DNA of 64,000 nucleotides, taken from NCBI GenBank assembly GCA_030141605.1, contig JAQGDQ010000051.1:372001-436000 (forward strand), written 5' to 3'. The notes below the pieces were generated by a model, which saw only the letters and a list, made by a program, of their open reading frames with translations, was not told where the DNA came from and made no database searches. Shown here in pieces: positions 1-64,000 of this stretch. A program made the translations under genes and the position numbers. Positions within the stretch are counted from its first letter, which is position 1. Every line of letters starts with the position of its first letter. The DNA is from Tubiluchus corallicola. Its lineage: Eukaryota; Priapulida; Priapulimorpha; Priapulimorphida; Tubiluchidae.

Positions 1-1091
1 CCTTGTGTTTGCTACATTTTTTTGTTGAAAGTTATCAGAAAATTTTTTTGTGCTCAAATATTTTGAGCAGCAGATAAAAGATGAGAAAACCACTTTTTCA
101 TTAGTTACTTTAAGTGAATTACGCAAGTTAAAGTTTGAAAGAACTTCATGACTTTATTTCATTAACAGAAGTTGTAGTTAATGCCAGAAGGTACATTGCC
201 AATTAAGAAATTCACTGTGTTGACATTATTGTCATCCAAAACATACAATACATACAAATCCTGCTCATTTGCCATCACCTCTATTACTGGCTCAGCAGCT
301 AAATTATATAAACAAGATTAACGATGTGATCAAAACAGTTGCCTCCTGGCTATAAACTTGCTCTCAGGTTCTGCTACTGAAACTGAAATTACAAACAAAA
401 ACCAAAATTTATAAAACATAGGAAATCGATACTGAAACCAAAATCGCTCATTTTTTATAGGCAGGTAGGTATACCTTAAAGTAGAAACAAATCTTGTCGG
501 GAAACTAGAACAATATGTATGGTTAAAGGTCATGATGTTTCAAAACACTTTACAAAATTTCATTGGTTTTTAACATATAGCAAAAAAGAAAAGGTAAACT
601 GGACAAATGTACTACTAAAACCTCCAAAAAATGTACAGAAAAATTACCGAAAGTTTTGTCTATGACATAAATTGTTGACGAAATTGAATTATTGGCAAGC
701 CGAAATTTCGGATCGGTAACAACTCTGATTTACTGTAATTGAGTTTAGCATTTAATCACCAAACTAAAGCTCACTAAAATGTCCTGAATAGTAAGTAGTG
801 ATTAAAATATACAGTGCGTTTTATTAACCATGGTAATCACTAATTGACACGTGTTGGCACAGCCACCTGCTCCAGTGATTCATGGTTTTGTAAACTGAAT
901 AACTATCATCAAATGAATGGGACATGCTGCTGCAAGAGCCAGCATGGCTCAATTTATCCCTATAATAATTATGTGCAAGGAAATTAATGCACTGGGCTTC
1001 TTTGCATCATTTGCCAACATTTTCAACACATATTTTTCTGTTTACAGTACTTTTCTAATAGAATCTTTTTTCTTTCACATTAAGATTTTAG
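1..1091. other. Upstream intronic or intergenic sequence, no gene recognised
   Basis: AT-rich sequence with no exon I can support. The first exon of the receptor gene begins at 1092 and needs two bases of a codon from an earlier exon, so signal-peptide and start exons must lie here unseen or before the window. A short open stretch near 913-980 encodes several cysteines, but its possible splice donor is poor and I did not use it. Confidence 0.5.
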
Positions 1092-1234
1092 CAATGGGAT
1101 TACATATGACGGTTTTGGACGTCCTACTGGTAGCATGAATTTGGACGTTGTCACAGCTCAGACTTCAGCTACACCTTTCTTTGTTTCACCTTCAGTATCT
1201 ACTGAAAGACCTATTGATGTAGTCAACTTTCCAA
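1092..1234 (+). CDS. Receptor exon 1 (first exon seen): Thr/Ser-rich extracellular segment
   Basis: The acceptor is TTTTAG before 1092 and the donor is GTACGA at 1235. The exon begins with the last base of a codon and ends in phase 1. It encodes about 47 residues beginning NGITYDGFGR and becoming rich in Thr, Ser and Pro. I see no fold. It matches the phase of the following exon, which continues the Thr-rich stretch. As the first exon of the model it is the least certain; the missing upstream exon should end in phase 2. Confidence 0.6.
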
Positions 1235-4200
1235 GTACGATTCATTATTAGTGAAATACGACCACAATTATTGAATTCTTAAACCAAATTCTGGCAGAAA
1301 AAAATAAATGTGAAAAAGTCGTCACTGAGCTAAGATTTAAAGCAGTGATATTTAGATTAGATGTCTATTGTCGTAGACCTTTAGATCATCACTTTAGATG
1401 TTCACCAGGAGTCGCATCCAACTTGTTTGCAATAGTTTTTAGAGTCCTTATGATTACAGTGTTGCCTCACTTATCGCGTGTGTTCCCAATTCAAACTCAT
1501 TAGTTCAGATCTAGGCTCAGTCTTGGCTGCTCCAGGTTTCCTTTGTTTCCAATGAATTTAATTTCAAAATTTAATAATTTTTCGGAGCAGCCCATCACAA
1601 ACTGATTATTGTGAAGTTAAAATTGTAGGTAGTTGAACCATTTGTTGCATTTTACTTTTATACCTGTGTTTTTCTTTTAACCCCTTTTTGATGAAGATGA
1701 AGTAGTTAGTCTGTTTATCAGCTGAAGTTCATTGAAAAATTTATTGAGAATTTAAGAACAATGACTATTAAAATGTTACTATCATATTTCAGCCAACAAC
1801 TCGACTACATTAACTACTCAGCCACCTACATTGTCAACTGTGGATTATAGAAAACCAAGAATAACAGAACTTACTAGCAATAGCCGGGTACCTGCTGGAT
1901 CTACTGTTACACTCACTTGTGCTGCAGCAGATACTGAAAATCTTAATGTATGTCGATACAGTAATTAAATATCATCATTACCATGATTTTATTTAGTTAA
2001 TTATACGATTTTATATCACTGATTTAATCTAAAAGCATTAAATTGTTTTTGAGTTCCACATGTAAAAGAAGAAAATTGGTGCCTCTATGCATATTTAAGC
2101 TAAAGAATTTGCAGGAAAAATAAGTATAAACACAAGATACAGATGTTGATGTTTTTATGATTCAAAGTTAAAACTGAAGCACAACTTCGACAGATGGTTT
2201 GGTCTAAAGGATTACAATGTACATTACTTAACACTTGCTTATATAACTGAAGTTGTTAATAGAGTAGAGCAGACATAAAGTAGTTAGTATTATTTCAAAT
2301 GCTATTTTTAGTATGTATAGCAACTGTTTCATTAAATTCATTAACTTGGGAATGTTGACTTCTACTCAGTGTAATCTGTTTCAGATTGTATGGGTGTACG
2401 TAGATGGTGACACACCTCACATGTTAACAGCAAATGGAGCTAGGCTTACAGAGGACGTGAGGTTCAACAGCAAGGTTTTAGGGAGAGGAAGTGAAAGGGT
2501 GGTCAAGTTGAGGATTCAGGACATAACTAAAAGTGATGAAGGTGTTTATAAATGTGAAATACCAACTGTACCACCAGTGTTTATGGAAGTTTTTATAACT
2601 GTTATTCCGGGTAAGAATTATGTTCTGTATTTTGATTAAGTGCACTTCTGGCTTGGTGCGTCCCAAAAACTATCTGAAATGTTTGTAGTAGATATAATGT
2701 GATCATTAAAGATTAAAGATCAAATTACTTACTTGTTGGTCGGTTGACTTATTAGTCAATGAAGTATTGTAGTGATACAATAAAAGATCTAATGAATTGG
2801 CTTTTTTAATTTCTTAGGAAAACAGAGAAATACTGTGACTGAAAAGCTAAAAACAAATTTTGAGGTTGATAAGCTACAGTTACCTGTAAATGTTACCAGC
2901 ACCATCCATTCTGGGAAAATTGATGTTATAAGACTTAATCGTAGTCAAGGTACATTTATATGTTTATGTTTATATTCTTCAACAGCTTAAATATGAGTTT
3001 TTATCTGTTATTCTTAGCTAATAACATTTATCAACAACTACTTTTTTGCAAAAGTTATTTATCTAAAATAATAAATGATAGGAATCTTTATTTGAAGTGC
3101 ACTTTACATATAACTATTGCAAGTTTGTGCTGGCTTTTATCACTATTTGCATTATTTATAACAGTTAAAACAATAACATAATGTAAATAAGTTTTATCAT
3201 TACCTTAAGTTGTTCCAATTTTTAAATTTTGATACACAATTTAAAGTTTAAAATAACATGAGATCTTAAATAGAAAATACTTGTGATAAAAATGCTTCCG
3301 AGTTTTATATTATTTTTATGGGTGCATTAGATGAGCACCAGCGTACACGGATACGTTTTTGCATATGATTTTAAATGCTATTTTTGTTTTGTAGTTACAG
3401 TTGGTGTTTCACGGACAGTTGCAGGTATAAGACAGGATAGTCATGAAGGTACATTAGATTCTACTCAGACTGATGTTGAAAGACGCATAAAAGATGATGA
3501 TAATGAAAGAGGTTTGTATTCTTGAATAATGCTATGCAGCTAAACTATGTTTACTTTTCACAGGTACTGTACAAATAAAAACAAGTGAAGTTATTGTTGT
3601 TGCATTTCATTCCAGAATATTAGCAGATCCAGCATTTACTTCTCTACGAGTGCATTTGCAAAAGAATTCAAAATTAAATTTAAAGAAAGGGTAAAAATTA
3701 AGTTTAGGTGTTAATTTTATTCATTTCATAAACTTAACAGCTTTCAAGTTAGGATGTCACAAAGATCCGACAGAACCGGAGCTTCGAAACCGTATCCGAA
3801 TAGGACCTGTGATCAGATTCGATTCGCCGACGTTCTAAGCTACCTTAGATCTGGCCCGTTTTGAAAAAAATCCAGTTTAGCTTTGGCTACAGAGGCGATT
3901 CTGTAGCACTTTATTATAAAAGCTTTATACGCTCATTTGCCTTTAAAAGTTTTGGAAAAATCTTTAAATTGGTGCCTTTTTTGATAATTTTGCTCTACTT
4001 GAAATATGCTGACGTCACCATATTCAGTTTCAGCATGTGTCCAACTCATGAAATCCTGAGCAAAAGCACGCATCGCGTTACTATTTTAACTGCTAGTTTC
4101 AACAAAAATACTAAGATTTCTCGTATTACTTTGACAGAACGTGGTTTTACTAACAATGCACGATGTGGCTTAAATGCCATATTTTTCATCATCCATATAA

Positions 4201-7200
4201 CACGGACTCATGGAGTGTAGATAAAGACACCCCACGGAATTTTTTGACTAACAGATCGTTTTATTTGTTAGTCATCGGCAGAAAAATCTGTCGCAAAATG
4301 AACCAATGACACACGGCCGCCCTACACATGGCCACACGGCAAATGCCACCCGGCAGTTGCCTTTCGGCAGATGTCGAATGATCTGATTCACGGCCGTCTG
4401 TGTAGAAGAGAGCGCCACAGGAATGACGGCTGTGCAACCAAAAAGTTTGCGGCATTTAGTTTTAGTACTTGTGGATAGCCATTTTACTGTTGAAGATTAG
4501 ATCTATAATCAGTTGTCTATAGGAGATTATCTTGTTTTTAAGCTCAATTTTTGTGTCACTACTAGGATTGTCGTCACTCCTGATTTGGCCCGGACTCTCC
4601 TGAAATTCAGCCATACATCCGTAATATGGTCTGATTTTTGAAAAATTGTAAAATCTTTTGATTTCGACTATCACATTAAAATTTAAGTGGAAACAATTGA
4701 AATACAGCTTGCATGCTATTGAACCATTGCATGAACCTTAATTTACTTATGCAATGGTTCAATAGCATGCAAGCTGTATTTCCATTAAGCTAAAAACTAC
4801 GGAATTTTTGTTAAATAAAATACAAAACTTATTAAATCAAATTTATATGGTTGCATGGCTTTCGTTAAATGAATAATACAAGTATCCAGTTTAAGTTAAA
4901 TTTACTTAACAAAGACCATCTATCTACGTACAGTATTTGTTGCATATCGTGTCCCAATATGTTGCTGGAAAAGCAAAAACCAATGATGGAACACTGATCC
5001 CTGATTGGATGAAACACTTGGCCGGCCGGCGCACGCCGTACAAAATATATTATTTCTATTTCTATTTTAGGATGGCTGTTGTCTTCACGGTCGCTTCGAT
5101 AAATTCCATGTATCATCTTTGATTTGAAATCAATGTAGTGTAATTTGGATGGTCGTTTTATCATTGGCTTTACCAGTCTGCTATAATTTGGTTGAAAACT
5201 GCATAGATTCGAAAAAAATTCAGTTGAAAGAACAATCTGAAAAATTCAGACTCGAATTTGATTTGGTTTCGAAAATTATTTTAAACTGAGATCGGATTCG
5301 ATCCGGATTAGAAAATTATTATGAAAATGAGATTCAGTGTAAATTCGGATCAATAATTTCATATTTGTGACATCCCTATTTCAAGTACATTTAAATAGTT
5401 TAATCTAAGTTTTCAAGTTTAATTTACTTAAACTAATTTAGAGGAATATTTTTGCAACCTAAAAGATACACTATTTGTATTGCTCAGAAGATCCAATTAT
5501 GTGACATAAACACTGATTATTAGAGTTGTGGGATAGGGTGCGATATGTTGTTTTTTTCTATACCAATTCTTATCACGATACAAGTAGTTTCCCAATTGAT
5601 GAATTGCAAACTTAATTAAAGTCACTTTGTGTAATAAAACTAGTTGGTAAATAATCCAATTGAACTTTGACTAAAACCACTGCAATATTGTATGTCGCAC
5701 TGTGCTCTTCATTCTGCTGTCACACTGTGCGCTTCATTCTGCTCTTGCACTGTGCACTTCATTCTGCTGTCACTCTGTGCTCTTCATTCTGCTGTCACAC
5801 TGTGCTCTTCATACTGCTGTCATACTGTGTTCTTCATTCTGCTGTCACACTGTGCTCTTCATTCTGCTGTCACTCTGTGCTCTTCATTCTGCTGGCACAC
5901 TGTGCTCTTCATTCTGCTGTCACACTGTGTTCTTCATTCTGCTGTCACACGATGCTCTTCATTCTGCTGTCACACTGTGCTCTTCATTCTGCTGTCACAC
6001 TGTGCTCTTCATTCTGCTGTCACTCTGTGCTCTTCATTCTGCTGGCACACTGTGCTCTTCATTCTGCTGTCACACTGTGTTCTTCATTCTGCTGTCACAC
6101 GATGCTCTTCATTCTGCTGTCACACTGTGCTCTTCATTCTGCTGTCACACTGTGCTCTTTATTCTGCTGTCACACTGTGCTCTTCATTCTGCTGTCACAC
6201 TGTGCTCTTCATTCTGCTGTCACTCTGTGCTCTTCATTCTGCTGTCACACTGTGTTCTTCATTCTGCTGTCACACAATGCTCTTCATTCTGCTGTCACAC
6301 TGTGTTCTTCATTCTGCTGTCACACGATGCTCTTCATTCTGCTGTCACACTGTGCTCTTCATTCTACTGTCACACTGTGCTCTTCATTCTGCTGTCACAC
6401 TGTGCTCTTCATTCTGATGTCACACTGTGCGCTTCATTCTGATGTCACACTGTGCTCTTCATTCTGATGTCACACTGTGCTCTTCATTCTGATGTCACAC
6501 TGTGCTCTTCATTCTGCTGTCACACTGTGCTCTTCATTCTGCTGTCACACTGTGCTCTTCATTCTGCTCTTGCACTGTGCACTTCATTCTGATGTCACAC
6601 TGTGCTCTTCATTCTGATGTCACACTGTGCTCTTCATTCTGCTGTCACACTGTGCGCTTCGTCCTGCTGTCACACTGTGCTCTTCATTCTACTGTCACAC
6701 TGTGCGCTTCGTCCTGCTGTCACACTGTGCGCTTCATCCTGATGTCACACTGTGCTCTTCATTCTGATGTCACACTGTGCTCTTCATTCTGCTGTCACAC
6801 TGTGCTCTTCATTCTGCTGTCACACTGTGCTCTTCATTCTGCTGTCACACTGTGCTCTTCATACTGCTGTCACACTGTGCTCTTCATTCTGCTGTCACAC
6901 TGTGCTCTTCATTCTGCTGTCACTCTGTGCTCTTCATTCTGCTGGCACACTGTGCTCTTCATTTTGCTGTCACACTGTGTTCTTCATTCTGCTGTCACAC
7001 GATGTTCTTCATTCTGCTGTCACACTGTGCTCTTCATTCTGCTGTCACACTGTGCTCTTTATTCTGCTGTCACACTGTGCTCTTCATTCTGATGTCACAC
7101 TGTGCTCTTCATTCTGCTGTCACACTGTGCACTTCATTCTGCTGTCACACTGTGCTCTTCATACTGCTGTCATACTGTGCTCTTCATTCTGCTGTCACAC

Positions 7201-10200
7201 TGTGCTCTTCATTCTGCTGTCACACTGTGCTCTTCATTCTGCTGTCACTCTGTGCTCTTCATTCTGCTGTCACACTGTGCTCTTCATTCTGCTGTCACAC
7301 TGTGCTCTTCATTCTGCTGTCACACTGTGCTCTTCATTCTGCTGTCACACTGTGCTCTTCATTCTGCTGTCACACTGTGCTCTTCATTCTGCTGTCACAC
7401 TGTGTTCTTCATTCTGCTGTCACACGATGCTCTTCATTCTGCTGTCACACTGTGCTCTTCATTCTGCTGTCACACTGTGCTCTTCATTCTGCTGTCACAC
7501 TGTGCGATTCATTCTGCTGTCACACTGTGCGATTCATTCTGCTGTCACACTGTGTTCTTCATTCTGCTGTCACACTGTGCTCTTCATACTGCTGTCACAC
7601 TGTGCTCTTCATTCTGCTGTCACTCTGTGCTCTTCATTCTGCTGACACACTGTGCTCTTCATTCTGCTGTCACACTGTGTTCTTCATTCTGCTGTCACAC
7701 GATGCTCTTCATTCTGATGTCACACTGTGCTCTTCATTCTGCTGTCACACTGTGCTCTTCATTCTGCTGTCACACTGTGCGATTCATTCTGCTGTCACAC
7801 TGTGCGATTCATTCTGCTGTCACACTGTGCACTTCATTCTGCTGTCACACTGTGCTCTTCATACTGCTGTCATACTGTGCTCTTCATTCTGATGTCACAC
7901 TGTGCTCTTCATTCTGCTGTCACACTATGCTCTTCATTCTGATGTCACACTGTACTCTTCATTCTGCTGTCACACTGTGCTCTTCATTCTGCTGTCACAC
8001 TGTGCTCTTCATTCTGCTGTCACACTGTGCGCTTCATTCTGATGTCACACTGTGCTCTTCATTCTGCTCTCACACTGTGCTCTTCATTCTGCTCTCACAC
8101 TGTACTCTTCATTCTGCTGTCACACTGTGCGCTTCATTCTGATGTCACACTGTGCTCTTCATTCTGATGTCACACTGTGCTCTTCATTCTGATGTCACAC
8201 TGTGCTCTTCATTCTGCTGTCACACTGTGCTCTTCATTCTGCTGTCACACTGTGCTCTTCATTCTGCTCTTGCACTGTGCGCTTCATCCTGATGTCACAC
8301 TGTGCTCTTCATTCTGATGTCACACTGTGCTCTTCATTCTGCTGTCACACTGTACTCTTCATTCTGCTGTCACACTGTGCGCTTCATTCTGATGTCACAC
8401 TGTGCTCTTCATTCTGATGTCACACTGTGCTCTTCATTCTGCTGTCACACTGTGCTCTTCATTCTGCTGTCACACTGTGCACAACGGGACTAACCATTAG
8501 ATTTATTCTTTTTTTTTCTAGAATTAGCAGCTACTCCATTCTTCACGGTTTGCATGGGGATGTGGCAGATACCAGATAACTGCGATTTTGATTCAACCAC
8601 TGACAGTCCAGAATGCCAGTATCGTGCATTGTGGGCTTATAATGCAGCTAATGATAGTGTACAATTTATCATACAGGCAAAAAATTATGGTTTGCACTGG
8701 ACAGGGATTGGCTTTTCAAAAGACATGAAGATGGTTTGTAACAATATGATATGTAGTTTGCTTAACTTTCTTACTAGAAAAATTACACCTCACATTAAAT
8801 TCGGAATCTTTTTTTGTTTCCTTATATGCTAAAAAATTGCATTTAGGTGTACTAAGCTGGTGAAGAAGCCAAATGTGTAGCAGCATTCTTCTAGCTTTCA
8901 GTGTCAAGTTTAGTCCTTCCCATCTGTATAAAAAAAAACGAAAGTGTAGCTACAATGACCTGCTTCCAGTTAGATTTCTTAGACTGACTTTTGCATCTTT
9001 TCTGTACAGACATGCTTGACACAGCCAGTGAACATGTAGACTACAACTAGGAGTCGGATGCTGAGCATTTCAAATATCATTGAATTTGTGTATTCAACTT
9101 ACAAGTTGTGTTGAATGCATTAAATAAAGTGAAAATCTTACATTCATTCAAATTCTCACATTACATTGTCAGAGTGCTATAAATTGTTTCTACAAAAATG
9201 CTTTGTTTAACTGACATAAATAATAATTTGTATTTCTTTTAAAACGTGACGATGGTTTTTTTGTTGTCATGGCAAGTAAAAGCTGGCGGTCACCTAAGTA
9301 CTTATACAAGAATTGATTATCCACTTGTAAGAATTGTAAGTCACTAGTTTTCTAATATACATTTATTCCTAATAATTTTACAGCCATTGTCTGATGTTGT
9401 GTATGGCTGGGTAAAACCAGACAGTGGAAGGCTTACTTTGATTGATGGTTATATGGACACATACAGTGTGCCACGAGCTGATAGAAAATCTGATGTACAT
9501 GGCATTTCTGGTCATTTGGTCAATGGTGTAACAACTATTGGGTTCTGGAGAAAGCGTAGCACTGATGACGCTAGAGATGTTCAATTTGCAAATAGTGACT
9601 GTTTTTACTTCCTTTTTCCCTATGTTACAAACATTTATGATGATGCCAGCAAACATATCATCAAACACGAGAAGACGCCCATTGTGTCATCTCAAAAGAT
9701 ATGCATTCGACCTTGCAGCATGGAAGGTAAGTCTTATCGTTAAGCATTACTTATGTATGTTTGAACTTAAGCTGGCACGTAGCCCAAAAATTTGTAATGT
9801 GTACCATGAGCTATTTAACTTTTTCCAAAATTTTATTGCTTTTTTGGAGAACCATTATTACTAATGTGAAGCAATGGCATTGACTTTATCTGTAGAAATC
9901 ATGTATTTTAGGCTGATGACAAACTATTACAGGTGAACAAAAAGAGAAAAAATGAATTGCAGCATTTTGTTAACAACCTTTTGTTTCTTAAATTCTTATT
10001 CTAGCAAAACACTTTTACTCCTTTAGAAAGGTTTTAACTTTGTAATAACTAATTTTACTAAAATGAATGCAAGGTACAAAATATCGAAAGTTATAATTTC
10101 TAAATAGAATACCCCATTGCCCTTCAAAGCAAAGTCATTTGCCTCACTGAAAATAAAATTCACTATGCGCTGAACTTTTAAGTATGGTATTGTTCAAAAA

Positions 10201-13200
10201 ATCTTTCCCAGAAATTTAACACAGTAGCAAATGGTAACTATGTAATGAGTTTACATGGTTTGTGGCGAAAAAACTATAGCATGAGAGGTGTAACTTACAC
10301 ATAAAGTGCAAATACTTCACATAATTCACATAACCATTATATATTTTAAACAGCATTACCCAGTGTAAGGTGCAAACAGCATTTCTTTGCATTTGCATAT
10401 ATTATACATTTTATATTGTTTGTTAGCATATGTATATTAGTTTGAGAACACATGCATACAGGTTTATTAGTTATAATTGGATTTTGCTGTTTTACGTTTC
10501 CTACACTCAATACTAAATTCATGGTGAAATTTATATAATCGGCTTTTTAGGATCGGATTTGTTTTTCTCATCAAAATCTAAGAACTTTAAAAGCCAAAGC
10601 GAAGGAGTTGAAACGCCGACGCAACAAACTGAAATAAACGTTAATGTACAACAACCAGGTAATTTTGCAAAAATATTTTTACGATTGCTGTAACTATGTG
10701 TACTATCTGAGACTACTATCAGTAGCTTGATCCAATTAAAATAGTACACGTCTGTCCAGTTTTATAAGCACTTTAGTTTGAGATCGGATCAAAATACAGT
10801 CTTCTTGCAGAACTATTTGGTTAATTGCAATAATTAGCTGTGTCTTCTTCCAGGGAAGCAAGGTTTCCTACTTAATATCGTATTTAGGTTTATTGTGAAC
10901 AGATACTATACTAGAAGATGAATTGTACTTTACCTCTATTGTCATTCACATGTAGATACAGCAAACAGAAAATCAGTACTGAACAAGAGAGGAGATGACA
11001 ATGTTTGGTTGGTAAGGGATAATACTAATTAGGAAAGGCACTGTACAAAATAGGCTGTACACAAAAACCAAATGACAATTACAGAGAAATTTTGACTTTA
11101 GGATATTGAAGAGTGTGGTAATAAACAGTGGTGTAGAATTTTGAATGGCTGGCAAATTTTGAATGGATATGTTCTATGGTTTGGCAAGTTTATATTTTGG
11201 TACTTGAATACTTGATTAAGCATTTTTCATGCTTAAGCTAAAACTAAGTCATGTTCTGAGGACATGTACTATTTTCAGACACATTAACGCACTGCAAAAT
11301 GGAAACCAACATTCAATGGCAGGGCACTTGGACTACCTGAACTTGTAGAAAAGCTGTATGTGCAAATGCAGTATATATGATCAATGTGCTTAAGCTTTTA
11401 GATGATTATCTTGAAGCTCATTTCTAGTTTACTTCACCTTTTGCGCCCTTGAATTTTTTGTATGCAGAATAATGGTATCCTTTCAAACCTCACTATATGT
11501 ACTTTCTTGCAGACAAATTTGTATTTAGTGACTTTGGAACTAATTGTTACACATTTGTTATACTAATTAGTAATAATATTGTTTCAGCTGTTGGCAAAGG
11601 TGATAAAAATGATCAAGTGTTTATTACCCGGACTACAGGACGCACTAAAACAGGTTCTGGTATAAAAAGTACAATAGCTGTTCAACCCTATGGGAAAAGA
11701 ACAAGTGAAATTAATACTGGATGGATACAAACAGATTCTGGGCAAAGCATTTCATTTGGACAAGAATTCAATATCAGAGGCAAAGATAAGGGCAGCATAA
11801 CACTGGTGACTGGTGTTGGAGAAACTGAAGAACTTCCTATTGATGACTCTATTGACGCTAGTGCTGTTATTCCTCTACTTGACAGTAAGTATTTTCTTTT
11901 TTTATTTTTACCTTGTAAATTTGTAACTTTTGCATTTTATCAAGGAGTTTTTGCTAATTTTTTTTCAGCTGGGTTTGGTCAAGGAACTCAATTGTGCTCT
12001 GTGCCAGAGAATGTCAAGTTCACCGATTTCAAACTTCTCTCTCAAGTTCCCGAAGTTGGCTCGAAGCTTGTCCTTTCTTGTCAGCCGGGCTTCATATTGG
12101 CTGGTTCTCCTATATTGTCATGCAGACGTGATGGTAGCTGGCATTCTGCAGACGAAACTTTTCCATCTTGTGGTAATCTTAACACCTCTTTTGTTCTTAG
12201 ATTTGTATCTTTAATAACTAAGACACACCATTCCCACAGATGAGAAATTCAAGTTTTAGCAAGGAACCATAATGACAAGAAAAAGATATTTCATAATTTG
12301 CTTGAATGCAAGTTCAATTAATGTTTAGTGTAACTATTTGCTACTCATATAGCTTATATTGGTTGTTTCATTTCCAGCAAAATGTTTTTTTTATTTAAAA
12401 TAGCATGTGTATGGTGTGTGTCTAATGTCAAAACTCTTACCTTGTTTCGTCTGTTGTTTATTACTAGTTGAGATTAAAAACTGTGGGCCACATCCAGTAA
12501 TTGAGAATGGTGCATATGAGTTGCTAAATGGAACGACAACAACAGGAAGCATGGTTACCATCTCCTGTGCTGAAGGTTTTGCCACAGATGTGCCAATAAG
12601 AGAATGTAGTTTGGAAGGCAAATGGAGCGGAGGCTCAGTAAGATGTGCAAGTGAGTTAAAGAATGTTTCAGTTTATTTAGATTCTGTTTTTACACCGTGA
12701 TTCTTTTCCATTGCATTATAGTGTTCTTTACTGCTCTTATATACTTTAACGGAAATTTATTCCATGGCAGGAATCTATTTGCTCTCGTTCCTTTCTTTCA
12801 CCACTTACAAACAAATAAAATTAGATCACTAATATTGCTATAATGCTACCTTCTTGAATGTTATTGAAACTAAGGAGTAAAAAGAGTAACTGAATAAACA
12901 TGCTGTCAAATATGAGCCTTGCTGAACCTCAATATCACAACCATTTCAAAAAATTAAATTATTGTCTAATTAAATAATAATAATGCACTATGCTTGCAGA
13001 ATTGTGCATGTACATATGCACTATCAGTGACTCTTTTGGTTGTAGTTATTAGTACTGATAGTGTAGCAGTTGCTTCATAAATTAGTATGTATAGTCCAAA
13101 CAAACCCAAACGTGATTGTTGTTTGCAAAATAAATCAATGCTCAATGTTGAATAAGGCATTAAACATAAGTGCTGCAAAACTACTTTTTATTTAAAAACT

Positions 13201-16200
13201 GTGTTGTTATAAGAACCTATTTTGTGATATAAAAAGTCGGTAATTTGGATAATCTTGAAAGAACAATAAAGGACTGTGACTGCTGTTGACATTACAGTTG
13301 GCACTTTCCAATGCATATAGAATGAATGAATGTTTCACTATGTCATATTGATTAAAAGAGGCTCATATCTTTGAGTTTTGAACAATTTATTTTTTGTGCG
13401 ACAGTAATTAGCAAAATCAACGAATTGTTGCTGATCACTTGCTAATCAGTGAAGTAGCAAAGATAATATACAAAATAAGCAAAAACGCCATACATTGTGA
13501 TACTGACATAGCTTCTTCGTTTCTGCACAAACGGTTTTATTTTTTTCTAGTAATTACTTGTACAATGCCATCAGCACCAAAGAATGGCTATATAAGTTTA
13601 TTAAACAGAAGTACAGCGTATAGCGAAATGATCAGTTATGGCTGCAATCGTGGATATGTCTTAAATGGTGATCATGTCAGGACTTGTCTAGGAACTGGTT
13701 TTTGGAGTGGCTTACCACCAAAATGTGGAGGTTAGTATATACAACTTTTTTAATTATGAAGCACTAAACCAAAGTTTTATGATTCCATGTTACTTTATAA
13801 AAAATTCATTTTAGGGAAAAATTACCTGATGTACTGATTTCACATAATTGCATATTATTGCTCTTCCATGAAAAATATTTAGAGTTTATAAAGAATTTTC
13901 ATTTTTTAAGTGGCACATACACTTTAAAAAAAACGTCAAGCATTGACTCATAATTTTGACGGATCAAACCACCTTTGATATTTTTTGACACATCATCAAT
14001 ATTTTGATGGATTTGTGGGCTCCTGTCAAAATTTTGAACAAAATTTCATTTCGTACGCGACCGCCGAGGTGTGAGGATCACCATGTCTGGGAAAAAGCAT
14101 AAGAAAAGAAGTTTCTCATTGAAGTGATAAATGTGTACAAGACCTTGCCAGCCCTGCAAATTAAATCGCCCGATTACAGTAATCGAGACAAGAAAGTTGC
14201 TGCGTACGACATGAAGAAATATTGTGAGTTTTTCACTTCCACAGCGGTAGAAGATGTGGAAAGGAGGCTGAACACTTTGAGAACGAATTTCCGCAACGAA
14301 CTTCGCAACATAGACAGAAGTGCCAAATCAGGTGGGGGAACTGAAGACCCTGTATGTGTGAAATGCGTGGTTCATCGATGCCTTGATGTTCTTACGAGAC
14401 TAGGAGACTCCTGCCCATCTGACGCAGCTTTTCGTTGGAGTCCAAAGCGAGAATTAGTGCAATGGCCAACGATGCATCCATGTCAAAGATTTTGACAACA
14501 CTGATTTTTGATGGAAAAACATTGAATTGTGTATGGGAAATTGTGCATCAAAATTTTGTATCAAAATTCTCCGTCAAAATTTTGAGTCAAAATTTTGACG
14601 TTTTTTTTAACGTGTATGGGCCCGTTTATAGTCATTACTTTTTTTACATTAATAACTTTTGGAGGTATAAACGGCTGTAGTAGCTACTACTGCTGCTGTT
14701 CACAAATTTTAGTTTGAAGTATCGCTATTACTATTACTACATACTCGTTTGAAGTTATGTAATAATGTACGTGTTCTAGTGCTGGTGCACTTATTTTATA
14801 AGAGCCAAAAATTTCTCCATAAAACGCTTATTAGAAATGATCAAGGTTTCTAAACTTGTCTGAAGACTAAATAACCTGTTAGGAGACTTGTTTAGAGGAA
14901 GTCATGTTGTGTAGTTTATATCCCATCCTGCAATCACAGGGACAAAAAAAACAAAAAATGGACAAGAGTGAGAAGTGATCATTATACGACGAGTCAATCA
15001 TAAGACGTGAAATCACTTAATTGGCTTAATTTTTATCCGTCTTTATACAACAAAAATCTTAAATAAAAACGAAGTTTTTATGTTGAAATAATTTCCATTG
15101 CAGAGCCAGTTGAACTTGAAGCAGTTGTTTTAGGACCAGGTTCAGCACAAGGCTTATCTAAAGGAGCTATCATGGGCATACTATTTCCACTAATTGCACT
15201 ACTTCTATTAGCCTTCATCCTTGCTGCAGTTGCATTGCTTAGGTATGTATTTACATTTTGTAAACTTTATAAATTCTGTTAGGAACATCAATCGTATTTT
15301 CTAGTGTCTGCACTTTTTCGCAAGTTAGTTGACTTTAGTTAGCATTACGTCCATATAGGCTTGCTCTAAAACACTTTAGAAATATGTTTTAAGACAAATA
15401 ATCAAACATTAAGAGCAGAGGAAAATAAAACTACATTGCAGGATCACCTAAGAATATTGCCCAAAAATTTTCACAACCAAACGTGTTTTCACATTTATTC
15501 ATATACGTTAAAGCAGGGGTGTGCAAACTGCGGCCCACCCAGACAGCGGCGGACAGATCTTGTGCGGCCCATGAAGAGGTTTGTCAATGTAATGAAAGTG
15601 CGGCCCATGCGATCCAGCTGAAGTCCACGCCACTATCGCAAAGATAGTGCGGGTAGTTTTTTCCTCTAGATTGGATGGCATTAACCCTTACAAGACCGTT
15701 GTCACTTAATGTCACTGTCGGACATGGCGAAATTTAACGTTGCTCACTTGGAACACAAGAAAGCGATGTAATCACAGAACACAGCAAACTATCAAGGAAG
15801 CCGCCATTCAAACGCTCAAATGTGCAAGAAATGCGAGAAGCAATCTGATTGGCTGGTAGGAAGACCAATTAGTCAATCTCTAGGCTTCTATTATCGGGCC
15901 TGTTGATCTGTCCAGTCGTCTTTTTGGTCATGGCAGGTAGAACATTTTGACTTGGGTATTTTACAAAATAAATGATAAATAAATAAATTATAAATAAAAT
16001 CATAAGGTAACCATGATCTACCTACTATGAACAAGAATACGACTGGGCAGACCAATTTGTAAGTAGCCAGCAAGCTGAAAAAGTGTGGTCACCCCTGATA
16101 TAGGGGGATTCCCAGATTTTAGTTTCAGCTTAGGCTTAGTAGTACATGCCTCAATCAGTGGCTATTTCATCGTTTCATCAGATGTAGTGTTCTTATAGAT

Positions 16201-19200
16201 TAGAATCATGGATAAGAAAAAGAGGATGATTGAAGAAGAACAGCGAGTCAAGACAGATTAACATGCACTGTACTACACAGACTGTGTAATACACATTGCT
16301 AATATGCATTGTAATGAAATTACCACTATCTGTCGTGAAAGTAGAAATATATGGTTTTTAATATAAATTTTGATAACTTCTAAAATAGTTTCTTGAGTGT
16401 AGTAGTGCAGTAGTAATGATGTGCGCAAATCGGATGCAAAAAATATCGTTATTAGGTCCTACTGTATTTGGCTTCTTGATCAAACTGCATGTGGCCCACA
16501 GGAATTGCGGGAATGTTTAATGTGGCCCGGCTAGTTAGATAATTTGCACACCCCTGCGTTAAAGTAATGATCGTAAGTCTCATCATTGTGAATTTTGCTA
16601 ATTTAGACCACATGCCTTGGAAAATTGCACATTTTATGGCCCTTACTAAATTTATATACTGGCAAAAAACAGCAAACAATTGTTGTTGCAGTTAGAATGG
16701 CGTAGAAAAAAATATTTGGTTTTTAAATTATAATTGGGTGTCAGTTTTATAATTTTACAGTTTTCTATACTTTGTTCAAAATTTATCTCAGTATACACAT
16801 GTTGGTCATACTGTTATGGTTGCAAACATTTTGTTGCTGTTTTACTCCATTAAATCGTGAATAAAAAAATCAAACCTTTTTGTAGACGCCGGAAAAAGCT
16901 GAGTGGGTCAGCAGAAGCAATTAATGAATCACTTGTAAAAACATTGAGCATTGATATACCTAGAGCTAAGAGCAATGTAAACCACAAACAAAATCAACTT
17001 AACTTTGGCTTCTGGAAAGCTGGCAAACGGGTGGGTATCATAATATATAATGTATAATATGTTTTTTTATTATGTGGTTTCCCCAAGCACCAGGTTCGGG
17101 TTCCAGTAATTTAAAATTCTTTTTTTTTAAATCATTCTTCAAATAAATATTTAATAACTTAATTGGATATGGAAGGTGGAGGTGTATTATCAAAAACAGT
17201 TCATGCTAGAACAAAACACATGTTTTACTTGTATAGATTATTTAATAAAGAAACATGTATTATTTAAAACATAGTATGATGATGGTGGTAGTGAGTTCTC
17301 TAGATCAGCAATGGGAGTCTCAGATTTAACAAGACAAAGTGGAAACTCTAGTGAAGCTGTCCCAGCATCAAGGTACCTCATTTGCCTGTTGTTAGCTTTG
17401 TTATTGCTTCTGGTTAAACAGTAGTCTGTGACAAAATTTAACAGAACTTAGAGACAAGGTTTCACTAAAAAAACTTCCCTTAGACATGCGTGTGTGGTAC
17501 GCTTACTCGAAATAGTATAAAAGTTTACATGTGGTAGTCATTGCCAGTTTAGTCACACTGAATACAGCCAACAACTTGATAGCGTAATCATATGAGTAAA
17601 ATTTCATATTTTTACATAAACAGACATGCATCCAGTGTGCTTTAGTAAAGATGCATGACTTTGTTATAATATTCGCCTGACATGACCATGCCTGTGAAGC
17701 CATTGGCACAAATTCCACATTTCCTCAAATCCTTTTTCACTTTTTCTAAGAAAACAAAAATACATAATGCTATGCACGTATTGCTTCGAACACCTGATTT
17801 GACAATTACAGTTTTACACTATGTATAGTTATTGCTACTAAATTGTGGCATACAGAAAGGCAAATGCGAACATGAGCTATTTCTGGTTACTTCTCCAGAA
17901 GCTTCTTGAGAAAGGTTAATTATGTGCAAATTATACGCAGTACGCAATACTGCACATATCGCATGTTAAATATATCGACTATCTGCATATAGTACACTTG
18001 TAATAAACCTTTATTTTTCAGACTGTTCACCTCTTTATCTTTATTTCTTGCTAAAAAAGACTCAATTTTCCTAACAAGACACTGTTTTACAGAAATTATT
18101 AGATTTCTAAGGACTGTCTGAAAAAATGCGAAATTATCCATTTTTTGATTAAAATATCAAATTACTGATAAAGTGAGTACTGGTTGCACTTTAGGTCTTG
18201 TAAAGCTGGCTGTTATATGTTTGTATGAACGGTTACATATATATAATTTCCATGACTACATCTCCAAAGGCTACACCATTCTTGGCAACCTGCACATCTA
18301 ACGAAATGCCATTATCCAAAAATTACTACCCTAAATGTCTTAAGGGGATGGTTACTGTATAATATATAGTCTGGTAGGATTATTTACATGAATCTTAGGA
18401 AAGACTTAATGTTTATGCTTTGCTGAGTAAGCTTTTGGTAAAAATATTTTCAAATTAAACAAAAATTACTATGTTTCCATTAATATTATGTCCAGAAGAT
18501 TAGTATTATGTGGAATATAAATAATACTGATATTTGCTTTATTTTCGTTGCAGCTATAGCGATATTCCTTATAGAGAATAACTTCGTAATTGCTAAAATT
18601 TTGAAAGTTATTGTTAAGTTAACAGTCTAAATGGTAGTAATGTACTAAAAATAGCCCATGCCAACTCCTTTCCTGTGTTTTTCAGTTTTGCATTTCAAGG
18701 AAGTGGCATGCCCGTGTTACTGTCAGGTGACGGTCCCCATATAGTTTATGACACGTCTGGTCATCCTGCGGGTTTTACTGGTGAAACATCTGAAGAAACT
18801 TCAACATCAGGAGGGTCTGAGCATGCTGAACATGCACTTCTCATTCCTAGAGCTTCCATTGATCCTGGTAACCCAGTCCGACCACCAAGAAAAAATGAAA
18901 CAAGGCGACTTGATGAAGCCTTTTCATCAAATAAAGAAAGACAAGATATTATTGAGTATCGAGATCAAAATGAAGAAACTAAAGATCAAAATATTTTCTG
19001 CAATGATGTCAACTTATCAAGGTATCATTTTATTTAATTTGATGTAATGAATGTGTTACTGCTGTTGAAAGAATATTTTGGCCTGCATCATTTTAAAACC
19101 GATATTAAAATATATAAAACAGAATATTGAAATAATTTTCATTTACTGAAATTACTCAAAACTACTATACAAGTAATATAAACTAAAATAATTTCAGTAT

Positions 19201-22200
19201 CTTTTCAGTTTGTTATGTCCAGGTAATTAGATAAAATAAATAATTTTTAATTAATTAAAACTGTCATAAAATAAACTTCAGATATTAAAGTTCAACTACA
19301 TTCTCATATTAAGGGCAACAGTGTGACAGTATCATAAAAATAACATTGGCAATCTTCAAAATTTATAAAAGAAGGTAAGAAACCGACGTTTGCGTAGTGT
19401 AGCTCGCTGCCGCTTCAGGTGGACTAAAAGCACATAAGCATCAATGATTGTTTTTACTAATTTGTTACTGTCATAAAAATTCTGATTGCTCTTCAGTTGA
19501 CTTTGTGGTGATTTTAATTACTCAAAATTTTCATAACTGACAAGCACGTATTAAAGGGAGCAGAGTTTGCATGTCTGCTCTTTAGAGACGGCCAAACAAC
19601 TGCATGGACTTTAATAAAATCTATACTAAGGAAATATACTAAGAGCACTGGAATGGACTTGTGGGGGGGGGAGCGCAGTGTATGTCCAAAATGCCAGCCA
19701 AATTATGTATCTTTACTAGATATCTGAAATATCACGTATCAATATCTCGAGGTAGGGATGACATCGATTTTGATATTTGACACCAAATTATTGCATTAAT
19801 GAGAATAAAGTTTGGCATCAGTAAGGCGTGGGTCACTGAGTCGGACACAGAGATCACCAATATACCTCTCTTCTGATTTTTTTGCTATCCTAAAATATGT
19901 CCCTAACCTAGTATATAGAATGGTTAAACTGCCTAGTCTACAACCTATCAACCAAAGTGATGAACTCTTTCAACCAAATATAGGAATCATATCTGAATTC
20001 TTGTATCATATATCATATTTAAATGAGAAATGTGAAAGTACATGTTGTAACATGTAATTTTGAAACTAACTGATACCAGTATTAGAGAACTGTAATGTAT
20101 ATTACAGTTCATATATGTGACATGTATGAAAACTGTAATGTATCACGAAAGTTCACATTTTACGTTGTCGGTTGTTAATGATGACTACGTTTAAAGTACA
20201 AGACTCTTTATAAATCAAGCTTAAAAAATCGTATTGAAATTTGATATCACTTACATTCTGTCTTATTTTGCTGTGTGCACAGAGCTTGTATTAGCAGTAA
20301 CGCTAAATAAAACTTGAAAATGTAAATTTCCGCAATAACTGTTAAGTGCAGCCATTTGAGGCTAAATTGTTTGGAATAAGTTTAGATCGCATTGCGTAAA
20401 ATTTGAAAAACAATCAGAGCATTTGTAGTGCACACTTCATTAGCTAAGAAAAAGTTTAAATTACTTTATATTGTCAGTAACATCAATAATGTGTTTTTTT
20501 GGGTGAGTGAGTGGTGCACACTGGGATGGCGATGCACCTCATTTTAACCAGGTGGCAAGATTATTTTAAATTATTAACAATTTTCTTTTCTTATTACATA
20601 AGTCTTTTCAAACAGGTAAGCATAATACAAAGTAATTTAACTATCCTTGGGAAATTTTTTGGTTCATACCTGTGTCACTGAAATTGAGATTACGCTGTTT
20701 ATTTGCAGGTCATCACGAATGCAGGGTCCTTTATCTGATGATAGTGCAATGACTACTGCTGTCATTCATCATACTATAACTGAAACTGAAGAAACAAGAG
20801 AGGAAACTCACATCAGAGATCATTTTGAAGACAGCACATTTGATGGTGATGCCAATCGAAGTCAACCCGAATCTGACTACGTTCCTGGTAATTTGTTTTT
20901 TTCATGTTACTCTTGAAGAAAAGGATAAATCACTTAGCATGTTGGGTTTATTTTACTGTTATTACTTAAACTTAGAGAAATTTAAAAAGAAATTTGCAAA
21001 AAACTGCCTATAAAGCATAAAGTTAATTTATATTACCGCTGTATAGAAATTTTCCGGGGTGCTGATAGCCACATTCACTTGCAAATTATGATAACTGGTG
21101 GACTTTGTGACTTTTCATAAACGCATCGTTGCTTTCCGTAAACATGTGCCACTTAAACTAATTTAAACTTCTGCAGTTTACCTAATGTTTTGCAAAAATA
21201 TCACAAAATTAGCTATCTAAACTTTGTAAATAGCGAATTATTATACGTTTGACTAAAATTGACAGTGTGCTGTTTTTCTTCAGTCGATGAATGACGTCGT
21301 TGCTGGTAGAATGAATGTTCGAAATGGAAGTGCACACACTTGAAATGATTATGATTTTAAAGTGATTTTACTACTTACACGAGGCGCTTATCGCACTTTT
21401 ATTACTAAATCCTTCTAACATCTTTTGCAAACATTGAAATAAGCCTCACTTTTTAGAAGGCTTTTTCCTTTCCTTTAAAACAACCAATGCATATGGTAAG
21501 TCAAAATTCCAGCAATTACAAATAGTCGATTTTCGTAGTTTTGCTCCAGAAAACATAGGTTTTGCTAGTGAGTCTCTGTTTTGCTCAGATTACGGTTGGT
21601 TTGTGATTTGTTTCCCGAAATGACGGTTTTTGCTTTCAAACGACAGTTTGGCTTAGAATACTGTAGTTTTGTGGTGAATAATAAACCTATTTATGATTTA
21701 GTAATTTACAAGTTTATTTTCAGGTTATGCTGAGTTGAAACAAGTTCGCAATGAAATGCAGAGGTTTGATATACAGCGTCAACCACAGCAGCAATATAAA
21801 CATGGTCAATACGACATCTTGCCTGTGCCAAAGTCCAGTGAAGGAGCCGAAATTATATCAGATTCCATGCGCAAGCGGAAAGCTGATGTTATGAAAGTAA
21901 GTGATTAAAAACTACAGAAAATATTATAGCATTTTTTATACCGGGGTTGTCAACCACATGGAAAATCCTGTCCCTTAGCTATCGGCCAAATTTAGGGTTT
22001 CAGGAGAGACTACAGATCAGGAGCCTCAAACCTTTGAAATATTGACCTTTCTACAAATTGTTAATATATACAGACCTTCACACAATGTCACAGATTATAA
22101 AGTATAACAAAAAGTTATCATGCCTCATTTTTATTTTTCACAGTACAAATAGAAATTGTTGTTCTTCAATAAGCATTTTCTTGCAGTTACTACAGCAGGG

Positions 22201-25200
22201 ATGAACAATGGAAATGTACCTGTCCTTTTAAAAATCTTATTATGCACAAAAATGTGTTTTAGTATGATTTATATTTTTTACATTATTATTGTCTTTTAGA
22301 AATATTTTTAATTGTGATTTTTAACTATGCTTTCTTTACTATTCTACGGTACTTTTTATGTACTGAAATAAGCGTAAAATAAAAAATAAATAATGAAATA
22401 CGTATGAAGTTTGGTTAACTTGTTTTACTGAGCTTCTGGCTATTATCTCTGCTGTGTGAATAATCTCAGCAGTGAACTAAATGTTTTTTTCTGTTTATAT
22501 TTCAGGAATTGTCAGTTTCAGCTTTATATGCAAGAGTGCATAAGAACAGGCACAAAAATCCAGGCAGTAATGCACGTGCACCTAGTGGAATTGGTGATGC
22601 TGCTATTAACACCTATGAAACAAGAGAAACCTCAGAAACTGTAATTGAAGAAGAAGAAAGGAGAGAGTATCAGTCTCACTTTACTCCTGAAGAAAATGTG
22701 CCATCTAATATGCCACCATTCTTCGGTAATGTACAAAAAGTGAATGTGATAGCAGCACCTCCGGAACAATGGTACAAAACAGAGACAGGGTCATACTCTG
22801 TTGAAAGTGAATTCCATGGTCCTGTGATGATACAGACTGAGAGTGTTCCATCTGTCCGTAGCTCAATCCAGCATGAGAATGTAGCAGATGAATCTCACTA
22901 CACACGATACATAAAGAATAATAGTGAAGCAGGTGCTAATCATGGTGATAGAATATATCGCAAGAAGAGCTCAGTATGTGGTAGTGCAGGCGGATTGATG
23001 ATACCACGAAACAGAAACAGTCATACTACTACAGCCAGCCATCACAGTCAACATTCTACTGGAGGATCCAGCATTGATTATGGTCCGATGTATGCCAATC
23101 TTGATGAAATTGAATATCACGAAATTATGCCTGTAAACGGCGAAGACTCATCAATACGAAGTGAAAATCATGCAAAGGAGATCTATTCACAATCATTGCC
23201 ATCCAAACAGGGTAGTGATTCAATAAAATACAGTGATCCTTCTTCGTACGAAGGCAACACGATGGCAAATGTCAACATTGAAGAATCTCAGGTTTGTTTT
23301 CTTCAGTTAAAGTTAATTTTGAAAATATAGGGGACTAACATTTTTTGTAGAGCAAACTTAGCACTCAAGCAAATAGGTAAACGTATATTGTTGTATAGTA
23401 AATCCATGTAATGCATCGTCAGTATTGCCCATAAAATATTGGACAGCTGATTTAACTGTGACACATAGAGCTCTAAGCTATGTTAGCAAAATGGCATTAA
23501 ATATAGTAGTTACTTGACATTTCTTAGTGCATTCTTGGTTCTAATGTAAAGATACAGAACTTAAGCCTGATTTCTTACTCCAGGGATAATTTATTACTTA
23601 GTCCTTATAGTATTACAAATATGAAAATCAAAACTAGAGTAACTTAGTGATGAAGAACTTTTTATTCGAAACATTTTAACAAACGAGTTTAGCATCCCAT
23701 TAAAATACGAGCAAACAGTATGTATCAATGGCACATGAGATATTCAGAAACATGGTATTACACGTTAGATCTAATTTATTCTCAATTCTTAATAATCAAA
23801 AACATTTAAAATTTTCAAAACTTTTACCTGAAGGCTGGACATCTCTGTGAGTTTATATATTACACATTTATACTAAACTCTGTAAAATTCTGATAACATC
23901 TAATTGCCATTTGTTATTGATATTTGTTCTCATTTTATTGCTTGGTGTCATACTTTGGTAAAAAATCTGACTCCCATTATGGGAAATCAAGATAGCATGT
24001 TTTTATGTGTGTTATATCTCATGTGCCCTTTGTATAATTTGTTTGTCAATTTTATTCACACTTTGATTGCAAATGATGATTAAGTAAAGAAATTGAACAA
24101 TTGGAAAAAGCAAAGTGACTTATTACTAAACAACAAACTTATTAGTTGAATTTGCCATTAAAATCACATAAATATAAAATTGTGTTAGACCTGCCAACTT
24201 TCATGCAGTAGGCATGTGTAACATGTATTTTAATTGTTTCACACGCGTAAAATTTCATCTCTCATGCATTAAGCAACGTCACCCTCAACGCAGCTATCAG
24301 TACCAGCCTCAGTAATACCGTACCAGTCACAAGTCTCATGACGTATATTGTACTGAAGGATTACAATTGAAAATTAAGCATTGATCTTTTTCCATATATG
24401 CAAAAGAACATAATTTGTATGCGAAGTATAATGACTTTACAATAAGAGCACAAGAAAGCTGAGTAATACCCTAAACATTATCCCCATTTTTACTTTTTGG
24501 CCTTAATTTCTTGATGTTTTGATTTGACTGCCAAAATGCAAAAATGATGAGCTATGATTCAGTAAGTAAACAATATACATGTATTGTCAATATTTTATAA
24601 TATAATGAAATTTGAGTGGTAGTACAACAGAAGAAAATTAATACAAATAAATTCATTCAGTCATTACTTGAGTGCCAATAAACTACTTACAGTGATATAG
24701 AGAATATTGCTCATTTACTGAAATATACTGTTGCTAGTATGAATTGCAACAGGATAAAAAGAATTAAAAGTCATTGTGGTTTAAGCATTACAGTGAACAG
24801 TATCTGTGGCCAGAGGGGAATCATTACAGAAAATTTGTTACTTGGATGACATTCGTCATTAATGATAACTTGGGCCCTCTTTGCAACTCTCGTTTTGTAC
24901 AAATGTGACATAGGTTGCTGTTCAATTCCTATAATTTTTGAAGATTCCTGTTCTTTCTACACTTTACACTAATTTTTACATCAAATAGTTGATAGGTCTG
25001 TTGCTTAGGTATATCAGCTGTAACTAAAAGACATAAACCAAACACTAAATACGTTCTTACCTATAATTAAGACTTTTTGTTCTTCGAATATTTATCAGTC
25101 ACGTTCTACCAACTCCTGTCTTAATGACCACTAGAAGTAAGTCAGGTTTTGAATATTTTCAGAGATTTAAAATTGCCGCCTGAATCTACACGCAAAAAGA

Positions 25201-26730
25201 ACCTAAACTAACCAATAGGTTTTCTACTAATTTCAAAGACATTTTCTTTTTATCTATAGTGCAAACTGCTCCTTACCTAGTTGTATTAACAATAGTAACA
25301 ATGGTATTTATAATTTGCTTTATGCATTTTTTCTAACTTTTGGTATATATGCCTATGCGATCTTACATTGATGTATTTTTACAGTAATATAAGCTAATAA
25401 TTTTATTGATAGTAGTAAATCATCTTGCTTGTTACGATAGTTCATATCCTTTGCTTTATGGTGGTTTGCAGACAAACTGAAATTTAGGTTCCGATTTTCA
25501 TTAAAACTATAATTTACCATTTATATAACGGTAGCAAGTGCTAATTTGATGTGTTATCAAATTACAAGTTTCATATTACTAAGGGCGATGATAACTAGCC
25601 AAGAGCTGACTATACGTTTTTATACCGACCAGAGTAAAGCAAAACTATTCTTGACTAGTAAATGGATGGTTCAGCGCCAATAAAATACTTCTTGTCATTT
25701 TTGTCTGTCATACCGCCTGTAGCTATTTATTGTATTGAGAAAAGATGAAAAGATGCATACATCAAAACAGATCTAAACCACCTCTGCCAGCTCATTGTGA
25801 CACCTCTGCTAGCTCATTGTGACACCTGTGCCAGCTCACTGTGACACTTTTGCCAGCTCCTCGTGACACTTCTGCCAGCACACTCTAGCACCTCTACCAG
25901 CTCACAGTGACACTTCTGCCAGCTCACTCTGACACTTCTAGCAGCTCACTGTGACACTTCTGCCAGCTCACTCTGACACCTCTGCCAGCACACTCTGACA
26001 CCTCTGCTAGCTCACTATGACATCTCTGCCAGTTCATTTTCTTATCTTAGCGAATTATCCTTGATAATGACATGAGTTCCAGCTTGACAACCTCCAGTAT
26101 CATAAGTATGCTGTGTCTTTCTTTTATCGCTTCGGAACTATTACAGTAGCTAAGCCCCATTTAGAAGCAAAACATTGTTGAGCTGTATATTAGATCTAGC
26201 AGACTGAAGTGTTATTTAACTGCTAAAACAGGGAATGGAAAATTTACTTTATAATGGTCATTACGTTGTGCCCAAAAATGAAGACAAGTTGTCCCTCATT
26301 AGTTACTTGGATCAATCATTGTAGTGCATTTTTTCTGTGAAAAGACATTCTCTTTAATATAGCTTGTGCAGTTCAAAGTTTTGCACTACACTTGTGCAGT
26401 GCAACATATAACTAATCATATTTAATACACATTGCGAAATAAATATTTTTATCTTGTCTTTCTATTTTTTAGATTGATGATATATACACACGGAGTATTC
26501 ACCCAAGTTCACACTCTGGTACACAGCGGAGTCGGAGTCTGCACAGGCATGGTTCTATACCATCTACCACTGGTGTTAGTGTTGGCGTTGCTAACTTTGA
26601 TGAGTACGAATTAGATGATCATATGAATGAAGAAGATGAAATAAATACATCTATTAGGAATTATTCTGTTACAGATGAGTCAAAAAACTTTGCTAAAGAA
26701 CAAGAATCGCCCTATACTTATACAAAATAA
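1092..26730 (+). CDS. Ig-DOMON-triple CCP single-pass transmembrane receptor-like gene (20 exons, 5' partial)
   Basis: Coding exons: 1092-1234, 1793-1947, 2385-2610, 2818-2949, 3395-3511, 8522-8733, 9384-9726, 10551-10658, 11588-11884, 11969-12172, 12468-12650, 13551-13730, 15104-15242, 16886-17030, 17275-17372, 18686-19021, 20709-20887, 21724-21896, 22506-23291, 26473-26730. All borders are GT-AG and every phase joins, giving 1,470 residues (numbered here from the first full codon). Domains: Ig-like ~72-168, Ser/Thr-rich linker ~175-257, DOMON ~265-440, unknown 479-577, three CCP modules 587-645, 651-705 and 710-764, transmembrane helix ~788-812 followed by a basic stop-transfer run, and a ~658-residue tail. 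By family knowledge, Ig and CCP modules bind ligands at the cell surface and DOMON domains bind heme or sugar. A cell-surface recognition or signalling role is inference. The start codon and signal peptide were not found. I do not recognise the gene. Confidence 0.87.
1793..2610 (+). CDS. Receptor exons 2-3 (1793-1947, 2385-2610): Ig-like domain
   Basis: Exon 2 carries a Thr-rich stalk and then the first Ig strands, ending with VTLTC (Cys 90). Exon 3 supplies the core Trp (Trp 102 in IVWVY) and the classic second-cysteine motif DEGVYKC (Asp 150, Tyr 154, Cys 156). The intron between them falls in phase 0 inside the domain; exon 3 leaves in phase 1. The cysteine spacing of 66 residues and the strand pattern fit an I-set or V-set fold. 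By family knowledge such domains mediate protein-protein contact outside the cell. Only one Ig domain is visible; more could lie upstream of the window. Confidence 0.85.
2818..3511 (+). CDS. Receptor exons 4-5 (2818-2949, 3395-3511): extracellular linker
   Basis: These two symmetric phase 1-1 exons encode about 83 polar residues between the Ig and DOMON domains. Exon 4 has N-glycosylation sequons (NVTS near its middle and NRS near its end). Exon 5 is acidic and charged, ending DDDNERG. No fold is recognised. The intron after exon 5 is 5 kb long and holds a hAT element and the 25-bp minisatellite. Confidence 0.7.
3750..5379. mobile_element. hAT-type non-autonomous DNA transposon, 1.6 kb, in receptor intron 5
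   Basis: The element begins TAGGATGTCACAAA and ends with the matching inverted TTTGTGACATCCCTA. Both sides carry the identical 8-bp duplication TTTCAAGT (3742-3749 and 5380-5387), the length made by hAT transposases. The subterminal regions hold repeated GGATTCGA-type motifs in both orientations. No transposase reading frame is recognisable inside; the small open frames at 3861-4455 and 4865-5164 look like chance. It contains the large hairpin at 4700-4781. Assignment to hAT rests on the duplication length and the terminal form. Confidence 0.85.
4700..4781. repeat. Perfect 33-bp inverted repeat with 16-bp loop
   Basis: The arm 4700-4732 is an exact reverse complement of 4749-4781, and one more pair forms at 4699/4782. 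The loop is 4733-4748. It lies in the interior of the hAT element, not at its ends, so it is not the terminal repeat. Transcribed as part of the receptor intron it would form a long perfect stem. Confidence 0.9.
5694..8483 (+). repeat. 25-bp minisatellite, about 111 units, no indels
   Basis: The unit is CACACTGTGCTC followed by TTCATTCTGCTGT (25 bp). Sampled units from 5701 to 8476 keep the exact 25-bp register, so I see no insertion or deletion over about 2.8 kb. Variation is by point change: CTGCTGT/CTGATGT, CACAC/CACTC, GTGCTC/GTGTTC/GTGCGC, CTGTGC/CGATGC, GTCACAC/CTTGCAC. Variant combinations recur in blocks, for example CTCTGTGC followed by CTGGCACAC at 5871, 6021, 6921 and (slightly altered) 7621. 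The unit has no stop in any forward frame, which makes long false reading frames. The array ends about 40 bases before the DOMON exon acceptor. Confidence 0.97.
8522..9726 (+). CDS. Receptor exons 6-7 (8522-8733, 9384-9726): DOMON domain
   Basis: Exon 6 encodes a cysteine-bearing lead-in and then the first DOMON strands, with QFIIQAKNYGLHWTGIGFSK, which fits the family's '...W.GIGFS' signature. Exon 7 continues with SDVVYGWVKPDSGRL, a 'D.Y' segment and NGVTTIGFWRK, the usual order in DOMON domains (DVV.GWV, then G..NG.T...F.R). Exon 6 leaves in phase 0 and exon 7 in phase 1, so the pair is a phase 1-1 module. By family knowledge, DOMON is an extracellular beta-sandwich binding heme b (cytochrome b561 and DBH-type proteins) or sugars. 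Met residues lie near the loop (KDMKM), but I cannot assign heme ligands. No monooxygenase or b561 domain follows. Confidence 0.88.
10551..10658 (+). CDS. Receptor exon 8: short polar linker
   Basis: This phase 1-1 exon of 108 bases (36 residues) has acceptor GGCTTTTTAG and donor GTAATT. It encodes a Ser/Lys/Gln-rich stretch (GSDLFFSSKSKNF, then many Gln and Val) with no recognised fold. It joins in frame to the DOMON exon before and to exon 9 after. Because it is short and symmetric it could be alternatively skipped; the sequence alone cannot show that. Confidence 0.65.
11588..11884 (+). CDS. Receptor exon 9: unrecognised ~99-residue extracellular region
   Basis: This phase 1-1 exon of exactly 297 bases has acceptor TTGTTTCAG and donor GTAAGT. 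It encodes a Gly, Thr and Ser-rich region with alternating hydrophobic residues (VFITRTTG, STIAVQPYG, GSITLVTGVG) that looks beta-rich, ending in an acidic LPIDDSID stretch. It has no cysteines. I do not recognise a family. Being a symmetric exon between DOMON and CCP modules, it could be a separate small domain. Confidence 0.75.
11969..12172 (+). CDS. Receptor exon 10: CCP/sushi domain 1
   Basis: This 204-base phase 1-1 exon encodes one complement control protein module: four cysteines in the order Cys 587 (LCSVPENV), the LSCQPGF cysteine, the LSCRRDGSWH cysteine and the final PSCG, with Trp between the last two. This is the sushi pattern with C1-C3 and C2-C4 bridges. The one-exon, phase 1-1 structure is typical of these modules. 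Confidence 0.92.
12468..12650 (+). CDS. Receptor exon 11: CCP/sushi domain 2
   Basis: This 183-base phase 1-1 exon has acceptor TTACTAG and donor GTGAGT. The module runs from NCGPHPVIENGAYE through VTISCAEGF and RECSLEGKWSG to VRCA: all four cysteines, the NG turn after the first and the conserved Trp before the last are present. This is the most canonical of the three modules. Confidence 0.93.
13551..13730 (+). CDS. Receptor exon 12: CCP/sushi domain 3
   Basis: This 180-base phase 1-1 exon has acceptor TTTTTTCTAG and donor GTTAGT. It encodes ITCTMPSAPKNGYIS, ISYGCNRGYVL, RTCLGTGFWSG and PKCGG, with all four sushi cysteines and the conserved Trp. It is the last module before the juxtamembrane exon. 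The intron that follows contains the MADF-remnant element at 13910-14623. Confidence 0.93.
13910..14623 (+). mobile_element. TIR transposon carrying a MADF-domain remnant
   Basis: The left end (CACATACACTTTAAAAAAAACGTC) and the right end, read in reverse (CCATACACGTTAAAAAAAACGTC), form inverted repeats. These continue for about 50 bp through repeated TCAAAATTTTGAC motifs. The interior is clearly less AT-rich than the flanks and holds a coding remnant (14083-14495). MADF proteins often accompany PIF/Harbinger transposons, which suggests but does not prove that class. The exact ends and target duplication are unresolved: a TTAA lies at the left edge but not at the right. Confidence 0.7.
14083..14495 (+). 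pseudogene. MADF-domain protein remnant (frameshifted)
   Basis: An ATG at 14083 starts a short Lys-rich frame that runs into a stop. About 25 bases further, in another frame, a MADF (Myb/SANT-like) domain reads EVINVYKTLPALQIKSPDY, NRDKKVAAYDMKKY and VERRLNTLRTNFRNEL. This follows the family pattern of an N-terminal helix with a 'P.L' turn, 'Y..R..K..A...', then 'V...L..LR..F..EL'. A small indel must have separated start and domain. MADF proteins bind DNA as host factors or as the second protein of Harbinger-type transposons. Its position inside the inverted repeats favours the latter. Confidence 0.72.
15104..15242 (+). CDS. Receptor exon 13: juxtamembrane stalk and transmembrane helix
   Basis: The exon enters in phase 1 and leaves in phase 2. 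It encodes a short stalk and then an uninterrupted hydrophobic segment (AIMGILFPLIALLLLAF, then ILAAVALL), residues ~788-812. The following exon opens with RRRKK, a clear stop-transfer signal, so the topology is N-terminus outside and C-terminus in the cytosol. Confidence 0.93.
15514..16556. mobile_element. hAT-type DNA transposon, 1.04 kb, in receptor intron 13
   Basis: The left end is CAGGGGTGTGCAAA and the right end is the inverted TTTGCACACCCCTG, a perfect 14-bp terminal repeat of hAT form. Identical 8-bp duplications CGTTAAAG flank it (15506-15513 and 16557-16564). The interior is richer in G and C near the ends (repeated TGCGGCCCA motifs) and has no intact transposase. A second hAT-like end (GTGGTCACCCCTG at 16084-16096) suggests a nested or composite structure. 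Confidence 0.9.
16886..17372 (+). CDS. Receptor exons 14-15 (16886-17030, 17275-17372): start of cytoplasmic tail
   Basis: Exon 14 opens with the basic anchor RRRKK and encodes 49 mostly polar residues. Exon 15 adds 32 more, beginning YDDGGSEF and Ser-rich. The donor of exon 14 is taken as GTGGGT at 17031, because it joins in phase 0 to exon 15. The alternative GTATCA at 17035 would break the frame. No catalytic domain. Confidence 0.78.
18686..19021 (+). CDS. Receptor exon 16: cytoplasmic tail segment
   Basis: The acceptor is GTTTTTCAG and the donor GTATCA; it enters and leaves in phase 2 and encodes 112 residues. The sequence is polar, rich in Glu, Ser, Thr and Gly, with tyrosines in HIVYDTSG and IEYRDQNE contexts. 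It contains no recognised domain and looks disordered. Confidence 0.82.
20349..20660 (+). repeat. Unnamed ~300-bp dispersed repeat, copy A
   Basis: This copy shares a string of motifs in order with three others in the window: GCAGCCATTT, GTTTAGAT, AATCAGAGCATT, AATTACT.TAT.TTGTCAGT, GTGGTGCACACTGGGA, TTACATAAGT.TTTTCAA.CAGGTAAGC and a CTAAGTAA-type end. It lies in receptor intron 16, just before exon 17. No terminal repeats or coding capacity seen. Confidence 0.75.
20709..20887 (+). CDS. Receptor exon 17: cytoplasmic tail segment
   Basis: The exon enters in phase 2 (acceptor TTTGCAG) and leaves in phase 1 (donor GTAATT), encoding 60 residues. It is acidic and Thr-rich with repeated TETEETREET-like runs. 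It ends in SDYVPG, which joins to YAEL on the next exon to place two tyrosines four residues apart (Tyr 1063 and Tyr 1067). Confidence 0.82.
21724..21896 (+). CDS. Receptor exon 18: tail segment with YAEL and YDIL motifs
   Basis: The exon enters in phase 1 after TTTTCAG and leaves in phase 0 at GTAAGT, encoding 58 residues. It begins GYAELKQVRN, where Tyr-x-x-Leu is an SH2-docking form, then a Gln-rich run, then QYDILPVP. The C-terminal end is basic (RKRKADVMK). No fold recognised; phosphotyrosine docking is inferred from the motifs alone. Confidence 0.85.
22506..23291 (+). CDS. Receptor exon 19: largest tail exon, multiple tyrosine motifs
   Basis: This 786-base phase 0-0 exon encodes 262 residues (1124-1385). 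Tyrosine motifs: LYARV (Tyr 1131), MYANL (Tyr 1319, also a YxN Grb2-type site), IEYHEI (Tyr 1327, fits the ITIM pattern I-x-Y-x-x-I) and IYSQSL (Tyr 1350). YANL and YHEI are only four residues apart, closer than a standard ITAM spacing of six to eight. The rest is Ser, Asn, His and Glu rich and probably disordered. The donor after GAATCTCAG is GTTTGT. Confidence 0.9.
25779..26042 (+). repeat. 22-bp tandem array, 12 units, in receptor intron 19
   Basis: The unit is CACCTCTGCCAGCTCACTGTGA. Twelve copies follow each other in exact 22-bp register and differ only by point changes (CACTTCTG, GCACACTC, GCTAGCTC variants). As with the 25-bp array in intron 5, the sense strand is the pyrimidine-rich one. 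It sits about 430 bases before the last exon. Confidence 0.93.
26473..26730 (+). CDS. Receptor exon 20: C-terminal tail and stop
   Basis: The acceptor is TATTTTTTAG. It joins in phase 0 to exon 19 and encodes 85 residues and TAA at 26728-26730. It includes IYTRSIHPSS, an Arg/Ser-rich stretch, FDEYELDDHMNEEDE and the terminus ESPYTYTK. The terminal sequence is not a classical PDZ-binding motif. Confidence 0.88.
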   Translation: MDDIYTRSIHPSSHSGTQRSRSLHRHGSIPSTTGVSVGVANFDEYELDDHMNEEDEINTSIRNYSVTDESKNFAKEQESPYTYTK

Positions 26731-27010
26731 TTTCTAAATTAGATATAGAAAATTAATCCGAGAGCTGCAAATAGTAATTTTTCCATTATTTTACTAAACG
26801 CTCATAAATCAACTGTGCTCATGAGCTTTAGCTAAAAATTCTACTGATTTTTATGTGTTGTGCTCTAGCTTACAGTTTTTCTGTTAAAAAATATCCATGG
26901 CGCAGTCAGGATTTTTCCAACATGAATACTTTGTTTTTTGTCTATTTCTGTTTAAATTATTTTCAATTTTATTATTTGAACTTGTCAATAAAGTCAATTT
27001 CTTTACGCAT
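26731..27010 (+). other. Receptor 3' UTR
   Basis: AT-rich sequence after the receptor stop. A canonical polyadenylation hexamer AATAAA at 26987-26992 follows the stop by about 257 bases and is the likeliest 3' end. No further coding sequence follows. Confidence 0.6.
26987..26992 (+). terminator. Polyadenylation signal of the receptor gene
   Basis: AATAAA about 257 bases after the stop codon, the first canonical hexamer downstream in an AT-rich 3' region. The cleavage site itself cannot be seen. Confidence 0.5.
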
Positions 27011-27611
27011 TGTTAATAGAGAAATCATTGTTATAATACTTTAACAGTGCAGTAACATGCATGCAATAGTATTGTTGTCAATAATAATCTTATATGGTAT
27101 TTATATATTTGTGTAATTAATAGAACTACCCCATAGTAAAAGTAGCTGTAGTATATTATGCAATACAGGATTGATGTACTAAGATATTTGCTATTCATCC
27201 ATTAAGGTATTTAAACTAACAGATAATTTGTGGACAAAACATAAAATTTATAGTGTTATTGATTAGTTGTGTTATTGCAAAATTTAGTATGAATCATACT
27301 AATCCTATAATGTAATGTGATATCTAACAAGTTTCGTAAATATTATTATTCTAACAGTCATTATATATGTACAGTGAATTTACCAGTGTTGTTCTCGGGC
27401 TTGGGACTTATTTGATTCTGGGTTAATGGACATCACACATAGTAAATAATACTTGGCACAGTTGACAAGTGTGTAAAGGTTTGACTCTCATTACATTTTG
27501 TCAAAAACACTTATCACATTTGTGTTTGCTAAGTAGGAAATAAACACGATAATCAAATTTCTATCTTTATTTTTTGCTAAGTACCTCTAGAATCTTATGT
27601 AATCAAGCAAA

Positions 27612-27690
27612 TATAATGTAGTTAATAATAATAACAAGAACAACATCAGCAACAATAATAACAACAACAATAATATTATTATCATTTATA
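27612..27690. repeat. AAC/AAT-rich simple repeat
   Basis: Imperfect run of AATAATAACAAG, CAACATCAGCAACAATAATAAC and ATTATTATC triplets. It directly precedes the LINE fragment at 27700, possibly marking its insertion site. Confidence 0.75.
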
Positions 27691-27699
27691 AGCTCAGTG

Positions 27700-27982
27700 C
27701 CATTTAGCATTCAATCCTCTTCATATCAGCCGAGCTGATAGCAACGAACCAAATGTACATAATAAACGTAAGGCTTCGATTACTTAATGCTTACGTTTAC
27801 CAGCATATTTATGTACAACAGTGAAACTTGGGTTTTAATGATTACTCAAGAAAAGCAGATTGACACATTTCATAGAAGTCTTCTTAGGAGAGTTTTAAAG
27901 ATAAGATGGCCATACATAATCAAAAATGAAGATTTATACACCAGAACAAAAGAAATTTATTGGAGTTCAAAAGTCAACATCC
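27700..27982 (+). mobile_element. LINE 3' coding fragment, left half (split by hAT)
   Basis: The forward frame reads NSETWVLMITQEKQIDTFHR, LLRRVLKIRWP and IKNEDLYTRT. This is the C-terminal region after the reverse transcriptase of RTE/endonuclease-RT type LINEs ('GSETW...', 'FHR..LRRIL.I.W'). The frame is cut at 27982 by the hAT element and continues at 29187. Stops and frameshifts upstream show it is dead. Confidence 0.78.
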
Positions 27983-29178
27983 CAGGGGCGCCGTGCACCA
28001 AAAAAAAAAATTAGGGGGGCCCGACTGTATATAATGGCGGAACTTAACTGTTTAAAAAACGTATAATTTTGAATTCCCACACAGTATTTTGCGTGCAAAA
28101 AAAACGATTTATTTATTCCCAACTGGCATTTAACTTAAAGCTATAGCAACGGAAACTTAATTAAAAATTAAATTAAAACTCTTGACAAATTTAAGAGCAG
28201 AAAAGGATCTCTCACAAGAGCAAGATGTAACGGGCAGAGTCAGAATCAACTGGTATGCGATGGAGATCATTGTGTAAAGTTTGTCCAGTCCAGAAGAAGT
28301 CATATAACAGTATATTGAGTGAATGCAGTTTGTGTTGACATGTTCAGGAACAGAGGTCGGGAACACGGTTGGACTTGAAAAATGAAGTCAGATTGGACTG
28401 CCTTGACATCGTTTAAGAAATACAGAAATACGTGAAAATTCCTGTTTGTCAACAAGATGAAACAACAGTGCAATAAATGAGCAAATAAGCAGCTAAAATC
28501 GCAGCGAAAACTAGCAGAGATTCTCCTAGCAGGAGAAAAATGATGAAATGTGCTCAAAATCACGCCCTTTTATGCAGCAAACTCGTGGGAAAGAGTCGCT
28601 AAGGAGTAGCAAAGAGTCGGTAATGTCCAATCAGGAGGTGGCTCAATTTGTATCTCCCAAACGGACTCTCTGGTACTAGGCTAGCTCGACAAACTGACTC
28701 TCTGGTATTACGCTAGCTCAACATGACTTCAATGTTTGCATTGTTTTTGTTCTATTATTTCACTTGTTCACTATTATAAGGCACTGCTGAATGAAGCTCG
28801 AGTGCTAACTGAGCCGTTTTGTTAACTAACAGTCTTTTGTGCAAAGACGCTAATGCTACTCAACGAGCTGCTTTGTTAACTGTTCCTGCCTGCCTCCTGA
28901 ATAGATTACATGCAAACAAATTAACTACATCCTGACTTTCAGGTAAACACATCTGGTCAGGCACGTATTAACAGTCAGAATAATTTAACTCGGCGACAAA
29001 CTTTAATGATAAAAAACATTATTGGGCTACTGTACCGAAACGCTCATACTGTTCGCATTTATGGAGCACTGGCCCGCTATTGTGTGTCAAAAAGTCGGAA
29101 ATAAATTTGCTTACCGTTTGACATTTTCTAAAAAATTGGGGGGCAGACCCCCCCGGCCCCTATAGCACGACGCCACTG
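27983..29178 (-). mobile_element. hAT transposon remnant, 1.2 kb, inserted in the LINE
   Basis: The left end is CAGGGGCGCCGTGCA and the right end, inverted, is CAGTGGCGTCGTGCT; they match at most positions. The target duplication CAACATCC is perfect (27975-27982 and 29179-29186). A minus-strand fragment of the transposase's C-terminal dimerisation region lies at 28157-28366. Most of the transposase is missing, so this is an internally deleted copy. Confidence 0.93.
28157..28366 (-). pseudogene. hAT transposase C-terminal dimerisation fragment
   Basis: The minus-strand frame contains YQLILTLPVTSCSCERSFSA followed by LK. This is the hAT dimerisation motif ('L.LPV.S...ERSFS.LK.IK'). The rest of the transposase, including the DDE catalytic core, is not recognisable, so the fragment is inactive. 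Confidence 0.88.
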
Positions 29179-29186
29179 CAACATCC

Positions 29187-29450
29187 GAAGATTAAGATGG
29201 CTAGTACATCTTCTAAGATTACCAAATGAAGCACCAGTAAGAATCGCCTTAAAGGAAGCCTTAAAACCTGGCAAAAAACCACTTGGTAAACCTAAAACAA
29301 CTTGTATAGCTAAAATAAATAAGGATGTTCAGTAACTTCTACCAAATCTATCTTTAGGACTTACGGTGTTAGCTGCAGATAGAAAAGGGTGGAATACTCT
29401 GATAAATGTTGATACCTCAATGCCTACAACAGGTGGAATGAGATTTTGAA
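29187..29450 (+). mobile_element. LINE 3' coding fragment, right half
   Basis: Directly after the second CAACATCC the frame left at 27982 resumes: RRLRWLVHLLRLPNE, then KPGKKPLGKPKTT and LTVLAADRKGW. This is the classic end of RTE-type LINE proteins ('RRLRW.GHV.RM', 'GRP..TW', 'A.DR..W'). The join is in frame across the hAT insertion; one stop interrupts the second half. Confidence 0.8.
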
Positions 29451-29469
29451 GAAATGGCCTTCAACAGTT

Positions 29470-29560
29470 TGCAACATAATGGGGTCCAGTTGTGGAACAA
29501 CCTCCCTAGTCATATAACAGTTAATCAGTCTCTTCAAACCGCATCAAAAATATAGTTTTT
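29470..29560 (+). mobile_element. LINE C-terminal scrap, second family
   Basis: A short frame reads VQLWNNLPSHITVNQSLQTA, the ending common to CR1/L2/Jockey-like LINE proteins ('WN.LP..V....SL..FK'). A stop follows shortly. The surroundings to about 30600 show nothing else recognisable. Confidence 0.6.
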
Positions 29561-30623
29561 ACTTAATGGCAAAATATATGGGCTCGTAAAAATACTTTAA
29601 AGTGTACATCTTATTCTTTTGTGTCATTCAAACTCATTCTTCTACCAGTTTTCTTTCTACTTCCCTTCACTTACATCTTTATAATTTTATTTTACAATTA
29701 CAGTTACTATACATTCTTGAACTTTCTCTAAAAATCATTGAGTGCTTTTTCTGCAAGTGTGCTTCAACTTAGTTGCTTCTGTACTTAGCCCTCATATTTT
29801 GGAAACACTTTCACAAATTCACTCCAGTTAAAGAACTATAAAGAAACAACAGAGTTGTAAATTATATTGTATTAGTAGACAGTGCGAAATTGTTCGTTCA
29901 AAATATACATTGCAATAATTAATATAATGCTAAAACAGTAAGTCACCTATTTGAAATACATTAAGAGGACATTTAAGAGGACAAATTTCATTGTAGGGAA
30001 TAGAAAATCTGATTAACTGTGAAAAAACTCTTGTTCATAAATAAGATAACATATAATAATTATGAAGTAAAATTTACTTATGGGAAATTTTTAGTTTCAA
30101 AGACTGTATCCTTTATTAGAGTGAAATTAGATTTTATTTTAAAAGAATTAATACTGCCTTCTTTTCACACTGTCATCCAGCCACTGCAAATTCATTAATC
30201 TTTAAATAAGGGCAACGTGTAAAGGACCCCATTGGCTTACTTCCATTAGTTCTTTTATGTTATTACTGTGTTGAACTATGTGTGCGAAACAAAATTATCT
30301 ATTACCACCATTGCGATTGAACCCAAAAGTTCCCGCATGGAAAGCAAGCATGCTAGCTCAGAGCTTTTCCTGCTGTGAGCAAAGTCAAATTTGGGTATCA
30401 TGATTAAATTTCTTCACTTTCTAGTTTTGCAGTTAAAAGAATGTTAATTAATCATATTACCCGGTCTGCAATACATAGATCACAGAACGTCAATCAATCA
30501 GTGGGTGCCCACCCCGCAATAGCCGAGCCACTGTATTTTGGCTCTAACAGCTTTTCAATTGCTGGCGCCTGGAGTTACTTCCAAGCTCAGCAGTATTTGC
30601 ATGTGAAGTGCATAAAAAATCGC

Positions 30624-30737
30624 AGGGAAAGTGTGTGTTCATGATTGTTCTTGCTTATTAAATTCATTAAATTTAATGGCAGGGAAAGTGTGTGTTCATG
30701 ATTGTTCTTGCTTATTAAATTCATTAAATTTAATGGC
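30624..30737. repeat. Perfect 57-bp tandem duplication
   Basis: Two identical 57-bp copies (30624-30680, 30681-30737) begin AGGGAAAGTGTGTGTTCATG and end in TTTAATGGC. Absence of any difference indicates a recent event. Confidence 0.95.
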
Positions 30738-31724
30738 AGTGAAAGAGAGCATAGAATGGTGAACCGTTATGCTTACATCACATGTAATGTTCGGTACCCA
30801 AAGAGGTTAGTAGTACGACTTGTTAGTTTTCCCAATCCCATAGAACAATTATGCGAGATTTTCTAATGCAAACAATTACTGCTCCTCTTCTGGCTTCATT
30901 GCTGGGTTTTACACTTTATGTGCAGTAAAAAGTGGCAAGATAACTGGGAAAATAGTTTTTTTTCTAACAGAAAGATTAGATCGTATTCATTTTATTCAAG
31001 AGGATTAATTTCTTTTTTTCCAGTCTACATGTCCCTTTTTCCCTAGTAAGACAGCACAATCTGGGACTTACTCTTTCAAAAGGATAAGAATACACGTTGT
31101 AAATTAACAAACGAGCAGCAAAATTTGTCTCAGACAATGACTTTAACTAACAGACTGAACAGAGTAATAACCATGCTACACAGGTTAGAATGGCAGGTAA
31201 TCAAACAGTGGAGAAAGGGTAACCATGTGATACGGATTAGTGATTACTTTTCCTGTCTAGGTCGCAGTAGCTTCCCTTGTAGAAATAAAACAAACCAAAA
31301 TTAACTTGAATTATTCTGCCGTCAGGGCCGTCTGTCGGATTTTTTCCGTTTGTTTGATGCGCCATTATTATTATGACACTGTTTAGGGAATTCGGTGTAT
31401 ATGTGTAATGTTTTTAGTACTGTGTTAGTCTTATAATTTTGAATAATAATTGTACGGCAATACAGTATTTGTTGAGTGAGTTTATTACACGGAATCGATG
31501 AGTAAGTTTCGCTTAACTAATTTCAGTATAAGAGATGTAGTCTTATTGCATTAATACTGTGTAATTCAATTATATAAATAATAGTAATACGTATTACTGT
31601 ACGCTTAACACTGATCTCTACAGAAAGTTTGAAAACATAAATAATAAACTATACAATTATCTGACAATAAATACTATATTACAAGTATTATTACAATACT
31701 ATAACCAGTATAATTATTAATATT

Positions 31725-33245
31725 ATACTGAGCTTATTAACTTAACACCATTTAAGGCTACAGGACCCGATGAAGTTCATGGCTTTATTTTGAAATCCTG
31801 TGCTCTTCAGTTTACTCTTCCTCTTTTCCTTTTGTTCCGCAAGTCTTGATTCTGGAGTCCTCCTCCAATGCTGGCTTAATTGTAACGTTAACCCCATTCC
31901 TAAACAGTCAAATGCATGTCCTTTGTGTGATGATCTTCGCCCCATATTTTTGTCATCTGTAGTTGTCAAATGCTTTTGAATCCATATTGTGGGACGTGAT
32001 TCTAACCTTTCTTATTCAAACTGAATGAATATGTAAGTCCCAACATGGTTCTCTTCCTCTGTCTTCTCTAATTTATTGTTGTGTTTAAATCAGTGGGCTT
32101 GCTTCTTCGATGATCCTGCTTTGTCTGGTATTGATGTACTTTAACTACATTTCAAAGAGGTAAGCTTCTTAAGTGTTTCAGTTACTTTCTTTCTCATCGT
32201 TTCCAACGTGTTGTTCTTAACGGTATAACCACTGAATGGCGCCCCGTTATCAGTGGTATCCCTCAAGGAACTTTGAGTGGCCCATACTGCTTACTTATTT
32301 TTATAAATGATGTTACCGATTGTATTTCCCCATGGACTGGCATCCTATTATTTGTTGTTGACTTAAACCCCTTTCGTCCAATTTGGGACGATCTTGATTG
32401 TTATATTTTACAACATGACTTGGATGAAATTTTAGACTAGTGGAGTAAATGGTTGGTGACACTTAAACCCAGTAAATGTGCTTTACTTAGAATATGCCCT
32501 AAATCAGTTACACCTTACTTTCTAAATAATGCTCAAATAGCTGAAAAAGGTTGCATCATAGGCTTGGGAATAATGTTTTCTAATGACCTCAAATGGAATT
32601 CCCATGTGAATCATATCATTGCAAAAGCAAACCATCGTATTGGCATCCTTAAGCAGTGTGTAATATCAAGAAATGCAGCAGTAATTTATTCCTCTCTATA
32701 AAGCCATTGTTCGACCCATTCTGGAATACGCGTTGGTTGTATGGTAACCCCAGTATGCAAGAATGCTTTCGAAAGAACTCAGGATAGATGTACTCAGCTT
32801 GCTATTAATTTGGATCCCGCTTCAATTTCTACTCTTGAGCAAAGGCGTGAGACTGTAGACCTTGTGAACTGCTTCAAAATAACTTATGGAAATACTTTTA
32901 TGACTGAGGCAGACTTTTTTCCAGACCTCACAGAGTTTTTCGTTGTCATGAGTCTAAATTATTTGTGCATACAGATACAACCAACATCAGATCACACTTC
33001 CATGGGCATCATGTAGTTCAACCATGGAATCATCTTTCATTATGAATCATCAGTGCTTCATCATTTCTACTGACAAACATACAAAATTAAGAAAAGAACA
33101 GTTCCCAAAAGGTGGAGCAGAAGGAGGGATACATTTGTAATGTAAGTAATTAATGAATGGAACCTGCTCCCTCACACTGCAGTTCAAGCCTCTAATCCTG
33201 CCCAGCTCAAGATTCATCTCGATAGGCATTGGAAATGCAATCCAG
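31725..33245 (+). pseudogene. Degenerate CR1/L2/Jockey-like LINE reverse transcriptase
   Basis: The forward frames, with several stops and shifts, show reverse transcriptase blocks in order. They are FKATGPDEVHGFILK (31740), a block with DLRPIFL (31930), VISGIPQGTLSGPYCLLIFI then NDV (32250-32310), the active-site region at 32340, VTLKPSKCALLRI (32455), LGIMFSNDLKWNSHVNHI (32565) and WNLLPHTAV (33160). The usual (F/Y)xDD catalytic box reads VVDL here, so the enzyme is dead. The domain order is complete from the palm onward; the endonuclease is absent. Confidence 0.85.
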
Positions 33246-33289
33246 AAAAATATATATCCAGACTGTTGCCACAGTGGTAACAGGAACTC

Positions 33290-33405
33290 TGAAATAGAAC
33301 TGTCCTGGAGAGGAATAAAATGCAAAAAGATTAAAGTTACAGCAGGCGCCAAACAAGGTGATCCAATGTCATGTATTTGCATGACCAACGTAACTAGTTG
33401 AGCCA
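33290..33405 (+). mobile_element. Second LINE reverse transcriptase scrap
   Basis: The frame reads WRGIKCKKIKVTAGAKQGDP followed by MS, the '...V..GVKQGDPLSP' block of a different LINE clade from the one just upstream. It ends at a stop a few codons later. Only this block is recognisable. Confidence 0.65.
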
Positions 33406-33664
33406 GCCAAGTTGAATGAGTTAACACATTTCATTCTATCACAAGTTGTTCTTCAAACATGGATGTTTTAATAAAGAAAGACTGTTAAGTGTGTGAGCGT
33501 AGTACCTTTTGAATTGAGGAGTGACTAAAGTCTTTTTCTGAGTAGGTACTTTAATAGTACTAATATGGTTTACTAGGAACATTAACACGTTTCATTATCA
33601 ATAATAATGACGATCATAATGAAGATTATGGTGATATTAGCAATAGTAATAATTTTTATGAATA

Positions 33665-34453
33665 CAGTAGGCACCGCTTAATAGACTCACTTTGGGACCG
33701 AAGTGTGTTTGACCCAATTAACTGACTGAACCTATTAACCAATTGGTGTAGTATTACAGGTATAGAAGTTTATATATATATATATATATAATAGTGAATT
33801 AGCAATAAATTAAAAAGTATACTTTTCTCAATCATACAAGTTTGTTTTTGCAAAAAATTATAAAAATTCTTTCAAAGTCGGCTGCTTCATTTTCTCGCAA
33901 AGAAGTTGGCTCACAACATTCTTGTAATTATAAAAACATTGAAAATCTGTTGCTGTGTGATGCGCGTATTCTCATAAAACAGTTAGCGCTTGGCGTGCTT
34001 GAGCTGCATTTGGTGGTGTCCTTGTTTCTTTGCAAGTGGTTTCGTCTGATACTGGCTGATTACTGTACCTGCATCTTTGACTGTTAACTGATTAAACGTC
34101 CAGAAATTCTTGGGTAACGAGGTTAATTGCAGTGGATGAGTGGGTAACAGATTCAAAGCAAAACCGCTTAGCTAGTGTATTAGCGCATGTTTAACTTATT
34201 TGCTTATAAACAAAACTGTACTTACCATGATTGTTTCTACAAGAGAAGTAAAGTTGACATAAAAGTAGGAAAGGATTTTTGGGCACATACCTATGTCTTA
34301 TTTTAAGTATGTGAAAGAAAAATATTAAGTCAATTATGCAGAGTTATTTGAGTCAATTACCGACAATTTTTATGTACATTTGAATAGAAGCGGCCCCTTC
34401 CAGGCGTTTTAGGATTCGATTAAGCGAGTGAGTTTATTAAGCCGCGCCTACTG
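33665..34453. mobile_element. pogo/Tigger-like TIR element, 789 bp
   Basis: The left end is CAGTAGGCACCGCTTAATAG. The right end, inverted, is CAGTAGGCGCGGCTTAATAA, and the match continues into ACTCAC. TA flanks both ends (33663-33664, 34454-34455), as expected for Tc1/mariner/pogo insertion. It contains a (TA)n run at 33772-33791 and no recognisable transposase. It sits about 430 bases upstream of the RNF19 coding exon. Confidence 0.85.
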
Positions 34454-34879
34454 TACTTATTTATTTGAATAAATTCATTTGAATAAACCAGCATACACAC
34501 ATGTAGTTCTGTAGACGACTTGTGGCATTTTTTCAATTTAAACTACATTCACGATTGTCTGGTATTTTATTCAACAGTATTTTATGTGATAACATTAAGC
34601 TATTCCACAATAATTTACTGTGTTGGTAGTCAATACTGGTGAAGCTCAGGCGTGATAGGCATGCAGTCCACTGAATTTAAATGTGCCGATTAACCATAAT
34701 ATTGTGAGAGCAATGCTACTTGTATTATCCTAATGTGCCAACTCATATATGGAATAGGTAATTGCTCGCCGAAAATCAATAAGGACCCGAATTGTGATAG
34801 CGTGCCACCGATAACTAAAATAATAAAACAAATTTTTGAATAAAATAAATTTCACAAAAACTTAATTTTGTTATTTCAG

Positions 34880-35481
34880 TACAAGCCAATTTAGACAATG
34901 GGTCGAACAGCGGGAATAAGTGCATCACTCAATAGTTCACCGGCAATACCTTTGCCTACACCACAAAGAAAGCGAAGTGTGGCGAATTTTTCCTTCCGTC
35001 GTATTTTTGGTCGTCAGAGTAGAAAAAGCAAAGAATCTAAGCAAAAATCAAATCGTGGTAATGATGATGATAATGGTGATAGTTCAGCAGCAGACAAGCA
35101 CACTTGGCAAGTACAGAAGTCTTTCCATCCTCATTTAGCGGAACCTGAAGATTCTGCAAGTATAGATAGCAGCAAAAATGAAGGAATTCATTTTATTGAA
35201 TGTCCTTTGTGTCTAACAGAGGTAAAAGAAGAAGATTTTCCAATTATCACAACTTGTGAACACAGATCATGTCAACCTTGCCTAAGTCAATACTTAACAA
35301 TTGAGATTACAGAATCGAGAGTTAGTATAGCCTGTCCACAATGTTCTGAGTGCTTTCATCCATCTGATATCAAGTCAATTCTTCAAAACGATGAGCTTAT
35401 GAGGAAATACGAAGAGTTTGCTCTACGTCGATACTTGGTAGCTGATCCAGATGCGCGTTGGTGCCCATCTCCTGATTGTGG
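34880..35481 (+). CDS. RNF19: RNF19 exon with start codon, RING1 and first IBR residues
   Basis: Acceptor GTTATTTCAG lies before 34880, so a non-coding first exon is upstream and unseen. The ATG at 34898 is chosen because the protein begins MGRTAGIS and continues directly into the conserved RING1. A basic stretch ([20 protein letters not shown], residues 24-43) precedes RING1. The exon ends in RWCPSPDCG at donor GTAAGA, inside the IBR zinc-binding region. Confidence 0.95.
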
Positions 35482-38400
35482 GTAAGAAATGAAGGCTTTT
35501 GTTAGTTTTAATGCTTTCAGTAATGTACACCTTACTAGTCTTGACATTAATAGCTGCAATTAGTTAGCATGATTTATGCAATGGTGCAAGTATGCACTGA
35601 ATATTCAGATTGCCAAATTTTTTCTCTGATAATCAGTATAAGAATTCGGTCCGATAAACTTCAGTTGTAAACACTAAAGGTTCGGCGACCTTTCGGGTAT
35701 GCCAAAGACACTTTTTTAATAATTGTGATATCCGGTTAAAATTATATTAAACAAACCAAATTTTTCCCTGTAATGCTTATGAAAATCCGAAAAAAGCTGT
35801 TAGTAAATGGCGGACACGGCACAAAAGCTGACATTTTGCTTTCTGTTTTTATATGATAACTTGAGGAATGTGATGCACCATTGGTACACAAGTCGTGTGG
35901 CTCATGTGAATGAGCAGTAGCATGACAGTACTGTATTTGCTTTTGCATGACAAAATAAATCAGAACTTGAGCTAGTAAATAATTTTAAATGTAATAGTAC
36001 AAAATTATTTGAGCAGCTTCTGTACACTGTACTAAATAACCATTAAAAAACAGATTTAGTAACCAGAACAATTTTATACAGCTTGCCAATCACCCACTAT
36101 CTTAGTATGATAGAACATTACAGAGTTTCTAATTCTTTTTGCTTGGAATTGCAAGAAAATTTGGTTCAGTTTCGGTAAACAATTCAGTTCTTTTTTGGTT
36201 TGATGTACCAATTTAACTCGGTAATTTAAGCTTTAGGTCGGTGGCACCTGCGCATAAAAAATCGGCTGCGATTCAGTTGATGAAAATATGCCTTCGGTGC
36301 TCCTCTATGATTGTTCCCTTCTCCTAATTTTGGGTAATCAATGAAGGCTTTCACTATTTGTAATGCATCCAGTAATATGCACCTTACTAGTTCTAACTTT
36401 AGTAGCTAACAAAATTCTTCAGTGTTTTAAATGAACATCAGTCTAAAAGACGAGTGCATCAATGAACAGTGCAATGTTTTAAGAATGCATCTTGCAAAAT
36501 CATGTCATGTGAATTTGTGTTTTATGTCCTCTTAGAAGAATACAGTGTGTTCACTAGAATGACAGGTGTACTGCTTTTCTGATAGAAAGTTGCTTCAATC
36601 AAACAACTTGCTACTTCTGGTGATTCTGTGTGTGGTGTGCAGTAGGGATGTGTGGTTTCAATAAGATTGTGGTTATTTTGATTAAAAATGAGTGAAGCAT
36701 TAGTGATGACTAATGGGTGAAGCATTCTTAATTGATATGCTTTCAGTAAGATAATTTTTTTCTTTTCTTTGTAGCCTTGAATTTCCTTGTTACCAACTGA
36801 GAATAGTATCGTGCAAAAGAATAATTATGTGAACATTTTGTGATTTGAATAGGTATGCAGTCATTGCCAGTGGATGTGCCAGTTGTCCGAAGCTAGAATG
36901 TGATCGACCTGGCTGCAATACAAGCTTTTGCTATAATTGTAAATCTATTTGGCACCCAGACCAAACTTGTGATACGGCCAAAGGTCAGCGTTTACCACAG
37001 TATCACGATGTAACTTCATACCATGAAGTACAACCCCTGCCAAGTAAGCTGATTGAATATATAAAATCATATTCTATTAAATTTCTTCTTGATCTATATT
37101 TCATCAACTTATGAAGTGTAATTCAATAACATTTACCTCAGGGTTATCACTTCAAATGTAACATGTGAGTTGGTGCATGTTTCAGATGATTCTTCACTTT
37201 TTATTCATTTTTAATTTATAATGAAAATTTCTAAGGTTTCGGTACCAGATTTGGTCATTAGGTGAAATAAAATACCATTATTAGTAGATTAGTTTTTAAA
37301 ATTATGTGTGGAATTCTAAGTTTATTATAAAATGTGTATTTCCATCATTTCGTGAATGTATGTTTAGCTTGCTATGTATGGGTATTGTGAGTGCTATTAG
37401 AATTTATGCAATATTTAGAGAGTAAGTGTGGAACTACGTGTATTTAAAGTTTGAAGAAAGCTTCAGAGGAGGAAATGTACACTTGTTAATGAATGCCGGC
37501 TGGTTCATTATTTCTTGAGGATTTCGTACTGTGTTAGTGTGAAGCTTCAAAATAGCTTTGTTTGTTGGATGTGATTTTCTATATATTGCAATATGTTATT
37601 GATCATTGATGTTATTCTGTGTGGTGGAATGTGCTATTTTATTTTTTTAACATTAGGCATTTGGACAAATTCATTTATCTGCTTCATAGTAACAACTTTT
37701 AATTGTTGTAAACAGTGCAGCACTAAATGCACAGTGTGTGTGTGCGTGAGTGTGTGTGTGTGTGTGTGTGTGCATGCGTGCGTGCGTGTGTAAGTGCACA
37801 TGAATGTGTGCATTTTCCTTTGCTTTTAAATAGGCTGGTATGGCTGTTAGGAAAGCAGAAACTAACATCAATAAATTTTGTTATTATGTTTATAACTTTA
37901 TTGATGTTTACGTTTGTGAAAAGACTCACATTCTTAACTAACGTTGGTCTAATTTCTTATCTCTAATTCTTTACAAATTGTGTTTAGGTAGCGATGTTAA
38001 GGCTTGTCCAAGATGTTCTGCATTTATAATGAAGATGGATGACGGTTCTTGCAACCACATGAGCTGTGCTATTTGTGGTGCAGAATTTTGTTGGCTTTGT
38101 GTGAAAGAAATATCTGATTTACATTATTTAAGGTGCACTTTTATTGCTTATTTTCTTTATGATCTTTAACTTTAAATAAAGTTGTTGCTGATCTAGCATT
38201 TCCCAGACTTTCCATGCTGACCCAGAATTTCCACATGAACCTGGAATCTATTTGCCTAAAAATTCGCCCAACGTCCATTTCTGCAAACGTAGTTAGATTG
38301 TGCTATAAAAGATTGTTGTTAACATTTTTGTTTTTGTGTTTTCTTAGTCCATCTGGTTGTACATTTTGGGGAAAGCAACAGTGGAGCAAAAAGAAGAAAC

Positions 38401-41400
38401 TTTTCTGGCAACTTGGTACCTTAGTTGGAGCACCTGTTGGTATTGCTTTAATAGCAGGAATTACAGCGCCTGCAGTCATTATTGGAACTCCAATATGGGT
38501 TGGGAGAAAGGTAGAAACAAACACTCATTAATTTTAATCATGTAGTTTCCTTATGTAATTTATATACATATTACCTTAAAATTTACAATTGTCATTAGTA
38601 CAAGCAACCTTCTGGGAATAAAGTTGTAACTGAAGATGTTGTATTGCAGAAAATGCATTTTACTTGAAAAAGTAAGCATACTCACGTATAAGTGGCTATT
38701 CATTTTTATATATTTTTTACTGTATTGAATGAATTCATTTTGCAAAAACTGCCTACATGATACATAATGTTTTCGATGAAGATTTAGTCACAGTCTGCCT
38801 GAGGGTAATAATTCTTCCGATGGAAGAAACCAAAATATTTCTCCTGTATATTTGCAATTTAAGGAAAACGAGGCATGTTGTTAAGATCTCATTTTTCACA
38901 TTTCTTAATGCCACAACTCTGGTATTCTTTTGTCTCTTGTTTTTTTGCATCGAATGATAATCAGTGATGAACTGAAACATCATGTCTTTTCTTTATTGTA
39001 AAATTTTTTGTTATCTGTACTTGATGGGATGGAATAGTATTTAATTCTTCTAAACAAAAGAAATTGGCCAGCTTTAAGATGTATCGATGGCATTTAAGGA
39101 GAATAAGGCATGCGGTTAGATCACATTAGTTGTTGAGAATTAGCTGGCTGATGGGATAGATGGCAGTATTTGCTACATTTTATGTATGTACTTACTGCGG
39201 GCACACGCACAATGATTATAAACTCCTTCCAAAATCTGTTTTTGAGAAACGGTTCAGATTGGGTGTAAGGACATTGAAAACTGATGCAAAATGGGGAAAA
39301 AAGTTTTCAAATGGTGCAAATCAACCTCTGTGAACTAAGAAGCGACACCCCAAAATGGTGCTGGAGAGCTTCTCACCTAGGTCTCCCCTAAACATTTAGT
39401 CTTTGGAGAGATCTTATATCAAATAATGTGGAATGTTGAAACTTTGAAACTTTTGTTAAAAACTGTTTTTATAGCAAGAGCAAACGACTTGAGAAAGTTT
39501 CGTACCATTCAATATTAGTAACGGCAAGTTAGTGAGCTGCGTAGATGAAGATGAGAGGAGAGATGAGAAAGCTACAACAGCAGTTGAAAAACAACACTAA
39601 CTTTACTTTGTGATTTCACAATGAGGTTTGCCCTCCTAATGGCCTGAATCCTGACTTCTAACTTACTTAATTTTATTCACTTTGGTAAACACATCAACTT
39701 TAAATTTGTGATAGTAGAGCCTAAGAAAAAATCAAAAGTGTGAAGTTAGTACATATTGCAATACTGATATGGTACATATAATATGTATATGTTTCACAAT
39801 ATTCTTAATACGTTAAGTATAGCTTAACTTCGTGGTCATCCGAGAAAATTTCTTTAGTTAGAAGGGATATCTAAATTTAGCTTTCAATTTGGTGTTACCT
39901 AAAGTAATAATCCTCTTATTTTGTGTGAAAAGATGGTTGTTATATTATTAATCTGTGTGTTTATGTAGGCACTGATGTAAAAATTTTTAAACAGATTTAC
40001 ACAAAGTTCAAGAATAAGCCAAAACATCGACGTAATTTGTACATAGTTGCAGGAGTGTCTGCGTCTGTAATCATTTCTCCACTTTTTGCTGCATTAGCAG
40101 TTGGTGAGTAGAAACTAGATGTACAGTCATTAAATCCTGATGCGTGTTAAGCTTTTTTAACTTTGTATGAAAGTTTATTGAACTGAAATTTGTTGTGGTT
40201 AGTTTTTATTTATATGAGAAGTTACAGTGAAACTTAATAGCATAATACTTTATTCATTCACAGCAAAAATATTACAGTGAAACCTCTTTATACCGCCTAC
40301 TTTGGACTCCATAACGGCATTATAAGTTGGCATTATAACGAGTTTAGCACTATAAGAAGGTGCTTTAATACATACATGTCTATATAAATTTAGATATTTT
40401 GTTTGGCTAAAAATCTGGGCATTAGGCAAGGTTGGTATTATAAAAGAGGCATCATAACAAGGTTTGACTGTAGTTGTATAGACATAAAAATTGATGTAAA
40501 CTGGGGGCAAGTACCAACCTCCCCCCCCCCCCCCACGTGCGCGTAGCTGTATTTATTATATATGCATAATATTTCTTAGTTTGTGAGTGAGTCTCAGTCT
40601 CACATCTGTTTCTACAACTGTTGTGAAGCCAGGGACAGCCCCTGTAAAAACTGGATTCTTAATCAAGTTTTTTATTTTAAGTTGCAATCTCTATCACTTG
40701 CTATATCTAAATTTCATTTTTTAGGAATAGGAGTGCCAGTCTTACTTGCGTACGTATATGGAGTTGTGCCGATTACACTCTGCCGAGCAAGTGGGTGTGA
40801 TGTGTCAGCTTCTGACGGCAAGGTCAAAATAGAGTACGGTGATGAAGAAAACCACATTTCTGTGTTTCAGCCTGGTAAGAAGAGATGCAAATTTTTGTCT
40901 TTCTTAACACTAGAAGGACAGAAAAGTTTACTACCTATAGGTTTTACACGTCAAATGTAGACACGGGAAAGTTCAAATGTGACTTAGGTAAGTCAAATGT
41001 AGACATTGGAATTTCGAATGTGTTTCGGTAACTCAAATGTGACTTAGGTAAGTCAAATGTAGATGCGGTACTTTGAATAAATCGGTAATTAACTCATTTA
41101 AGTGCAAATTACAAAATGATACAACCAAATTAAAGTTATATTTTGTGGTCATGGCGCTATCGGCAGCATCAATTTTTATTATATTGAAATAATTTGCAAC
41201 TATTTGTCTGGACCTTAATACATTTTTCAAATGTAAAGAAAATGTTTATTTGATCAGAACACTTAAAAGTGTTGTACATAAATAAGTTAACAATTATACA
41301 ATTATTAATATATACACCAATTCTACATTTTATTTGTCAGTGTTTTACAAAAACATTTTTTTGAACAATTAACCAAACTATTTCGAATAATTTCTATCCG

Positions 41401-44400
41401 CTACAGCATCTTCTAACATCTTCATTACAACCAGGCACCTTTTTAAAACATTGGCTAACGTTGAACGGGTATGCATGGTTTCTCAGGCATGTCTCGGCGT
41501 ATAGATGCAATGACTTGCTCTAGCGTAATTTCTGGATGAGTTTCTGTAAGATTAACTGCATAGTCTCCCATTTCTTCATCGACGAGCTTTCTTCTGAAGC
41601 CGCCACATGGTTTGACAATTCTACCCTCCAGTGCTCTCTTAATAATAGCCGACGCGGTTGATTTTTTTTATAAGTTGCCGTGCAAGATGTAAGTAGTCAT
41701 CACCTCTTTCATAACTTTGAAAAATGCATTGTCTATCCTCCAACGAAATTCTTTGGTAAACCATAATGTCGGCAGAAAAGAATAAATCGGTTCCCACTTC
41801 CCAATGAACAGTGAATCACTAATTAGTTTTTAAGTAATGCATTAGCATTAACGAATTAGTTTCTCTCAAGAAACATTGTTTATTTTAAGAATGTATTGTT
41901 TTCTCTAACAGTTCCAATCGTATGTAAAGTTTGCAGAATATTAGTGAACTATTAGTAGGCCTATAACGTTGTTATTTTAACTTAAGAGCAATTATTAAAT
42001 TGAAATTAAAGAAGATTAAATTTAACATCCTTAAACTTTACCACCTATCCACATTTGAGATACCAATGTCACATTTGACTTGACATATGTCTACATTTGA
42101 CTAACCAAAAACGCTTAAGATTTCTTGAAAACCATTGTTAACACATTTGAACTACCTTAGTCTACATTTGAGTTACCAAGACACATTTGAATTACCTAAA
42201 TCTACATTCAAGTTAACGCAGGTCTACATTTGACATGTAAAACCTATTGAAGGCCGGCATTTGTCAATCGACAAAATCATAGCTTTCATTCCTATACAAA
42301 AGTAAAACAAGTAGTTATCTGTCAATCTTTGTTGAAATTCAATGATTCATCAGATGCTTATTTGAATTCAATTGAAGCAGTTTATATAGTACAAGTATAA
42401 TGACTTATTTAATGGCAATTATCGCAATGCTTCGAGAATTTGCTTTGAGTCAAGCTATCTGGTGCCCTGACAGAGCTGACAGTCAAGAAATTTCAGACCA
42501 CAAGCTTTTAGCTAATAAGTTTTAATAAGATGTCAAAATGAGTTCGCTGATTTACATTCATTGCAGTATGTTCTCGGATTTACATTCACATTTACATTGT
42601 GATGCAAGTACATTGTGATGACTTACAATGTACTATATGTATTGGAGTCAATTAACACGGTAGGTAATTGTAGGTAGTAGCCTATTTTTAACAAGGTTAA
42701 AGTAACTTTTCATCTTGAAATTCTTTGCAATAGTAGTTAACCCTAAACTAGAAAAAGTAGTAAAAGTAAGAGCATATCATTCAGAGATTCCAGAGATGTG
42801 AAGTAGAAAAATTTCGTCTGGCACGCTCAGCCTTCTGGCATTAACCTTGTGAACTTTGTGATATCAAGTTTTTTTTTTATTAAAAAAACTTCTGTACTTT
42901 ATCATATTTTTCTAAACAATTTAGCAAGTTTTTTCTTTCTACCTCTTATACTGAAAAACATCTAAAAGCTTCAGTGTATTATAAGGGGTTTATTTTTGCA
43001 AGTCAGTATAAGAAGTTTATCTTTAACATCGTATATACTTTTTAAATTTAATAATAATAATAATAATATTTATCTTGTATAGCGTTTAAATCTATAGACA
43101 GCACAATTGACAATATTCAAAGACGCCTCACAGACATATCTAAAATCATCATGACAGACTTAAAAAAGGTTTACAAAGTTAAACAGTGATCCAACAGTAA
43201 ATTCCAACACTAAACCCTCAATTGTTTTCAGCTACTGCTAGAAAGCATTTCCTCTATCAACACAATAACCAAATTGTATTGGCCAGTATTCTGAAATGCT
43301 ACTCATTTTAAATTTGCATGCTGAAAATTAGCTGAATATTTTCAGGTTATATTTCCGGAAAAGCTGATGCTGTCTAACTTTATTAGATAATAGATGCTTA
43401 CCCTGTTGTAGCTGTAACTAATCTGTCTTATCTTGGCTTTAAACAGATATAACAGAATGTGGCTAAAACATTGCATGGTTGACAGTATAAACCAGAATTA
43501 TAGTTCTAACACTTGATATTTTTCACAGAGAACACTTAATTCTCTGTGGACCCTCATTGCAATAAATCTACGTAATACAAGAGACATGGCTTTCGTAAAT
43601 GTGCTTTTGCCTTTTTTGCAGATTCAGCTAGCATGCTTGTTCAGAATGTCATCAACCCTAGCATAGGAGAAGACTCCCTGGCAACTACAATATCAGTGAG
43701 TGGCAGTCAGATTGATAACTTGGGAAAACATGGTAACCGAGATAGCATCAGTAATCTGGCATTAGCAGGTGAAAGCATATCAGGAAGTCTTTGCGGTAGC
43801 ATGTCAATGGCAGCTGGGCCTAGTGTGTATCACAGCCGGTAAGCAAAACTTATTAAAGTATTTAAAAGCTAGATTATCAGTATTTTATTTATCACTTTTG
43901 TTTTAATACCACTAACAGTTGTTTTTGCTATCCAGCTACTGTTAGAAAAAGCTTATTTGTTTATACGAGTTGTGTACATTCTTGCATGTGCTACCGATAA
44001 AATTGCAGTATATTCTGCTACTATAGAATTAAAAAAAGTACTATATAATTCTAAATAACAGATCCATAATTGTAGGCAGTTTTTTACTGTTTTTATTATT
44101 AAAAATAGTTTTCTTATTGAAGCAATCTAGTAATCACAGATGATGTGTCTATAGATGTGTCTGGAACGTGTAAAGCAAAGTGTTTTTCAACATACTACTG
44201 CATAATGCTGAGCAGCCTATATGTCAAGAATAATATCCTTGTTTTTGTTCTGAACAGATGTGATAAAGAAAGCACATGTGCATCTGTCATTACGTGTGAT
44301 GCCTGTATTCCATTTGAGGATAGTAATGAAGTTTCCAGTCAAATACAGACAGGTATTTTGCATCACGTAACTGTGAGCCATGTTGAAGACAATGACAGCA

Positions 44401-44795
44401 GAACGAATAGGACTATTGAAGATGACATGTTCGTCCAAGATTCTTTACCGCTTCCGGGGTCTACACAGTCAATTACAAAGGGAGGTCATCAATCACCATC
44501 AGGTCATACAAGTTACCACAAACGATTGCCATGTTATGACCGACATGTATCAGAGTTGGACAGTGGAAATCAAGATGGTGTAGAAACAGGCATTGTTAAA
44601 TCATATAGGAAAGCTGACAGATCACACTCTTTTGGGACAGATATAGCTAGTAAAAAATCTCCACAACTGAAATCTGTCAGCACAAGAAAACGTAAGCATT
44701 CTGTTCAAAATAAAGTGCAGAAAACTTCTGCTGAACAAAAAGCAATGCATACAGACAGAATTTCGGTAAAGCCATTTAACAAGTTCAAAATTTAA
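34898..44795 (+). CDS. RNF19: RNF19-type RBR E3 ubiquitin ligase (698 aa, 8 coding exons)
   Basis: Coding exons 34898-35481, 36853-37043, 37988-38132, 38348-38510, 39995-40103, 40725-40874, 43622-43838 and 44258-44795 join in perfect phase to 2,097 bases. Domain order: basic Ser-rich N-terminus 1-98; RING1 102-149 (Cys 102, 105, 120, His 122, Cys 125, 128, 146, 149); IBR ~189-234; RING2 265-296 with the thioester-forming Cys 280 in DGSCNHM; two hydrophobic stretches ~324-357 and ~376-412; Ser-rich tail. RBR ligases take ubiquitin from an E2 onto the RING2 cysteine and then pass it to the target. Animal RNF19A (Dorfin) and RNF19B are membrane-bound ligases of this layout; this protein is somewhat shorter than human RNF19A (838 aa). 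One orthologue of both vertebrate genes is likely; I cannot choose A or B. Confidence 0.96.
36315..36412 (+). repeat. Diverged copy of the RNF19 exon-intron border
   Basis: Positions 36315-36412 align to 35463-35560 (offset 852). Shared stretches include TCTCCT, GGGTAA, AATGAAGGCTTT, CAGTAAT, CACCTTACTAG and TAGCT. The copy spans the last coding bases (CCATCTCCTGATTGTG in the original) and the start of the intron. In the copy the donor GTAAGA has become GTAATC and the coding part has changed, so it is a dead duplicate inside the intron. Confidence 0.8.
36853..37043 (+). CDS. RNF19: RNF19 exon: IBR domain
   Basis: It joins phase 2 to 1. It encodes [20 protein letters not shown], then CNTSFCYNC and IWHPDQTC, the cysteine/histidine ligands of the in-between-RING domain, and then a variable linker to RING2. 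Very close to the vertebrate RNF19 sequence at the same place. Confidence 0.95.
37733..37800. repeat. (GT)n/(GC)T-rich microsatellite
   Basis: A run of GTGTGTGTGCG repeats with occasional GCATGCGTGC and GAGTG variants within an RNF19 intron. It creates false open frames on both strands. Confidence 0.95.
37988..38132 (+). CDS. RNF19: RNF19 exon: RING2 with catalytic cysteine
   Basis: It encodes [35 protein letters not shown] and KEISDLHYL. All RING2 zinc ligands are present. Cys 280 in GSCNHM sits where HHARI and parkin carry their thioester cysteine. Phase 1 in, phase 2 out. Confidence 0.96.
38348..38510 (+). CDS. RNF19: RNF19 exon: first hydrophobic region
   Basis: Acceptor TTTTCTTAG, donor GTAGAA. 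It begins [20 protein letters not shown] and continues with the Gly/Ala/Ile-rich segment [31 protein letters not shown], nearly identical to vertebrate RNF19. This is the first membrane segment or re-entrant hairpin. Confidence 0.95.
39995..40103 (+). CDS. RNF19: RNF19 exon: start of second hydrophobic region
   Basis: This 109-base exon enters in phase 0 after TTTTTAAACAG and leaves in phase 1 at GTGAGT. It encodes a basic loop (KNKPKHRRN) and then [20 protein letters not shown]. It continues directly into the next exon's [13 protein letters not shown]. Confidence 0.93.
40275..40470. mobile_element. pogo-like MITE, 196 bp, in RNF19 intron
   Basis: The left end is CAGTGAAACCTCTTTATA. The right end, inverted, is CAGTCAAACCTTGTTATGA. 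Both are flanked by TA (40273-40274, 40471-40472). Short, non-coding, with inner GCATTATAA repeats in both orientations. Tc1/mariner/pogo class inferred from the TA duplication and the CAGT ends. Confidence 0.85.
40725..40874 (+). CDS. RNF19: RNF19 exon: end of second hydrophobic region
   Basis: Acceptor TTTTTTAG, donor GTAAGA. It encodes [28 protein letters not shown] and then a charged stretch ([10 protein letters not shown]). The first part is one of the best conserved blocks of RNF19 proteins. Phase 1 in and out. Confidence 0.95.
40940..42244 (-). mobile_element. IS630/mariner-like element with long subterminal repeats, 1.3 kb
   Basis: The left end GGTTTTACACGTCAAATG and the inverted right end GGTTTTACATGTCAAATG are flanked by TA. 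Inside each end a short motif recurs: TCAAATGTAGAC and TCAAATGTGAC with TTAGGTAA spacers, at least five times on the left and six on the right. The centre holds a decayed minus-strand transposase fragment. Located in an RNF19 intron. Confidence 0.8.
41440..41770 (-). pseudogene. IS630/mariner-like transposase N-terminal fragment
   Basis: On the minus strand a frame reads [14 protein letters not shown], then (after a stop) [52 protein letters not shown]. This resembles the helix-turn-helix region of IS630/Tc1-like transposases ('...RGGR....D.....I...V...P..TL..I...L'). Stops interrupt it and the DDE catalytic part is missing. Confidence 0.6.
43622..43838 (+). CDS. RNF19: RNF19 exon: Ser/Gly-rich C-terminal region
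   Basis: Acceptor TTTTTTGCAG, donor GTAAGC; phase 1 in, phase 2 out. It encodes [38 protein letters not shown]. The vertebrate protein has a matching 'PSIGE...', 'MALAGASITGSLSGS' stretch, which supports assignment to RNF19 rather than another RBR ligase. Confidence 0.93.
44258..44795 (+). CDS. RNF19: RNF19 last coding exon and stop
   Basis: Acceptor TTCTGAACAG before 44258; joins in phase 2 and runs open for 179 codons to TAA at 44793-44795. It begins [20 protein letters not shown] and becomes Ser, His and Lys rich. This tail is poorly conserved in the family and looks disordered. Confidence 0.88.
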
Positions 44796-44825
44796 TTGAA
44801 AAACCCTGAACCTTTATTTTCTTTA

Positions 44826-44890
44826 AATAAATATTGGTAAGCTAATTTTAGACAGGACTTGTGATGTGTTTTTCTACACTTGAAAATAAA
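44826..44890 (+). terminator. RNF19 polyadenylation signals
   Basis: AATAAA at 44826-44831, 30 bases after the stop, and again at 44885-44890. Either could direct a short 3' UTR. Confidence 0.55.
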
Positions 44891-47451
44891 GTATTAGCCA
44901 ATTTCTGATTAAAATTTTATAAAGTAAAATGAAGAAAATCTATAGCATTATAAAATAAAGTAAATGTATTATTATAAAGTCTTGTGAATAGCTGTAATTT
45001 TAGTAAAATGTCGATCTTTATATGAGATAGAAATCTGTGTTATGAGTAGTGTAAAGAATGATTAATAAGCATGCATAAAGTGGATAAGCTGAACTAATTA
45101 TTCCAACTTCTTGTTAGTGTCACTGACCCTGACACATGCTTTATGGATAGCAAACATGCTGCAGTTTTTTATTGTGTACGTGGTTTAAGCAATAAATTTT
45201 ATTTCCATATGTGTGGGCTGAAGTACTTCACTGTACAAATGTTATAGACTTCTGCTAGTAAAAAAAGAAGATAGAATAAAGAACTTCCACACTTTCTGGG
45301 TATGATACTAGATGATGTTTAGGTGATATACTTAGTTTGGGGTCTAAAAGGTTACATTTTGAAAGGTTCCTTCACCACCCTTAGTTCTAGCAGATTAAAA
45401 AACAAACTGGTTAATAAAAGCAACCAGTTATTAAACAAGTATTAATTTCGAAGTTTCATCTTGAGTTATATCAACTTACATGCACATAACAAACCTATTG
45501 CTTGATTTGAAAATGTTTAAGCAATAGGTAAAATTTTCTTACAGTAGGAGCCATCAGTAGGAAATTTTAAAAATATTGGAACTTGCAAATTTTTTCACAT
45601 AAAATTCCTCTTTCCTCAGATGTAGTTGTATGTATTTTTACAGGTTTATTTCTGATTAAGACAGTTGAATAATGTGTTTAATTGGCTGCTCTGGAGGGTT
45701 TCTGCTTAGTCAAAAACATATGCTTACTCATGTATCTGTGTCTTTATAATGCAGACACACAGATTGTCTTTTTACAATGTTTTCATTTATTATCTTTGTA
45801 TTCGACGTGCTTTTAATGGAAAAATAACTGTTCTTATAGGAACACGATGTCCTTCACATAAATTTTAAAATGCCAGTATTTTCAGGCATAAAAAATGTTG
45901 GGATAATTTGAAAACCTTCATGTTTTTGTGCATTCACTTTATTTCTGTATTTGTGTAGAGTGATTTGATTATTAGAGAAAACTGTCTCTTGTTCTACATT
46001 AGTATAAACATTTATATACATTTAGGGCAGATGAATATCGCAAATGAATAGTTACCGCAGTGGTAATAGTGTCATTATTAAATGGGCACTGTTTTGTCTA
46101 CAGGCGGGCTCTACAACTAGGCAGTTTAGTAGCCCAAATTCTGGAAGTAGTTCTTTAATTTTTAAGTTTAGAATAAATAATAATGTGAGATATGTGCAAT
46201 TGCTGCTCAAGAAGCGCAACACCTTAATTAAATGAAACGATATAAAATATCTCTAAAATGTCTCTAATGAAGTGTATTCAACCAGACTGAGTAGTGAAGA
46301 TGATGAAGTTAGTAAAATGGATATGTATGTAAAAAAGTAGGGTTTGAAAAACTTACTGATGAAAAAGTTGAGGGAAAATCTAGTCAAGCTCGGCAATTTT
46401 GGGGGTATGGTTGGGACCATGTGGAAAGGGGTTGACTATTGAGGAGGAGCACTAAAATATTTCTGTCTAGAGCGTCAAACTACCTATAGCTGGCCCTGTT
46501 TGCCTATGGTAATTATATTGCTAGGGCAGCCTGGTCATTTTTGCTATATATTAGAGTAGGCATTTATATGCATGTAAAGCAACTAACAGCATGAAAACTC
46601 AAATTGAAAAATAATTGCACTGTCTTTTTCATAATTCAGAAGTAATGCTGATTTTTTTTGTAGCCAGCCTAGAAAAAATGAAGTAGTGATAATAATTTTA
46701 TATAGGATTGATATCCAAGTTAAAATGCATTTGCAAGATTTAATCAATTGTTAAATTATACTAAATTATTTGTTATTAATTGAAAATTCATTAAAAATTG
46801 TCAAATAAATAGAAAAATTCAAATGCAATGTTTCGTTTTAAACTATAATGCAACCATAGCTAAATGTCTTTGAACCAAGTGTTAAGAGTTAGAGAACTAG
46901 AGCTTTTCAGAAGTGTTAGTATTTGTAGTACTGTATTAATTATTAAAAGCATTCTGCAGTGAAAAAAATTAGGCATAGTATTTTAGGAAAGCTTTCTAAA
47001 CTCTCATTCACATCACATGGTTTATTATTTCTAGTAGTTTATGATCAGTGTACACTGGCAAAATGCACACCTGCCGAAGTGTGCACTTGCAAAATGTATA
47101 CCTAGTGTAGTGTGCAAAGTGTTTACATTGCCGAAATGGTCTATTAGCAAAGTGTCTGACTCACTGACTGTCAAAATTCTACAATTGAAAAAACGTACAC
47201 TTGAAAAATGTGCGACTGGCGATAATAACTAGTAATAAGTGCACTAGCAGAATGGGTGGATCCCCCAATTGTAATTATGGGCAATTTAAAAAGCTTGAAT
47301 GGGTACATTTTAACCAAAAAAAGCTTCCAAAGCCTTCCAAATTCTCTTGATTTTTGTTGGCTATATACGTTACAATAGTTGGCCCCGTGTTTGTAAAATA
47401 GTATTTTTTGGCATGAATAAACAATTTGAAGGGAATTCTATTAACATTTTA
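44891..47451. other. Intergenic, AT-rich, no gene recognised
   Basis: This lies between the convergent RNF19 (+) and sulfotransferase (-) 3' ends. I see no coding frame with family features. At 47040-47265 a degenerate short motif (GCAAAATG, GCCGAAATG, alternating with TGTGCAC) recurs several times, perhaps a transposon remnant. Confidence 0.5.
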
Positions 47452-48306
47452 CTATGACCAAGTGTAACCAAACATATCAAAATCTAGTTTGTACAAGTTA
47501 AAGAGCCTATTTACAAGCCACCTGGGTATGTTACTAAATTGTTCTTTTACAATATCAGCTGCTTTTTCATTTTGATAGTTTACGTCTTCGCGAGTAGGAA
47601 AACTGACTAAATGTTTTACTGAAACGTCATTAAGTATTTGCGCTGCATCTTCCGTTAACGTTTCCATCTTTCCAATCAAATCGTATTTTATCTTGCAAGG
47701 ATTGCATGCAGTGTAATAATGAGCCCAATGTCTGTTTTTGTCTATAACATTTGATTCGGGATCAGCGAGAAACTGCAAGAACTCAACAAAACGGACGTCT
47801 TTTCCATATAATAATGATTCTTCAGCCGGGTTTTCCCTGTATTTGCTAATAATATGTCTGCCATAGTGCTGATGATACATCTTATTATATGGATAGTCGT
47901 AAGTAAACTTGCTTCTGTATGCAGACGCTAACCGCTCAAAGGGATGCCTTACAAACATAAACTTGTAGTAATTATTAAGGCGATACACTTTCTCATCATC
48001 TGAGAAATCTGAAAGTTGTCGTAATTTTATACTGTGAGCATGATGAACTGTTATATTTTTGGCATCAGGAAACATCCTATGTTTTGCTAACGACAGCAAT
48101 ACTCTCCGCCAGTTTGTGGACGCAACCTTTCCAATGGCACAATAAAGAATCATATACTGATCATCCACTAGTATGTTTTTGAACACTTGTGTTTCAATCG
48201 GATGTTCACGCATGCGCAGAATATCAGGAACATCGCTTGTTTTGCATGTTTTATCTGCGCGAGTTCTTCTGTTTTCATAGACAAGATTTGAAGATGAGCG
48301 ACGTTT
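47452..48306 (-). CDS. Sulfotransferase catalytic exon
   Basis: Acceptor TTTCTTTACAG (minus strand) before 48306, then 31 codons (KRRSSSNLVYENRR...) leading into a long open frame; the ATG at 48213 is internal. Counting from that Met, the 5'-PSB loop is at 25-37, the 3'-PB site at 86-103 (Arg 89, Ser 97), and the family motif YDLIGKMETLTEDA lies further on. The frame ends FDMFGYTWS before TAG. The length of 284 residues fits the Sulfotransfer_2 domain. No internal stop or frameshift, so it looks functional. Confidence 0.95.
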   Translation of the reverse strand, partial: KRRSSSNLVYENRRTRADKTCKTSDVPDILRMREHPIETQVFKNILVDDQYMILYCAIGKVASTNWRRVLLSLAKHRMFPDAKNITVHHAHSIKLRQLSDFSDDEKVYRLNNYYKFMFVRHPFERLASAYRSKFTYDYPYNKMYHQHYGRHIISKYRENPAEESLLYGKDVRFVEFLQFLADPESNVIDKNRHWAHYYTACNPCKIKYDLIGKMETLTEDAAQILNDVSVKHLVSFPTREDVNYQNEKAADIVKEQFSNIPRWLVNRLFNLYKLDFDMFGYTWS

Positions 48307-51300
48307 CTGTAAAGAAAGAACATTGTAGAGATAAATATGAAGCTATTAATCATTAAAAAAGTTGCAGTTTATTAGAAATTCTTTTAGTCAGTAAAAGATG
48401 TAGATTTAAATTATCATTGATTCTGACATCAGCCATTATTCTTTATATACGCCTATGAACTGCCGAAAGTTAATATTTTTTCCCGTAATCCGTAGAAAAC
48501 AGTATCACACGATGATTGTAAATGTTTAGAGAACCTCATATTATTTTCTGAATTAAGAGTATGTCCCAAATTACGCTATAACAATTGACGTCTAACGTAT
48601 GTCATTCATTTTCGTTGACTGCCCAATCAGCGTGCAAGTTATTTCACGCACCCTGCAGCAGGTACGTTCGGGACATTAGCTACAGCATCGCCTAACACTT
48701 TTATGAAAAATGCTCAATTTTCCATTAGTTAGCGGGAGACATGTTGGCTTGGTTCTAGATTTTATTATTGTCAATTGAAATTGCAAGTGAATTAGAGGAA
48801 ATATATAGTCGAGTTTCATTTCTAGGAAGAAATGCACAACGCTTACGTCTATGAGTTGCTGATTAAACCATTTTGCAATCAAGAAAATACGCAATTTAGT
48901 TTAGTTTATGGCTTTGCAAGTTAGATAAAAACAACTATTTGATTAACTTTAAATAAGGACAAAACAAAATGTTTTCTTTTCTGGCCAGATTTTTATAAAC
49001 CTCAATGAGATTTTCACAGTCAAAATTAATTCAAATGTGCTCAAAACTTATATTATACATCAATGTAATATTCGCCAATTTTACGCTATTTTCTGGTTAT
49101 AATCAAGGTTAAAAGATACCATTGGTGCTTATGTGACTCGGGCATTGAATATAAGGGTCGTCTATGGAATGGAACAGTCAAATTTATTCCATTTCCATAA
49201 ATCTTACAGACAAGCACATGATATAGACAAAATATCGCAGGTTTGATGTTCGTATGTTTAAAGGCAAGAGAGACTTGTTGCTCATTTGTTGTAAAGCAAG
49301 GCTAACTGGCTTAGTTTCTTTATTATATTTGTGTCTCTGTGTTTTATAGTGCTTTGAAACTTCGTCTCTACATTCTGTTTAAATTGAAAAGTCATTTTTG
49401 GCTACTTGAAGTGTTAATTTCGTGCTAAAATACCTGCTGCTATGCAAATTTCGTGCTGAAAAAGAGTAATCAGTTTATCTGCTGCTGAGACATTAGTTGT
49501 GACTGTCATGTTTAGTTTATTTAGTAGCGATAAATATATAGTAGGGGTAATTGAAAAATACATCACAGATTATAAGTAGCTAGAGCTGTATCGGGATCTA
49601 GCTTTCCATACTTAATTATGATTCTCTATAATGATGGCGACTGTGTTTTTCGAGATGTAGTCTAATTTTAAGTGAAAATTACAGTCTCTATAAATGTATA
49701 GAAAATACATTTTGCAGCAATCTCCACGTGTGCTGACTTCATTAAAGCAATTTTGCTTTCTGCTTAGGACTAGTTTCTTGCGCTGTTTGTAAGCAACACT
49801 TGAAGATGACAGATATAAAAGCAATAATGACATTTAATGGCTTGGTCCGTCATAGATCACAAAAGTTACTTGTTAATTCTTGTTTTACAAAAACTGATTC
49901 CACGATAACGGTAAACGATTTCATATGACATACGAAAAAAGGTTCCGTGACAACGGAAAATTATGCTCTAACTGGTATATCCAAGCAGTTGGGCAGAAAA
50001 ACTCAATAAGAGAGTGAGTTCAATATAACTCAGTAACTCCATAATATTTAAACGAATGAACTCGATTAAACACAATCAATATATTATTGAACTAAAACTT
50101 GTTAAATTCATTGTTTATTCCAAAATTAAAAATAAAACTGTTCAAAAGAGCCAAGGAAAGCGAGAAAGTAGGAACACCCTGGATTTGAACCGGGAACGCA
50201 TTTCTTACAAGGTGAGTGTGATGAATGCTAGCTTACCGTGACTAAATGATTATGCTGTGATCTTTATAGCGCAGCAGTGAAGTCAGCATTTACAAAATTA
50301 GTTTACTAATGCTAACTAATTATTAGCTAATGATTAATTAATTTTAGACTTAACTGCAACAAATTAATCTAATCATTTAGTAATTACTCTATTACGAGTA
50401 AATTACACTAGGAAATGCTGAATTGATTTCCTAGCTGTTAAGGATTGGGGATTTGTAGTAAAGCCTGCTCAACTTGTGTAAGGTAATCTATGTTAGTAGT
50501 CATTATGTTGCCTTGTAACCAATAAGTCCTTGATTAAAATCCAGGCTGTTTCCCAACTCACATTTCTCATTTCTTATTTTTCGAGCAGTATGGTTTATTG
50601 AAACAAACCTCAAAACCAACTTGTGGTTGCAATTGTAGTACTTTCCCTTGTAAGCTTTTGGCGGTATACTGACCTAGATGAAAAACAAACCAAATTTAAC
50701 CATTTAAATCATTTGATGTATAGAACTTGAATGCTTTTAGGTTTGAAATAAAACCTGGATTCAGATTTTTAATATAAGGCAAACAAATTAAGCAAACGGA
50801 ACAGTGTCATGAAGTCTGTACTTTAGCTGCTAACCAAGTTGACAATGTTTTACACAAGCCAGAAACCGAAGCTCCTGGTAGCAGTAGTAAGAAGATTATT
50901 TGACCTTAAAATGCCACATTATGACCCCAATTGGCCTTAAGCACTGAAAAAATCATGGTATACCCATATGTGCGTAATTCAATATAAAAACATTACTAAA
51001 CTGTAAAATGAAGTTTTTCTTTTCGGAAAGAACAAAAACTTGCAATAAGATTTATTTACAGTAAATTTAATGTTATTTACAGTATTTACAGAAACCGCTA
51101 TACATATTCCGATATAATTATTTTAATTTCGAGTAATTATTCGATTTGAAGAAAAAACTGTGTGGATTGATTTGAAGAAAACCCCCTTTCCCCTAAGGCT
51201 CCAAGTGCCTGCTTATTTTGCTTGATGTTAATCCAGGGATCATGACACCAATGTTTTTTCTGAGGATCATAATTCTGATTTCATTTAATTCACTTTGCTT

Positions 51301-51779
51301 GGTTGCCTAGAAATACACCTAATTTCTTTGAAATGTGTTACTATTTAACTAGGCCCTGAAATGACATCAACCTTTTGTCTAGAGGTCGTTTTGCTTTTCT
51401 TGAATTGACAACGCTCAGTTGCCTTGAAATGGCATTTTTTATTTTATTTTATTGCGAAAATACCAAACAACAATACAATATACCAAACACATTGTGATAA
51501 CAAGGTATACGTACTTTTATATAATTTCATTATTTTCATAATACAAAATCGACATGACATGATACTTACATAAATTGTTGCTTGCATTATCGTCAGAAGC
51601 ATAACTCGTCTGACTATAATGCAATTACTGGTACAGGTGTTATGGTGCAAAAAGGAAAGGTAAAAAATGATGAAATGATGGAGGAGAGTGCAGGAGATGG
51701 GAATTAGTAGGATTAGGTTAATGAAATGATGTGGTTGAGAATGAAGAATGATAACGAAGTTGCTATTAGGGCATCGCAA

Positions 51780-51812
<33 letters not shown>

Positions 51813-53397
51813 CGTGAGTGCGTGCGTGTGTGTGTGTGTGTCAGATATTGCTCAATGCATAAAGCTCAACTTTTAACATGAATTTAAGAATGAAGTTCTC
51901 AAACCTTTTTTGAATCTTGGTACCGACGAAATTGACTTAATATGTACAGGCATTTTGTTCCACTTGGTTAGACCAATAAATGAAATGAAATGTCTCGCAA
52001 CATTTCACTTAAATAAAAAGTGTTACTCTACTCACCTTGAAATGACCCTAACGTTACCTGTCAAGGTCATATTTATCGCTTTTACACAATTTGCCATATT
52101 TCATTACCTAGGAATTCACATCAACGAAATCTATTATTCCATAATCTTGAAATAAAAATAGAAATTTAATCCTATCACCACTGCTTTCATTGAATTCACT
52201 AAGAAATGCACTTCGTTTCAACAAAATCGCTACTTATCATTTGTGGTTTTTGAGCCAGTCACCTACGAGTCAGGTGCCTGAAGCTCTTAATGTTGCCTTC
52301 ATTAAAATCCTCATTCTTGATTACTTACGAATTGCATTTCATTTCAATGGCGTCGGAACTTGTTACGTTTGATCCGTAACACGTGGACCAGGGGTTAACT
52401 AATCTTGGTTCAGGCTATATTATCCACTGTGTTCTACGTGACCCATTTCTTTTAAGGCCTACATGACAGTTGTATGATAGTTTTATGAAAAGTGTATGTA
52501 TAGTGTATGAAAAGGGCATCCGCCTATGGAATAGTTTACAAATTGAAGACTGACAGGCTCTCCTTTCTCTATTTGCCTTTAAAAGTAGATTGTTGAACCT
52601 ACGGGGAGTTCGTACTAATTTAGTATGTCCCAATTATAATGATGATCGAAGTAATGAGGTTTCAACAAATAGATTCATTGCCAATATTTCGCAATTAAAA
52701 GGTGATTTGTTTTACAAGCACATTATCGATCACCTTCATGTAGCTGCAACAATTCGACTGAAAGCCCCCGCCATTATTTTTTCGAGTGCGCAAACTATGA
52801 CATACACAGAACACTATTATTGGATCACCTCTGTTATTATCGGCACATAACTCAAGAATTACACGCCAACCCTAGACCCGCTATTATATACAACAACATT
52901 TTTCATAAACTCAGATCAGGTCATCCATCCAGTGGCATTCTCTTCAAATTGTTGCAGAACTACATAAAGTCCACTAAACGTTTTGTTAACCGGTTGTACG
53001 TATAATTGTATTCTAAGTTATTATGCAGACTGTCTTTCAATCAAGTACTCATTAAGAAACAAATTATGCTAAAATGAACTATATGTACTGCTGTAACAAC
53101 TGTAATACTACACTAATTGTATTAATTCCATATGTACTGGATTTCAGAATTAAGTAGCAACATGCTTTGCATGGGCTTATAGGCTTATATACATCGAGAA
53201 TCGTTTCTGTTGTCGTTTCTATTGTATGGGTTTTGTAAATTATAATTAAGTATTAACTAATGAACTAGTCGTATTTTTGAATTAACTATTTGAATTACCT
53301 GCTCGAACTTACTAATTGTATATTTCTTCACTGCACATGGTGGAAATACTGTGATCAGTAATAGTTACTGTGTTGTAAATCCACTCAAAATAAATAA

Positions 53398-53453
<56 letters not shown>

Positions 53454-54002
53454 TATATACATATGTATATTTGTCTACTTGTCTTATCGAGATCTTTTAA
53501 TTTGTTTCACGAATATATATATATATACCTATATAGGCCAAAATAGGCGTCTACGACAAGCTACAACACATTTCAATTCCACACATTGCAAGTGCTGAAC
53601 GCTGGAATAATGCCTGTATCGAACCCACATAAATTAGATTAATTCTTATAATATTTAGAAACTAGTATATTAATTATTAATTATAAACTTTAATCAATTA
53701 TGCTACTTTAAGCTACAGTTTAAGATAGGGTCCGGTTTTCTTTTAACTATCAAGATGCATACTTGCTGGAGGTCAGACATACTTACTGGCAGAGTAATAA
53801 TGCTTGTCTTCCTCATCATTATCATCGTCATTTTTTCCTTTGTTCTTTATTAGCAAAGTGATATAAAGACAGAGGACCACAACCAGAAATAACGTTTCAA
53901 AAGTGAGTTTTCTGACAGATGTGTTGTGATACCAAGTACGCTTCCAGTTTTTGCAAGGCGGTTTAATTCCTAAAATCATTCTACCAATATCTTGACAAGC
54001 GA
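47452..54002 (-). CDS. Carbohydrate sulfotransferase, HNK-1/CHST8-14 type
   Basis: Two minus-strand exons: 53787-54002 (start ATG at 53979) and 47452-48306 (catalytic, stop at 47452-47454). The enzyme moves sulfate from PAPS to sugars of glycoproteins or glycosaminoglycans in the Golgi lumen. The catalytic exon has the 5'-phosphosulfate loop CAIGKVASTNWRR and the 3'-phosphate site FVRHPFERLASAYRSKF. The upstream exon encodes a short cytosolic N-terminus and one hydrophobic anchor, the expected type II topology. The first exon ends in phase 1 and the second begins in phase 0, so a small stem exon (length 2 modulo 3) must be missing from this model, or the first exon belongs elsewhere. CHST8-14 subfamily and substrate cannot be told from the sequence. 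Confidence 0.82.
48781..48965 (+). repeat. Dispersed repeat, second family, copy 1
   Basis: It shares AATATATAGTC, AAATGCA.AACG.TTACGTCTA.GAGTTG, AAATA.GCAATTTAG.TTA, ATG.CTTTG.AAG and ACAACTATTTGATTAA with 58700-58880 in the same order and orientation. No terminal repeats or coding capacity seen. Confidence 0.75.
50167..50241 (-). repeat. tRNA-derived SINE head
   Basis: Read on the minus strand it has GGTAAGCTAGCATTCATCAC (degenerate A box region), CACTCACCTTGTAAGAAATG and a clear B box GGTTCAAATCC (forward 50181-50191), then an acceptor-like CAGGGTGTTCC. This is the arrangement of a tRNA-like SINE head. The A box is too damaged and the stems pair too poorly for a functional tRNA gene. Confidence 0.6.
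51779..51841. repeat. Compound (TA)n(TG)n microsatellite
   Basis: About 22 bases of TA repeats run directly into TG repeats with CG and AG interruptions. Confidence 0.95.
52480..52620 (+). mobile_element. LINE C-terminal scrap
   Basis: A broken forward frame reads WNSLQIED, then SLFAFKSRLLN, matching the end of CR1/Jockey-like LINE proteins ('WN.LP.E...A.SL..FK..L'). Stops interrupt it. It continues with an open frame (VRTNLVCPNYNDDRSNE) that I do not recognise. Confidence 0.5.
53400..53460. repeat. (TA)n microsatellite
   Basis: An almost pure TA run of about 58 bases with two G interruptions; a shorter TA run lies at 53512-53526. Confidence 0.95.
53787..54002 (-). CDS. Probable sulfotransferase first coding exon: signal anchor
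   Basis: On the minus strand, acceptor ATTTTTCAG before 54002, ATG at 53979, donor GTAAGT after 53787. It encodes a basic cytosolic start (MILGIKPPCKNWKRTWYHN), the hydrophobic span TLFLVVVLCLYITLLI and then KNKGKNDDDNDEEDKHYY: a type II Golgi signal anchor and polar stem. Its orientation and distance fit the sulfotransferase and there is no competing gene, but it ends in phase 1 while the catalytic exon starts in phase 0, so the link is not proven. Confidence 0.55.
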
Positions 54003-54767
54003 CTGAAAAATATTAAATCAATTGAAATTTTGTTTTCTATAAATCAAAGTCAGAGTAATAAAGTGTAAAAGAATATTGAAATACGTAGCGGCTTAAAATC
54101 CTCGTAGCTGGTTATTTTAAACATTATCAAATAGTATTTGCAACACACATGAGAGCTTTAGCCGACTGCAGCTTTAATAGTAACTACTGTTACATTTCAA
54201 TGTTTATAATACGGCGCATATCCTTCTGGAGAAACTTAACTGAAATTAATTGCGCGAAATCATAATGCACAAGCCAACGTGGCGTTCTGTCAAACTGTAG
54301 GAAACAAGATTGGTACTAAAATAAATTAAACCACGATAAACCTCATATTAATTCTACAATGAATCTATGCCAACGAGCCTCACCTTGTCAGAAATTTCCA
54401 GCGACATTTCTCATCCTCATCCTAAATTAATCAAAACACAAAATACTATGCTAAGTACAATAATTTAGTAACAATACATCAACACAAATGCTTTCCATCC
54501 GGAAATTTCTTCAGTATCTAAAACCAGTTTCCACAACAGGGAACATAGAGGCGAGTAAAGGGTCGTTGACACAATCTGGTTACCTCTGAAGCGTTGAGTT
54601 TTGCGCTACCTGAGGCTCATGCCTTTTGAAATACTATCTAAAGATAAATGAACGAGTCATCTAAAGCACAACAAAACCCTTTAGTTACATAAAGGAAAAA
54701 ACAATTCGCCTTAAGAATTTTACATCACTTAGATATTGTCTACCTAGCGCGATGTCCGTTAAGCTGA

Positions 54768-55078
54768 GTCATTGTGACGATAAGTCATTTGAAACAAGTT
54801 TAGATAACATTGCATAATGTTTGAAAAAATAGTAAGAGCGCATTCATATAAGACTAAACATATGTTTTTTTGGTGAGTCCGACGTGCACACTGGGATGGT
54901 CATGTAATGTCGTTTAACCGATGGGTGCGAACACTTAAATTATTAAGAATTCTCTTTTCCAGTTACATAAGTCTTTCAAGCAAGCAAATGTAATGCTATG
55001 TATAAGTACGTGTAGAAAGTTTTTTGGGAATAACTTTAAAATTATCTTTTCTGCCCCTTTAAAATAAAAGGGGTCTCA
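54768..55078 (+). repeat. Unnamed ~300-bp dispersed repeat, copy B
   Basis: This copy has GTCATTTGAAACAAGTTTAG, AGAGCGCATTC, TTTTTTTGGTGAGT, GTGCACACTGGGATGG, AATTATTAAGAATTCTCTTT, TTACATAAGTCTTTCAAGCA and GTTTTTTGGGA in the same order as copies A, C and D. Confidence 0.78.
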
Positions 55079-55929
55079 GCTAGATGTTTTCAAGCTAAAA
55101 CACTTTTGTAAGGATCAGAACGAAGTTATAATGAACTGGAACGTCTCTTTCCGCCTCTTCCTGGCATGTGTTACAGGCCCGTTTTTAATGCGAGACATGC
55201 AATATTGGAATTGAAAAAAAAGATTATTAAAATATCTAAAACATTTTAACAGCATGTCATTAAACAACATTGTAAATACACAATGTTTTTGGATAACCAC
55301 ATGCACGTCACGTGTCAAAAAATAGAAGTTCTGATTTTACTAAAACGAAATGCATTTCCTAGGTAATCAAGCATGAAAAATTCAATGGAGACAATATTGT
55401 GGTCTTCAGAGCCTTGACCTGTGGATCACGGATGAAAAAGGCACAAGTTCCATTTGAAATGAGACAGTTGATGCTAAGTACATCAGTAGGTGTCGCGGCG
55501 ATCGCGACGTGTTAGCAGTTTATAATCATAATACATGTTGAGTTGCAACTTTAACAAATAGCTGAGCTGGTTGAAGACAATATTCTCAAGTGCTAAGTAT
55601 TTTTACAATTGAGCATTTTTACAATAAATATTTAGCTGAATTATCATTAATCATTATTTGGCAATACTTGTTCTCTGCTATAGATTTCAATAGCACTGAA
55701 TCAATGTGTAAACTTTGAAAACGTAAATAAGTGCTGCCATCAGTGCTTGTTTATCGTTGCAAGCAAAAATTTTTGTTTTCTCAAAGCCTATGCATGGGCA
55801 AACCAGTCTACCTCCAGCAATCTTCTAATAAAGGTCATTCATTATTCAGGTTGTTCCAGATTGTTAAGCGATCATTTATTTTTTATAATTCATCGCATCC
55901 ATACATTGTCTAGTTTTATACGACCGTTT

Positions 55930-56080
55930 AGTTTAGTCTAGTGGCAACGCCTCAACTTTCCGTTTGGGAGGTCGTGAGTTCGATACAGCAGCCGGGTAAT
56001 ACCAGCAACTTATGAATGGTACCTGCTGTTGTCCTGCCTGGCCTTAGGGTAAAAGTGGGATAATAATAGACTCAGTTATG
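55930..56080 (+). repeat. tRNA-derived SINE
   Basis: The A box TAGTCTAGTGG (55935-55945) and a B box-like GAGTTCGATAC (55976-55986) lie 30 bases apart, as in a tRNA promoter. They are followed by GCAGCCGGGTAATACCAGC and a non-tRNA tail (GGTACCTGCTG, CCTGCCTGGCCTTAGGGTA). The head plus unrelated tail marks a SINE, not a tRNA gene. Confidence 0.7.
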
Positions 56081-56109
56081 TAGTTGCGGAATTGTTATTT
56101 GCAGTCGGT

Positions 56110-58205
56110 CCAAAAGCTCTTTGGAGTTCACGTTAATTGTTCATCCAAAAAACCGACTTTAAACAAAGATAATTGATTATTATGTCCATACAATTTTACG
56201 TGCTTTACAAAATAAGTACAAGTAGCATTTTAGTACAAAATGCTGGGGTTTGCTGCAGCGAAGTGTAGTTTTCACCAACAATCAGCAATCAAATTCTTCT
56301 CAAACTCACAGAAGCAGAATCTTACCTCAGTTTTGACACGGTTCAAAAACGTTGACTAGTTTTTCATTTATTATATGTGAATATTGTTTCTTAAACAACT
56401 CGCAAACACAGAGAGCATTGTGAATGTTGTACTGATGCCAGTGTTTCAGGCACACCTTCGTTTTCCAGGTTTATGAAGCCTGTGCATACTAGCACCTAGT
56501 ATATAAAGGTTTCTTTACCACCGCTTTTTACCACCTCAGAATTTTATTTGTACGATGCAAGAAAGGGTCTCTGACAAGTCTTTCTTTTAATTTTTCTCTA
56601 CATTTCGCTCGTTTTGGAGATGTCTGATGATATGCACACAATGTTATTTTTTATTTTTGTTTATTTATAGTAATCTTTTGTGAGGGTAGCTCCTTCGCAC
56701 TGCTTTCCAACGAGGCCCTCGGTTATTTACAAATATGTAAACTGAATTTATATTTAAATTGAATATAATTATATAAATAATGTTGTAACTGTGACCGAAG
56801 CCGATTTCATTGAATTTAATCGACGACCTCTATTCTACATCTAAAGCTGAGATAGTGGGGGACTCTTCGACAAAGGCTGTGGACGAAATCATTAAATTTA
56901 ATGAAATTTTAGCTCTGCGCCGATCTGCATCTGTCGGAAAACCACGTGATTGAGCGAAGGCGCAATCATAGATTAGATAAAACGCGGACGCTTAGAAAGT
57001 TACGTATGGAACTATACATGCCAACTTGCCAACATGTATTTCCAATGGTGTTTCTGGTATATTCGTATCTATACTTAAAGCCGCTAAAAAAAAATTAAAA
57101 TAACCTTTTCGTTTTTTTCTGATTGCAGTAATAGAGGCCTTCCAGTAGCCGTCAAAAATATAAATTAATCTATGCAATTAGGTCTGTATTTAACAATATT
57201 ATTGCAGCCATTGCTAGCGAAATTATTTTACACTTTTATTCAAATTTGTTATATCACTTTCATATTAAACTAGTGATACGCTAGTAGATAATTAATTAGT
57301 TACTAACCAGCATCCTTAATTTATATTACTGAACGTAACTATCCCGTTAAAATAAATAAATCTAAATCTAATCTAAAAACATTTTGTAATGCTCTGTTTA
57401 TCAAATTTACTAGGCACTGTGGTTTAATTTAACCTGCTACCGAACGGATGGACTGAGAAAGGGCTGTACAATCCTTCATAAAAAATAGTACGCAATCGAA
57501 AAGGAAAGTTTCTTAAAGGAATTAAAACGGTTTTCCTAGTGCCCCCAATGAAAACCATTAAAAACACTTTTAAGTGGATTTCTTCAAGGAGAACCTTTTA
57601 CAGAAAACTCCACATGACATGTTTTCACAAAGAAACCTGTTCAGAAGATTTTTCTAGTGACTGAATCAACCCGGCCATAATTGTTGAACTTTGAAACCAA
57701 ATTTGCTTTAAAATAGGAAATTGGTATGAAAAAGTTGGAACGAACCCTAGATTTGAACAAGGGACATCTTGAAAGCGAAATGTCTATAGTTCAAATCAAG
57801 ACTGTTTTTCGAATTTTTCACATTTCCAGTGTTGGAGTAAATTTAGTTTCAAATTCAACAATTACATTGTGGAAATATTCCATCATTAATAATAATAATA
57901 ATCTTGAAATTATAAATAATTAGTTTCTTCTGCAGCTGGTATTTTAACACGATAGATACCATTAAATACCCAAAAAACTTGCTTTGAAATCATTATTACA
58001 CAAGCTAAACAAAGTAGTAAATTATAATTGTTATTATATTTGAAATGAGTAAAACGCTGTCACTTGTAGTAGTAGTAACCACATATAGGCCAGTTTAAGC
58101 AAATGATTTAAAAAATTAATAAAGTGAGAAATACAGTAGTTTGCAATTACATGCCAATAATTAGTCTGCCATATAAAATGCACTGAAGCGTTGTAACTTT
58201 GCATC
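56110..58205. other. Intergenic, no gene recognised
   Basis: AT-rich sequence. Near 57738-57790 a degenerate B box-like stretch (minus strand GTTCAAATC) may be another SINE head. A short AAT repeat occurs near 57888. No coding frame with family features. Confidence 0.5.
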
Positions 58206-58535
58206 AACAGTGGCAGCTGCCTGTGGTTGGGTAACTTACGACAACAGTGGCGGCTGTCTGTGGTTGGGTAACTTATGACAACAGTGGCGGCTCTCTGTGG
58301 CTGGGTAACTTACGACAACAGTGGCGGCTGGCTGTGGTTGGGCAATTTACGACAACAGTTGCAGCTGTCTGTGGCTGGGTAACTTACGACAACAGTGGCG
58401 GCTGGCTGTGGTTGGGCAATTTACGACAACAGTTGCAGCTGTCTGTGGCTGGGTAACTTACGGCAACAGTGGCGGATGTCTGTGGTTGGGCAGCTTACAA
58501 CTGTGGCGGCTGCCTGTGGTTGGGTAATCTGAGGT
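58206..58535 (+). repeat. 37-bp minisatellite, 9 units
   Basis: The unit is AACAGTGGCGGCTGTCTGTG followed by GTTGGGTAACTTACGAC. Nine copies, strikingly G-rich in an AT-rich setting. Units 4-5 and 6-7 repeat as an almost identical 74-bp pair (GGCTGGCTGTGG with GGCAATTTACGAC, then TTGCAGCTGTC). The last units lose a few bases. The false open frames here are repeat translations. Confidence 0.93.
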
Positions 58536-58699
58536 GGGACTACTGGTAGTTGTTCATACGGTGGAGCAGGTTATGCTGCAAAAGACAAACGTTGAAGATC
58601 AAAACACTACGTGAATAAATGCGCATTGTTGCTGTGAAAAATGCTCTTTTTTCAGAAATTTGTGGGAGAGACCTCGGCCTTGTTTTAATTTGTTGATTA

Positions 58700-58880
58700 G
58701 AATTCAAACAAATGCGTGGAAATATATATAGTCAAATTTGTTATTTTTATAGAAAAAAATGCATAACGTTTACGTCTACGAGTTGTTAATTAAAATGTTT
58801 TGCTGTTATTGAAATATGCAATTTAGATTAATTCATGACTTTGTAAGAAAAACGGCACAACTATTTGATTAAAAGAATGG
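58700..58880 (+). repeat. Dispersed repeat, second family, copy 2
   Basis: Counterpart of 48781-48965 with the same ordered motifs (AATATATATAGTC, AAATGCATAACGTTTACGTC, GCAATTTAGATTAATTCATG, CAACTATTTGATTAA). Divergence is moderate. Confidence 0.75.
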
Positions 58881-59966
58881 CCACCCAAAATATAATTTAT
58901 TGCAACTTACATGATTTGGCGCATTTACATTATTATTTTTTATCACAGCTATAACATTAAATAGCACTCAGGAAAACCAATCATATATAATTATTCACTT
59001 TATCACAATAGTTAATGCAATAAGCACAGAGTACTAATGCTAGATATGTGATGCGCAAATGCAAAAGACCTAGGAACCGGAATAAACTAGTTTGCAATAC
59101 TGTAAATGAAAAGCCTAGCAGCAGAGTTGAACTCAATCACGGGAATCCGTGACACTCTGGAAACGGAAATGGTAGACAACAAAATATGTAGCACAAAGAA
59201 ACCTGCAAAAACCACTAAATCTAAAATACTGTATATAACACAGGCCACAATAGGAAAATCAGGTTTCATGCGTAAGATGTGTGTCAAAATATATGAGTCT
59301 ATAAGTGCATGAAATGTATGAAAGGGTTATATATGTGTGAGAAAATCAAAATAAGTACCTTAAAGGCACATCCAAATAAATATCAAAAATTATATATGAG
59401 GTGACAAATTATCTGTGATTATACGTGGTTAGAATGCAAAAACACTATCTATTTGGTTTTGTGTTTTATATTGTTTTGGGGGGTGATTTTTTATACAACC
59501 TAATTATTTTACAATATTTACAAATGAAGACAGGACAATTTATAATAGCTAATATTGTCTTTGACTCCTCATAGCAAACGTAGTGTGGCAAGAACTCCAT
59601 CCATCAGCTGTATAGCAGTGTAACCATTGCCATATCCATAACCTGTGACTGGCATAACCATAACCATCATAACCGCAACTAGTAACCATAATTGGAACGG
59701 GCCCTGAACCAATCAGGAAACCAACTGCATCATCATAACCATGACATTCTGAATCAACAAATGAGGGTTCAAAGTCTGTCACTACTACTGTTCACTAATC
59801 ACTGGACAATATGTCGGTGCTGACATCTGTTAGCAATTTCCTTGCTTTTTGGCGGCTTCTCTCTTTGGACGTTCGCTGACAGGTAGAGGTGAAGAATCCG
59901 CATCTGAAATGGAAGCAGCAGCATCATTCTTGTTAGGACAAGACACGTGTTCAGTCGAAACGTCTG

Positions 59967-60491
59967 TCAAAGTCGTATGAGATGAATTATGAAAATGACA
60001 TTCAAGAGGGACAGACATTTAATATTTCTGTTCAAAGTGGAACCATTAACAAGAACTTCAACATTACGAATTAAGCCATCTGCATGAGGCTTCAATTTAA
60101 GCACTTTGCCAATGCGCCACTGTCCTCGTTGAAGGTTTTGACCTTCTACCAGTACTACATCGCCTATACAAGGAGTAAACGGAACGGTTACCTTAGGTTG
60201 AGAAATATGTTTGCGATGCTGTTCTCTAAGACTGAGAAGATGCTCATCTTTCCAGATTCGCCAGAAATTGCTAAGGATCTTTTGACCTTTCTTCAATAAG
60301 GCAAGCAACTTCTGTGCTGAGGTTTCTTTACCAACTGTAAAGTCTGGCTCACTGTCGTCCAGCTCAGGCATAGTGTGCAAGATCTGTTGATTAAGAAAAT
60401 TTGAAGGAGTTAGAGCATGAGTAGAATTTATGTCAGCATCAGTATAAGTAAGAGGCCTATTATTGATAACATTTTCTATTTCAATAAGCAA
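59967..60491 (-). pseudogene. BEL/Pao DUF5641 domain
   Basis: This open frame has the family hallmarks: an early 'E...N.RPLTY' block, a central 'W..W..E.L..LR' block and a late 'GDVVLV', 'RGQWRIGKV' block. It is the region after integrase in Pao polyproteins. It is intact here but cut off from the rest by frameshifts. Confidence 0.85.
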
Positions 60492-60927
60492 AGTATTGAG
60501 ATGTACATGTGGAAGAGGATGATTACTGATTACCTTTTTAGAGAACGCTTTACCAAGACAGCTAACCGTTCAAAAAAACCCGCCAGTCCATGGTGATAAC
60601 TGTGTAATGAATTTCCACTTACACCCTTGCAAGCTGAAAGATCTAGAACTGCATTTTCAAAAATGTAAGTAACTGTTTGCTTGGCAAATGTGAAGGACGA
60701 GAAATTATCAGAAATTATAATATCTGGCAACCCACGTCTACCAAAAAAAACAGCGCAAACACATAAGAAAATGTTCAGGTGTTAGATTATTTACTAATTC
60801 TAGATGTACTGCTCTGGTTGTAAGACAGGTGAACAAACAAATCCAAGTTTTTCATAAATTGGCTTAGAACTACCACCATAAAATTCTTTTGTAATCACTC
60901 TGGTCCCATATAATCTAGTCCAGTATA

Positions 60928-61497
60928 TTAAAAACACCGACTTTCAAACAAACGTATTGAAGGCAGGTCAGCCATTTTAGGCAAACGGAAAGGACCCCCT
61001 TTAACTTTACGACATGTGGTACATTTAAAAAGTACACTACGGACAGCAATGCTACTTGATGGGATCCAGTACTTTTTGCGTATCAGAGCCAACGTTTGAG
61101 CAGCTCCAACATGCAAATGAGTTACATGGTAGTGTCTTACCAGAAGGAGAGTAAAAGGGTGGTCTTTTGGTAACAATGCGGGTTTCTGTGAACCATAGGT
61201 GTCCAGATTACCAAGTAGACCAGCGCATCTGATTATGTCATCACTATCAACCATTGGACCAAGGTTTTGGAAGTTCCTTAGTTGTTCAGGTGAAAATGCT
61301 GACTGGGCATGCCTTACCCACATCAAAGTGGCATGCTCCATATCACGAGAGGTGATGCGATGAGACGTATCTGGATCACGACGAAATTTCCTGATGGCTT
61401 TCAGAACAAGGCATGAGACTCGAACCAGCCTGACAAATGAAGAATGGTTAGACAATGGAATCACGGTAAGATCTACTTTATTTGCATCGTCGGTCAT
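60928..61497 (-). pseudogene. BEL/Pao integrase zinc-binding domain
   Basis: It contains the H-H-C-C zinc finger of retroelement integrases: 'H..HVG...TL..IR..YWI' followed by 'C..C'. It is followed downstream by a broken integrase core. Not functional on its own. Confidence 0.85.
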
Positions 61498-61669
61498 GGG
61501 TGACGATTCAAATTTAGCAAATATACAAGAACCATTAAGTTTAATTTCTGACTCTCTTTGCTTTAACTCGTCTGTGTTAACAGGTGGAAGATCACTAGAA
61601 GGCTACAATGATTTTTCGTGAAGTAGAAATTCAGGACCATGAACCAGGTCTCATTAAGAACACCAGAAT

Positions 61670-62025
61670 TTATTTAGTGGCATAGTCTGCAATATTGTAT
61701 TTAGACGGTACATAGCGAAAAATCGCGTCATTGTAACTGCGTAATTCACTTACTCTGTTAGTAACAAATGTACTCAGTGGTTTACTTAAGCGAAGCCAGT
61801 GCGAAACGCACTGTGAATCAGTAAGATTAGTGCATATAACATCACTTATCTTAAACTGTTCTCGAACAAAGTTGGCAGCTCTGGCGCAAATTAATACTCC
61901 CAACAACTCCATTCTGGGTATTGTTGTGTTTTCTTCGGAGCCAGTCTTGTCTTGGTGAACACCAAATCTGTGCGAATAGTGCCGTCATGATGTACCTGAC
62001 GAAGATAAATTACAGCGCTTTAAGC
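61670..62025 (-). pseudogene. BEL/Pao RNase H-like fragment
   Basis: It carries the stretch where Pao polyproteins have '.KTR.AP.K..TIPR.ELL...' (frameshifted near 61930), followed by 'TDSQ.V..WL' and 'VPSK.N.AD..'. The reverse transcriptase expected before it is not present. Confidence 0.8.
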
Positions 62026-62141
62026 GTCACAGCGGAGGCGGAGCGATAGACCAATATGTTTGACGTCAATTATATAGTACGCTGTATCAATCAACGCTGT
62101 ATAAAACATGTAAATTTAAACTCCCGTGATGACCGCTAGAC

Positions 62142-62440
62142 GCAGCCATTTTGAGTCATTTGAAACAGGTTTAGATAACAATGAGTAAAGTTTTAAAAAA
62201 AGAATCAGAGCATTCGTGGCGCAAATTTTAAATTACTGTATCTTGTCAATGAGATTAAAAATAGAATATTTGTTAGCGAGTGGTGCACCATGAAGCGAAG
62301 CCAATTAGCGAAAGCATTCTAAATAATTAATAATTTTCTTTCCTAGTTACACAAGTTTTTCAAGCAGGTAAGCGAAATGCTAAGTAACATAACTTTGGAA
62401 AGCTTTTTGGGACATAGTTTAACATTTGCTTTTCTTCCCC
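62142..62440 (+). repeat. Unnamed ~300-bp dispersed repeat, copy C
   Basis: Ordered motifs GCAGCCATTTTGAGTCATTT, GTTTAGATAAC, AATCAGAGCATT, AATTACTGTATCTTGTCAAT, GAGTGGTGCACCA, TTACACAAGTTTTTCAAGCA and GGTAAGCGAAATGCTAAGTAA match copies A, B and D. Confidence 0.8.
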
Positions 62441-62825
62441 TGATAACGCTTGTGTAGGTGACGTTATATAATGGCGCGGTCGGAACAGGGTCGCGGGAAA
62501 TTTAAAATGAAGACAAACAAAAAATCCTTTCAACGCAAGTACGATGTACGCATAAAATTGTTATATAAGTACATAAAATACGCATAAGTAATATAATTGT
62601 TAAATGCGATTTTTCTGAAACCTACTTCCGGTAACCTTTTTCTTGTCCTTTAAAGTAGTAAGAAGCTGTTATCAGCTGTTGGAAGAAGACTTCTTGTCTG
62701 GATTGTTTTTAAAATGCAATTTGCGGATTTGCAATAAATTTTGACAGTAGTAAAATAGGGTAGTATTTTCTGCTATAGCAGTTTGTAATGCTGAAGAAAA
62801 AACAAAAACTGGACGAAAATTTTTT

Positions 62826-63100
62826 ACAAACGAGAAAAAATAATCAGAGCATTAGCAAATGCTCTCTTCACTGACTAAGCAAATGTATAAATTACTTTAT
62901 ACTGTCAGTGAGATCAACAATGTGTTTTTGATGAACCAGTGGTGCACACTGGGAAGGTGAGTCAGTACTGTTTACCAGTTGGCACGAACATTTTTAAATC
63001 ATTAAGAATTTTCAAACAGGTAAGCGTAGTGCTAAGTAATGTAACTATGAGAAGAAAGTTCTTGAGGATATACTTGCTTTTTTCCTTTAAATACGCACAC
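62826..63100 (+). repeat. Unnamed ~300-bp dispersed repeat, copy D
   Basis: It starts AATAATCAGAGCATTAGC and continues TAAATTACTTTATACTGTCA, AACAATGTGTTTTTGATGA, GTGGTGCACACTGGGAAGGT, AAACAGGTAAGCGTAGTGCT. It lies about 650 bases after copy C in the same orientation. The 5' part seen in copies A-C is missing. Confidence 0.8.
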
Positions 63101-63439
63101 GGGGTCAGCAAACGATCTGTATAGGATATATAATTAAATACAATGTAAAATGAAAAAATTAATACAGTTCAGCAAATCAAAAAACAAAGAAGCTTGCCTA
63201 ATCCAATCCAAGTTCGTTGTCGGAAGATAATTGCTTGATAATAGCTTGAGAATGGCTTGGTAATGGTTTAATGATAGTTCAAAGAAACAATACTCAAAAT
63301 CTACTTCGCCTTGGAAAGATTGAGCTGAGAAAACAAGAACATAATAAACCTATATTGTGTCATATCATTTCCAGTGGTGTCGGTGACGATGGCAATGGCA
63401 GTGGTAGTAGTAGTAGTAATAGTTTATAGTTAACATTTA

Positions 63440-64000
63440 TAGTTAAAACATCACAACTTTATTAAAACTTTTAATTTACATTTAATTTTATATTAAGAGC
63501 TCTTATTTTTCAGATCCAAACTCACTACGTTATAATAAATACGGTAAATTTCAGTATTTTCTTGTTTAACTTTAAAAATTGAAATTGTCCTACAGTAATT
63601 ACATACACACTTGTGTCAGTAAGGAAATAATTAGGCATGAATGCTTTGTTAAATCACAATTATTTACTTGCCTTAACTCTTATCTATTTTGTCAATAGTG
63701 TTCCTATAATTATAAATAGTCAGTAATTATAAAAACAGTTAAGAGCACGTCTTTAAATACAAATTTTATGCTACTAAAAAACATTTATAGTTAAAACACC
63801 ACAACTTTATTAAAAATTTTAAATTACATCAGTGATCATCAGCGATAAATTTTTACAAACACAAAACGAGTTTATATATATTGTTGTACGTTTGTAAAAA
63901 ATTACCACCAACGATGACAGCAGTAGCTCTGTCAAAACGTTTGACATGATTTTTTAACTATGTAATTTAAAATTTTAATAAAGTTGTGTTGTTTTAACTA
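63440..64000. mobile_element. TIR element at window edge
   Basis: The stretch TAGTTAAAACACCACAACTT (63788 onward, about 43 bp) recurs inverted at 63957-64000 with one mismatch and a one-base gap, and in direct orientation at 63440-63480. The 63788-64000 unit looks like a ~213-bp MITE. The second left-type arm may mark an older or nested copy. No coding sequence. The right flank is outside the window, so the target duplication cannot be checked. Confidence 0.7.

Follow-up and report, generated by a model that had tools for sequence, protein, structure and literature searches.

Furrowed-type lectins and related architectures

The Drosophila proteins Furrowed and CG9095 combine an F-type lectin domain (FTLD), a C-type lectin domain (CTLD), CCP modules and a transmembrane (TM) segment (PMC5712786). 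Tribolium CTL15, described as the Furrowed homologue, has one F5/8C domain, eleven CCPs, one CRD and a TM, and the second CCP of Furrowed is reported to mediate homophilic adhesion (PMC9954269). Tribolium CTL16 contains a CCP (residues 43-98), a K12A domain, a CRD (251-381), three CCPs (387-560) and a TM (678-700) (PMC10341621); from these reported positions, the K12A domain, which is named after the eel agglutinin 1k12, lies between 98 and 251. In the present study, the protein predicted from a locus of Tubiluchus corallicola had the same ordered scaffold as CTL16, namely CCP, F-type lectin, CTLD, CCPs and a single TM, and the same domain set as CTL15, Furrowed and CG9095. Unlike these selectin-like CTL-X proteins of insects, it carries three DOMON and 17 Ig domains within the CCP array, after the second CCP that follows the CTLD. 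Its size is about 5,000 aa, compared with 836-1,111 aa in Tribolium, and it has a 655-aa tail and six CCPs, compared with the eleven CCPs of CTL15.

The F-type lectin of the predicted protein is N-terminal to the CTLD, CCPs flank the lectins, and a single TM is near the C-terminus. The protein is best read as built on a Furrowed/CG9095-type (CTL-X) scaffold, the match being one of architecture and not of orthology by sequence. Since both of its ends follow the CTL-X/Furrowed-like order, it is probably not an orphan receptor. The first-pass annotation, made on the 3' part of the gene, knew of no named family with its domain combination; this holds for the DOMON/Ig insert, but the upstream exons supply the known FTLD-CTLD-CCPn-TM scaffold. 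In the open-access literature, no description of FTLD, CTLD and CCP modules combined with DOMON and Ig domains was found, nor of DOMON and an F-type lectin together, and DOMON, immunoglobulin, sushi and C-type lectin co-occurred only in an unrelated venom proteome.

CTLDs occur together with Ig domains in Drosophila Contactin and other CTL-X proteins. To our knowledge, these proteins have no F-type lectin, no DOMON and not the CCP/TM arrangement of the predicted protein. A cell-adhesion role has been described for them (PMC9954269). Vertebrate selectins resemble the predicted protein in their adhesion-receptor layout of CTLD, CCP array and TM; in contrast to selectins, the predicted protein has no EGF after the CTLD, contains F-type lectin, DOMON and Ig domains, is far larger and has a long tail. 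The DOMON, a fold that binds heme or sugar, is familiar above all as a part of enzymes and electron-transfer proteins. DBH/MOXD1, the ferric reductase-like proteins (DOMON-cyt b561) and Knickkopf/Skeletor (DM13-DOMON) share the Pfam DOMON family PF03351 with the predicted protein, and the ferric reductase-like copies of this genome can be aligned to it across the DOMON domain. However, the DOMONs described here lie among Ig and CCP modules, unlike those of these families, and Pfam found no copper monooxygenase, cytochrome b561 or DM13 domain in the predicted protein.

A predicted gene of 73 exons

The window, that is, the whole stretch of 64,000 nucleotides, corresponds to C1451:372001-436000 of a 343.5-Mb genome assembly, with window position 1 at C1451:372001. 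Exons were read from the sequence and then joined by a script for exon chaining that combined codon log-odds with splice matrices and phase tracking and was run over C1451:282001-436000 and again over 305001-399500; the script works without transcript input, and it proposes exon joins and does not prove them. All 20 of the frame-consistent exons previously described in the window were recovered on the + strand (window 1085-26730); their borders are AG/GT and their frame is consistent throughout. These exons form the 3' end (exons 54-73) of the predicted 73-exon gene, and the N-terminal part of its product would be encoded upstream of the window. The gene start formerly placed at 1092 had to be abandoned, because the exon in question must begin at 1085 to stay in phase with DOMON2, which is just outside the window. 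It is an internal phase 1-1 linker exon (exon 54 of the model, 1085..1234, + strand, acceptor cacattaag/AT at 1084/1085) that begins in phase 1 and contains no start codon or signal peptide.

Upstream of the window, 53 further exons on the same contig (C1451:308437-371870) join in frame. The whole chain (C1451:308437-398730) runs on a single strand with AG/GT borders, matching phases and no internal stop, and the 302,001-436,000 stretch of the contig contains no gaps (N). On the + strand, the upstream part comprises the first CCP of the model (C1451:308437-308619), the F-type lectin in three exons (316427-319042), the C-type lectin in two exons (319668-320730), the second and third CCPs (321057-321233 and 326572-326769), DOMON1 (329346-330449), 16 Ig domains (331983-369204) and DOMON2 (370892-371870). 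After DOMON2, the predicted order continues with Ig17, DOMON3, linkers, three CCPs, TM and tail. Hence one CCP precedes the lectins, two follow the CTLD and three precede the TM, with the DOMON/Ig block in between. The predicted protein has at least 4,947 aa, its N-terminus not included, and only a weak candidate for a signal-peptide exon was found (C1451:301048-301129).

Within the window, also on the + strand, exon 54 is followed by Ig17 (exon A, 1793..1947; exon B, 2385..2610), two phase 1-1 linker exons (2818..2949 and 3395..3511), DOMON3 (exon A, 8522..8733; exon B, 9384..9726), a further phase 1-1 linker exon (10551..10658), a 98-aa exon (11588..11884) and CCPs 4, 5 and 6 of the model (11969..12172, 12468..12650 and 13551..13730). 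Pfam analysis of the spliced C-terminal product returned DOMON with 149 bits over two DOMONs (DOMON2 and DOMON3; profile positions 2-123 of 124), Sushi with 105 bits in three stretches and V-set/I-set Ig with 38/30 bits, each score exceeding its curated cut-off, so that the Ig domain, the DOMON split over two exons and the three CCPs of the first-pass annotation were borne out. Moreover, genome-wide profile searches matched two segments of the window to DOMON (8611-8751 and 9390-9623) and three to Sushi (11995-12171, 12482-12646 and 13559-13726). The 98-aa exon, which had been called an unrecognised domain, indeed had no Pfam match, but it contains no cysteine and is probably a linker. The earlier order of Ig, DOMON, three CCPs, TM and tail was correct for the membrane-proximal end, though not for the whole protein.

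Two candidate features of the window were rejected. An additional linker exon proposed by the gene finder (3564-3649) was dropped, its end phase being mismatched to the next exon, and an apparent signal peptide at 12425 (MSKLLPCFVCC...) was discarded as the translation of a polypyrimidine tract that precedes a CCP acceptor. The intron between the fifth and sixth exons of the window is filled by a minisatellite with a 25-bp unit, about 111 copies and 93% matches (5693-8480), and a second tandem array (22 bp x 11.7 copies, 25779-26036) lies in the last intron.

A chance origin of these domains is excluded, because full-length Pfam matches extend over exon joins and dN/dS is 0.34-0.79 among the Ig units that were duplicated. 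The ab initio chaining of the model and three long introns of 4.6-7.8 kb (at 308.6-316.4, 321.2-325.8 and 375.5-380.5 kb) would also accommodate two or more adjacent genes, that is, a lectin gene upstream (CCP-FTLD-CTLD-CCP-CCP, perhaps including DOMON and Ig) and a separate Ig-DOMON-CCP3-TM-tail receptor downstream, much as in the first-pass annotation, and the weakest join of the model, from the first CCP to the F-type lectin, spans the 7.8-kb intron. We regard such a division as unlikely, although it deserves consideration. No convincing TM or anchor exon occurs in the model before the TM at 387.1 kb, and the domain blocks are not divided by a stop or a good signal-peptide exon. Module borders are almost all phase 1-1, and DOMON2 is joined to the exon at window 1085 as phase 1 to phase 1. 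The introns have a median of 731 and most are shorter than 3 kb, whereas the next gene begins about 8 kb beyond the stop codon. Furthermore, the upstream half by itself would be a Furrowed-like head without its usual TM and the downstream half a base of three CCPs and a TM without a head; the two halves of a known receptor thus flank the DOMON/Ig block, which argues for one gene. We infer that the 73 predicted exons form one transcript, and the probable explanation is one very large gene in which a Furrowed/CG9095-type CTL-X scaffold has received a DOMON/Ig block, encoding a single-pass protein of about 5,000 residues.

The neighbouring gene (window 34895-40900) has exons for RING and IBR and, after them, a TM-like exon, and it resembles an RBR E3 ligase, presumably of the RNF19 type. 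Elsewhere in the genome, long single-exon CCP arrays with open frames of up to 2,442 aa occur at C1991:118-128 kb, C1930:14-16 kb and C1594:79-89 kb. Searches of the genome yielded neither COX1 nor an innexin, while Cys-loop receptors were abundant, as expected of an animal that has a nervous system.

Lectin head, Ig array and cytoplasmic tail

In the N-terminal part of the predicted protein, Pfam identified, with scores above the cut-off, three Sushi domains, DOMON1 (93 bits), Lectin_C (63 bits), V-set (42 bits) and, ahead of Lectin_C, F5_F8_type_C_2 (47 bits). The best solved relatives of the F5/8-like domain were fucolectins (FBP32, 1.5e-26; eel agglutinin 1k12, 4e-12), and solved-structure matches of the CTLD-CCP part were mannose-receptor-type CTLDs and complement CCPs; NCBIfam gave no match for the F-type lectin. 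Alignment with 1k12 showed a retained His and a retained first Arg, and Ala at the position of the second Arg (Arg86 of eel agglutinin). We take the His/Arg/Arg set of 1k12, including Arg86, to be the fucose-contact residues. Sugar-binding CTLDs usually carry EPN or QPD together with WND, and the C-type lectin of the predicted protein has QPE and WNV at these sites. Because of the Ala at a fucose-contact Arg and the QPE/WNV in place of the usual motifs, sugar binding by the lectin head may have been lost, although this is uncertain. No second FTLD-CTLD gene was seen in this genome. A C-type lectin fragment with identical in-frame TAA stops was present on at least 13 contigs (e.g. C2:1102688 and C14:74086), and it represents either a repeat or redundant contigs.

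The 17 Ig domains, 16 between DOMON1 and DOMON2 and Ig17 between DOMON2 and DOMON3, are mostly encoded by two exons with an internal phase-0 intron, and W, D, Y and P stand at fixed positions common to fifteen Ig B exons. The canonical cysteines are retained in Ig1-4 and Ig13-17. In Ig5-12, which are recent duplicates, both have been replaced (by Ala in LKAVA and by Phe in YRFE). The array copies differ from one another, though the assembly appears to include redundant contigs. Among Ig5-12, dN/dS was within the range given above in 28 of 28 pairs; being below one in every pair, it identifies these units as constrained coding sequence under purifying selection and does not point to diversifying selection among the copies.

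The TM helix and long tail described previously were confirmed, with one TM and a tail of 655 residues instead of about 658. No other hydrophobic candidate within 90 kb equals the TM exon (window 15104..15242, + strand; Kyte-Doolittle 3.0), which contains the only convincing TM of the model. The tail is encoded by six exons on the + strand (16886..17030, 17275..17372, 18686..19021, 20709..20887, 21724..21896 and 22506..23291) and by the last exon (26473..26730), which carries the stop codon and is followed by AATAAA within the next 300 bases. The sixth of these exons (262 aa) contains YANLDEIEYHEI and, like the tail as a whole, is present in a single copy in this genome; NCBIfam found no match for the tail. 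A large single-pass receptor of modular build agrees with the predicted product. Its signalling type has weak support: the tail contains 26 tyrosines, but the YxxL/I motifs (4 observed vs 2.3 expected, P 0.19) and ITIM-like motifs (1 observed vs 1.2 expected) were no commoner than in shuffled tails, and one closely spaced tyrosine-motif pair had P 0.05. The tail thus shows no excess over chance of tyrosine motifs of the ITIM/ITAM immunoreceptor type. It may take part in signalling, though the motif counts are near chance.

These observations bear on the idea that the receptor serves immunity or allorecognition and that its Ig array was diversified for non-self recognition. Recognition receptors of invertebrates repeatedly contain lectin, CCP and Ig modules, and the array expanded recently (Ig7/Ig8, dS 0.04). 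However, the dN/dS values of Ig5-12 indicate constraint instead of diversification, and the locus does not belong to a receptor family, since the tail is single copy and a second FTLD-CTLD gene was not seen; such a role therefore appears improbable.

DOMON domains and proposed function

DOMON1-3 and the DOMON units at four other loci of this genome share a common exon structure and set of cysteines. In this subfamily, exon A ended with a Met in 8 of 8 compared DOMON exons and exon B contained a His in 7 of 7, and exon B of DOMON3 ends with a C-terminal CxxxC. DOMON domains bind heme or sugar according to the statement in PMC4846438, citing Iyer et al. 2007, and the DBH DOMON is without the axial heme ligands (PMC4846438), whereas the present subfamily keeps Met and His. 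Judged from these residues, the DOMONs could bind heme. It is very unlikely that the protein is mainly a signalling receptor whose giant ectodomain uses DOMONs as heme-binding redox or heme-sensing units and whose lectin domains are vestigial. The invariant Met and His, the heme binding described for DOMONs and the degenerate look of the lectin sites would agree with it, but the likeness of Met/His to cytochrome-type axial ligands rests on sequence and not on structure, a PDB profile search with the DOMON set matched no solved structure, and the tail motifs are near chance.

Further DOMON genes of the CxxxC-ending subfamily, some in tandem, occur on C1442, C821, C1627 and C648, which represents an expansion of the DOMON family; they lie beside EGF-like exons or Glu/Pro-rich repeats. 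In the 10-kb stretches that were read, the other DOMON genes adjoin EGF-like or repetitive exons and not Ig or CCP. DOMON genes in long open frames (268-481 aa) were also found at C1453:31-51 kb, where four are clustered, and on C2085; they resemble ferric reductase-like DOMONs and are perhaps retrocopied. The same DOMON score appeared on six contigs, and a mobile element was considered for these copies. The three stretches checked, which hold a ferric reductase-like DOMON gene (C1831, C1974 and C2107), showed 100% identity across 3.2 kb, in coding and non-coding DNA alike; therefore redundant contigs, which the assembly seems to hold, are more likely than a mobile element.

For the single large gene favoured here, three DOMON and 17 Ig domains, as symmetric phase-1 modules, would have entered the CCP array by exon shuffling and tandem duplication. 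The resulting Ig/DOMON stalk may hold the lectin head far from the membrane, where the head could mediate adhesion or recognition between cells, either glycan-dependent or homophilic, as in Furrowed, while the DOMONs might use the conserved Met/His to bind heme or a different small ligand and the long tail might link the ectodomain to the cell interior. By analogy, a long-reach adhesion or recognition receptor is the function that we somewhat favour, mainly because the second CCP of Furrowed reportedly mediates homophilic adhesion (PMC9954269). A bolder version, in which a lineage-specific mega-receptor would carry the Furrowed-type head on a stalk of heme-binding DOMONs and partly disulfide-free Ig domains and its adhesion would be heme- or redox-sensitive, seems very unlikely.

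If the proposed gene is correct, a conserved insect lectin scaffold of adhesion and planar polarity would have a giant, DOMON-remodelled relative elsewhere in animals. The locus would then serve as a test case for the role of DOMON outside enzymes, for receptor building by phase-1 exon shuffling, and for tandem Ig units that lose both core cysteines together.
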